NCBI RefSeq assembly: GCF_025698545.1
Contig: NC_068569.1
Coordinates: 6,262,001-6,326,000, forward strand
Length of the DNA stretch: 64,000 nucleotides
Direction: 5' to 3'
From: Gossypium raimondii
Lineage: Eukaryota; Streptophyta; Magnoliopsida; Malvales; Malvaceae
Shown here: in pieces, positions 1 through 64,000 of the stretch
Numbering within the stretch: the stretch's first letter is position 1
Layout: the number at the start of each line of letters is the position of its first letter
Translations under genes and position numbers: made by a program
The notes under the pieces: generated by a model
The model's input: only the letters and a program-made list of their open reading frames with translations
What the model was told of the DNA's origin: nothing
Database searches by the model: none

Positions 1-1230
1 GAAAAAGGAATCATATCATCCATTTCTGTATTAACAAGACAATTAATGTCTGGAGCGCTATGAGAAGAGACTAGCTAAGGGCTCCCTGCTCTTCACTCGA
101 GGCTCCATACTTCGAACAAATTGACAAAATATTCTTAGAAATGAATTTATCTGACATGAATGTTTTATGCTGCACCTTCACAATAAGACCAAAACCAAAC
201 CAACATCGGGTGAGCTACAAGAACCAGGATGGAGAAATATTTACATTTGGGTACACGAATCATACTCATTCAATCATTCTATTCCATCACTATTCGTATA
301 ATTATTTATCTCCTTTATCAATGAAGGTTTTGGTCTCCCTTTCAACCTATTATTTCGATGCACAGTCGATTTGCTCTAGAAGAACAATCAAAAGCCAAGA
401 GTCTTTACAACAAAGATTAAAGAAACTGAAATGCACTGAAAGCAAACCAAAGTAGGCCGTTGTTAAATGCTTAGTCTACTTATAACCCCAAAATTTTCTT
501 CTCTCTCCATTTCAATTTAAGAAGTCAATATCAAGGGCCGCATTTTAAGAATCATCAAAAGGCAGAAAAACAATAATTAACATGAAAGACAAAACAAACT
601 AGGAAAGTCACCAAGTTGCACTAATGACTTAACCTACAAAAATTGTTTCTTGAACTTTCCTCAGGTTTCTACCAATATCATGTCGGAAGAGCCCCTTTTA
701 CTCTCTTTGAGTTTAAAGTTTAAAACTTTTTTCCAAAATGAAAAATAGAAAACTTTCATTGGAGCCTATAAAAGGAAAGACAATGCCATACATCTATTTT
801 ACATCTTTCCAGAAAAATAGATCGCAATTCAACCAATATACCCAAACTTTAAAAAGACAAAAGAAGAAGAAGACAGAGACATCAGAAACAATACCTCAAA
901 AGTATTGGGGGTAAATAGATCGCAAACAAAAAGATGAGAGATGTAGTCGCGAATATTAAAAAAGAGAAAGAGGGCTTACTGAGGGAATTCGGGCAGCGGA
1001 GAAAATGAGGAGGATCCAAGTTCTGACTTCTGAGTCTTAAAACCTAATAATAGTGATTATATCTATATATTGAGAAAGTTGGCGGCTTCGGCTATAGGCA
1101 TGTGGGGGTTGATTTTGGCAGGCAAAGGGCTTTTCTAAATCAGCTAAAAAGGGCGCCCCTAAGTTCCAAAACCAGCCTAAACCCTAGCCCATGGTTTATT
1201 TTCAGAATTTTGAATGCAACCATTTGAAAT
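1..1230 (-). repeat. Left copy of tandemly repeated ferredoxin 5' region
   Basis: This stretch aligns by eye, in the same orientation, with about 2915-3880. Shared landmarks are the GAGACTAGCTAAGG stretch near 65, the GGCTCCATACTT stretch near 100, AGTTGGCGGC near 1076 and the AAACCCTAG box near 1180. In the right copy the ferredoxin reading frame starts about 100 bp beyond the homologue of position 1. By the same spacing, the coding part of this left copy should begin about 100 bp outside the window. I see no protein-coding sequence here; the small ORF near 141-455 has no recognisable family. The stretch is best read as the promoter, leader exon and leader intron of an off-window gene. Confidence 0.6.
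974..1192 (-). promoter_or_regulatory. Promoter and leader exon of off-window ferredoxin copy
   Basis: Read on the minus strand, this holds a TGGGCT site II-type box next to a telo-box (AAACCCTAG at 1179-1187), a pair usual in promoters of plant housekeeping genes. A TATATATAGATATAA-like TATA region lies at about 1058-1072. The leader exon would run from about 1035 down to 980. It ends at a good 5' splice site, with GTAAGC as the complement of 974-979. The equivalent splice site and telo-box are damaged in the right copy, so this copy looks the more intact of the two. Transcription start and intron end are inferred. Confidence 0.5.
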
Positions 1231-2333
1231 TTTATTACGCCTAAATAAAATGGATATATAATTATGGATTCGATTCATGGAATTTTATTAACCTAAAAAA
1301 TTGGTTAAAATGTTTTATACTTTTCGTAAATTTTAAATTTATTTTTATAATTTTATTTTTAAGAATTTAATCTTTCAAATTTAGTCCAACTATTAACATT
1401 TTAAAATTATTTTATTAAATTAACATCATTTTTCAGTTACATTGCTATCAAGTGAGTATTTTTTATTTCAAATTATTTCACTAACAAATTTAACAAAAAT
1501 ATTTAACAATGTTAACAATTAGATTTAAATTTTAAAATTGAAAAGTATAAAATTAAATTCTTAAAATAAAAGCATATAGATTAAATCTCAAAATTGTGAA
1601 GAGCATAGGACCTTTACATATTTTAACTTTAATATTTTTATTAAAGTTAACAATGTGTTAATCATATTTTAATTATGCTAACAAGTGTTGGATTTAATGG
1701 TAAGACATATTACATTTCGAATATGAGATGCAAATTCGAACCTTAGAGACAACATTCTTGAGAGAGATAACCATGAATTTTATAACATGGACCATAAAAT
1801 GTATATGTAAGATAAAAAAATACTTTAATGAAAAGTTAAGAAATGATCATTTAACTATTTGATTTACCCATAACATTTATAAACGTGACAATTTAGTCTT
1901 AATTCTAAAAAAACTACCCTTCAGCATTTACAATTTAACCCAAATTCAAGTCTAACAATTTTTGCCATTGAAAAAAATGTATTTGGAAATTATCCCGTTT
2001 AATTATAAATTAGGTACTTCTTGATATGTTAACCCTAATTCTATATAATTGTAAGAAAACATTTAATTGAGGCACCCATTTTGGAGAGTTAATATACAAT
2101 TGACACCAGAAGTACGTGTCAAGTCCTATACAAGCATCTGACCCAAAAAAAGTCCTACAGAAACGTTTCATATCTTCATGGTACGTACAAAAGCTCTTTG
2201 CCTGATTTCTGTGAGGAAAATAAGAACCCATATGTATATATATATGTGGGAGCAATTTGTATGTCTTCATATATCTTTAAGGACAGTATGTTTTACAAGG
2301 CAAGATGTACGTAAGGAAACTTGAGGACCCTAC
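1231..2333. other. AT-rich intergenic, 3' flank of ferredoxin pseudogene
   Basis: No gene is visible. From about 2060 to 2275 the sequence (GTGTCAAGTCCTATACAA and surroundings) is similar to about 6240-6380. That suggests the 3' flank of the ferredoxin unit also exists as a duplicate farther right. The rest is simple AT-rich sequence. Confidence 0.5.
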
Positions 2334-2812
2334 TCACTTCACACCATAAAGTTCACTTTCCTTGTGGGTTTGAATCTCACAATCTGAGGTCGGGTATGAA
2401 ACACAAGGCAGCATATAACCCTTCTCCATTTGTTTATCGTCAAGGAAAGTACCATCGGATAGATCCACGGAACCTGAAATCATCTTTCACGCACATGTGC
2501 CGCATGCTCCAGCCCTGCAAGAATACGGCAGTCGAATCCTGCCTCCTCGGCTGCTTTTAGAATGTACTTATCGTTGGGGGCCCCAAACTCCGTCACCTCA
2601 CCCTTTGGTCCTATAAGCTTAATCTTGTAGGTCGCCGTAAGGGTTCTGCAATTGGAGGAATATTTCAAGCCAAGAGATTTGGAGATGCGCTTAACAGATC
2701 CAAGAGATGATGGGGCCTTGACAATAGCGCTTGTAAATCGATCAGGGATTACAGCTTTAACAATGCAAGGGGAGGTAAGGCTCAAAGTTGACATCTTTAC
2801 TCCTTTATCCAA
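2334..2812 (-). pseudogene. Plastid ferredoxin (FD3-like) pseudogene
   Basis: The first frame (ATG at 2812, or the better internal ATG at 2794) gives a plastid-type transit peptide followed by the ferredoxin core ATYKIKLIGPKGEV...YILKAAEEAG. After AGFD one base is missing (about 2531). The next frame continues with LPYSCRAGACGTCA, which holds the cysteines of the [2Fe-2S] loop, then [12 protein letters not shown] and [15 protein letters not shown], with a stop at 2334-2336. A TGA at 2487-2489 sits where ferredoxins have the Gly of CAGK, so two lesions break the frame. The transit peptide and the long acidic core resemble root or non-photosynthetic FD3 rather than leaf ferredoxin. An intact member would pass electrons in plastids. 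As it stands this gene cannot make a cluster-binding protein. Its single-exon body fits the family. Confidence 0.85.
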
Positions 2813-3880
2813 GTAATTTTTGTCAGATTTTTTAACCTTACTGATGATATCTTTCTTTACATACGTACATGTTCAGATAATTGCAGTCAAGCAAGATGAC
2901 CCTGCTACCAAAGGACAAAGCCAAATCATTCATTTCTTTATTAACAACGAGAAGAGACTAGCTAAGGGGCTCCCTGCTCTTCACTCGAGGCTCCATACTT
3001 TGAACAAATCAAAAAAGTGTTCTTAGAAAATAATTTACATGACAAGAAAGTTTGAAGGTGTACCTTCACAATCAGACCAAACCAAACCATTAATCCCGAC
3101 ACATATGGGGTCAGCTACAAGAACCAAGACAGAGCAATATTTATATTGGGTACACGCATCATACTCATCCTTCGCTTATCCATCCTTCTAACAGGACAGA
3201 ACAATGGAAAGCCAAGAGCCTTTTACAACAAAGATTAAATAAACTGAAGTGCACTGAAAGCAAACCAAAGTAGGGCGGTTATTAAAAGCTTGGTCTTCTT
3301 ATAACCCAGTTAGTTTTCTCTATCTCAAAAGGCACACAAGCAAGAATTAACATGGAAGAGAAGAGTAAAAACTAAGAAAGTCTCCAAGATGCACTAATGA
3401 CTTCACCTACAAAAATTGTTATTTCATCATTTCTCAGTTTTCTATCAATAACATGTCGAGAAAACCCCTTTTATCCACTTTGAGTTTCATCTTTCAAACT
3501 TCTCCAAAATAAAAAATAGAAAATTTTCATTGTAGCCAACAAAAAAGAAAAACAATACCATATCTCTATTTTATATTTCTCTAAAAAACAGAGCACAATT
3601 CAACCGAGAAAACCCATACTTGGAAAAGACAAAGACCCGGATACCAAAGGCAGGGGAGAGATAAAGAGAGAGAGAGTCATATTTAAAACCATATCTATAT
3701 ATCTATATGTATTGAGAAAGTTGGCGGCTTTGGCTCTTGGAGTTGCCTTTCGGCCTTTGTCTTGTATTAATCAGCTAAAAAAGGGCGCCTCCAGGTTCCA
3801 AAACCAGCCTAAACCCCCTAGCCCATGGTTTTTTTCCTTCATTTCTGAATGCAACCATTTGAAGTTCTTTCTTGAGAGTA
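2813..3880 (-). repeat. Right copy of ferredoxin 5' region, degraded promoter
   Basis: Homologous to 1-1230 and lying directly 5' of the ferredoxin pseudogene. It should correspond to the leader intron, leader exon and promoter. The TATA-like stretch (about 3690-3715) remains. The telo-box has two extra C residues (AAACCCCCTA at about 3811-3820), and the GTAAGC splice donor seen at 974-979 in the left copy is not recognisable around 3640. The regulatory part has therefore decayed along with the coding part. Confidence 0.6.
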
Positions 3881-4526
3881 CCATTTGAAATTTTGTTAGG
3901 TCAGAAGAAAGTTATCATATAATTACGGGTTCGATTAAGCATTTATTTTCATAAAATTCTTATTAAAGTTAATTATATTTTAATTTTATAAATTTTATAT
4001 TTATATTTTTTTCGTAAGAGAGCAGAAACCGAAACAATTAAATTACTGTATGAATGTTCGAAATGCGGCAAGTTCAATCCTTTTGCATGTCAGGTAATAG
4101 CTCCTCAGGTGGTTGTTGAAGTACTTGCAAATCAATATCTTGCTCCATGGCCATTTTAGCCAACCATGTTTTTATTCTTTAAAAGGTACTATGTTTTCAA
4201 GTTTGATACTACTAGCTACAAGTTGAAAAATAATACCATAAAAAAATAGTAAAAAGACTTTTATAATCTTTCTCAAATTTGATATTAAATAAATTTATCT
4301 CTCTAAAAAAATAATTTAATCTATCTATACTGAAATTAAGCATGTAAAAAAACTAATCCCAACATTAATATTTTCTGTTAATTTTGCATAATTTTAATTC
4401 ATATAATAATAATTTTTCTTATCTCACATTTTAAAATTAATAGGAATTACATTACTTTAAATTCTTTTAAGAGGGATTAATTTGAATGGGATTGAGGAGG
4501 TCTAAAGGAAAAATTAATTAAAAATT
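3881..4526. other. AT-rich intergenic
   Basis: I see no gene or clear repeat. The sequence just left of the tRNA is, on the minus strand, T-rich (AAATTTTTAATTAATTT) and includes a run suited to RNA polymerase III termination. Confidence 0.5.
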
Positions 4527-4616
4527 TCCGACCTGCCGGATTCGAACCAGCGACCTAAGGATTCCTATGAGTTAAACCACTACAGTCCTCCGCTCTACCA
4601 ACTGAGCTAAGGTCGG
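4527..4616 (-). tRNA. tRNA-Tyr (GUA) with intron
   Basis: Minus-strand reading gives a 7-bp acceptor stem, CCGACCT with AGGTCGG, and discriminator A. It also gives the A box TTAGCTCAGTTGGTAGAGC, the B box GGTTCGAATCC, and anticodon GTA at 4581-4583. The anticodon loop is followed by an intron of about 16-17 bases before the stem closes with TCCTT. Introns at this position are normal for plant nuclear tRNA-Tyr. Upstream (about 4620-4640) are a TATATT-like box and a CAA motif typical of plant tRNA promoters. A T run for termination follows the 3' end. Confidence 0.95.
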
Positions 4617-4920
4617 TTTGATTAAAATATAGCAAATAACAATATATGGACAATATTACGTATACTGATTTTTGAAAGTTAAATATATTGATCTATTATT
4701 AATTGAGAAGTTAATGCTTGTTATAACGCATTTCAATAATCATAAACTGAATTAAAAAAGGTTAGAGAAGAATTCGATACCATGACATCAACCAAAGATA
4801 AAGTGGTCTAAATGCGACTTTGCCAGACTGCCACCATGACTTGTTGCTCTAAACAAAAATAAATTACAGTGCAGGAAAAATGGTTAGGCCAGATGCATGA
4901 CTGATTTATGCTATATCTGC
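4617..4920. other. Short intergenic spacer
   Basis: Apart from the tRNA upstream elements at its left edge, I see nothing in it. Confidence 0.4.
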
Positions 4921-6105
4921 TAGGGGTGAGCAAAACTCGATTCGACTCGAAAAAATCGAAAAAAAATTCGAACTTCGAGTTAAACGAATCGAGTTATTCG
5001 AATCAACTCGAATTTTTTTCGAATTTCGAGTTCGAATCGAGTTGAGTTTTCGAATTCGAATATCAAACTATAATATTTTACATTTTTACCCTAAACTCCC
5101 AAACCTTTTTATTTTTCCCTCAAAACTTTTACTCCTTCCCACTTCCCCAAAACTTTTACTCTCCTCCCCTCCCAACCCCCCAAGCTACCCAAAATCCATT
5201 TCCCACCAAAATTTTACTCTTCCATTTGCTTTTTCTCAAAATTTTACTCCCAAAAACCCTTAAAACCTTTTATTTTCCCTCAAAATTTTTACTCCCTCCC
5301 ACTTTTCCCCTAAAACTTTTATTCTCTTCTCATCTCACCTCCCATCTACCCCAAACCCTCCCACCTCTATTTTTTTTTTAATATTTTCCTTCCAAAATTT
5401 TACTCCCCTATTTACTTTTTCTCAAACTTTTATTCCCCCAAATTTTTTATTTTCCCCTTAAACTTTTACTTCTCACCCTGTACTCTCAAAGAAAAAATCA
5501 AAATTATCCAAAAAAAAACCACTAAGCATAAATAGTAATAATTTTATTTATTTCTACTATTTATATTATTAAATTAAATTTCACATTTTATATTATTTAT
5601 ATTATTGAATTGTTTAGTCATATTGAATCTTTATATTAAAATTGAATTATTAATTATGCCATAAAATATTCATGTTAAAATTTTATATTGGTATCAATTT
5701 CACATTTTATTTTTAAAATAACTTTTATTAAAAAGTCATATTTTTACATTTAATATATTTTAATTTCAAAATAGATCGTGACAAGAATCTGAAGATAATT
5801 GAAACAACTAAGCAAGTAAAGAAGCTAACCAGTATATAAAAAATTAATAAATAAATTATAAGGTGATGAAAGTTAATAAAAAATTTGATTAAGGTGGTCA
5901 AATTTTATTACGATGGGTGATAATGGTTACAAGGACCCAAAATTTTTTCTTAAAATTTAACTCGAACAAATATATTCGATTCGAATTCCATCTCACTCGA
6001 CTCGATTCGAGAAAACTTAAAATAAAGTTAGGATGATAAAACGAGATTCGAAAACTCGATTAACTCGAAAATTTTCAATTCGATTCGATCGAATGCTCAC
6101 CCCTA
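4921..6105. mobile_element. Non-autonomous hAT-like DNA transposon
   Basis: The ends are inverted copies of TAGGGGTGAGCA (4921-4932 and 6094-6105). They are followed inward by sub-terminal runs rich in TCGAGT, TTCGAA and ACTCGA. The flanking octamers ATATCTGC (4913-4920) and ATTCCTGC (6106-6113) match at six of eight positions, consistent with an aged 8-bp target duplication as made by hAT elements. The interior (about 5085-5480) is a degenerate pyrimidine-rich repeat built on CTCAAAACTTTTACTCC. No transposase is present; the small ORF at 5042-5263 is a by-product of that repeat. Confidence 0.7.
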
Positions 6106-6459
6106 ATTCCTGCTAGTTGTTTTGTGTGTCTAAATTTCTTTTACAGTGTCCTCAAATTTGAAAGAAATGTAAGAACACTCTAAACTTAAAATCTATGTAG
6201 ACTGAACTTTTAGTTCCAATAATCGGAGATCATACCTTGATAACCTCAAATATCAAGGGGAAAAACAACAGTTAAAGAATCCATTTTGGACAGTATGTCA
6301 CTGTCAAGTCCTATACAAACATGCCAAATCTACCTACAAGATCTAACAAGAACCATATGTAGGAGCTAAGTGTATATAATCATATTCCTTCATTTCTTTT
6401 TCAATTATATCATGTATGGAAGGAAAAATACTTATTCGGATTTTAACTTAATGCAACAT
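6106..6459. other. Spacer with ferredoxin 3'-flank-like sequence
   Basis: About 6240-6380 resembles 2060-2275 downstream of the ferredoxin pseudogene, sharing GTCAAGTCCTATACAA and an AACCATATGTA stretch. It may be the remnant of a third ferredoxin unit whose gene body is gone. The last 50 bases (GGAAGGAAAAATACTTATTCGG) resemble both 10347-10375 and 28145-28170, the left edges of the segmental duplication copies. Confidence 0.4.
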
Positions 6460-6615
6460 TAGGATTAAGTAAAATTTGATTCGATTAGAAAAAAAATGAA
6501 ATTTTGAGTTAATTGAATTAAGTTATTCGAGTCAACTCGAATAAATAATTTGAGTTTTGAGTTCGAGTCGAGTTAAATTTTACAATTCGAATAACTCGAA
6601 TAATTCGAATAACAG

Positions 6616-9600
6616 TGTAACACCCCTTACCCGTATCCAACACCGGAATAAGGTACGAGGCATTACCAAAACACATACACTTGTAAACGTATTTAACCGA
6701 GTTATAAAATTTCATCTAAATAAAAACTTTCAAAATAATTAACATGTTTCTATAACTTTTCACAATATATCCTCAAAATATTATAATCATAATAATTAGG
6801 GCCTACGAGACCCGGTACATACTCATACAATTCAATGCTTCATTTCCATTTCATTTAATTGGCAATTTCTCATGCTCACAATTTAGATCATATCACTAGC
6901 AATTTCCATTTAATTCACGTACAATTCAATGTCACTAAGTTTAACACTAATACGTATTTACCATTTAACTCAACGCTTATCGATTATATCATTCAATAAC
7001 ACATTTATGAAATTCTTAATTTTGCAATGAAAATATCACTTTAGCTTAAATAACAACATCATCCTGGTATAAATACACTACCACTTATTCATTTACTTTA
7101 ATTCATTTGAGCCCATTTGTCACTTACCATCCTTAATCAAATTAGGGAACGGTTACGGAAAATTGAGTACTTCACTTTCACTTTGACATATGACCTCTTA
7201 TCACTTGTCCTTGATCGATAAGTGTAGCTAGGCTACCACTTATCACTTTGTTACTTGATCGATAAGTGTAGTGAAGCTACCACTTATCACTTTATCACTT
7301 GATCAGATAAGTGTAACCACTTATCACTTTGTTTCTTGATCAGATAAGTGTAGCCACTTATCACTTTGTCTCTTGATCAGATAAGTGTAGCCACTTATCA
7401 CTTTGTTTCTTGATCAGATAAGTGTAGCCACTTATCACTTTGTTTCTTGATCAGATAAGTGTAGCCACTTATCACTTTGTCTCTTGATCAGATAAGTGTA
7501 GCTAAAGCTATTACTTATCACTTTGTCTCTTGATCAGATAAGTATAGCCGAAGCTATCACTTATCACTTTTCACTTGTCACTTGATCAGATAAGTGTAGC
7601 CGAAGCTATCACTTATCACTTTCCACTTTCCACTTAATTTGATCATTTATTCGATTTTCACATTTTTATTTTATTCTCATTTCAACAATAAATACATTTC
7701 ATCATACATTGTATAATTCATGAAATTAACATTTAATCATTAAATTTCAGCCATATGAACTTACTATTTCATTATCTTCCACACTTGTTTCCTATGCACA
7801 TTACACAAGATATAAACATATCATTCAACCATAGTTGCAAGCTAGTGTATTGAAACATAACTCTTTTTGGAACTAATCACATGATAAACCATTCATGACA
7901 TTATTTCATGCCAAATCATATACCGAATATACCATACACACATGCTATGAAACTTTATTTTCACACATGAGCTTAAACCATGTCCAATAATGCACAAATT
8001 TAAGCATCATTTCTATTTCATCATCTATCAATTATAATCAAACATATGACCAATTATACACAAATCATTCATATATTTCTCAATTTTCCTCCTCCTCCTC
8101 TCCATTCCACATCCTTAATGTGTATAACACTTAAACAACATTAACCATAATTTCAATATTCACTAACATGTATATTCAAAGCTGTTTATCCGAGTCAGAG
8201 TCACTAAATTATTTTTATCCGGAGCTACAGAGCTCCAAATTAAGATCCGTTAATTTTCCCTGAAACTAGACTCACATATCTTCATACCATAAAATTTTCA
8301 TAATTTTTGGTTCAGCCAAATAGTACAGTTTATTCTTTAAAGTTTCCCCTGTTTCGCTGTCTGACAGTTCCGACCACTCTTCACTAAAAATTAATTATCT
8401 CATTGTACAGAATTCGGATGATGTTTTAGCTTATTTCTTCTAAAAATAGACTCATTAAGGATTCTAACCATATAAAATATAACTCATAATCATTTTTTTT
8501 ACAATTTTTAATGATTTTCCAAACTCAGAACAGGGGAACCCGAATTCATTCTGACCTTGTCTCACAAAATCTATTATATCTCATGATTTACAATTCCATT
8601 GCTTACATCATTTCTTTTATAAGAAACTAGACTCAATAAGCTTTAGTTTCATATTTTATTCATCCTCTAATTCAATCTCTACAATTTTTTGGTGATTTTT
8701 CAAAGTTACACTACTGCTGCTGTCTAAAACTGCTTTAGTGCAAAATGTTGATTTCCATTTTGCCCCAAATTTCACAGTTTATACAATTCGGTCCTTTCTC
8801 AATTAACCCCTCAATTAATCTAATTTTCTCAATTATTACTTTACTAGGCATTATAAGTTGTTACACAACTATTGAAATTCAGAATTTCCACATATAACTC
8901 TATCTTCAAACTCTTTTACTATTAGGTCCCAAACATTCACTTTCTATTCAATTCTTTCAATAAAATCAGCATATGAACAATTTAAAGCTCTAATTTCATG
9001 ATAAATCATCATATACTTCCAGCACATATTCATATCAACTTTCAACTTCTTTCATAAAATCAAAAACTAATGAATTTAACAAGTGGGCCTAGTTGTAAAA
9101 GTCATAAAAATACAAAAATTTCAAGAAATAGTCAAGAATTGAACTTACTTGTAATAAAAATATGAAGAACCAGCTTGAAGAAGCCCTTCCATGGTGTTTT
9201 AGCTGATGAGAATTCAGAAAAAATGAAGAGAAATCTAGATAATTCCACTTTGGTCCTAACTTTATTAAGCAAATTTTGCAATATTCCAATTTTACCCTTA
9301 ATTCTCTTTACTTTCTGCTGATTTCATGCCCCTGCCGTCCAGCCCAAATAGGCCTTGGGTCTATTTACCTTTTAAGCCCTCTTCCTTTTATCATTTAAGC
9401 TATTTAATCATTTCCCAAAATTTTGCATTTGTTACAATTTAGTCCTTTTTGTTCAATTAATTATCGGAACTTTAAAATTTCTTAACGAAACTTTAATACT
9501 AACTTTTTAACACTCCATAAATATTTATAAAAATATTTATGGCTCAGTTTAAAATCCCCGAGGTCTTGATACCTCATTTCGATTCTAATTATTTTAATAT

Positions 9601-9819
9601 TTATTTCTAGTGCACTATTCACTATTTCAAAAATTTTCCTAACTTCATATTTAACTTATACTTACTAAATTAATAATATTTTCTATCCATTTGTCGAATT
9701 TAGTGATCTCGAATCACCGTTCCGACACCTCTGAAAATTCAAGCCATTACATTTTTTTTTCGTCGGATTTGTGGTCCCGAAACCACTGTTCCGACTAGGC
9801 CTAAAATCGGGCTATTACA
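6616..9819. mobile_element. Solo LTR, probably Ty3/Gypsy type, 3204 bp
   Basis: It begins TGTAACACCCCTTACCCG and ends AAAATCGGGCTATTACA, with the TG...CA termini of an LTR. It is flanked by a perfect 5-bp target duplication AACAG (6611-6615 and 9820-9824). No gag, pol, primer-binding site or polypurine tract is present, so it is a solo LTR left after recombination between two LTRs. The length is large for an LTR but usual for some plant Gypsy lineages. The termini resemble repeats I associate with cotton. Orientation is not decided by the sequence. Confidence 0.85.
7196..7625. repeat. Tandem array of hairpin-forming units inside the LTR
   Basis: About ten units each contain GATAAGTG, and most pair it with CACTTATC. 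The short class (about 37-38 bp) has the perfect hairpin GATAAGTG-TAGC-CACTTATC. The long class (about 46 bp) keeps the same arms and adds further pairing TAGC with GCTA around a short loop, for example TAGC-CGAA-GCTA. The units are joined by CTTTGTTTCTTGATCA-like linkers. Both size classes keep the ability to fold. Confidence 0.85.
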
Positions 9820-11796
9820 AACAGATTGATGTAAATACCTTAATCCGTTACAATTTCTAAAATGAGCATATTGGTCTCCCTCTCAATAAAAAATACAAAA
9901 TAATCAAAATAATTATAAAATTTTCAAATTTTATATTCTTAATTTTTTTAAAGAATTCTAAAGAATATATAAAGAAAGTTAAAATTTTAAAATTTTCTAA
10001 ATTTTAGGACCTGCGTAAGTTAATTAATGATTCAAATTTATCATATTAAGGTATTGTATTTTTTATTATTATTTTGCTTTGAAAAAGTTTTCAAATATAC
10101 GTGGTTTCAAATTTATTTACTCTAACATGGAATTAGTTATATTATAACAAGATTTTAATTTTGACATGTTTAATTTTTAATTTAACTCAAATAATTTCAC
10201 TCGATTCGATTCAACTCGAATTTCATTTCACTTGACTCAATTCGAAAAAAATTCAAATTAAGTTAGAATAATAAAATAAGACTCGTCAACTTGATTAACT
10301 CGAAATTTTTCACTCGATTCGATCAAACACTCATTCTTACATAATATGAAAGAAAAATATTTATCCGATTTCCCACAACATCTAAAATATTAATTAAAAG
10401 GGCCTATGTGTGATACATAATTGCTGGACTGGTAAAATGTATTTATTTGCAAACCCAATCCGAATGTACACCTCTCAAAAGTTGTACGACATCTAAATGA
10501 CGATAAACAACTGTGCAAGCCATAGCAATGCTTAGACTAGAAAGAGGAAAATATAGACCAGCAGGGAGAACTTATGACAATGTGTAAAGCATACTTTCCA
10601 ACAAGCTTGTTTAATACTCTTCCCAGCAAGTTCTTACGAAGAAGTTGAAGTTCCATTCATCTTTTTTTACATAAGATTTCAGATATCAATTTTATATTCA
10701 AAATTAGAAAGTTTATCGATGTTTGACTTTCTAGTTAGATTTTCAATATTGACTTCATAAATAACACTCAAGATTTCACGTCACTTTAAGATCAAGGTTC
10801 ATTTCTTCAAGTGAATCCAAAGTAGAAGGTTCATTGAGTTTTAGTCAAAATCCAAAAGGTCCAACAATGTACAGTTCTATAATTTCTTAACACATAAGGA
10901 GGTCTCAGCTATGAACAATTAGTATTTACTGTTCAAGACGCAAAAGGAGCAAATCAAGAACTACATTCATCTTTCACCTTTGCTACCCTATGTGAACAAT
11001 GCTGATTAAATCATGCACCAAACTTGAAAAGAGAAAGAGAGATTAGCAGCTGGACATCACCACCTTGAGGTTAGTTCAAAAGGGTAAAAGGTCCAAATTG
11101 TCAGCAAAATAAAAATGACAAAACCATGGCTTCTGCATTTTGCAAGCACTTTGAACAAGCTCCTAGCTATTTTCGATGGATATCCTTAGGGAAACAATTT
11201 AGCTTGCAAACCAACCTATGGAGACTTTGAGGAATCCTGTGGCTAAGTAAAGACATGAAGGCTAACTTTGACTTCTTGAATGAATACAAATATGGGTTGA
11301 CATACAGGTTCAACTCAAGAATCAAGATCACTATCTGAATCGGAAATCGATTTTTTTTTTCTAGCCTTTTTTACAATCATATGCTGTAGGTATAAGGTTT
11401 ATAAATTTATTAGGATAGAGCATGTTGAAAGGACACAATTTGATTATGACGTATTCACTTTTCCGCTTTATGGAACAGATTTATTATTTTTGAGCAAGGT
11501 GAAACCTCTATAAAGAAACTTTTGTTACAGTATCAATGTAAAATTTATGTAAATATTAGTTTCAAACAAAGTAAGATTCTAATTTCATGCATTCTAATAA
11601 TTCCATAATCCGACATTTGATTCAATATTATAGTCTATTCAGGGCTGTTACAAGCTCGACCTGCCAAATTTTTACTATAATCAGTTAATCACTAGTATAA
11701 ATAAAAACACAAACAGAAAAACAAATAGACAACAAATTTGCAAAAGCAAGGTATGCTTGTCGAGACCCACACAACACTATGCATCGTGAAAATGAG

Positions 11797-12460
11797 TAGA
11801 GATGTTTAAACAGTCGGATTCAATTAATACTCAAATTGAATAGATATTAATCGAATTAAATGAAATCATAAAAATTTTAACTGTTAATTAAGCCGAAATT
11901 TTTTTTGACCAAAATAATTTCGGTTAATTTGAGCCGTAAACCGAATTAACCGAATTTTTTACATTTTTTTGTTTTGTTCAAATAAGTTTGAAATAAGAAA
12001 AAATATCATTTCAATATTATTTTTCTTTGCTTTTAATTCAAATAAGAAAGCAAAAATAACTCAATAGCAACACTAATTTTGAGTTTGACTTTAAGGCTTC
12101 TTTCTTTTGCTCTTTTTATTTTTAGTTTAAAATATAAAATATATTATGATTTTAATCTCATTATAATAATTTGTATAAGTTCAATCCGTTTTAAGCGCAT
12201 TCTTTAATTTTTATATTTTGAGCTTATATAATATATCAGACCTATCTAATATATTGGGTCTATAATATTTTATTATTAATAATTTTGGTTAATCGATTAA
12301 TTCGATTAATTATCTAGTTTCAATTTAATTAATCGTTGATCAAAATTTTAAAAAAATCTTAACCGATCCCCAACCAAATTAAATTTAACGGTTGACTAAT
12401 TAATTGAAATAATTTGGTTCGTCAATTAATTCGGTTAAAACCAAATTATGCGCACCCCTA
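11797..12460. mobile_element. hAT-like MITE present only in copy 1
   Basis: The right end reads GCGCACCCCTA and the left end TAGAGATGTTTAAAC, a diverged inverted repeat. The interior is rich in complementary AATTAACCGAATT and TTCGGTTAATT stretches. The paralogous site in copy 2 (about 28950, AATGAGATCTAATCAAAG) and the older paralogue near 19055 (AATGAGCCCTAGGCAAAG) lack it. The insertion is thus specific to copy 1. A target duplication is not evident. Confidence 0.6.
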
Positions 12461-13639
12461 ACTAAGCAAAGATATGCACAACATAAATAACACTTATAGT
12501 AGCCAAAAATAAAAGTGTAACTATAGAGAGTAAACCTTATTATACGCAACCTGGTAAACCGAGTCATTCCACCAAACATCTAAAGTACATGAACCTTTTA
12601 ATAATGTGAATCAAGCAAATACACGTAGATAAAATAACTCATAAAAAGTGACGTGTTAGCTCCAACCCGAAGACGCCAATTGTCCATAAGAATTATGTCC
12701 GCCTCTATAATTAAGATTTAGGTTCATGTCTCCATAAAAAATGTGACCGCTTATCTACCGGAAACCATAGTAAAAACATGAGTTCTTCTTTCTCAACAAA
12801 GAACCTTTACTTCAATCTTTATGATCTTTGATAGTTCTTATGGCTTTCAAGAAATTCCATGCTATTTGCATGCACGCAAGACAACAAGGTCAGTCAAGCT
12901 AGCTTACCTTTCTTATGAAACTCCACCTAGCTCAAGGACACCAACAATATATAGGATAACTAGATTGAATCTTGCATTCACTACAATGGTGATTTAAGAT
13001 AGGTACAACCATTCTTTCACTGATCCAAACGAAAAACACTTTCAGTCAAATCTCTGCCTTTAACTCACTACCATTTTCCTAGATTCAGTTATCTTTCCAC
13101 TCTATTCTTTTTGATTAATTAAACAGTTTCAGAGTCAACTAAATTGCCTGATGATGATGGTATTATAACTATGTATTTAATCAATTCTTTGATAGTACAA
13201 AACAATGGAAACTAATCATGTCTTCGAAAGCTCAAACCCGTTAAAAGGAAAGACAAAACTTGTCTTATGTCCGATGAATGCCCTGAAAGAAAGAAACTAC
13301 TAGTTTTATTTGCTTTCTTCAATTGATCCAATATAAAATGGAATTGTCAAATTGGGATAAACTGTCCTTATTGCATATTAATATCAGGATTCCAAACCCT
13401 ATAGAAGATATTTCATCATGTCAATTTAACTACGAAACCAAGGAGTAATTTCTTCCCATTCCATTTAGAACCTGTTTTTTTAGATCGGTAGTAACAGAAA
13501 TAGGAATTCGGTTCATATCATGTAAAAAATCCAATTATGTGAGGAAATACGCATGCTCAACGCTGCATAAATTAAGTTCAGGAAACAATGTCCCCACCTG
13601 GTTGTTCGAACTAAAACGATATTAGCGCACAGGACTGCT

Positions 13640-13890
13640 CTATACAGAGTCAAGTATGGTGCTTTAGTGCCATATGGTATATCTATCTGGACCATTATAA
13701 ACATGCCATGCTTGGCACAATAGACTTTGGTGCCATATGGTATAGCTATCTTCACCATTATAACCCTGCCATATTTGGCACAAAAGACAGATTCACAGAC
13801 AGCAAAAGTTACCTAATAGACACATGATATAATTCATGAAAAATTTGCCTAATAAACATGCCATACTTGGCACAAAAGACAGATACAAAT
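13640..13890. repeat. Cluster of near-palindromic GCCATA...TGGCAC repeats
   Basis: Repeated motifs GTGCCATATGGTAT and CATGCCATACTTGGCAC alternate with ACCATTATAA linkers. The same cluster occurs at about 16905-17400, 30255-30490 and 31890-32350. The repeats produce minus-strand ORFs with recurring IPYGTK and AKxGMFIMV strings. Those are translations of the repeat rather than a protein family. Confidence 0.6.
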
Positions 13891-14879
13891 ACTTGGAGAA
13901 GATATTTGATATTAAGACTTTTTATCATCAGCTCCTTTACAAGGACGAAGTTTCAATGCCAAAAACAATTGCCTTTTTTAACTTTAAAGATAGACACAGA
14001 CAGGAATAGCTGGTTTCAAACGCCCTATATATATGATGTTGTGCTACACTTGTATCATCAAAGTTCCACTACTTTGGCATTACAATGGCCATTTTCTTCC
14101 TATCGTACTGATACTAGTTCCTCAAGTCAGTAACAAAATGATAGAGGGTAGGTATTATGCAATCCCAAGAAATTGCAATGCTTTGCTCCTAGCAATGGCC
14201 TCGCATATCGGATCAGTGATTTACCAGATAAACTTACCAGTCCAATCACACCATGGTGAGCAATGAGTGTAACTGATGAAGGTGATGTTTATGTCATTGG
14301 GGAGATGAGTCCATCGTTACAGTTTCCAATGGTCTCAGGATTGCCTGATGCTGGAAAGGACTAGGAAAAAGAGGAGAAAAACATGGATGAGGGATAAATT
14401 TCCTTCGCAATCCTACTAGTTGTGTTCGCTTCCTCTCTCTATAAAGACTGAAAATGTCCACATAGGTTACCATGCCACCATGAAATTGCTTACTGATTGG
14501 ATTGATCAACTGTGAGTACAGTGTCACTATGAAATTGTCCATTCTCTTGTAGTTTTTCATGTCCTCGATTAAATACAAACTAAGAAGCTATGCGTTCTAT
14601 CAGCAAAATAAATTCTACAATAAACAAACATTTATCTGTAAATTAGCAAGAAATTCAGATAAATTAGTCAGAAAAGAGAGAGAGAAAATTATGTTAACAA
14701 AGGAAGTCATCAAATACACAGAACCATTTAGCAAAGTACATTCAAATATTTCTCATTTTGTAAAACAGGGTAAAATTATGGTAAGCAAAAAAGAGAAAGG
14801 AAAATAAAAGCAAGTAGATTTTTTAAATTTGTTTGATAAATATTTTTCTTTATGCTTATTGATGTTTTTATCACGTCAG

Positions 14880-17800
14880 ATTTCAGCCATTAAGCAAGAC
14901 GCTAAGCTTTTCCTACTTGTTCATGATTGAGGCAGTCCATGTGGATTTAACATGGAAGCTTAATTTCACTCAAAGTCCAACAAATCAAGCAACGTAATGT
15001 TCCATAGTCACATCAAGATATGTGAAAAAGTAAATTTTTATCAAAACTAAACTCATCTGAGAACCCAAAACGAGCAAATCTAAGAACAGCATTCATATTT
15101 CACCTTTGCTACAAAATTTGAACAATGCCGACCAAAGGGTAAAAGGTCCAAATTGTCAGCAAAATAAAAAATGGAAAAATACTTATTTAAATGGACAATT
15201 TTGCTTTCAAATCACCTATGGAGACTTTGAGGAATTCTGTGGCCAAGTAAAGATAAAGGCTAAATGTAATTTCTTGAATTTGACCAAATACGGATTATCA
15301 TTCAAATTCAAGAATCAAAATCATTGATCTGAAATGGTAATTGATTTATTTATTTTTCCTTAGCTTTTTGTCTACAATTCTGTGTTGTAGGTATAAAGGT
15401 TTATAAATATAATTGAAGAGCATGTACAAAGACAAAAATTGATGGAGAAAAGGTGGATTTCACTCTTCCACATTACGGATTACACTATAAAATTTGTGCA
15501 CCAAATGTTTAAGAGTATCGGTTTCAAACGAAGGTTTACTTTCTAGCATTCTAATAATTTCATAGTCCAAAATGATTCGCCAATATAGTAATGAAAGTGT
15601 TATTACAAATGGTAAATTTGATAGTACATAAACCGGTTATATCACCAATCAATTCACTAATTACTTAAAGCATGTGAATTTTTTTATTATGTAAATTAAA
15701 CAAGTACACGTGGATTGAATAATTTATGGAAAGTGACATGTTGATCTTAATCTAGAGATGCTAATTGTCGATAAACGTTACGACTGATTCTATAAAAGAA
15801 ATTTAGGCTAACGTGGCCGCTTATTTACCGAAAACCGTACTACAGTAGTACGAGTTCTCTATCTTGACAAACAGCCTCTACTTCAACCCTTATGATGATA
15901 ACTCTTCAAGCTTTCAATAATTTCCGTGCGCATAAGAGATCAATCAAATAAGGGGTCTACCATAGGCAAACAAGAAATAGTGCTATGATTAAGTATTATA
16001 CTTGATCCAATAAGGTCAGTCAAGCAAACTTATTTTCTTATGAAACTCCGCCTCTCTTACTAAAGTATACCAACAACATACTAGAGAATTAGACTGAATC
16101 TTGCTTTCACTACAATGGTGCCTCAAGATAGCCATAACCATTCTCCTTCTCTGATCTAACTTCTCTTTCAAAGAAGAAAAATACATTACACTCAAATCTC
16201 TGCATTTAACTCACCATTAGTTTTTTAGCATCGGTTGTTTTTAGCTATATGATATTTGTTCAAGCCTAATTTGATTCAATATATGAATTTAAAATTTTAT
16301 TCAAGTATACTCATATTTGTATATGGCCGGTAAAGATCAACTCATATTATTATTATTTTTAAAATATAATTATTTTTATTTAATATTTAATAATTATATA
16401 TATCTTTTATTACTATTATATATTTTTCTTTTATTAAAATTTTAAATATAAAAAATTAATATATCTTTAAATATTTAAATTCTAGTGTTTTTTTTAGTTT
16501 TTCATAGGATATAAATTATATAGTATATAAAATAAATGAAAAATAATATATCATAGACATGAAAATGTGGTGAGCTTGCTTGACGATATTTTAAATGGTT
16601 TTTTTGTCTAAATCCATTTTTAATCCTTCTTTTTTAACTATTTCAAATTTCAAGTAAACTTTCGAGTTTTAATGACTTTTAGCCCTTAAACAAATCTAGA
16701 TAAACTCAAATAAAAAAAATTCAAATAATGTGAAGTGAAATTAGCACATAGAAATGTTCACGATAACTCAAGTTGGTTTATACCAGCTATTTGTCATATA
16801 TTTTTATGTCATGCTTAAATATTTTAACTATGTCTAGTAAAAAAGTATATAATTAAATGTGATAGCAATGCCTATATTTTGAATATAGTTTGTATATATG
16901 ATTTTCGTGTCATATGGCAAAGTTTATAGTGGTCCAGATAGACATATCATATGGCACCAAACGCATACATACATTCCATACTAAGGGTGAGTTTGGATGG
17001 GCGGTACGTTTACTTGCGGTTAGTGTAAAAACAGCGGTGGTGGTGAGATTAGATACTGTAGCGATATTGTAGCGTGAGACAAAAAATAAGCTAAACGCAC
17101 CGCACCGCACCGCACCCAATCGCCCATCCAAACCCACCTTAAGAATATTCAATTCTACCACTATCACAAACATGCCATATGTGGCATAAAATATAGGCAT
17201 GCAATAAAAGTTGCCTAATAGATGCATCTTACCATCCATGGTTGTCCTTATCTTTAGAGTAGAAAAATGGAGTTTTTTTGGTAATAATATATGTATTGTA
17301 CGTATGATTTCTTTCCATGTAAGGATGCACATTGTGTTCTTGTGAGAATAAAATATTTGGAAATAAATCTGGCATACTTGGCACAAAAGGACATACAGCA
17401 AATGTTGCCTAATAGACGCACCTACCATTCATGGTTGTCTCTATCTTTTTGGTAAAAAATGCAACCTTTTTGCCTAATAGGCCACTCAAATTTTTAGAAA
17501 ATTGTAATTAGGCCCCGTAAAATTTTTGAAAAATTCTTACTATTATTTTTTTTTTTGAAAAATTTCATTAAACTCTCTTAAAATTTTTTAAAATTTTCAT
17601 TATTCTCATTAAAAATTATAATTAGACCCTTAATTTTATTTTTGAATATTTTACAAGAGCTCACAAAATTTAATCCCTAAGATCCGTCACTGCCTATAAA
17701 TATGATGTTTTGCAACTCTCAGTGTACCAAAGCCCATTCCTTTGACATGACAATGCCATTTTCTTCCTGTCATACTAAGACTAGTTCTTCAAGTCAACAA

Positions 17801-18200
17801 AATGATTGAGTGCATGTGTTGTGGAACCCTAAATAGTGCATTGCTCCAAGCAATGACATCATATATCGGATCAGTGATTTACCAGATGTACTTATCATTC
17901 CAATCTCTTTCATGATGGCTATGATGAAGTCAGTGGCGGCGATGTTTGCATCATCAGGGAAATGAGTCCATTGTTAGAATTTCCAATAATCTCATAATTA
18001 CCTGATGCTGGAAAAGAAGGTCAAGGAAATGGAGAAAGTCGCGGAAGAGGTGAATGCCTTTTCTTCTTTTTCTATATCTATTTCAAGCCTTCTTCAACAG
18101 AGCCTAAAACTTGCCGCAGAAGTTACAGTACCACCATGAAATTGATTCCTGATTGGATTGATCAACTATCAGTATAGCTTCTCCTTAAAATTTTAACTTC
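14880..18200. repeat. Older internal repeat, unit 2
   Basis: Diverged version of 10345-14600 in the same orientation. It lacks the hAT-like MITE of unit 1 but carries its own MITE at 16985-17139. About 16240-16760 is AT-rich sequence not seen in unit 1. No gene is recognisable. Confidence 0.5.
16985..17139. mobile_element. Tourist-like (PIF/Harbinger) MITE, 155 bp
   Basis: Terminal inverted repeats of about 20 bp: GGGTGAGTTTGGATGGGCG at the left and the complement of AGGTGGGTTTGGATGGGCG at the right. They are flanked by TAA on both sides (16982-16984 and 17140-17142). The paralogous position in copy 2 (31963-31965) is an uninterrupted ATATTAAGAATA, a clean empty site. The 3-bp TAA target duplication fits PIF/Harbinger-class elements. 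Confidence 0.85.
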
Positions 18201-18239
18201 TGGCTTTAACGTTGTATCATCCATTCCTTAAAAATCTAA

Positions 18240-19210
18240 CTGTTAATTGTTGGGAATGAGGTTAAGATGGTATATTTATTCAATGTAACTCAAAAGTACT
18301 GTAACCAAGCAAAGAAGCTTGGGCTAAACCAACCTACGTTGAACATATTAAGACTTTATTGATATTTGACATATCAAGGTCTATCTTATTGTCTTGTTAC
18401 CATTTTGTTTAAGAACCTGAAAAATACAGTTCAAAACTTGTAGATCATAATGATATGCCGATAAGAAGATTCATACTATGCTAACTTGTTAAAAATGCTA
18501 TCCAAAAGGTTGACCCAACAACAAGTAATTAAATAGGTGTAATCACATATGACAAAGTGAACAAGTTAAACTTGATCCAGAAAAGGAGAAAGAGGTCTTC
18601 TGATCAGGTTCCTTGATGTCAAATTGCTCAATTCCTTTCCATCTTATCCAACAAAGTAAAATATACAAGCACAATGCTCTTTGTATAATAATAGCACATT
18701 ACAATTGGCACTAGACAAGAAATTTCTTTTTCCCAAAAATAAGGAAACAACGATGTTTATCAATGTAAAGACGAATCAAATATAATATATGTAACTAGAT
18801 GGTCAGAATTCATATGTTAAGATACTTTTTCTTTCAGGGTTTTGAGTTATGGCAAAAGAAGGAAGCCCATGCACCAAGTAATCAAGTTTCTGCAGTATCA
18901 GAGATGGCAATAATCCCATTGTCCAACATTTGATTCAACAATATAGTCTATTTAGAGCAGTTTAAATAAAAAAACTAAAATGTGAGAACAAATAGACAAC
19001 CAAGCCTGGCAGAGCATGGGTAATCTCGTCAAGACCCACGAAACAAAATGCATCATGGCAATGAGCCCTAGGCAAAGATAAGCATTGCCCAAATAACACC
19101 TATAGTTTGCCAGTATAATACTAAAAATGTAATTACAAAGAGCAAACTTGTTCACCCAATCAGTTCACCAATTACCTAAAGTGTGAACCTTTTTACTATG
19201 TAAACTAAGC
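18240..19210. other. Non-coding, fragments of the internal repeat
   Basis: 18325-18560 matches 20360-20600 and 33060-33420 (ACCAACCTACGTTGAACA). 18930-19205 matches 11620-12600 and 28780-29090. The small minus ORF at 18952-19155 has no recognisable family. No gene is supported. Confidence 0.45.
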
Positions 19211-19218
19211 AAGTATAC

Positions 19219-20144
19219 ATGGGGGTGTGTAAAAAAATTTTAAACCGAAGTTAACCGATTCGAAAAATCAAAATTTTCTCGGTGTAATTGGTTTTTATTT
19301 TTCGATTTATTTGATTTATTCGGTTGATTTTTTATTTTGACATTTTAAACCGAATAAACCAATTAAAACCATAACCCATGATTCATTTGTATACCCAACC
19401 CTAAATTTAAACTTTAAATCCAAATACCTGTTAAAAATTAAGAATTTTAAAGATCAAACCCATTAAAATTTAAAACCAGTACTCATTAATATTTAAAACC
19501 CGAATTGGTAATTTAATTTTTTACAATATTCATTTTGGTTTTGATAATTTAATATATAAAAAATCCAAAATTATACATACTCGTTAAGAATAGTAGAAGA
19601 CATGAAAATTGTATATATAGCATGTAAAAAACAAATATTTTTGAGTTCATTAAAATTTGTTTGATTTAATTTTGAATAATTTTATAATAAATTTGAAATA
19701 AAAAATTAAAACTAATACGGTATACTAAATTGAAGAACGAATATAATTATCTAAAAAAATTAAAGGAAAAAAATTATAAGTACCTCAATTATGTTATGAA
19801 TATTTTATTATTAAGTAAATGTCCATCAAGATCAAGATAAGTTTGATGAAATTTAGAACTCTAATTTAATTAGAAGTAGAGTTTATTTCCTTTCTACTTC
19901 TTATATCTTGCCCTCCCAATTTCTATGTTATTTTACTTTCTTTGATATTTATTTCATAATAAATTAGAATTGTTTTCCAACTCAGAAAAAAAAAATCTAA
20001 AAACTGAGAAGCCAAATAAAATTTTCAATTCGATTATTTGGTTTTGCTCTCTAGGCAGATTCGGCTTATTCTGTTCACATAGATAATTCGACTTATGCAA
20101 TTTTTGGTATAAAAAAACCAAATCAACTGAATGCCCACCCCGTT
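19219..20144. mobile_element. hAT-like MITE, 926 bp
   Basis: It is flanked by the perfect octamer AAGTATAC at 19211-19218 and 20145-20152. The ends ATGGGGGTGTG and CCCACCCCGTT are imperfect inverted repeats. Inside are long AT-rich stretches with AAACCGAATAAACC and CGGTTGATTTTTT-like complementary runs. The plus and minus ORFs at 20034-20366 overlap the element end and are not genes. The 8-bp duplication and G-rich ends fit the hAT superfamily. Confidence 0.75.
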
Positions 20145-20359
20145 AAGTATACATGAAAGACATGTTAACATGTTGACATTCTTGTGGATCACCAAATGTA
20201 TTGTAGAATTTGATAATGACTTTAAAAGGAACAAAGTAGACATTTGGTTTTTATTCACCAAGTTCGAGTTTTCAGAAGTGAATTCTGACCACCAATGGTT
20301 GACCACAAAGCTAAGATTGTAGATAAATAGTACTTCTACAAAATAACTTGGAAGTACTT

Positions 20360-21037
20360 TAACCAAGCAAAGAAGCTTCGGCTAAAACAACCTACGTTGA
20401 ACATATTAAGACTCCAGTGAGGTTTTGACATATCAAGGTTATATCCTACTGTCTCAGTACAAATAAGTGAGCGATACCAACTTTTTAAGAACCAGAAAAA
20501 ACACAATTCAAAACTTCAAATTCATAAAGATATCGGCAAGTACTCAGAAAATTCATGAAAAAATGGGTAAATATGCTTATATGAAAATTTGTAGTATGCA
20601 AACTTGTAAACAAATTTATGATTAAAAACAGAAATAAACCTGGCACGCAAAGGTTGTTATAAAATTTTGACACAGTAGATTTCATTTTACGCTCTTACTA
20701 AAAAGCTCACACCAAAACCGAGGCCAGTATAATTCCAGGATTTCTACCACTCCCACATAGTGACAATCAGCAGTCAAAATCCATAAGCCCAACAAGGACG
20801 CCAATTGCCAACCATTTGTTAAGGGAAATTTTCGTGTGGATTAAGCAAATAATGTAAAACCAAAGTTGATAAGCAAATCAAAATTCCAATGTCTCGTATT
20901 CATAACATTTCTAGGGAACAGCAGAACAAAACATAAACTTGAACATTCTAAGTAAAAGGGAAGAAAAAAACTGATTTTAGTATTAAATCCCCACTACTAC
21001 TTTCAGTCCGTACATAACAGAAGGTAAACATATAAAC
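20360..21037. other. 3' flank of RPL10a copy 1
   Basis: 20360-20600 belongs to the internal repeat family also seen at 18325 and 33060. From about 20620 the sequence matches 34360-34797 closely. It includes the RPL10a 3' untranslated region on the minus strand. No other gene is seen. Confidence 0.5.
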
Positions 21038-22610
21038 TCAAAAGATCCTGTTTGAAGGACCCATTGTGCTCTTCAAGTAGAGGCACCTCACCTGCAATTA
21101 AGACACAATCAGCATCGTGAAAATTATCGCAAAATCACATATTTATGCTCTATCAAAAGCAAAGATAAGAAGACTTACATTTTGCCAATTTTTCTTCAAC
21201 AAGGAAACAAGGAAATTGACGCTCATTTGCACATTTTGGAAGATCTGCTTCTCCTCCATTGCAACATTCCCAACAGCAACTCCCATGCATAGAACCTTCT
21301 TCAGCTGGAACTTAACCATTGCCTTTGTCTCATTCACCTTCGACTCTAGTGATTCCTGGTGAGTGACAAGGGTTGGGAATTTACCTGTGTGTGACAACAG
21401 CAAGATAAAAAAAATTCATGTCAGAACAGATAAATGCAAAATGCACATATTCAGGAGGGCAATCCAAAAACAGATGCTCTTATATAGCACTAGCCTGCTT
21501 TGTTGAGACCAGGACCCAGAAGACGTGGGATTTGCTTGATGACAGATTCAGAAGCCAAAAAGGCATGATACTTCTTCGCAAGCTTCTTCACCAATTTCTT
21601 ATTCTTGTTCAGTTTCTTCAATGCTTCCACATCCATATAATCCAAACCTATCTTCTCTGCCTGCAGTACACATTAAACCATTTAAGTTGGCCCTTTTTGA
21701 CCAGAGTCCAAACAATACATTCCATCAGATTTTAAAGGATTTATACTGTACATGTTATACCTGAGTCTAGACATAAACTTCTCTTATAGGAAATGTAAAC
21801 AATCAAAGTTTCACATAAGAAAGCTGCAAAATCACCTCTTCAACGTGTTGGGCATCTCCAAGCATGCAAATCTTCATCTTGGGGCGAGGAATATGTGGCA
21901 GCTTCACGGATCCACTGAATCGCTTGTCTTTTTGAGGATCATAGTTTTTCAGACCAATCTGGAGTTCAATGGTCTCAGTAAATTTGCGCTGTTTCTCCTT
22001 TGACTGAGTTACAATGGTTGATATAGCTTCTCTAAGCGCATCACTCTGAAGCTTACTGTAAATAAGATATCCAAAACCTTTCAGGAAAGAAAACTATAAA
22101 CCACCTCACAAACTTCATAAGTTTGCATAACGAAGGGTTAATCATGGCACCATAAACAATTCAAAATCACAAAATGAACACCCCGAAACAATGCATAGTT
22201 CAAGCAAATAATTCTCAGAATGGTTCCCCTGGCACTGATGACAATCCAAATTCACAACTTAAAATTCACAATCTAATCAACGAGACAAAACATTGAGTGC
22301 TAACTAAAAGTGAACACTAAGAATACCTAACGAAAACGCTATTTCAAAATATTTCAAAGGTTAAAGTACCTAACAGATTATCCTATAAAACACAAATGAA
22401 AGAAGGAACCAACTCTTCTAATTCGAGTCCAGTAAATCAATCATCAATAGCAAAATTAAAATGACCTCAACTCTGAATCAACAACTGATTATTTCACCGA
22501 TGAAAGCACCCAACAGATTATCCTATAAAATACAAATAACGAAAGGGTCCAAACTCTCCTAATTCGATTCCATAAATCAATAATCAATAGCAAAATATAC
22601 ATCACCTCAT
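21038..22610 (-). CDS. RPL10A: 60S ribosomal protein L10a (uL1), copy 1
   Basis: Coding exons on the minus strand are 22606-22610 (ATG AG), 21836-22055, 21495-21660, 21179-21384 and 21038-21091. They join in frame to 216 residues, the usual length for plant L10a. Recognisable blocks are [88 protein letters not shown] and [20 protein letters not shown]. uL1 forms the mobile L1 stalk of the large cytosolic ribosomal subunit and acts in E-site tRNA release. The third intron has a GC donor (AG then GCTAGT at 21494 downward), discussed as a finding. Retaining that intron would hit an immediate in-frame TAG. The twin copy at 34798-36585 is also intact; they differ for example at residue 19 (Thr here, Ala there). 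Confidence 0.95.
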
Positions 22611-22920
22611 CTTTGAATCTTTGTTCTTTCCACAAACAATAAAATTTTACCTGCGAAACAAGGTTACAAAGTCATCAAAAACTTAAAGAAGTCTTAAAAT
22701 GAAATTAGATCTGCGATGAAATGGGCGTTATAGTAAAAGAGGGTTTAGACAGAGGGGGGGTGAGTAGCTACCGCCAACAAGAGATGAGAAAAACCCTGGC
22801 CAGATTTTCTAGGCTTTGTAGAAAACATATAGGCGGGTCAGTCGAAATAGTAAAACTAATCTTGGGCCACTGGCAGTCTAGCCCAATTTCCTGGAATTAT
22901 GAATACAGCCCAGTTTAATA
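22611..22920 (-). promoter_or_regulatory. RPL10a copy 1 leader and promoter
   Basis: On the minus strand a CCTATATG TATA-like box lies at about 22825-22833. Site II-type boxes (TGGGCT, GGCCCA) lie upstream at about 22850-22920, as is usual for plant ribosomal protein genes. The leader probably holds an intron ending at TTTCGCAG (acceptor after 22651). That would give a final leader exon 22611-22650 before the ATG. The alternative, that CAG-GTAAAA is a donor, would leave no usable ATG exon. Confidence 0.5.
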
Positions 22921-24179
22921 CTAGATTGGTTCAGCCCAAAAAACTTAAATATTTGTTTGTTTATTATTATTATTATCTAATTTTAATTTAATTTTAACAT
23001 GAAATTTTAAAAATTAATCATCATATTTAAAAAAGTATTTTTTAAATTGCTTAATTTATCTGTTATATTTTATTTTCCAATACCTTTAAAAATATTTTTA
23101 TTTTTAAATTTAGTTTCATAAAATTTGATGTGTTATTTAATGGTTAAATTAAAATTTTAATAACAAAAGACTTAATTAATATAATATCAAAAATTAAATG
23201 TATAATTAAAATTTTTAAAGTTTAAAACTAATTTAAAATAAGGATTATAATTTAATTGAGGGAAATTTTACAACAACTTAAAAATTACAAAACTCATGCA
23301 ATCTTGTAAAATAATTGAGAATCTGTTTTCTTTTCTTCTAAGTTGTAACATTGAATATGTTCCTCTTCTTTTCGCCCTGAAATTGAATTCATTAACTCTT
23401 GCATTTTGAACACACTTTACCTTCTCCAAATTTACAAATCTATTTTGAAATTGCATATCTTCTTGAATTAATCTGAAATTTTCCGAATCTCGAAATTCCT
23501 TCAAATTATTTATAGTTCGATTCTATCTAACCTTGCAAAATATTCAAGACAAATTTTAAAAATTATTTATTACATTTTTGGAAAAGACGTAATTTATATA
23601 TATTTATTTTATTTTCAAATAAAGTTAACATTATTTACGCAATATATATAATAATTATTTTATGAAAAAATACATATTTCTTATAAAGTTTAAATATTTT
23701 ATTTTTCATTTTTGCTATGTGCCAAAATAAGAGATTGACACATGTTGCTATACTATCAGTTGTCATGCCATATCAACCTATTTTATTAGGTATCTAAAAT
23801 AAATATCAAATTAGATTATGATTTTTAAATTTAAGTATTAATTAAATCTAAAAATATTAGATACCAAATAGATAAAAAAATCACCAAATTTAAGTACCTT
23901 CTTATATATTATCCCATTTGTTAACTTGGTTGTAACTAAAAAGTTTATACACTGTAGTAAATGTCCCTACGCACCATAATGGGAAAATCATTGACTTTTT
24001 TACTACAAAAAAACTTTTTAGTTTTTCATTTAATTTTTTATTTCTTTTAGCCTTTAATTTTATTTGTTATCAAATCACTTCAAAATAAATCAAAACACCT
24101 CAGTATTTAATTAGTTTAAGATTTTAAATAAAATTTTAAATATTTTTTATAATAATAGTCTTTTCAAAAGTCATTTGTC
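22921..24179. other. AT-rich intergenic, mostly absent from copy 2
   Basis: This separates the divergently transcribed RPL10a and bZIP genes. The equivalent gap in copy 2 is only about 0.35 kb (36900-37240). About 0.9 kb is therefore either an insertion here or a deletion there. I see no terminal repeats or coding sequence; the small minus ORF at 23268-23504 has no recognisable family. Confidence 0.5.
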
Positions 24180-24420
24180 ATATTACAAGATTTATATTTT
24201 TAATATAATTGAAGAGTTGTATCATGCAAAAAGATATGGGTGAGGTTGATAGTACGAAGAAAAATTTGAGTCCGCTGTATTTTGCAAAGAATTTTGTGTG
24301 ATAAGTCCAGATTTTGTATTTACATTTGGCAACCGAACCTTGGTGGTCTGCAAAGTTGCCTACACATCTTTGTTGATTCTTTATAAATAAGGCCTGCAAC
24401 TTTGGTTGCAGACACTCTTG
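24180..24420 (+). promoter_or_regulatory. Core promoter of bZIP copy 1
   Basis: A TATA box (TTATAAATA, about 24381-24389) precedes an inferred transcription start near 24412-24418. Just downstream of the TATA box is a perfect hairpin, CTGCAAC-TTTG-GTTGCAG (24394-24411). The region is strongly conserved in copy 2 (37250-37480), including the hairpin, but there the TATA box reads TTAATAAGTA and is lost. Confidence 0.6.
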
Positions 24421-24466
24421 CTCTTATCTCTTTTTTTTTCCTTTCTGAAAACATTTCTGCTTAGAA

Positions 24467-24467
<1 letters not shown>

Positions 24468-24497
<30 letters not shown>
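24468..24497. repeat. CA microsatellite in bZIP leader
   Basis: About fifteen CA repeats in the 5' leader of bZIP copy 1. The counterpart in copy 2 is at about 37527-37558. Confidence 0.9.
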
Positions 24498-24498
<1 letters not shown>

Positions 24499-24589
24499 CA
24501 GTGTCTTTTAGTGTTTGCCAAAGGCTTAACATACTTCAAATGCAGAAACAGATTTTTCAGCCCTTGATCTCCTGCAAGAATATCATCAT

Positions 24590-25284
24590 GTGAGTTCAAT
24601 TGATTCCTCTTCTCTGTTCTTAAAAATCTTTTGATTCATTCAATGTTGGTTTCCAACAGAATCACAAAAATGTTGCTTTTGGTTTCCAAGAAGTTGTTGC
24701 TTGTCTCTGTAAATAGTTTTAGAAAAAAAAATCTGATTGAGATTTGAGATTTGTTGGTATCCTATTATAATTCAGATAAGCTATATCAGTATAATATCTT
24801 TTTCAATTTAAATTAGAATTCTCTTTCCTGTAGATTTGGTTGTATGTAATTGCACTGTTTTCTTATATGATTGTTAGGCACAATTAAAATATGACTACAA
24901 AAATATAATCCTTTAAATATATTAAAAGATTTAAGAAAAAAAGTTGATTGAGTCTTAATTTGATTGGTATGGGTATTGTTAGTAATGCAGGAAGATATGG
25001 TTTTAAGTACACTGAAAGGCTAGGTAATTTTAATACTCAATTTAACTCAAATGGTTATTTTTATTTTTCTAGTAAAAATCATAACTTAAAGTGCTGCAAA
25101 GATAAAAATTTTAAGTATTAAGAAAGTTCATGCTTAATTGTTCTTATAATTTCTCAGGAACTATGACTTGATCACAATATATATATATATGTGTGCATGG
25201 TTTATGAATTATTTGGCAATAAAATTATCTGAACTTAATCATTGAGATAATTTGAGATTCTTAACCTTCTGTCTCTGTGTGTAG
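24590..25284 (+). other. Probable leader intron of bZIP copy 1
   Basis: A donor at 24590 (ATCAT then GTGAGTTC) and an acceptor ending at 25284 (CTGTGTGTAG) would remove 695 bases between the leader and the exon that carries the ATG at 25366. In copy 2 about 100 bp containing this acceptor are missing. Confidence 0.6.
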
Positions 25285-25365
25285 GTCTTTACAGCTGAAA
25301 TCTGCCTGAAATTATCTGGAAAAGAAAAGTGTTTTGTCTACAACTTTGGTGATTAAGGGAGAATA

Positions 25366-26571
25366 ATGGGGGATAATACATTGGATTGGGCTAGTTTACT
25401 TGCTGGATTACCAGACTCTGATGAATTGATGTCACTGTTAGTGAATGATGTCATAGTTGAGAAACCAGAAGATGAACAGCCGCAAGAAGGCAGCAAATTC
25501 CTAGTGCAACCTACAACAGTGATACCACAGCAGCAGGACATTCATAATGTCGCGACAGATGTTGAAACTGGTTCTTCTTCTTGTCGTCTAAATGATCAGA
25601 ATAAGATTATCAGAAATGGAGGGTGTTTAATTAATCCATTAGGGTTCCCATATAGGTGTCGAATGCAGGTTTTGGCTGCAGATGCACCATCAGGAAGTGG
25701 AGAGTTGCTCGTAATGAATGATTTACCTGTTTACAAGAGAGGGAGGAACAATATACAAGAAGCCATTGAAGAGGCTGAGCAAAAGAAGAGGAAGAATAAG
25801 ATCAAAAACAGAATTTCAGCTGAAAAATCTCGAGCCAAGTCTAAGGTGTGTGTGTGTAGTAGTAGTAGAACGTATATATATATGCCAGCATACTACTACT
25901 AGTCGAAAATTACAATTGATCCTTTGTCTTTCCTGTTCCTAGAATTTGAATCTCAACATATGTAACTCTTCTCCGATACTAAGGCTACAATCTTGTTTTG
26001 AAGGAGCATACAAGATTTCTGGAAGAAAAAGTGGAGCAATTGAGAAATGAGAATGCACATTTAAAGAAATTACTTTCCCTGGTGAGAGACCTCACGTTTC
26101 TTCTTGACAAGAAACTGAGAAAATATACAATATTTTCCTATTTGCCTTGTATTACTTGTTGATTTTGGCCTTTCTCATCTTGCATGTGGATCAGGAAGCT
26201 GCATCAACTGAGAGACTCCCAGAGGTACTGATTTTATATATTCAATGAACTTAATATCCATATATCAAAATTTCCAAAGGAAAGCAATGCATATCTATAT
26301 TTTATAACTTACCTTCATAAAAACCCACCAAACTTATCAGATATTGTCTAAATCTTGTAAACAATCCCATCTTTGTGCATCATCATGTATTATACCAGTG
26401 TTACCTCACATCGACTAAATTAAGTCTTATATTCAGATCGGATGCTTAAAAAATGTTGGAGATTTTCTTCCATTGTATGTACAGGAAAGAGGAGATCTAT
26501 GGGAAAAGGCAAAACGGTGTTTAGAATTGAAAGAACTGCAAACCTATATAGGAGCTATATATGGAGACTAA
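25366..26571 (+). CDS. Small bZIP transcription factor, copy 1
   Basis: Exons 25366-25845, 26003-26080, 26195-26224 and 26485-26571 join in frame to 224 residues. The N-terminus MGDNTLDWASLLAGLPDSDE is acidic. Residues about 145-163 form a basic region (KKRKNKIKNRISAEKSRAKSK) with the Asn-x7-Arg signature. Joining exon 2 places the first zipper Leu nine residues after that Arg, with Leu repeats in RFLEEKVEQLRNENAHLKKLL. An intron directly after the basic region is typical of group A (ABI5/FD-like) bZIPs. The protein is short and diverged, so the subgroup is uncertain. It should bind ACGT-core DNA as a dimer in the nucleus. The basic region has Glu and Lys (AEKSRAKSK) where the broken copy 2 still encodes the more usual AAKSRARSQ. 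Confidence 0.85.
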
Positions 26572-27201
26572 TGAGGAGGTTTAAGCTGACCAAGATCAAT
26601 AGTGGTGGGACCGAATAACAGTATGGGATGGCATGGTTTCCTTTTAAATACATTATAGGATCTTCATTCTACATCAAATATATAAAGAAAAGCTTTTTGT
26701 TTGCCTTTATTCGACATGGTTTTCAAAATAAAGATAATTAGATTTGCAGTGAGCTAGAAGTATATCACACTACTGCAAAGTTTTTGATAATTTATATGTT
26801 ATTATTGCCTGCAAAAGAACATGGCTTCAATTATTTCCTAATAGATAGAATCATGATTCACCTGGATCTTGAGAAAACTACACAATATTAGGAGCTGCAA
26901 ATAGTTTTAATCTCTTTTGAGTTCATCATTCAAAAAAGAAGGAAGATGTATATTTATAAGCATATTTTACAATCAAGAAAGATAAATATGGCTGGATCGA
27001 CTCAGTCATCAGATCTCAGTATTAATGGATTGATAGAGTGCAAATGCTAAAAACTGCATAAACATTTTTTATCAATCAAACTTTATATTAGAACCTACAA
27101 TTACAAACAGTGGCCAGTTAATGAGATTTACAGACTTTATGATCCGAAACAGATAAAGCTCTCGCCCCAGTAATAATATAAGAAAATCAACATCCAATAA
27201 T

Positions 27202-27266
27202 TCAACACATACTCTGAATCCTCATCAACCGTTGAGAACCACTCCTCCTTCCCTCAGCCATAAGCG
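27202..27266 (-). pseudogene. 65-bp 3' stub of a BIC-family gene
   Basis: This matches the last 65 coding bases of the BIC gene (40224-40288), including the stop at 27202-27204 and codons for RLMRIQSMC-like residues. Homology ends abruptly after CATAAGCG. It marks the right breakpoint of the segmental duplication, which cut through the BIC coding region. No promoter or start belongs to it. Confidence 0.85.
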
Positions 27267-28100
27267 ATCATGTTTTTCTGTATCATGAAAGTTGCATCAC
27301 CGATATAACTCTCAGATGGAGGCATATCCCGAATGGTGGGCAAACAAGGGAGACCAGTTAAAGGGAAGGGAGAGGAGAGTGAAGAAGTGATACCTGTGGC
27401 TTTACATCCATTACCTTACCCCTCTTCATTAGAAAATGCGACAGTTAGGGAGAATCAGCATCAGGTACTGATGCAATCCACCAAATCCTTTTGTCTGATG
27501 ATTTTGGTCTCTTAGGGGAAAAAACCAAAATGACTGATCAGATTTAGAGCTCATAATGCATAAAGACTCCAAGAGAGAGCTTGCACTTGATTAATGTTCT
27601 TTTTCTGCCTAAGCAGAAAAGATTCCTCTTGGTTTTGGCTCTTTTATGTGCAAATGAATGACTTATCAATCAACAGCATTTCCTTGTGATTTACAGGCAT
27701 TTAATGCAGGCTCATGTATCACTTTACTATCTCTTCATCCAAATGCTGCCTTAAAAAATAGCATAGCAGTTAAAACATTTGATTAAAATTTGATAGTTCC
27801 TTAGTTGACAGTCTACATACGGTGCCTTGGCTTCCAAATGAAAGCCGCACAGTCCTTTGCGTAATGACATATCAATCCGAGCATTTCAATAGATCTGGCA
27901 TTACAAACAAGAAAAAACCAATTAAAAAGAAAAAGGGAAAGAGGTGTTATGAAACAAAGAGGATGGTCTAAGTGTCTAAGATGGTATGCATAAGCTTACT
28001 GTTCCAGCAAAGCGACTTAAGGAAAAATAGTTCCATTTCAAATTGTGTTTATAAACAGTATGTTTAAATTCATCTAAAATATAATGCAGAAGGGTATGCC
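27267..28100. other. Junction spacer between duplication copies
   Basis: I found no counterpart in the window for most of it. The plus ORF at 27333-27515 has no recognisable family. It may be DNA that lay left of the original unit, or filler inserted at the junction. Confidence 0.4.
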
Positions 28101-30821
28101 TAGCCTACAAGTATCTCTAAAACATCTATTCAACTTAATGCAGCTTGGAAGAAAAATGTTTGTCGTATTTCCCACAATAGCTACGATATTAATTAAAAGG
28201 GCCACTGTACGGTACATAGTTGCTGGACTGGTAATATCAAATATGTATTTATTTGCAAACCCAATCTGAATATACCACTTCTCAAAAGTTGTACACACTG
28301 ATGAAATTATCTACATGATGATAAACAACTGTGCAAGCCATAGCAATGCTTAGACTAGAAAGAGGTAGATATAGACCACCGGGGAGAACTTATGACAAAG
28401 CATACCTTCCAATAGCTTGTTTAATAAACTCTTCCCCGCAAATTCTTACGTCAGATTTCATATATCAATTTCATAAGCAAAACTAGAAGGCTTGTTGATG
28501 TTTGGTTTTCAAGTAAGATTTTTTATGTCGATTTCATAAACAACACTTTGAGCTTTCCCACCACTTCAAGATCGAGGTTGTCCAAGTACATCCAAAATAG
28601 AAGGTCATTCAGTTTGAGTCAAAATGCAAAAAGTTGAACAATGTATAATTCTAGTTTCTAAGAAGATAGGGCAGGAAAAAGAAATTTCATAACACATAAC
28701 TAATCTCAGCTATGAACAATTAGTTTTTACTGTTCATGAGAACCTTAAAGGAGCAAATCTAAGGATTCCATAATCCAACATTTGATTCAACAATAGTCCA
28801 TTCAGAGCTGTTACCAGCTTGTCAAAGCATAGCATGCCAAATTTCCTCCATAATCACTAGGATAAATAAAATCTTGGAAAAGAAAACAAATAGACAGCTA
28901 AACCTGCAAGGTAAGCTTGTCAATACCCGCACAATACAATACATCTTGGAAATGAGATCTAATCAAAGTTATGCACAACCCAAATAACGCTTATAGTAGC
29001 CAATATAGTGATAAAAGAGTAATTACAAAGAGTAAAATTATGTTATGCGAAGTGATTAAAAGAGTCATTCTACCAATTATCTAAAGCAAATCAAGAAAAT
29101 ACACATAGATAAAATAATTCATAAAAAGCGACTGGTTAGCCCCAATCCGAATATGCCAATTGTCCATAAAAATTATGTCCGACGCTATAAATAAGATTTA
29201 GGCTTGCGTCTCCATAAAAAAATGTGGCCGCTTATCTACCGGAAACCATGCTAAAAACATAAGAGTTCTTTCTCAACAAAGAGCCTTTATTTCAATCTTT
29301 ATGATTTTTGATAATTCTTATGGCTTTCAAAAATTCCATACCATTTTCACGTAAGATATCAATCAAATTAATAAGGGAAATACTGCAGGCAAATAGGAAA
29401 ATAGTACTATGACCAGGATGCATAGTCCCAAATTTAATCGACCAACTCAACTGATGAAGAAGTCTTATACTTGATCCAACAAGGTTAGTCAAGCTAACAT
29501 TTATTTTTATGAAACTCCACCTAGCTTATTAAAGGACACCAACAATATACAGGATAACTAGACTAAATCTTGCATTCACTACAATGGTGGTTTTAAGATA
29601 GGTACAACCATTCTTTCAGTGATCCAACCGAAAAATACCTTACAGTCAAATCTCTGCCTTTGACTCACTACCATTTTCCTAGATGCAGTTGTCTTTCCAC
29701 TTTCTTCTTTTTGATTAATTAAACATATTCACAGTCAACTAAATTGCCTGATGGTGATGGTATTATGATTATGTATTTAATTAATTCTTTGATAGTACAA
29801 AACAACGCAAACTAATCATGTCTTCGAAAGATAAGACATAACTTGTCTTATCTCCAATGAATGCCTTGAAAAAAAGAAACTATTAGTGTTGTTTGATTTC
29901 TTCAGTAGATCCAAAATAAAATGAACTTGTCAAATTGGGATAAAGTATCTTTGTCCTTGCATATTAATATCAAGATTTCAAACCCTATAGAAGATATTTC
30001 ATCATGTCAATTTAACTACAAAACCAAGGAGGAGTAATTTCTCCCCTTTCCATTTGAAACCTGTTTTTCAGATTGGTAGTAACACAAATAGGAATACGAT
30101 TCATATCATGTATGGAATCCAATTACGCGAGGAAATACGCATGCTAAACACCGCATTAATTAAGTTCAAGAGACTCAGATCAGGAACGAACTATGTCCCC
30201 ACTTAGTTGTTCGAACTAAAACGATATTAGCACACAGGACTGCTCTATACAGAGTCAAGTATGGTGCTTTAGTGCCATATGGTATATCTATCTGGATTCT
30301 GGACCATTATAAACATGCCATACTTGGCACAATAGACTTTGGTGCCATATGGTATAGCTATCTTCACCATTATAAGCCTGCCATACTTGGCACAAAAGAC
30401 AGATACAGATACAGCAAAAGTTACCTAGTAGACACATGATATAATTCATGAAAAAGTTGCCCAATAAGCATGCCGTACTTGGCACAAAAGACGGATACAC
30501 ATACTTGGAAAAGATATTTGATATTAAGACTTTTTATCATCAGCTCCTTTACAAGGAAAGAATCCATATAAGGAAGAAGTATCAATGCCAAAAATAATTG
30601 CCTTTTTCAACTTTAAAGATGGACACAAAAATGAATGGTTGGTTTCAGACGCCCTATATATATGATGTTGTGCATTACAATGACCAATTTCTTCCTAGCA
30701 TATTGATATTAGTTCCTCAAGTCAGTAACAAAATGATAGAAGATAGGTATTATGCAATCCCAAGAAATTGCAATGCATTGCTCCTAGCAATGGCATTGTA
30801 TATCGAATCAATGATTTACCA

Positions 30822-31850
30822 GATATTTCGAGTGATTTCAAGAATAAAAAAAATCAATATTTTATTATAAGATATTTTTTATTAATTATTTAATGGATAA
30901 ATAAATGGAAAAGATGAAAAGATGTTATCTATCAGTTTTCCATGTTGCCGTCGGCCATAAGAGAAAAATAAGAAGTTTTGAGCTTTATTCAATTTGGTCT
31001 TTTCCATCAAAATTCATCATTTTCACTTAAAAATCAAAGGAATTTTCATAGCCTCTAAGAGGAAAAAGTGACAAGAAGATTCTGGTGAGTATGAATATCA
31101 TATTGGATTCAAGAGAATTGAAGTTGGAGGAAAGAAAAAAAAATCAATCTAAGGCTTGAAATCATAATTTTCGATTTTAATGTGTCGAAAAAATATAAAT
31201 TTTGTATTCAAGTAAGAAAAAATATCTATTAATACTATTATTATTTAAGAATTTTACTTAACTATATGATGAATTAATCCAACCTCAATTTACTTGTGAA
31301 TTTATTAAAAAGATAATTATTTTATATATTGTTACTTGGAGTAAAAAATTCTATCTAGATTGATGTCATAGAGTATAATAAAATAATAATTAAAAAAACT
31401 TGGCATTAATTTGGATCGCTTGTTGAGTTTTTTACTCCATTGACATTGGACAGAATAATTACCCTACTAAAGGTCTGTTATTTATATCAAACAACAAATA
31501 ATATTTTAAAATCTTTTTATCTAAAATAAATATGATTTTAAAGGTATTTTTTATCTTTTGGACCCTTTTTATCATTAATAAAATAAACATTTTTTGGACC
31601 CTTTTTATCCATGGGCCTTGAACAACTGCACTTCAAAACAGTCTCAGGACCAACCTTAAACTTATTCTTCGAAGTCCCACCAATAAGTTTATCCTTAAAA
31701 AAACTACCCACCCGTTGGATCATTTATAGCCATATTGCCCTCCTCTTGTCACTGAACTTTCTTAGTGGCTCGGCCAACGTCTTTGTCATCTCTCCCATTT
31801 CAGTGGTCAACAAAACTATTAAGAGAAGAATCCATTTTGATGCATTCTAA
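30822..31850. other. Copy 2-specific stretch replacing about 2.6 kb
   Basis: Homology with copy 1 stops after GATTTACCAGAT (14227/30824) and resumes near 16870/31850. The intervening DNA here is unrelated to 14.2-16.9 kb. Minus-strand frames around 31540-31830 give TLAEPLRKFSDKRRAIW and MIQRVGSFFKDKLIGG separated by a stop. It could be a worn gene fragment; I do not recognise it. An AT microsatellite at about 31859-31882 lies at the right edge. Confidence 0.5.
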
Positions 31851-31852
31851 GT

Positions 31853-31883
<31 letters not shown>

Positions 31884-33419
31884 CTTGTGTGTCATATGGC
31901 ATGTTTATAGTGGTTCAGATAAAGATACCATATGGCACCAAAGTCATGTGTACATTCCATATTAAGAATAAACAATTCTACCACCATTATAAACATGCCA
32001 TACGTGGCACAAAAGAAAGACATATAACAAATATTGTCGAAGAGACGCATGTCACCGCTCATGGCTGTCCTTATCTTTTGGGTTAGGATGCAATGTTTTT
32101 TAAATTATTGTATCTTCTATATATGAGAATTAAATATTTTGATACAAACATGCCATACTTAGCACAAAAGACATAAAAATACATAAAAAGTTTATTAATA
32201 GACGCACCCTACTATTTTCTATCTTTTGAGTAAAAAAATGGAGTGTTTTGGTAATAATGTATATTCTATATATTTAATCTTTCCTTATAAGGATGCACAT
32301 TGTGTTCTTGTAAAAATTAAATTTTGAAAATAAATCTGACATACTTGGCACAAAACAACATACAGCAAAAGTTGCCTAATACACTCACCTTATCATTTAT
32401 GTCTCTCTCTTTTGGGTAAAAAATGCAGTGTTTTAGGTATTAATACATATCCTGATTTTTGAAATATTTATATTAGCATATTTAACATTAAAATTTTTAA
32501 AAAGGAAAGAGTCCATATATGGAAGATATACTACTGCCAAAATTAATTACCTTCTTTAAATTAAAAGATAGATATGGTAATCAATAGCTGGTCCCAAATA
32601 GCCCTATAAATATGATGGTTTGCAACTCAGTGCACCAAAGCCCTATTCCTATGGCAAAACATCCTTTTCCTCCTCTCATACTAAGATTAGTTCTTCAAGT
32701 CAGTAGTAAAATGATTCAGGGCATGTGTTATGCCATGGAACTCGAAATACTGCATTGCTCCAAGCAATGACATCACATATCGGATTAGTGACTTACCAGA
32801 TGTACTTATCACTCCATGCTCTTTCATGATGGCGATGTTTGCATCATCAGGGAGATGAGTCCACTGTTACAGTTTTCAGTGATCTTAGAATTATCTGATG
32901 CTGGAGAAGTAGTTCAAGGAAAGGGAGAAAGACCTGGAAGAGGTCTCAGTCCTAGAATGTGTTTTCTTCCTCTTCTTCTTCCATAGCACGCCTTTTTCAA
33001 CAGAGACTGAAACTTGCCACAGAGGTTACTTTGCCACCATGAAATTGCTTCCTGGTTGGATAGATCAGCTAAACCAACCTACGTTGAACACATTAAGATT
33101 TTATTGATATTTTACATATCAAGGTTCTATCCTACTGTTTTGGTACAAAATATAGGAGTGACACCAACTTTTTTAAGAATCAGAAAAAAAACACAATTCA
33201 AAATTTCAAATTCATAATGATATCGATAAGTGTTCAGAAAATTCGTGAGTAAATATGCTGATAACAAAATTTGTACTATGCAAGCTTGTAAACACCAACA
33301 AGGACATGCCAATTGTTAAAAATGTTGTCCAACTGCTTGATCCAACATCAAGCAATTAAATGGGGTAATCATACGTGATAATCGTAGTTGAATAAAAAAA
33401 GAAAATTACGTGTCAACAG

Positions 33420-34360
33420 TTCCACTCTGACTCCGATATGTTAAAGGGAGTAGTCTGGAAGACTTATAAAACAACTTCGCAACCGAACAATTCTCAATTG
33501 GTCTCACCACAAAAGATTCCTGCCCATTTAAGGTTTTTTAGCACAAATCATATATTAAGACACTTTCTTTCAGAGTTCTAGTTAAGCATGGCAAAAGAAC
33601 ATGGCCATATTGATAAGAACATGACACTTACATCAGTAAAATCAGAAGAAGTGCGAAGGACATTGGGTAGTCGCCGGTTAGGCAATTGATTGCGATTGTC
33701 GATACTTCCTAATGACCGAACCGTCTGGCAAGGCTTCACAAATCGCCCTTGGGCAGAATTGTGCCCAAAACAAAGATGTGGGCCATGCTCGTAAGATTAA
33801 ACCAAACATCCATACGACGAACATAGCAAATCAAGAAATTTTTTTTTTTTTCATTTCTCTTTTGGTCGGATTTTGTTTTTTGAAATTTCAAACTGTTAAT
33901 GAAAATTCGAGATTTTTAATCTTTAATTCGATAAAATAATATTTATATTATGATTTTTAATATTATTTACTATTTAGTAAAAATTTATTTTAAATATTTA
34001 AAAATATTAATATTTCATGTAAATGAGAATAATCTATCATTTTTACATAATATATAAAATAATATAATATTTTTGTATTATTTCCAATATTTTAATTAAG
34101 AAATATTTGTTTTAAATTAAAAAAGATAAAATTAATTAAAAATAAAATAGCTTGTAAGCCCAAACACGTTCAAACAGTTAACCCGCTCATATAGATTCTC
34201 TTTTCTCAGCCACAAAGACCATTTCTTTCTACGAGCCGCAAGTCAATATCCGCCTCTGAGTAAGCGGATAGTCACTGCCATCAGGGGAATTTTTGACATA
34301 TCCTTGTTATTAACACGCGACGTTTCAAAAGTAGAATAAAATTATTTATAATATTATGAT
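33420..34360. other. Copy 2-specific non-coding stretch
   Basis: Located between the internal repeat (ends about 33420) and the RPL10a 3' flank (starts about 34380). Its left part (about 33530-33610) still resembles 18830-18860 in copy 1. I see no gene; the ORF at 33712-33939 matches nothing I know. The rest is AT-rich. Confidence 0.4.
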
Positions 34361-34797
34361 TAAAAACAAAATTAAACCAAGTTTCAAATAAACCAGGCAC
34401 TCAAAGTTGTAATAAAATTTTGACACATTAGTTGGTTTCATTTTACACTCTTGCTAAAAAGCTCACACCAAAACCAAGGCCAGTATCATTCCAGGATTTC
34501 TACCACATGGTTACAATCAGCAGTCAAAATCCATACGCCTAACAAGGATGCCAATTGCCTAAGGAAGATTTTCGTGTGGACTAAGCAAATATCAGATGGC
34601 AATTTAACACTAACATGAAACTCAAGTTGATAAGCAAATCAAAACTTCAATGTCTAATATTTATAACATTTCTAGGGAACAACAGAACATAACATAAACT
34701 TGAACATTCTAAGTAAAAGAGAAGAAAAAAACTGCTTTTAGTATTAAATCCCAACTACTACTTTCAGTCCGTACATAACAGAAGGTAAAACATAAAC

Positions 34798-36585
34798 TCA
34801 AAAGATCCTGTTTGAAGGACCCATGGTGCTCTTCAAGTAGAGGCACCTCACCTGCAATCAAGACAAATTCAAACAGAATATGTAATCAGCATCGGGAAAA
34901 TAATAGCAAAATCACATATTTATGCTCTACCAAGAACACGCGTGTGTATGTTATATGCAGTATGCTGAAAGGAGCAATCAAGACAAATTCAAACAGAATA
35001 TGTAATCAGCATCGGGAAAATAATAGCAAAATCACATATTTATGCTCTACCAAGAACACGCGTGTGTATGTTATATGCAGTATGCTGAAAGGAGCAATCA
35101 ACCTAAACAAACCAAAGATAAGAAGACTTACATTTTGCCAATTTTTCTTCAACAAAGAAACAAGGAAATTGACGCTCATTTGCACATTTTGGAAGATCTG
35201 CTTCTCCTCCATTGCAACATTCCCAACAGCAACTCCCATGCATAGAACCTTTTTCAGCTGGAACTTAACCATTGCCTTTGTTTCATTCACCTTCGACTCT
35301 AGGGATTCCTGGTGAGTGACAAGGGTTGGGAATTTACCTGTGTGTGACAACAGCAAGATAAAAAAAAAATTCATGTCAGAACTGATAAATGCGAAACCCA
35401 CAAACTAGGATCTGCGACAATGCTTTAGGAGGGCAATCCAAGAACAGATGCTCTTATACAGCACTTGCCTGCTTTGTTGAGACCAGGACCCAAAAGACGA
35501 GGGATTTGCTTGATGACAGATTCAGAAGCCAGAAAGGCATGATACTTCTTGGCAAGCTTCTTAACTAACTTCTTATTCTTGTTTAGTTTCTTCAATGCTT
35601 CCACATCCATATAATCCAAACCTATCTTCTCTGCCTGCAGAACAAAGTAAACAATTTATGTTGGCCCTTTTTGACCAAAGTCCAAACAATACATTATATC
35701 AAATTACAAAGGATTTATGCTGAATATCAAAGTCCAAACAATTTAATTTGACATTCTTATAGGAAATATAAACAAAGTTTCACATAAGAAAGCTGCAAAA
35801 TCACCTCTTCAACGTGTTGAGCATCTCCAAGCATGCAAATCTTCATTTTGGGGCGAGGAATATGTGGAAGCTTCACAGACCCACTGAAACGCTTGTCTTT
35901 TTGGGGATCATAGTTTTTCAGACCAATCTGGAGTTCAATGGTCTCAGTAAATTTGCGCTGTTTCTCCTTTGACTGAGCTACAATGGTTGAAATAGCTTCT
36001 CTAAGCGCATCACTCTGAAGCTTACTGTAAATAAGAATTCCAAAATCTTTCAGGAAAGAAAATCATAAACGACTAGACGATAAACAACCTCACAAGCTTC
36101 ATAAATTTGTATAACGAAGGGTTTCGAGGCACCATAAACAGTTCAAAATCACAAAATGGACACCCCAAAACAATGCATAGTTCAAGCCAATTAATCTCAA
36201 AATGATTCCCCTGACACTGATGATAATCCAAATGCACAACTTAAATTTCACAATATAATCAATGAGACAAAACACTGAGTGCTGACGAAGAGTGAACAAT
36301 AAGAATACCTAACAAAAACGCCATTTCAAAGTATTTCACAGAAGAAGTTCCTAGCAGATTATCTTATAAAACACAAATGAAAGAATGATCCAAACGCTTC
36401 TAATTCGAGTCCAGTAAATCAACAGCAAAATTTAAAAGACCTCAACTCTGAATCAGCAACTGATTATTTCACCAATGAAAGTATCCAACAGATTATCCTA
36501 TAAAATGCAGATGACAAAAGGATCCAAACTCTTCTAATTCAATTCCATAAAGCAATAATCAATAGCAAAATACACATTACCTCAT
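34798..36585 (-). CDS. RPL10A: 60S ribosomal protein L10a (uL1), copy 2
   Basis: Coding exons 36581-36585, 35805-36024, 35469-35634, 35132-35337 and 34798-34851 join in frame to 216 residues, nearly identical to copy 1. All exon lengths equal those of copy 1. The third intron again starts with GC, here in the consensus form AG then GCAAGT (from 35468 downward). The fourth intron contains a perfect 120-bp tandem duplication absent from copy 1. Both copies therefore appear able to supply the L1-stalk protein of the 60S subunit. Confidence 0.95.
34854..35100. repeat. Perfect 120-bp tandem duplication in RPL10a intron 4
   Basis: 34861-34980 and 34981-35100 are identical, and seven more matching bases (GCAATCA) extend to the left. 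The unit lies wholly between exon 4 and exon 5 and leaves the acceptor and donor unchanged. It also fuses into an artefactual plus-strand ORF (34812-35315). Confidence 0.97.
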
Positions 36586-36900
36586 CTCCGAATCTCTGCT
36601 CTTTCCACAAACAATAAACTTTTACCTGCAAAACAAGGTTACCAAGTCATCAAAAACTTAAAGAACTGATAAAATAAAATTAGAGCCGCGATGAAATGGA
36701 CGTTACAGTTAAAGAGGGTTTAGAGAGAAAGAGGTAGTGAGTACGTACCCCGGCACCGCCAACAAGAGATGAGAAAAACCTAGCCAGATTTTCGAGTCTT
36801 GGGGAAAATATATAGGCGGGTCAGCCGAAATAATAAAACTGATATCGGGCCATTGGCAGTCTACCCAATTCATTTAGTCTGAGGCTTGGTTTCCTTAAAT
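36586..36900 (-). promoter_or_regulatory. RPL10a copy 2 leader and promoter
   Basis: On the minus strand, CCTATATATTTT lies at about 36806-36816 (TATA box), with a GGCCCGATA/TGGGTAG site II-like stretch just upstream. The leader layout equals copy 1, with a candidate leader-intron acceptor TTTTGCAG near 36627. It is similar enough to copy 1 that both are expected to be expressed. Confidence 0.5.
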
Positions 36901-37239
36901 TGAATTCGGCCCATTTTAGTACTAGATCTGTTCAGCACAAAAAACGTATTTCCCTTGAAATGAGTTTTTTGGCAATATGGGTATGACAAAATTGGGCGAC
37001 TTCATGTTGATATTAAAAATGTCCACATTATTTCAAAAGATAGTTAAAAAGCTTTTAAATTAGTTTATAAATTCGTAATGTAGAAAATAATTATAATAAA
37101 GTTTTATTCAATCTTAACTCAATAAAATGTTAATACTTTAAAATTTTTTAAATTTTAATGAATTGAATTAGCTATTTAATTGAGTGCTTCAATTTATTGA
37201 TATAATTGTAAATGGAAATATAATTTATGACCTATATAT

Positions 37240-37480
37240 TACAAGGATTTATTTTTAACATAATTGAAGAGTTGTATCATGCAAATATCGGTGAGGTTGT
37301 AGTATGAAGAAAAACTTGAGTCATGTATTTTGCTAAGAATAGTTAAAAGCATTTTGTGTGATAAGTCCAGATTTTGTATTTACATTTGGCAACCAAACCT
37401 TGGTGGTCTGCAAAGTTGCCTACACATCTTTGTTGATTCTTAATAAGTAAGGCCTGCAACTTTGGTTGCAGACACTCTTG
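37240..37480 (+). promoter_or_regulatory. Decayed core promoter of bZIP copy 2
   Basis: Homologous to 24180-24420. The CTGCAAC-TTTG-GTTGCAG hairpin is intact at 37454-37471, but TTATAAATA has become TTAATAAGTA, so the TATA box is gone. Confidence 0.6.
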
Positions 37481-37525
37481 CTCTTATCTCTTTTTTTTCC
37501 TTTCTGAAAACATTTCTGCTTAGAA

Positions 37526-37559
<34 letters not shown>

Positions 37560-38362
37560 CAGTGTCTTTTAGTGTTTGCCAAAGGCTTAACATACTTCAA
37601 ATGCAGAAACAGATTTTTCAGCCCTTGATCTTCTGCAAGAATATCATCATGTGAGTTCAATTGATTCCTCTTCTCTTTTCTTAAAAATCTTTTGATTCAT
37701 TCAATGTTGGTTTCCCAGAATCACAAAAATGTTGCTTGTCTCTGTAAATAGTTTGAGAAAAAAAATCTGATTGAGATTTGATAATTGTTGGTATCATATT
37801 ATGATTATTCTTTTTCAATTTAAACTAGTATTCTCTTTTATGTAGTTTTGGCTCGTTGTATATAATTGCACTGTTTTATTAGATGATTGGTTGGTACATA
37901 TTAAAATATGAGTACAGAAATATAATTCTTCAAATATATTGAAAGATTTGGGAAAAATTAAATATACTCATACTCAAGATGTATTCAAATGCGACATTCA
38001 TTCGAATCTTTGTAACATAAACCTGTTGTGCTTTAGAATACAAACAACAATCCTTACAGTGTTTTGTTGTTAGCCTTTTTAACTCAAATGATATTACTGA
38101 CATGATACTGAATTTAACTCAAATTGCTATTTTCATTTTTCCTAGTAAAAATCTGAACTTTTGGTTAACTTCTTCGATTAATCATGATACTCCAGGTCTT
38201 GCAAAGATAAAAAATTTAAGTACTTTTAATTTCTCAACAATTATGACTTGATCACTATATATATATATATATATGCGCGCGCATAGTTTATGAATTAGTT
38301 GGCAATTAAACTATCTGAATTTTTATTTTTTTTTGTATAACTTTGGTGATTAAGGGAGAATA

Positions 38363-39602
38363 ATGGGGGATAATACATTGGATTGGGCTAGTTTACTTGG
38401 TGGATTACCAGACTCTGATGAATTGATGTCACTGTTAATGAATGATGTCAAAGTTGAGAAACCAGAAGATGAACAGCCGCAAGAAGGCAGCAAATTCCTA
38501 GTGCAACCTACAACAGTGATACCACAGCAGCAGGACATTCATAATGTCGCCACAGATGTTGAAACTGGTTCTTCTTCTTGTCGTCTAAATGATCAGAATA
38601 AGATTATCAGAAATGGAGGGTGTTTAATTAATCCATTAGGGTTCCCATATAGGTCTCGAATGTAGGTTTTGGCTGCAGATGCACCATCAGGAAGTGGAGA
38701 GTTGCTCGTAATGAATGATTTACCTGTTTACAAGAGAGGGAGGAACAAAATATTACAAGAAGCCATTGAACAGGCTGAGCAGAAGAAGAGGAAGAATAAG
38801 ATCAAAAAACAGATATTCAGCTGCAAAATCTCGAGCCAGGTCTCAGGTGCGTATGTGTGTGCAGTAGTAGTAGAATCTAGAATACTGCCCCAAACTTAGC
38901 CAAGTTGTTCCATACAGTCATATCTAGAAGGCAGCATGTATATATATGCAAGCATACTAGTCGAAAATTACAATTCTTCCTTTCTTTTTCCTGTTTTATT
39001 AGTAGAGCTGAAACGGGAACTTAGTTCTTACGATTTTAATTTCCACAGATGTAACTGTTTTCCTATACTAAGGCTGCGATCTTGTTTTGAAGGAACGTAC
39101 AAGATTTCTGGAAGAAAAAGTGGAGCAATTGAGAAATGAGAATGCACATTTAAAGAAATTACTTTCCCTGGTGAGAGACCTCGTGTTTCTTCTTGGCAAG
39201 AAACTGAGAAAATATAGAATATTTTCCTTATTTGCTATGTATTACTTAGTGATTTTTGGCCTTTCTCATCTTGCATGATTTTATATGTCCAATGAACTTA
39301 ATATCCATATATCAAACTTTTCAAAGGAAAGAAATGCATCCCTCCAATTTATCAGATATTGTCTAAATCTTGTAAACAATCACCTTTTTCTGCATCATCA
39401 TGTATTATACCAGGGTTATCTCACATCGATTAAATTTTAAATTGTTTAAAGTTTTAAATTCAGACCGGATGCTAAAAGGGTAATTGTATTAATTTCTTCT
39501 ATTGTATGTACAGGAAAGAGAAGTGATGCAAGGGAAAAAGGCAAAACAGTGTTTAGAATCGGAAGAACTGCAGACATAGGAGCAGCTATATATGGAGACT
39601 AA
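38363..39602 (+). pseudogene. bZIP transcription factor copy 2, broken
   Basis: Collinear with bZIP copy 1 but with independent lesions. CAG became TAG at 38663-38665, stopping after about 100 residues. An extra A in the A-run at 38804-38809 shifts frame inside the basic region. A 44-bp deletion at 39277 removes all of exon 3 with its splice sites. The exon 4 homologue (39514-39602) has an in-frame TAG. Upstream, the leader-intron acceptor segment is missing and the TATA box is mutated. Exon 2 homologue is 39093-39170. The exon 1 remnant still encodes more consensus bZIP residues (SAAKSRARSQ) than the intact copy. No functional protein is expected. Confidence 0.93.
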
Positions 39603-40223
39603 TGAGGAGGTTTAAGCTCATCAAGATCAATGGTGGTGGTGAGACCGAGTAACAATATGGGATGACACAGTTTCATTTTTAAAGACATTATAGGATCTCC
39701 GTTATACATCAAATATATATAAAGAAAAGCTTTTTGTTTGCCATCAGTCGACCTGGCTTTCAAAATAAAGACAATCAGATTTGCAGTGAGCTAAAGGTAG
39801 ATCACGCTACTGTAAAGTTTTTGATAATTTATATATTACTATTGCCTGCAAAAAAACATGGTTTCAATTATATCCTAATAGCTAGAATCATGATTCACTT
39901 GGATCTTCAGAAAAGTATACAATGTTAGGAGCTGCAATAGTTTTAATCTCTTTTGAGTTCATCATTCAGAAAAGAAAGATATATATATATAAGCATATTT
40001 TACAATCAAGAGAGATAAATATGGCTGACTCAGTAATCAGATCTCAGCAGTAATGGATTGATAGAGTGCAAATGCTAAAAACAGCATAAACATTTTTTAT
40101 CAATCAAACTTCATATTAGCACCTAAAAACAGTGGCCAGTTAATGAGATTTACAGACTTTATGATCCGAAACAGATAAAGCTCTCGCCATAATAATAATA
40201 TCAGAAAATCAACATCAAATAAT

Positions 40224-40655
40224 TCAACACATACTTTGAATCCTCATCAACCTTTGAGAACTACTCCTTCTTCCCTCAGTCATAAGCGCTTTACGAGCTG
40301 AAGCAAGTCCAGTGGGAGCTAACAATGAATCAAACGATGAATAATCCATCCAGTCTTTAAGCAACTCTTCTTTACCCCATTTATCTGGTACCAAAACTCG
40401 TCCTGCAACCTCTTCTCGGTGTCTTTTAAGCCTTTCACGTCCCGAATCCTTGTCATTTCCATCACTGCAATGCCCTCTAGGAACCAAAGCTGACCCTTGT
40501 AGAACACCCCCATTACTGCAACTATAAGACTTGTCATGCAACAACATGACATCTTCTTCTTCATGTCCTAAACCAGGCATATTGTTGGAAACCCGGCGGA
40601 CGCTAACGGGCTTCGACGGATTATGATTCCGGGAACTGGGACTAATGCTAGACAT
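40224..40655 (-). CDS. BIC-family inhibitor of cryptochromes
   Basis: Single-exon frame of 143 residues starting MSSISPSSRN. Residues about 72-128 match the conserved block of BIC1/BIC2 proteins: GRERLKRHREEVAGRV, then PDKWGKEELLKDWMDYSSFD and SARKALMTEGRR. In Arabidopsis, BIC proteins bind photoexcited cryptochromes in the nucleus and block their dimerisation; that role is assumed here by homology. The frame can be extended upstream to an ATG at 40811. However, a TATA box (TTATATATATAA, about 40717-40728) lies between the two starts, so the ATG at 40655 is preferred. The last 65 bases are duplicated as a stub at 27202-27266. Confidence 0.8.
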   Translation of the reverse strand: MSSISPSSRNHNPSKPVSVRRVSNNMPGLGHEEEDVMLLHDKSYSCSNGGVLQGSALVPRGHCSDGNDKDSGRERLKRHREEVAGRVLVPDKWGKEELLKDWMDYSSFDSLLAPTGLASARKALMTEGRRSSSQRLMRIQSMC

Positions 40656-40745
40656 GTTAGCTTGATGATGATGGTGGTGGGGGTGATGTAAGTGTACAAA
40701 AGGGAGAGAGTGTAGAAGGGTTATATATATAAGATGGGTTTTGGT
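40656..40745 (-). promoter_or_regulatory. BIC core promoter and leader
   Basis: On the minus strand, CTTATATATATAACC at about 40716-40730 is a good TATA box. It puts the transcription start near 40690 and leaves a leader of about 35 bases rich in CACCACCATCATCATC. Confidence 0.6.
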
Positions 40746-40811
40746 GTAAGCAAATAGGTGTGGGGGAATTGAAGTGCACGTCACCAAATGATGGCTTTCT
40801 ATGGCTTTCAA

Positions 40812-41924
40812 TGCACAAACGTTTCATCAAAGCTAAGAGTCTTACAATTGTGTGGCTTTGAGTTGTGGAGTTGATTAGGAAAGATATTGGCTTTGATTTA
40901 TTCTTATTTATTTTATTTATGCCTTAAAAGAAAAGGTGAAAGGTGGACAATTAATGTATGGGGGCCTCCAATGGGGTTTGGGGTATTGGGTTTTAGAGTG
41001 CTTTTTGAGGTTCAAAACTCAGCTCACCATCACATATGCTTGATTTTCTCCTTTGCTAAAGATGTGGACATACTCAAAACTAGGTTCAGATATTTTCTTT
41101 TACATTTCACCTTTAAAATTTCTTCAACTTTTTATTGTATATATTTTGTTGAATATATTCATTTTTTGTATGGAGGAATTTTGAAAAAACAAAAAAAACA
41201 AAAAAAAAGAACCACCTCTGTAAATATTTTTTTATATTTAGGAATTTATTTTACCAGATTCCGTTTTAGACGGTTGATGCTGTTGCAATTTATCTTCTGA
41301 TAAGTGGACCGAGTTAGATTTCGTTGCCTGTTCTATTAAAGATATTCAAATCAGGCTAACCTGAGATCGTAAAGCCCTTGTTCAAGGCCCAAATTGAATT
41401 ACTAGTTAAATCCTGAGACTAATATCCTCAATAACCTTAAAACAGAATAAACAATGTCAAACAAATAGACATAATAAATTTCCAAGTTTTATCAAGTTTG
41501 CAAGAAGAAAGGCTTATGCATCGTATGTAAAGCATGGTTGCTTTATATCATAAGAAATCATCATCAAAGGGAAAATATGTTTTAATTCTTTCTTCAGCAA
41601 AAAAAAAAAAAAAATGATAAACCTGTGGATAATGTACACATAATTGTTATCCAGATAAATGAAGAACTGCAAACAATTCTTAACCAAGAGAGGGGAACAA
41701 TGGGGAAATTTGCATCAAAAGTTAGCCATGATTTTCTCTCATACCAAAGATGAAATATTTGTTCATATCACATTCTTCACAATCTTTCCATGTCTAATCT
41801 TTCCATGTCTTCTTCTTTCTCGATTTTTATAATATGGTTAGCAAGAAAAGGGGTTCCAGTGATGGCACCATGACAGAAAGACAAGAAAGTTATGCCATTC
41901 CCATGAACATATGCAGAGGCAGAG
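40812..41924. other. Intergenic between BIC and TMN
   Basis: BIC upstream DNA on the left and TMN 3' flank on the right. The plus ORF 40887-41300 is long but hydrophobic and of no recognisable family. It runs away from BIC in its upstream region, so I do not call it. Confidence 0.4.
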
Positions 41925-44900
41925 TCATTCGCTCTTAACAGCTCGGTAAATGTAGCGAACGAACATAAGGGAAGAACGGAAGCCTACTGTGCCAAGCATC
42001 AAGAAGAATGCATAGCACATGCAGGCATTGTAGCCGAAAACAAATGAGAACTGCAATAAGCCACTCATGCTTGACCTTGTGTAGAAGTAGATACAATAAG
42101 CAAACATAAAAATGGCGGTTGAGCCCCCACAAAACACAGATCTGCATCAAGCCAAAACACCAAGTGTTTGAAATGTTATGGCAATGCAAGGGGAATTATA
42201 GGGGGAAAAAAACGAATGAAGCACTTATTTCCAAAAATGAAGCCGAGCTACGTTAGCCAGTTCCAGGAAGCAAAAAGCGGAAGGAAAATATGGGAAAAAA
42301 TCCAACAAACAACAGCACCATATGTTGTTAAAAAGACCCCCACTTTTTTGCTCCTAGACTTTGAATAGATACAACAAAACCAACAAGTTTCCATTTTTTA
42401 TTTGTATAGGCGCTTTTCTTGAAGAAAAATTGAAAATTTATTTGAAAGTATCTGTAATACAATATTTCATACTAACTAAAAAAAGCCCAGCAGATTGAGA
42501 TTTTGCAGCCAGTTTTAAACATCGACTAGCCCTAAACTATGTTACTAGAATTTGGTTGTGAATGCTGGGCATAGGTATGTGCTCAAAATGGGTATGTACA
42601 CTTTTTTCCAAGATTCCAAGTATGGAGGACTGTCCTCAGAGGATCATATCCCAAGACCCGTGTCCAACTGTGTGTCAAACATGTTTACTTCAAAAAAGAA
42701 ATGAAATCTAAGTAACATAGGTCCTAAACACATAAAATCCTACCTGTGCATAGGAGCTGCAAACTTTCCAAAAAGGTAGGCAGCAATCAAAAATTGCATT
42801 GCAAAATCATGAGATCTGTGAGATCTCATATCATCACGAGTCCTACTAATATGAGGTAAGAAACCTAGACACTAACCTCCATAATCAACCCCATAGTTGC
42901 ATTCACTGTGCATATTCATGTGTGTGAATGTCCATGCATATAAAATTGCAACATAACATACCTCCACCACCATTGATGATCTTCCACGGATAGCTGAATA
43001 TATGTCAAACCAACACTTAATATTGCAGTGATCAGGATGAGGATGATGAACATAATAAACAAAATGCTGGGAAGAGTGAATATCCTGTATCCCCACAAGC
43101 TCGCATATAAATGTTGTAACTCAAGGACAATAGCACTAAATGGTAAGAAACCCCCAAGAAACATCTGGCAAGGAGTATCTCGATACCAAGGCAACGGAGG
43201 AATCTCTCTCGGGTATCTTTTAGTAGCACAAGGTGACTGAAACGCAGACCTAAAGAGGTATCCTATCACCCCACCCAACACAAGTAACGGAATGGTGAGA
43301 AAAGCATATAGGAGAATGATAACCATGATAGTGCCAAAAGGGAGTGCCGCGGTGGCCCCATAAGATACAGCAACCACATTAAGAATGGAACCAATCACAA
43401 ACAAGGGACCTGCATACATGATTCCAGCCAGCAGGACACTCCTTTCCTGAAAATCCGACAGTTCTTATTTAACAAACAAGCCAAAAAGGCTCCTTTAGTG
43501 TGTGCAACATTAAATAATATTAAAAACATACCCATCCAGTTTCAGCAAACTGACAGTGGAAGGAAGCTGTAGTGTATCCAGCAACTACAGATGTCAGAGA
43601 ATATAAAATGACAAGCGCAGTGCATAGTGTTCCACGATTGTAGGGATAGAGAATTCCAAGACACACCAATACAAATAAGGAGCAAACTCTGAAAGGAAAT
43701 ACAACAGTGTTAAAAGGAAATCTTAAACTTCCATAATGAGAATCAATAGACTTAGCATAACACCACGAAAATCAAGAAAGGAAGAACTTTTGAATCTGAT
43801 TTTATTTTAAAACTACATTCTATAACGGCAATTTTTTTAAAGTATCATAAATATGCAATAATGATTCCATAGAGAAAGCATTCAAGTTACACTTTATGAG
43901 GACAGATGCCACAGATATGAAAGTGTAAATAAGTTGTAGAAACAGAAGGCAACGCGAAGGATGCAAAAGGAAGAGGAAAAGGAAGAATATGAAGGTGAAT
44001 AAGGTTTAGTTTAATTAAATATGTCATTAATCAGCAAGAGGCAGTTGATTCCAGTGCATGCATCATACCAATCGTCGTTAGCCAACCACATGAAGTGGAG
44101 AAGACTTTGTTTTTTCTTGTTGTACTTATCAGAAATCAGCAAGTAATTAATAAATATGAAGAAGACGCCAAGCAGATAGGAGAAAAATAGTGATTAGCTT
44201 ACAAGGTTAGCAGCTGAGTACCCACGCCCATGACAGCACAAAACAAGGACTTATTTCGAGGATATCTAAATACATCACCATGAATATATTTCCAACCAAC
44301 CTCCTTGTCATCTTCTTCATCTCCAGTTGAAAACCTGCTATTCGTGCATTGAACCTTAGCCTCAAAGTACAAAAAAGAACCTTTGTCTAAAATAAGTCGG
44401 CATTGTAAACAATAACAAAAGGCATATTACGTTCTCAAGTCATTCCTCAGACGCCTCATGAAAAGCAAAGTAAGTAATCCTATCAATAGCATAATAGTGA
44501 TAACTGAGTTGATGAATGAAAACCAATGAATTTTCAGGTGGATTGGGAGGGATGAAGCCCTTGAATATCTATCCATTCTGGTATCAAAAGCAGCTGATGT
44601 GGTATTCCAGACGACTGAATAAGTGAACTGAACGTCAACCCCTACATCTTCTGTTATATCAACAACCTGATTTGGGTCACCAATTGCATGTACTTCTATA
44701 ATTTGGTTTCCATTATAAAGCACATCAAACTGTACATGTTTGAAAAGAAAATACTTGAGTGACTTCTTCTCAAGTGTCCAACTGTCTTCTTCAATTTTCC
44801 CAACAAAACCCCAAAATGGTAGATCATCATAGTACATCTGAAAGTAAAAATCATTAATGACAGCATCTCTAAATTTTGCAACATCATCTCCTTCAAGCTT

Positions 44901-46319
44901 CTTGTGACACAATGTCTCTGCAACTTTGTTCTCTCGGAAGTTCAACTTATATAGAGCACTGGTCAGGCGGTCACCACTCAGAACTTCCCCAAGGGACTCC
45001 TTCTTTTGTACTACAGGGTCTGCAAACCACAAAGTGTGAACTTACAAGTACAACTCCAAACTACACAAGCTCAAAATTTGGAATAGATGAAACCTCAATG
45101 CTACCGTTTAACTTTTGGCAATAAAAAGACAAAACAAAACAAAACAAAAGAGATAGAGGCATAGGCAGAGAAAAAGAACATTCAAGTGATATTGTGAGTT
45201 CCACAATGTAACTCTAAGACCCTAGGGCCCAGAATTTAGAAAAACTTGGTCTAGAAACTTCATCCACGGTAAATGTAGGATAATTTGATTTTAACCAATA
45301 ATGTTAATAAATACCAAGTTCACATTACTCCAAGTTTATACCATGAAATCAGTTATGAAATTCTTTAGGGTGCATAATATCAAATTTAAGAAGCAATTCT
45401 GATGATTATTGCTAACCTGGACCACAGAACGGCAATTCGTAGTATTGGTAAGTCTCACTGCAGTACAAAAACAGTTTGAGGATAAAAAGTAAGACCGCAA
45501 GGAATTGGTAGCCGGAAAGGGAAATGGAAATTAGCAGTTGAAGTAAATTTTCTGCTAAGGACAAAATGTTAACTTAGAACCATAAACATTCATCTCATTC
45601 CCAAGGCAGAGTGTTCTAAGGAGTCACTCTAGTCTAAGTTCTAGACTTCTAGTTCTACCCCAGGATCATTTATAAGATAACCAATCTAACATCAAACCGG
45701 CTAACTGCATAATAAAAGTTCAACATTCTCAAAATTATTAATAAAGTTTTATTTCTATTATCAGTCTTGTGTTCTTCAAATTTTAGTTATTTTGACCATT
45801 AATCACTAAAATGCCTTAAAGGGATTTGAATTGATATCTCAATAACCAAAACACCAAAAAGGCTCGAGCTTTTCAGTATTGACCGGAAACTAACATACAC
45901 AACAAGGTCATTGTCTAATTACAATTCAGATCCTACCCTTCAACATGCTTTTACAAAGTAACTACTACACTTTCATAACCCAAAAATCTTTTACAGACAG
46001 TTGACTTCACAAAATGAAAATCAGACGCTAACCCATCAAAGTATATTGATCTCCACATCAGTTTAAACAATACCCATTTCTTAGAAACACGTAACATACT
46101 AAATTCCCAAGAAATAAAATTGAAACTTCAAGTAAAGATGGATTTTTCAAAGATTCAGTACCTGGGATTGTTGAGGGGACCAACTTTGTTGACAAATAAA
46201 GGGACGTGATCTCCTACATTGTAGCGGTGATTGTCTGGTGATGATGCAATGGATCGCAAACTTGTTAACAACAGCGGTATAATGATTAGACTGAGTTTCA
46301 GAGCTTCCATTTTACTCAT
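41925..46319 (-). CDS. TMN5: Transmembrane nine (TMN/TM9SF, EMP70) protein
   Basis: Seven exons on the minus strand join in frame: 46162-46319, 45417-45457, 44431-45019, 44203-44334, 43532-43688, 42962-43446 and 41925-42141. They give 592 residues, the usual length for the short plant TMN group. There is a signal peptide ([17 protein letters not shown]), then the lumenal domain with [32 protein letters not shown] and [18 protein letters not shown] first membrane span ([16 protein letters not shown]) and a cytosolic loop ([23 protein letters not shown]) follow, then eight or so further spans. The C-terminus [10 protein letters not shown] carries the K-x-E type signal that holds TMN proteins in the Golgi. 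Best resemblance, from memory, is Arabidopsis TMN5 (At1g08350). The family works in endomembrane cargo sorting. Confidence 0.93.
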
Positions 46320-49300
46320 TTCTTCCCAAAGCTGGAGACGTGAGAGTCAGAGCCGGGATGGAAAGGAAGCTGTTAAACGAAAGAGATTCATCCTTTATTG
46401 CTACTTTAAACGCATCGTTTACTTATACTGCGTGGTCATTAAAACGCTGCGTCTTACTCTCTTTTTTTTTTTTGCTAAGTATAAATGATTGCTTTTATAT
46501 TTCATGAAATTATAAAGGAATATGTATTTTTTATTTAATATGAATGAATATTTGAAAATGGCCATTACAGGTAAAACGTTTTTTAATTAAAAACTATATT
46601 TGGATAGGATAAACTAATTGTGTATATTTGTATGAAAATAATGTGCAAAAGTATATATTATTATTAAAGTTGTTATAAATAAAGTTTCCAATTGATAATA
46701 AGTTTTGATTTATGAGACAAATATTTTATAAGTGTTTTTTTTATGTTATTCATGTTTGTTTTACTGTCTTTATTTGAGGTTTGAGGTTTGTGGTTGTCAT
46801 TCTTAATAATGTAAGTCTATTAGGTTTAAATCTACATCTCCTCTTAAAATGTAATATATTTTATCATCGCACCTAACATTGATTGATAATTATTTCAATA
46901 AATTATTTAAAATAAAATCAACATAATATATTTTTAATTAGTTATTTAACTATATATTTTATTTAACATTTTCCTCTGAAGTTAAAAACCCTATCCTTAA
47001 TTGAATTTTAAAAGTAAACCTTTTGCAAAATTTTGGTATCTAAACTTAGTCTTAATGTATAATTTATTTTAATTTTTATATATTAATTTTAAAGTTTATT
47101 TTGAATTAATATCTCTTCATTTTACGATTTTATTTAATTAAATTAAGTTTTAAAGTTAAAATATCAAATTTACTAAATATTGAATTGTTAAATTATAGTT
47201 TTAAAAACATATATTAATAATATTTATCAATTTATATTTATATGTTTTCAAATATAATAAGAATTAATTAAGTAAAAATAATTGTAAATTTATAAAAAAT
47301 GAATATTAAAAAATAACAATAAAAACAAATTAATTTAGCAATATATATGTAATAAATAAAGTGTAAAAATTATTAAAAATTTTATTTAAGTCATAATAAA
47401 TTAATATTAATACTATAATGAATTTTTGTATTGTTTTAATATTAAATGTTTTAGGATAAAAATATTAATATAATTGATTCTAAATTAGTTAATATTTAAA
47501 ATTTGTAATTACATTACTTTTTTTCATTTCATCAATGATTTTAAACAGAAACTAATGTCATAAAGAATATTATAAAATTAATATAAACAATTGTCTCATG
47601 CATTAGATGAAAATACAAACTAACTTAAGATATAACATCTAAACATTTTAATTTAATACAATTAAATTTGCATGTTATAAATTTTATCCACTAAACAATA
47701 TATCATCTTTAACCTTTCTAGTATAATACATTTTTAATTTATCTTACTCTTTATTCTATACTTTTTTTCCTATTTAATTTATCGTTATAAGATTTGAACT
47801 TTTTTTAGAGGTTGAAATTAGACCTATTCATGAGTCAGGTGGTTCATCGATCTAATTTGGACTGGGCTTGAACAAAAAAAAATTATATTCGAATTAAGCT
47901 GAGTCAACTTGAATTTAAATTAAATGATTTTAAAAATATTTAACTAAAAATTAATTATAAAATATATAAATATTAATATAAAAGCATTGTTTTATTATTT
48001 TTAAGAGTAATATAATTTTTTTTAAGTGAATCCTAACAGATTTTTTGGAATCAAACTTTAGCAACTAATGAATATTTCTAGTTGAGATCCTCCAATATCC
48101 GAAAGCTATAAACTTTAGCTAATGGAGACCTCTTAAAAGGTGGAAGAAGAATCTTTTCAATACACAATGAAGTTAAAACCCTTAACTAGTTTCGGCTTTC
48201 AAAAGTGTAGTAGAAACAATGAAAAACACCTAAATTTTTAGGTCAAAATTAGTGTAAAAAAATATTTTTTCACCCAAACACAAAAGTTGAGAAATGTACT
48301 TTTGAATTCAGTTAAATTCTACTACTAATTTGTATACCATGTTTAAATTGTGGATTTAGTCCTTCTTCTTTAATTTAGTCAATTTTAAGCTTTATATTTT
48401 TGAGTTTTAAATTTTCAATGTTACTTGTAATTAAATTCATTTTAAACAATTTAATGTGATAAATATATTATTTATCATATTTGTGATATCATGTTAGCTT
48501 TCTATTTTCACATATTACACAAAAAAAACTAGATAATAGATTTAGCGTTTGTCGTTAGCATTAATATTGAAAATTTTAAAAGTGTAGAGAATAAGAACGA
48601 TCCAATTGAATAACATAAACTAAGCTTACAACTTTATGTATAATACCGTTTGGGTAAGGATTGAAATTTCAAAATATTAAAATTAATCAAATTAAAGTAT
48701 ATGAACTAAATTCACAATTTTAAAAAAATACAAGGATTAATAGCATAATTTGACGTTTGAATTATGAAAAAAAAAACAGGCTTCAGCTATACAGGGCTGG
48801 TTGAATGAACAAACTCCAGCTGGAGGCGCTGAAAGTACAAACACATTTTATGTTATTTCATAATTTTAAACTGTAAGATGTCTTAGAAATTTTATGAAAT
48901 ATTTATATATAACATATTATTATGGAATTCATAGTGTTGGTGTGAGAAACAAAAAAAAATGGTCTGTTAATGCTTTTGGTTTGGTTGGATTTAATTGTCT
49001 GTAATGTTCTCATTTGTAAACAGAGAACATTCTTGTTTTTTGTTTAGCACTGCCTACGCATAAATTTGAGAACCCAAGCAAAATTATGTCATTCCATCAT
49101 TAACCCATAAAAAAAGAGAGCTTGAAATTCGAAACAGTAGGTAATCAATCAGTAGGATAATGATATTAAAATAAGCTTTTCATTACCAAATTTGTCTTTA
49201 TGTCTCTAAAACAACTCATAAATCTTTTATATTTTCTTTTCATATATGGTTTGAATTAGTCCGTACAATATTAGAGGAGTGTTTTAGGTGGAAAACGTTA

Positions 49301-50308
49301 TAGCAAAGAAATAAACGAGTTAACGCATGAATGATTGCAATTCTAAAGAAAGTGAATTTTGAGTAATAGTGTTGACATAGTAGCAATTAAAAACCAATAA
49401 CGGAACTGAATAATTTGAAGTGCGTTAATATTTAACTTCATGTGATGATAATTAACAATAAAATCCTCTTCACGAATCGCTCACTCATGGGATTTGAAAA
49501 TCATCCTAAAAAACTCAATATCTACAAATACAAAAGAATACCTAATAGTTGTAACCTTAATCAATAAAAATTCACAATGATTTCGCTGTCTGGTGCATTG
49601 TGAAGAGTATATTTTAGGCTAGTATTTCAGTTAATTCCACGGATTTATATAAGATTTTCTTTTAGTATTTTATTTAATCCCACAATTAGGATTTAACATG
49701 TTGGACAATTTTAAAAATTAATTATAAATGTATTTAATAATTATGAAAGTAGTATTAAAATAAGTAAATTTTGGACGTAATTGTAATAATGAAACACTAT
49801 AACAAATTTAACTATATCTGTCTATCTCTGTTTTTTATTATCATACCTAATTAAAATTAATAGTTAATGATACTTGTACCAACAAAATTTGATGATACTA
49901 CAAAATTTTAATAGTTAATGCAATTCTCTATATAAAAGAGGTGCACTATATTTACATAACAGTTACAATTTTATTAAAAATACAAGATATACTTTTTTAA
50001 CCATACATGATATATCCTACAATTGTATGTATTCAAAATAAATATTAATGTTTGTTGATAAATTATATAAGTTTTGGGGTAAATATTTATAAATAGAATT
50101 AGAAATGAAAGAAGAGTGACATATTTATTAATTTATAATTTTTTTAATAAATTAATTAATAAATTTTAAACATTTCCTTTAGTTAGTCTGCAATATTGTT
50201 TATGATGTTTGAGTGATAAAAGTTAAATATTTTTACATAAATTTTAGATTAGATAAAGAAAAGAGTATTAAAAAATTATGTTAAATTCGATTCTAAATTT
50301 AGTAACAT
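46320..50308. other. AT-rich intergenic, about 4 kb
   Basis: 46320-46480 is the TMN upstream region. The rest is strongly AT-rich with no gene, tRNA or clear terminal repeats that I could find. The palindrome CTCCAGCTGGAG lies at 48814-48825. Confidence 0.5.
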
Positions 50309-50311
50309 TTA

Positions 50312-52732
50312 GGGTCTGTTTGATTGGCAGTAAAATGTTTTCCGTAAAATGATTTCTGGAAAATGTTTTACTTTTCTGTAAAATGCCTTACTGGAAAATA
50401 TTTTCTGGTGTTTGATTGAATCTGTAAAATATTTTCTCATTGTTTGATGATTTCTGAAAATATTTTCCGAAAAGTTGTTTTTACATATATTAATATATAT
50501 TAATAAATTTTTATATTTTAAAATTGTTTTTACATATATTGCAATGATTTATTTATAATAATACTCAATAATAAGCTACAATATTGATTGTTATAAATTG
50601 AAAAAATATTATCCACAATGAGTCTATATCACAAGGTTACCGACATCAAAGAAACAAATTGAAAATTGGAAGGCTATCATGCATGGTGAAAACAGCAGGA
50701 TCCAGTCACTAATGATGTTACTGAGAAAAATATATACAATACAAATCATTCAAAAAGTGAAGAATGCACATCGTTTGAGCATGGTACAATTCTGAACCCA
50801 TGCAATTCATGCTAATTATTGCATGCTTTGTTTCTGTTTTTATGGGACGTCTCCTTCAATGGTGCTTTTAAAATGGAATGCTCTTTCTAACTCACCGCCA
50901 ATTGATCAACCAACTCACTTAGACCTTCTCTATAAGAAGCATTATTTAATCCCTTCTCCCCATCATATCAGAACCAATCCTAGCTCTCAGTCTTACTTAC
51001 TCTGATAATGGCTTGCAAAATTAGTTCCTTGCTTACTGACGTTTTCATGCTCAGCATTCTGTTTGTTATTGCTGGGCAAGCCATTGCAGCACGTGACATC
51101 TCGAAGAATGATGATCAAATGAAACAGCCTGAATTTCTAAAACACGACCGTAGTGTGCTCATTCCAGGCCTTGGACGAGTGTTGCTGCCACCAGTTTTCA
51201 AACATCACAATCCACACACTATCGGCACTGGCACCCCCATTCTATAAGCAGTGGCCGCCATGTTGGCAGCACAATTGGTGGAAATCGCCAGCTTTCAGGT
51301 GGTGATGACACATTCGTTCCAAACCCTGGTTTTGAGGTGCCAATTCCAGCAGGTCGTGGTGCTGGCATTGCAGGAACAAACCCACGTCCTTGAACATGCT
51401 TGGCTATGAAACTTTCAATAAATCTAAAAATAAAGGGAATCAATTATCTGCATTGAGTCTTTAGGGGTTCCATTGTAGTTTATCGTATTCATTCACATAA
51501 CTAAAGTGATATGAATTCGAGTTTGTCATTTTAGTGAAGTCTAGAGTCTAGCCCTGTATGTATTTTCCAGTTGGAATCTATTTCTTGTCAAGTAATCATG
51601 TATCTCAATTTCCACATTAGTTATAAATTATAACCTATCATGCTTATCCATGCTTTCTTATATGATCATTTTAGATCCTACGTACTGAAAGTTCCAGAGT
51701 TAAGCAGATTTGGTAATTTGAAACTAATGTTGGGGAATATTAGACTATAAACTGGGCACCAGCACTACCATAGATTAGCATCATTGTACGTGTCTATTTG
51801 ATGTTGAAAAAGCACCTTGTCCAAAAAAAAGTATGCTACCCTGTTCATTAATCGCAATGCATGGCAAAATAGTGGTATTAACAAAAATCACAGTCCTAAA
51901 ACATTCTTTTCTATGTCAATAATTGAAATGCTGGAATGCTTTCACATTTAAGATGAGGGGACCCAATTCTAGTAAGGAGGAAAAATACAACCAAGTCATG
52001 TCAAAAGAGAGAGTTGAAGCGAACGCAAAAAGACTAATTAATCATTTAGACCCATTTTAAGCCTTTTATTTTTAACAAAAAAAACTAATATATGATTTTC
52101 TGCTTTGAAAACTGAAGGTTTTCTTAGCACTTTAGCAGCAGAGTATCGTCAAATTTAACAATAAAACAAAACAATTCAACGTAAAACTCTCAAAATCCCA
52201 AAAGAAAATTGCCAAAGAAAAAGGAAAGAAAAGAAGAATTGCCAATCACTGCCGGTTCTAAATCGACCAAGTTGGAGGTCAAGAGAACTTTTGCAGAAAA
52301 CTACCCATTTGCAAAAACCCTTAACAATTAAAGAAATTAGAAAATAACTGAAATAAAAACTCAATCAAAGAAACAAAAAAAAAATCAAGAAAGTAGAAAA
52401 CAGAAAACCCTAGAGCTTCCAATCACAATCAACAAAAATAATAGACAGAGAAAAGGAGAACAGAACCTGTTGATAACCCAAGAAGAAGAAGCACACTGAT
52501 GAGGAGGAGAGGCTGACGTTGATGGATGGAGAGGAAATGAGAGGTTGAAGCTGTGTTTTTCGGAAAATGTCTTACGGAAAAAAAATCTGTAAGACATTTT
52601 ACGCAAAGAAGGGCTCGATTTTCCCGTGTTTTGAAGTTGCTTTTCCGGAAAAGCGATTCCTTTAGTCAATCAAACACCGTAAAAGAGGGAAAATGTTTTC
52701 AGGAAAATGAAATACTGCAATCAAACACACCC
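50312..52732. mobile_element. PIF/Harbinger-like element enclosing a host gene
   Basis: The left end GGGTCTGTTTGATTGGCAG and the right end CTGCAATCAAACACACCC are inverted repeats. Both are flanked by TTA (50309-50311 and 52733-52735), a 3-bp target duplication typical of PIF/Harbinger elements. Both sub-terminal regions carry repeated GTAAAATGTTTTCC and GGAAAATG motifs. No transposase is visible. Between the ends lie a cell-wall-protein gene with its TATA box (50823-51393) and a serine-rich spurious minus ORF (52385-52669). Confidence 0.7.
51008..51393 (+). pseudogene. Putative cell wall protein gene with frameshift
   Basis: The first frame encodes a signal peptide (MLSILFVIAGQAIAARD) and the family blocks IPGLGRVLLPP and HNPHTIGTG, then stops at 51245-51247. 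The continuation lies in another frame, SGRHVGSTIGGNRQLSGGDD then TFVPNPGFEVPIPAGRGAG, ending at TGA 51391-51393. One extra base in the C run near 51229-51234 would restore one frame of about 128 codons. The layout (secreted, Gly-rich, conserved PNPGFEVP end) matches small plant proteins annotated as putative cell wall protein. A TATA box (CTATAAG, about 50928-50935) is present. A sequencing error in the C run is the alternative to a true pseudogene. Confidence 0.75.
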
Positions 52733-53699
52733 TTAATAAAATACCAAAATCTTTTACAGAAACCTCACTAAATATGAGATTTAATCCCTCAACATAGGAG
52801 TTTATGCGACATTTAGTCAGCAAATGAGCCTTTGAGGCCCTCCCAAATAAACAAATTTCCATTAAGGGAAAGAAATCTGAATGTACCCATGGGTTTAGGT
52901 AATGATAGGGAAGTGGATGTTGACCCATCAACAAATTGTGCTGATAAATGTCAAAACAATGATTTAATATACAAAATGGGTTTAGCTTGTTCTGGAGTTC
53001 TCTAATTACGGTCATCAAATTAATAGTCAATGTTTGAAACTCACAGTCGTTATTATTTTTATTTTGTTATTGATGAGCAGCCCCTGATGAGGGACAGGGT
53101 CAGGTCAGGACTCTGCATTTACATTTTGCAAGGACGAGTTTCCATGTACTAGGATAAATAAAGGGTTTCCCTATCTGATTCACACAAATATTTACTGTAA
53201 TTTGCAAGAGGAATTGGTGTTGAAATAAAGCAAAAAGGCTCCAAAATATTGTTTTTAAAGGAAGAAGAAGAAGAAAAAAGAGTAGTCATTCAATCAGATT
53301 GGTTTCTTCACATAGAAGTTGAGATAAAAGGCAGAAGAAAGTGATACCCATGAACAAAGGATATATCAAAAGTTCCAAACGGTGAAGATCATATATATAC
53401 AACGAGTATTAGATAAGGACTGGACCCTTTAATTTGTTTCTATGCAGATTCACTTTGACAGGAAAAAGCTTTGATCTTTTGTCTCTTTGCCCTCTCTTTC
53501 TTTCTTTGTGTTTCACCTTAAAAAAAAAGTAAAACTTTAGCTCTTAAATATCATAACCAAGTTGTAGGAACTCGGTTTTTCCATTTCCTCTGCTTTTTAA
53601 AGCCAACATTTCTTTTTCTCCCCTTTCATTTTTCTGCAACATATATTTATTTTCAGCCTGTTTCTTGTTTCGAGGATGATCTAAAGAACCAAGCTTTGC
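52733..53699 (+). promoter_or_regulatory. Upstream region and leader of the TGA gene
   Basis: A candidate TATA box CATATATATAC lies at about 53391-53401. The following 300 bases include pyrimidine-rich leader sequence (CCCTCTCTTTCTTTCTTTG) before the ATG at 53700. No coding sequence is recognisable; the minus ORF 52662-53030 matches nothing I know. Confidence 0.4.
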
Positions 53700-56600
53700 A
53701 TGGAGAACCATAGAGTTGGAGAGACAGGTTTAACAGACTCAGGACCTTCTTCAAATTACCATCATCACGCAGTTCTTCATGGAATGAATGCTCCCATTAG
53801 TAGTAATTTCATGTATGTACTTTTCAATAGAAGTTGATGCTTTCAACATGTTTGCATTGTTAATCTCATTAAAGGGTTGTCGGTTCCTATCCGTCAGCCA
53901 TCAAAATGGATCTGCTTTCGGTTTTGGAGAGCTAGAAGAAGCAATTGTTCCTCATGGAGTGGAACTCACAAATGATGAAGCTAAAGCACGTATGTTCCTT
54001 TCCTCTCTAATCCTTCGCTTTTATTTGTCGAAATTCTTTGTATCCGAGAGGGATTACCATTTGCAATACCGTAATGATACTGGGTCAAGACACTCCTATG
54101 GTGTGACTAACATAGAAATAAAGACCTGCCTAGCCATACCATGATTTTACTGACTCCATCACTGCTTAAAAACATTAAGGCAGGCTGATCATTAGGTTGC
54201 CTTTGGCTTCAACCTAGCATATATATATCATTCTCTGAGATTTTGCTTTTTTGATTGTCAGCAGCTTTATTCACAAGAAGCAGACCTTCTTCAGCTACTC
54301 TGGCGATGTTGCCTTCTAATTGGTCATTGAGATTTCAGCAAACCCCAAGAGTAGTTTCTTAACCTCTTCTTCTCCCCCATTGATTGACCTTGTGCTTGGG
54401 ATTCAAGAGTTGTATTAGATTTCTAGATAAAAAGAACTTGCTTGACTGTGAACCAGTTCTTAACTTATTTTTCTTGTGAGAAGAGAGGGTTTAAAAGAAT
54501 TATTTTCTGGGATTATTCCCTTGACTCCCACTATCTCACCTGGGAAACTTTGGCTCAAACCAGGAAAGTTGGAATTCAAGAGGGGAAAGCACTGACTCAG
54601 TATCATCATCAGCAGTGAACACTCTCCCGAGCAACCAGCTGCAACCAGAATCTCCTATCAGTCAAAAGGAATCTTCTTCTGCAGATCATCATCAACCTTT
54701 CAACCACAAGCCTCTGCAACAACAGCAGCTAGAGATGGCAAGTGATATCTCATCACTGAATCAATCAGCTGCTCAAGAAAAGGTGCTTAAAACTATAGTT
54801 TCATGCTTAATAATTAATACTACTAATAATCCCCCCCCCACCAATTCAGGAATTTTTTTTGTTGTTGTTATTGTTACTGTTTTAATCCTTTTCTCTCTCT
54901 TTCTCTGAGCATATCTTTGTAATAAACAAAGGCACAGATCCCGACACAGAGAATCAAAGGGTTACAGTTTTTCTGAGTCCTGAACGATTTTCTGATGAAT
55001 ATCTGACATGAAATTAGAGAGAGAAGAGCTGTACAACACATTGGAAACCAAAGAGAGAATCCGCACTCACTTTTCTTTTTTTAACTATAAAACTATCTCT
55101 CAATCTCAGTTCCTATATCTCACAAACAAACTTCATGTTTACATGCTCTACAAATCTGTCTTGAAAGTCTTGTCTTGGAATTAGGGGGTAAAAAAGAGAG
55201 AAGAAAACCTACGCCCAAGACAAACCTAAAATTGAAATGGCAGATTTTGATGATTTAATTTGCTACCCTTATCATGTTCATGAATACCTGCAGTTACAAG
55301 AACAAGAATCACATAACAATCAGCAATCAGCAACTCTTCCCAGAAACTTTGTGAGATCTCTCTAATCATTATAATTTTCTTCTTCCAAATATTCTATAGT
55401 AGTTACTAGCATCTTTGTTAATTATGTTTATATATATGAAAAATTCTTTTTTATAGTTTCCCAGCTTACCAACTGCCAAATGCTCTCATTTTCCTGACCA
55501 GCTTCTTTCCTATTCTTGATAAGAATCTTTTAAACCACCGACTACCGCTTCTCTTTATCACTTTTATCCATTTTTTTATTTATTATAAAATTATTTTAAA
55601 CGGGTATTATTTCCCTTCATTTATCCATGTGTTAGTAATACATACACTTTTTCATAATGTTGCAGGGAAGAGGTTCATCTTCTTCTGAGAAACAGCCAGA
55701 TGCTAAGGTACCCAAACAATAAAATAAAAAACCCGAATCTTCTTTTGGTTCTTAATACTTCTAAAAATGAGTTAAATATGTTCCAAATTGTTTCTTTATT
55801 TCAGACACTAAGACGTTTAGCTCAAAACAGAGAAGCTGCAAGAAAAAGCCGTCTTAGAAAGAAGGTTATATAACATGGAAAAAAATGACATGCGGAAACA
55901 TTTGCATGTGTTTTTTTTTAATAATTTTTTGTTAAGGTGACTGTAAACTAATTAAGAAACTAGTTTTGTTTTGATATGGTTAAACAGGCTTACGTTCAGC
56001 AACTAGAATCAAGTAGAATAAAGCTAGCTCAACTTGAACAAGATCTGCAGAGAACAAGATCCCAGGTTTTCTTTTGTTTTTTACTTCTTTTTTTCTCTGG
56101 GCTTATATATATGAGCTTAGATCTGTGTGTTTTGTGTGATAGGGATTTTTCGTGGGAGGGTGTGCTGCTGCTTTCGGAAATATCAGCTCAGGTAAGTTTC
56201 AAAGAAGATTAGTTAATTTTGTGCTATTCTTTTACCAAAAAAGGACTTATCATTTAAGTCCTTACTATAATTTTGCCCCATATTTTAATATGATTATTTT
56301 ATTAATTTAATGGCAATTTTCACAACTTTTACTTTATGGTTGCAATTTATTTTCAATTACTCGAAGTCTTAGTCGATTTTGGAAATTTGTTAAAGAAAAC
56401 AGATCTGATTTAATTTAACTGTTCCATCAAAAACTAAGACAATCCTCTTTTATGAAACACAATGAACTCAAAGTTGGGGTTATCTTCGTGTAGGAGCTGC
56501 AATGTTTGACATGGAATATTCAAGATGGTTAGAAGATGATCACAGGCACTTGTCGGAGCTTAGAACTAGGTTACATGCTCACCTTTCCGACACCGATCTT

Positions 56601-59179
56601 CAGACCATCGTCGACGGTTACATTTCACATTATGATAAAATTTTCCGGTTGAAAGAAGCAGCTGCAAAATCCGATGTTTTACACCTTATAACCGGGATGT
56701 GGATGACGCCGGTGGAGCGCTGCTTTGTTTGGATAGGTGATTTTAGGCCCTCTGAGCTCATCAAGGTTTGAACTTCCCAAATCTACTCTTCTTTTTTTTT
56801 TTTTAATATCTTCCACGTAAATTAAGATTCTTTAATTAAAAATGCATATTTGCTAAAATGGGTTGGGGAATAACTGGTCAGATGCTAGTATCACAACTAG
56901 ACCCATTAACAGAACATCAAGTGATGGGGATTTGCAATCTCCAACATTCTTCACAACAAGCAGAAGAGGCACTCACCCTAGGCCTTGAACAGCTCTACCA
57001 CTCTCTAATGGACTCCATTGCTAGTGGTCCGGTCATCCACGAAATGCAACAAATGGCTGTTGCCTTAAGCAAGCTTGCCAATCTCGAAGGCTTCCTTCAC
57101 CAGGTATTTCCTACTCATTACCACCACTAAACCCTATGTTGCCCGCACACAAGAGTGCAAGTACGCGATATTCTATTACGTAGTTCAATTGCTCCTTTCT
57201 TGTCCATTTCATTTCATTTATTATTTATTTTGATTTGAAGATATTTCATTTTAGTTTTTACAATAACAACACATATACAATAATATATTATACGTTACAT
57301 CTTTCTTCATTTGCGCCGCAACTTTTTGCTATATATGCGGGAAAGGTAAAGAATTTAATCGCTTACATTGTATGTATTCATTTTAATTTGGCCTTCATGA
57401 ACTTGATTAATTATTATGGATTTCGTTTTGACATCAGTGTTCATATATACGGGTGAAATTTTTATTTAATAAATTTATTTATAAAAATAAAATTAGCTTT
57501 TGCTCGAAAGGATAAAGTTAAAATATTAAAAGTCAGGTATTTTAAATTTAAATTTTATTATATAAATAATTTTAGATTTTATATAAAAGTATTTAAAAAT
57601 ATAAAAATAGTCTAGTAATAATATTTATTATTTTGTAAAAAATTAATTTTGATAATTTTAATCAATTTCAAAGAGTGATATCAATTTAAACAAACACTTA
57701 AAAATAGTAAATATAGATGAATTTAGAGTAATATTTAATAGATTTTGAATTTAAATTTCAATATATTTAGTTCCGTGGATTAGGTTATTTTCATATAAAA
57801 AATTATGGTTTTATGTTTTTTTTCCTTTAACTAAACTGCCTAATTACTCTTTGCCACGTGTATGGTGATGCCTTCTTTCTGTTTTGTTTGTATTTTTGGG
57901 TAATTATACATGTAAAAGAAGCTCATTGATAATGATATCTGTTGAAAGCTATGGATTTGATGATTTCCTTTTAATCTATAAATATTTCTATCAAAAAGTG
58001 GTTTGATAGTGATGTATGTATGATGAAATAAAACCCACCTTTTAGAAATTTTTAATGATTGGCTGAAATTTTGAAGAGGAATGTATAGATTCGCAATACT
58101 GAATTAGGTAAATATACATTTTGGCATCTGAATTTGGTCATAGCGTTCAATTTGGTACTTAAAACTTATTTTAATCTAATTAGATACTTGAACTGGCTTT
58201 TTGGTTTAAATGGTTACGAATAACAAAATACTAATTTGGATTAAAAGCCAAATTCATATGCTAATTTGAACCAAAAATTAAATTCGTGTCTAACTAGATC
58301 AAAATAAATTTTAAATACCAAATTGAATATTAAAGTCAAATTTAAGTATTTAATTAGACAAAAAATAGGTATCAAAATGAAATTCAAGTACAAAAAATAT
58401 ATATTTACCCAATTAAACTCATTGATTAGTATTTTTAAAAAGATACAAAATTTTGTTGGTTGTGCTTTTTGTTCTTCGGTTGGATGGACGAGTTAACCTT
58501 GCTCATTTATTCCATCTTTGTTTGATTTAATGAATTAAACTAGCTCATACCTGTAGGCTGATAATTTAAGACAGCAAATCCTTCACCAATTGCCTCGGAT
58601 ATTGACCGTTAGACAAACAGCTCGATGTTTTTTGGTGATCGGAGGGTACAATCAACGACTACGAGCACTTAGTTCTCTTTGGGCATCCCATGGACCTCCT
58701 GAGTAAGATTTTATTTTTGTTATCATTTATTTAATATTCAAAGAATTGGAGGGAAAAGTTTGTTAAGGGGACCGAAATTAAGTTGTATTCTAGTTTATAT
58801 TTTTTATAATTTTTAAAGAATTAAAACAATTTTTTATTATTTTTTTAAAAATTAAAGTATAATTTTAAACGATGTATATAGATAATTTTTTAGTTTAGGG
58901 GGCGGGACAACGCAAGTCACCCTACGCCCGTGAAATTAATATAGAACGATTCCAAATAAAAGGACTTATTCATGGTTTTCTTGACATCCAAAATATTATG
59001 TGTATGTTTCTTTTCCCATTACTATAATTTAATTTATGTGTAATTAAATGTAATATTATTACTCTTTTTATCATTTCTAATGATGTAGGGTCTTGATCAG
59101 TGATGACCAGTCATGCCAAACAACAGACTTGCAGATGGTGATGGTGCAACAATCACAGAATCATTTCTCAAACTTTTGA
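53700..59179 (+). CDS. TGA9: TGA-type bZIP transcription factor (TGA9/TGA10 clade)
   Basis: Twelve exons join in frame: 53700-53812, 53898-53989, 54265-54350, 54564-54782, 55666-55707, 55805-55864, 55988-56065, 56143-56191, 56494-56765, 56882-57103, 58557-58702 and 59089-59179. They give 489 residues. The N-terminus HRVGETGLTDSGPSSNYHHH and FGFGELEEAIV mark the TGA9/TGA10 clade, as does the Gln-rich stretch before the bZIP. The basic region is TLRRLAQNREAARKSRLRKK (about residues 185-204, Asn-x7-Arg), followed by a short zipper (VQQLESSRIKLAQLEQDL). The C-terminal DOG1 domain (about 250-440) includes YSRWLEDDHRHLSELRTRL, HLITGMWMTPVERCF and QQMAVALSKLANLEGF. It binds TGACG motifs in the nucleus. 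In Arabidopsis TGA9 and TGA10 act in anther development and partner floral glutaredoxins. Clade placement is firm; the choice of TGA9 over TGA10 rests partly on neighbours. Confidence 0.93.
55050..55236 (+). promoter_or_regulatory. Candidate internal promoter in TGA intron 4
   Basis: The TATA-like AACTATAAAACT (about 55084-55095) stands about 140 bases before the ATG of the alternative first exon. The stretch between has few upstream ATGs. This is inference from position and composition only. Confidence 0.4.
55237..55350 (+). CDS. Candidate alternative first exon of the TGA gene
   Basis: Inside intron 4, an ATG at 55237 opens 38 codons (MADFDDLICYPYHVHEYLQL and on to LPRNF). They end exactly at a GTGAGA donor at 55351 in phase 0, the phase needed to splice to the exon at 55666. 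The product would be about 357 residues, with the bZIP and DOG1 domains but without the 170-residue N-terminal part. A TATA-like AACTATAAAACT lies near 55084-55095, with a pyrimidine-rich stretch beyond it. Acidic short-start TGA isoforms are known in plants. Transcript support is needed. Confidence 0.55.
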
Positions 59180-61904
59180 TGAAAGCAGAAAAGAAAAGAA
59201 ATGGAGATTCCAATTAGGCAGCCAATGAATAAGCAGTCAGAGTCATGTAATTTGACAAGGAATATGTCATACATATGTAGGCATGCAAAATGAAAATTTA
59301 TCAAAGCTACTTAATTTGGGTGAGGTGGGGCTTTTTTTCTTACTCAGTAAGTTTTTAAATCCTTTGTAAAAATTGATTTTAATGTGCATTATGGAACTAT
59401 TTTTTATTATTTTATTTATTTTTAATGATGTATACAATATAATCTAGCACTATTGCTCAATGGCTCTTAAATGATGTAAAAGGCTAAAAATTAAAGGGAG
59501 AAAAAGGATTGAGCGAGAGAATGAGAGAACGGCCGAACGCGTTGTCTTCTTGAAATGACTTCTTCACATTATTATTAATCAATTCCTTCAATAATGTACG
59601 GTGGGAAGCAAGTAAAACAATAGAAAAATGTGGTCAATAGAAGCTTTAGTAATAAAGATAAAAGTTGAGATTTTAATGACAAGGACTTATCCAGACATCT
59701 TCACTTGGTCTGGAGCAAAATCTTAAACCTGCAGTGCTTGCGTTTATTCCTGAATCACTCCAAGTTGCTATTAATCAAAGTCTTCACCGGCAAAACAGAA
59801 ATATTCTCAATCTGACAATAGGAGAAATCCAACAAAAAAAACTTTTGTTGCTTTAGAAATTAGAAGATCTATGTAATAGAAAGAATTATCTCCATGGAGA
59901 CAAGAAATTAGACAAAGCATTCTTATTTAAGAATCAAATATGGACATGAAAAGCATTGCTATTTAAACATGTTTTATATTTTAGGTAAATAATTTAAAAC
60001 TAAACTAAATTAAATAATATGTTATATTATATAAATATTTTTTCATTTTATTCAAAATATAATACCAAATATTTGTAGGGTAAAATGAGACAATTTGATA
60101 TTTTAATTTTTATATTTGACAAAAATTTTAAATACTTAAGTGAAAAAATGGTATGGCTTGATGGCCAAATTTATAGTAGAGCGTTATGCGATCGAGATAA
60201 ATTGAGATTAATAAAAATATAATATGATGAAATTAAAACATGATTTGATGTTAATGAATAGAACGATCTATTTAAATAAAAATTGTAACATTAAAATTAA
60301 ATTAATTAAGTAATATAATATGTTCTCTAAATTTCAATTACTAAGAAAAATTATTTAAATAATTAAAAATTAAATTATTATAGATTAAAGAACACGTACA
60401 CATAATTTTTCTTTAAATTAAATCACGATAATAAATTAAACATAACATTAAATAGTTAATGCATTATTTAAAAACAAGATAAATAGCACAAATAAATAAA
60501 ATAAACCTATGAAATATTTTAACCTTAAAAATAACACAAATAATTTCTCTTTCTCTTTCCTTTCTTTATTTCCTTTTTTCCTTCTCTTTCTTCCTTCACA
60601 CATGCCATAATAAAAAGAAAAGACAGGTGTCAAAAGCTCGAGGTCTTATATCTAAAACTTATGTTTTCTCTTTTATATATAATTATAGATGTTAAAGTGT
60701 TTTAATTTTATTAAAGTTTGAATAAGATTATATATTAAGAATAAGATTGTATTTTGATCTCTATTAAAATGTAGTTAAATTAATTCTTGTAAATTAGATT
60801 AAAGGGTGCCATTTTTTTAAAAATTAGTGTGACTGATACAATAACTACACTATGACACGTAACATGCAACGTGTACCTCCTATTGACATATATAGACCGA
60901 TTTTAAACTGTAAAAATAAATAAAACTTTTAATAAAATAATGAATTTATTTTTCAATCTAAGGTATAGGAACTAATTATCTATTTTTTAGGTATAAGAGC
61001 AAAATGTAATTTTTTTCATAATATTTTTTCTTTCCTTTATAATCATTCTTCGATTCTTATCTTAATTGTATGTATAATATTGTAGTTCAGCGTGGAAATC
61101 TAATATCGAAGGCCCCCAAGTTCATTGGAACCACCAAAGTTTTCCATTGTATCTAATTCTGTTTAGTTACAAGTCTTCAAAATCAATGGTTTCATATTCA
61201 TTATATTGCAGAACTGTGGAGAGTTCAATAAAAACAATTCCAAGAAAATTTGTTTTCCTATATATGTTAGAATTTTAATTATTTGGGACATAAATATGAG
61301 GCCTCTTTTATGTCTGTATCCATATTGCAGGTTCAGAATGAATCAGGTAAGAAGGTTGAAACCTAGATGTAGCATTTTGGGTCTCCCACCTCTCAAATTC
61401 CAGGTGTCAGTCCAGGAAGATAAGGAGGTGCCAAGTAGTACAAGGCAGAAAACATTGGATCTGAAACGATTAGATATATACTGTATACATCAGTAATTGC
61501 ATGTAATAAAGAGAATGAAGCAAAAGCCAGAAAGTACTTGTTGAATCATGTAAAGATTAGAGTATTGGACTACCACCTGTCGACGGTTTAGGCTGTGAAA
61601 AATACCCATTTAGACACGTGGCATTGATATCCTTTGCATGGGAACAGATGTTCTGTTCTGAGGAAGACAGAACAGCTTAGAGACTTGCAAGAATTCCATG
61701 TATGTCATTGTGTCATTATATAGTACAAGACTTCCTGGTGTTAGAAAAGAGTGCCAAATTAATGGACTTTGCTTCTCATGTTTTGTAGGAAAACCAATAC
61801 AGGCTGCTGTTGCTAAATCTCTAGTTTCTTTCACATTTGAATCTTCACTCGTCTTTGTTTAGAATCTGTAGCTTTGGTATTGAGGGTAAAAAGGAAGGAA
61901 AATC
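59180..61904. other. Intergenic between TGA and PARP3 genes
   Basis: TGA 3' flank on the left, then AT-rich DNA, then the upstream region of PARP3. The plus ORF 61206-61496 encodes no family I know and lies in the likely PARP3 promoter or leader. No RNA gene or transposon end was seen. Confidence 0.45.
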
Positions 61905-64000
61905 ATGAAGGTTTGTAGCAGATTTTATTGTTTTGAAGTGTCATAATGATAGGTCTAATAGATGTTTTAACCTTTTTTGTTTTTCTTTTAAAAATTTGTG
62001 AAGGTTCATGAAAAGAGGTCTCATTCTCATGCACATGGAACTGGTGATGAAGAGAAAATCATGACAAGAAAGCAGAAAGCAGACCAGTTGAAAAGCAATG
62101 AAGGAAAGGAATCTCCAAAGAAACCCAAGGTGGAGGCTGATAATGATCAACATAATGGAAAAGCTACAACTGAGGTGGCTAAAGAGTTTGAAGAGTTTTG
62201 TAAATCTGTGAGGGAGCACTTATCTGTTGCACAAATGAGGGAAATCCTTGAAGCTAATGGCCAGGATTCATCTGGTTCTGATGCTTCTGTTGTCATCAAA
62301 TGGTTAGTCTCTATTCTCTCACTGTTATTGCTTTCATAACATGCAAACAGTTTCAGTAATCAAATCACATGCATTTCTATTGGCAGCCTCGATATGTTGT
62401 TCTATGGACCATTGGAGAAGTGCCAAATCTGCAATGGGGATTTGGAGTTTGATGGCAACCGCTATTCATGCAAGGGAACTTACAGTGAGTGGTCCTCTTG
62501 TGTATACAAAACAAGAAGCCCAGCAAGGAAGCAAGAACCATTAAAATTGCCCGATTCTGTCCTGAATTCACCTGTTGCTGAAGTAAATTTTACTGAACGG
62601 TTCTCCTTGCTTTATATGATACAAATTTTAGTCCAAGTCTACTAAGATTTATCTTTTTTTTATTCCTATAGTTGGTAAAGAAGTACGAGGATCCAAAACT
62701 CCGGCCTCACCGATATGTAGGGGTCACTGACAAACCTTTCTTGGGAATGATGATTTCCCTGATGGGCCGGCTTAGTCGCACACATGTACGTGAAAATGTT
62801 TTCAGTTCTATATATTGCTGAACCTTATAGTCTTTGTTCTTTGACTGAATGGGCTAAGACCCTTCATGTTGCAACTCTTCTGATGCAGCAATACTGGAAA
62901 ACCAAGATAGAGAAACATGGAGGGACAGTCTCCAACTCAGTCGTTGGTAGTTGTTTACATCATTGCAGAGTTTCAGATCTTATGGTTCCTTCTCTTGTTC
63001 TCTTGTTTATTGCTTTGATAAAATGCTTTTGTAAAACTCTGGGGGCAGGTGTAACTTGCTTGGTTGCTTCTCCTGCTGAACGAGAGCGTGGGGGCTCATC
63101 CAAACTGGTAGAAGCAATGTGAGTAGACATAAATACATATACATAACTTGACACTCAGTTGATCCTCTCTTGTATGTAAGAAGCTCTTTTTAATGGCACA
63201 AAAATCTGACATTCTATTAGCTGAGAAGCATTGGAGTCTTTAGTTAAATGACAATGGATGGAACATTTCAGGGAAAGAGGGGTACGAGTGGTGAGTGAAG
63301 CTTGGTTACTTGACAGCATTGAGAAGCAAGAAGCACAACCATTAGAAGCTTATGACATAGTTACAGATCTTGCTGTTGATGGCAAAGGAAGTCCATGGGA
63401 TAAACAAGTTCCTGAAGAACATGCAATCGAATCACTTTCAGCTGAAGTATGCCCTTTCCTCTCAGAAATTTGAGGATACTTTAAAAAAAAAAAGATCAAA
63501 CCAAATAAATTGTTTCTCTATTCCGTGGTTTAATTGCTTGCAGCTCAAGTTGTATGGAAAAAGAGGAGTCTACAAGGATACTAGATTGCAAGAGCAAGGT
63601 GGCCAAATATTTGAGGAAGATGGGATATTATACAACTGTGTCTTTTCGCTTTGCGACCAAGGAGGAGCCATTAATGAGTAATCCAATGAGTTCTTTTATC
63701 GAGTCTGGATTGATACTACCAATCAGTAGCTCTATTGCAGTTACTAATTTCCAAGTTTCATTTGTATAGGTATTGCATTATGCAACTGGTCAAAGTACCA
63801 GATAGTAACCTCCACTTGTACTACAAGAAAGGGAGAGTAGGAGATGATCCTAATGCCGAGGAGCGGCTCGAGGAATGGAAGGACGTAGATGGTGCTGTGA
63901 AGGAGTTTGTTAGGCTGTTTGAGGAAGTAACAGGAAATGAATTTGAGCCATGGGAAAGGGAGAAGAAGTTTCAGAAGAAGCCACTGAAATTTTATCCCAT
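61905..64000 (+). CDS. PARP3: Poly(ADP-ribose) polymerase 3 (PARP3), 5' part
   Basis: Exons 61905-61910 (ATG AAG), 62004-62302, 62387-62582, 62672-62785, 62889-62946, 63049-63118, 63272-63446, 63544-63677 and 63770 onward join in frame. About 427 residues lie in the window. After a charged N-terminus comes the PADR1 zinc-binding domain (KCQICNGDL...YSCKG...SSC, about 110-165). A BRCT domain follows (KPFLGMMISLMGRL to VVSEAWLLDSIE, about 190-280), then a WGR domain (LYGKRGVYKDTRL to FEPWEREKKF). The regulatory and ADP-ribosyltransferase catalytic domains must lie beyond 64000. The MKVHEKRSHSH start and the PADR1-BRCT-WGR order without N-terminal zinc fingers match plant PARP3, a nuclear protein linked to seed ageing and DNA damage. 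The six-base first coding exon supports this start over an in-frame GTG at 61998. Confidence 0.95.

Follow-up and report, generated by a model that had tools for sequence, protein, structure and literature searches.

Whether two genes copied together in one block share one fate, and when a copy that was lost was lost, are the questions raised by a locus within a 64,000-nucleotide stretch of Gossypium raimondii (the window), for which a preliminary description had proposed a large tandem duplication (10340..40288) with opposite fates for a ribosomal protein gene, RPL10a (uL1), and an adjacent bZIP transcription factor gene. On the strength of its genes and introns, among them a BIC-like protein and a DOG1 domain, the window was taken as plant nuclear DNA. 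Self-BLAST recovered two collinear, adjacent direct copies (blocks 1 and 2; Table 1), and the limits given earlier were right. As matches reached E = 0.0, they are not due to chance. The blocks differ in length (~16.9 kb for block 1 and ~12.1 kb for block 2), with many indels between them. An older repeat family is present inside block 1 as approximately three units (10347-14521, 15063-18545 and a partial unit at 18909-20612), which have shortened counterparts in block 2.

Analysis of the right ends of the blocks revealed how the segment was cut. The BIC-like gene that crosses the end of block 2 matches the cryptochrome inhibitor BIC2 (PDB 6k8k) over residues 71-128 with an E value of 5.9e-19, and serves here solely as a breakpoint marker. 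Because block 1 holds only a 64-bp tail of this gene, while the whole gene spans the end of block 2, the original right flank has been retained by block 2; the breakpoint cuts a flanking gene, as in a tandem segmental duplication. The 879-bp span between the blocks was compared with five other stretches on both strands, and none of the ten comparisons scored above its highest shuffle score, although one, against 33371-34386 on the plus strand, equalled it with a score of 34; no match above shuffles was obtained against either flank. A Pfam scan of seven ORFs from the left repeat region (10347-20612), two from the inter-block span and one at 33.7 kb gave no domain at the curated cut-offs for any of the ten, including the seven of the repeat region, and three weak matches below them (E 0.036-0.082).

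Table 1. Coordinates of the features of the duplicated locus, as positions in the window
Feature	Positions	Strand	Basis or details
Block 1 of tandem duplication	10347..27266		self-BLAST
Block 2 of tandem duplication	28146..40288		self-BLAST
Inter-block span	27267..28145		compared with five other stretches, none scoring above shuffles
RPL10a copy 1, coding span	21038..22610	-	exons 22606-22610, 21836-22055, 21495-21660, 21179-21384, 21038-21091
RPL10a copy 2, coding span	34798..36585	-	exons 36581-36585, 35805-36024, 35469-35634, 35132-35337, 34798-34851
bZIP copy 1, coding span	25366..26571	+	224 aa; exons 25366-25845, 26004-26081, 26195-26224, 26485-26571
bZIP copy 2, broken	38363..39601	+	nonsense codon TAG at 38663; insertion of 1 nt at 38804; deletion of exon 3 at 39276; exon 4 stopping early
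Conversion-like tract 1 (promoter with leader exon and beginning of the leader intron)	24291..24747	+	partner 37351-37781; 6/429 mismatches
Conversion-like tract 2 (coding exon 1)	25342..25812	+	partner 38339-38813; 9/471 mismatches
Orphan 3' end of BIC-like gene, breakpoint marker at end of block 1	27203..27266	-	64 bp; sequence comparison
Whole BIC-like gene, spanning right end of block 2	40224..40655	-	143 aa; ORF and PDB match

Elsewhere in the window, a second bZIP gene (55658-56768), which we take to be of the TGA type, has a DOG1 domain (105.5 bits) downstream of a partial basic region that stays below the cut-off (24.5 bits). An EMP70 (TM9SF) domain lies at 42916-43419 on the minus strand, with the ORF at 44427-45041 presumably the remainder of that gene; a PADR1_N domain at 61992-62336 belongs to a PARP-like gene; and the tRNA gene at 4527-4616 on the minus strand has an anticodon that is ambiguous in ARAGORN. 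A direct repeat of ~1 kb (62-1231 and 2949-3866) stands on either side of an ORF (2480-2872) that we assume to be ferredoxin-like and for which no Pfam match was found.

The two RPL10a copies, described earlier as intact, are each predicted to splice from five coding exons into a protein of 216 residues, and the proteins differ at a single position (residue 18, T/A). Copy 2 matches Pfam Ribosomal_L1 over residues 21-211 with 178.9 bits, while copy 1 matches uL1 proteins in the PDB, the best being the 217-aa ribosomal protein chain 9vtg_LA (E 3.5e-126). The coding sequences differ at 22 of 648 nucleotides, which after subtraction of the one replacement leaves 21 synonymous differences in ~135 sites, giving a dN of 0.002 and a dS of 0.175 (NG86). 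With one copy wholly released from selection since the duplication, the expected number of nonsynonymous changes would be ~45, against the one observed, and release of one copy for as much as roughly a tenth of that period stays compatible with the data (P 0.06). Both copies are thus under strong purifying selection, the pattern looked for in a dosage-retained duplicate. The word intact carries a caution at the level of predicted splicing, in that both copies have a GC donor at intron 3 and the form in copy 1 (GCTAGT) is, by the usual consensus as we take it, weaker than that in copy 2 (GCAAGT). Within at most 700 nt upstream there are four site II-like motifs in copy 1 and one in copy 2, with AAACCCT at -136 in both, these motif names being the ones that we presume to apply; such promoter divergence may leave room for a division of expression. 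Intron 4 of copy 2 also contains an exact 120-bp tandem duplication (34854-35101).

That dosage is what retained the RPL10a pair, as had been suggested, is a guess, and the reason for keeping both copies is a part of our explanation that we infer. In the relevant passages of a review on gene balance (Birchler and Yang 2022, PMC9252495), small segmental duplications are said to be poor in genes of multicomponent interactions, so balance would not by itself predict that a lone tandem copy of a ribosomal protein gene is kept. On those passages, balance disfavours the retention of a single surplus complex subunit after a small duplication, unlike what is seen here, while the decay of one tandem member that they describe resembles that of the second bZIP copy.

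The bZIP gene of block 1 comprises four coding exons, each with a length that is a multiple of three. A reading in which this copy is frameshifted at exon 2 was rejected: the acceptor ending at 25983 leads to a stop after five codons (phase 0), whereas the one ending at 26003 leaves the frame intact and places leucines 10, 17 and 24 residues past the basic-region arginine, a spacing that we take to be that of known bZIPs. Because this acceptor preserves both frame and zipper spacing, copy 1 is called open under predicted splicing, its leucine zipper being in register with the basic region. It exceeds the Pfam cut-off for bZIP_1 (34.3 bits against 27.6) and that for bZIP_2 as well, and its matches to bZIPs in the PDB are weak (best E 0.014).

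The copy in block 2 carries several disabling lesions. Its TATA box has changed from TATAAA (24382 in copy 1) to AATAAG (37442) through substitutions corresponding to 24382 and 24387; an 89-bp deletion at 38323 takes out the leader-intron acceptor; a CAG to TAG change ends the reading frame after the first 100 residues; the 1-nt insertion breaks the frame; and a 44-bp deletion removes exon 3. The preliminary description had listed the TATA box, leader-intron acceptor, frame, exon 3 and terminal exon as lost, and all of these hold except the last, which is truncated: it is kept from 39514 onward with its acceptor AG, and a 1-nt deletion brings the stop after 21 codons instead of 28. With its introns kept and these lesions present, copy 2 has the features of an unprocessed pseudogene and has probably lost its function. 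The zipper regions of copies 1 and 2 score 36.8 and 37.0 bits for bZIP_1, and 29.9 and 23.9 bits for bZIP_2, respectively. The opposite fates of the two genes, constraint on RPL10a and breakage of one bZIP, are therefore borne out, as is an open bZIP in copy 1 only.

Across 5048 aligned columns the blocks are 90.6% identical, and this identity is unevenly distributed. The bZIP promoter and leader (tract 1) and coding exon 1 (tract 2) are ~98% alike, versus a difference of ~13% in the other noncoding DNA of the blocks. Their scores of 309 and 291 exceed the highest of 1000 column shuffles (145), a test that takes no account of clustered constraint, and their mismatch counts were the same under four other alignment settings. 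Between the two tracts there are 81 mismatches in 390 columns, or 97-133 in 458-482 under the other settings. When the noncoding tract 1 was compared with seven other noncoding groups, with 24180-24290 (8/103), the BIC tail (5/64) and all exons left out, the latter differed at 400 of 3127 columns (Fisher p 1.3e-16). Synonymous sites behave in the same way, with one difference in ~84 sites of bZIP exon 1 versus the 21 of RPL10a (Fisher p 0.0003), and with exon 1 values of dS 0.012 and dN 0.014 by NG86 and dS 0.017 by YN00. Both tracts are thus far more alike than their flanks at noncoding and synonymous sites, as conversion tracts would be. A third segment, 21160-21427 (4/268, score 188), also lies above all shuffles, and as it is mostly RPL10a exon 4, selection may explain its likeness and we do not claim it as a conversion tract. 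Ungapped identity between 12882-14230 and 29477-30825 is 91%, versus ~86% in neighbouring matches, so that this is perhaps another homogenised stretch.

Since the synonymous sites of exon 1 are alike too, selection on the protein does not account for the likeness of that exon, and recent ectopic gene conversion is the best explanation of the patchiness. It is improbable, in our judgement, that the promoter, leader and exon 1 were instead held by functional constraint in both copies without any conversion; exon 2 is conserved as well (2/78 mismatches) and copy 2 still encodes residues ahead of its stop, but exon 1 has a dS as low as its dN, and tract 1 takes in intron sequence, a (CA)n run of 15 versus 16 units and a promoter that in copy 2 no longer has its TATA box. 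Within the first 381 nt of exon 1 there are four replacements, one nonsense and one silent change, a spectrum that, for six changes only, would be as expected of unconstrained drift. Nor do we give much weight to the idea that more than one crossover assembled the blocks as a mosaic from duplications of unequal age; the older repeat units towards the left of the blocks and the range of ungapped identity among collinear matches (80% to 95%) suit it, yet diverged homologous sequence adjoins each tract at both ends in collinear order, an arrangement that a second duplication would not simply produce. A haplotype duplicate assembled as block 2 is unlikely given the ~13% noncoding divergence, which alleles would seldom reach, and, as the flanks are also distinct (BIC tail versus whole gene), a misassembled haplotype or a copy collapsed and then re-expanded is very improbable. 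An assembly error at 27-28.2 kb is probably absent.

We return to duplication followed by conversion, to which as a whole, from tandem duplication through RPL10a constraint, bZIP copy 2 loss and later conversion to continued decay, we assign a probability of about 0.75. An ancestral segment consisting of repeat units, RPL10a on the minus strand, a divergent bZIP on the plus strand and the 3' end of the BIC-like gene was duplicated in tandem, with the right breakpoint within the BIC-like gene and the original right flank staying with block 2. Both RPL10a copies have stayed under strong purifying selection since then. The bZIP of block 2 would have lost function. Later ectopic conversion between the blocks would have homogenised the bZIP promoter, leader and coding exon 1; copy 2 would then have decayed further through the TATA substitutions and the nonsense codon. 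The data show the duplication itself, the constraint on RPL10a, the breakage of one bZIP and the patchiness of the divergence. Conversion as the cause of the patches is what we infer here, and so are its direction and the order of the lesions, both of them unpolarised in a comparison of the two copies alone. Counting against this account are the likeness of exon 2, the indels inside the tracts (five in tract 1, one of them of 24 nt, and two in tract 2) and the unexplained inter-block span.

The timing of the bZIP loss bears on the earlier suggestion that it was rapid. Differences inside a homogenised tract postdate the exchange whichever copy was the donor, so the TATA substitutions and the TAG codon would be young; the deletions of the leader acceptor and of exon 3 lie outside the tracts and may be older, and the 1-nt insertion, near the end of tract 2, cannot be placed relative to conversion. 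Exons 2 and 4 disagree: exon 4 (15/86 mismatches) is not distinguishable from neutral DNA, while exon 2 has fewer mismatches than neutral DNA (P 0.002), with a tract score that is not significant (P 0.25). The likeness of exon 2 makes a very early loss less likely and points either to a period of constraint on both copies or to a further small exchange. We prefer an early loss followed by partial refreshing, and rapid loss finds no support as a date, because the promoter, leader and exon 1 would have been homogenised long after the duplication.

Tandem plant ribosomal protein genes with conversion tracts are a kind already known from the sections of Devis et al. (2015, PMC4679983) that concern RPL9 in Brassicaceae, and the present pair is, on that comparison, a good further example. 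Those sections describe, for several species, linked RPL9 copies separated by 8-12 kb, some pairs having identical 5' promoter and exon stretches and a diverged remainder, a pattern ascribed by the authors to gene conversion. The start codon has been lost from one Capsella grandiflora copy, and one E. salsugineum pair is without a conversion tract. The likeness lies in linked ribosomal protein copies with homogenised stretches beside a diverged remainder, and the difference in that the RPL9 tracts, as described there, are in the ribosomal protein genes, whereas here the clear tracts are in the bZIP next to RPL10a, a gene with a broken second copy. No paper on this gene pair was found among the matches listed, from queries none of which joined RPL10a with bZIP.

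At this locus two adjacent genes of a single block are clearly subject to different selection, and neighbouring stretches of one duplication differ widely in apparent age. Dating the bZIP loss from its best-conserved exon would be wrong by a factor of roughly eight to fourteen (tract divergence of 1.7% versus 12.8% in noncoding DNA; dS 0.012 versus 0.175). More speculatively, and in our judgement improbably, conversion from the live bZIP may refresh the dead copy because a need for two RPL10a copies keeps both blocks in place. If this were true, the retained RPL10a pair would indirectly keep the promoter and first exon of a pseudogene young, and lesions would be transferable to the live bZIP.
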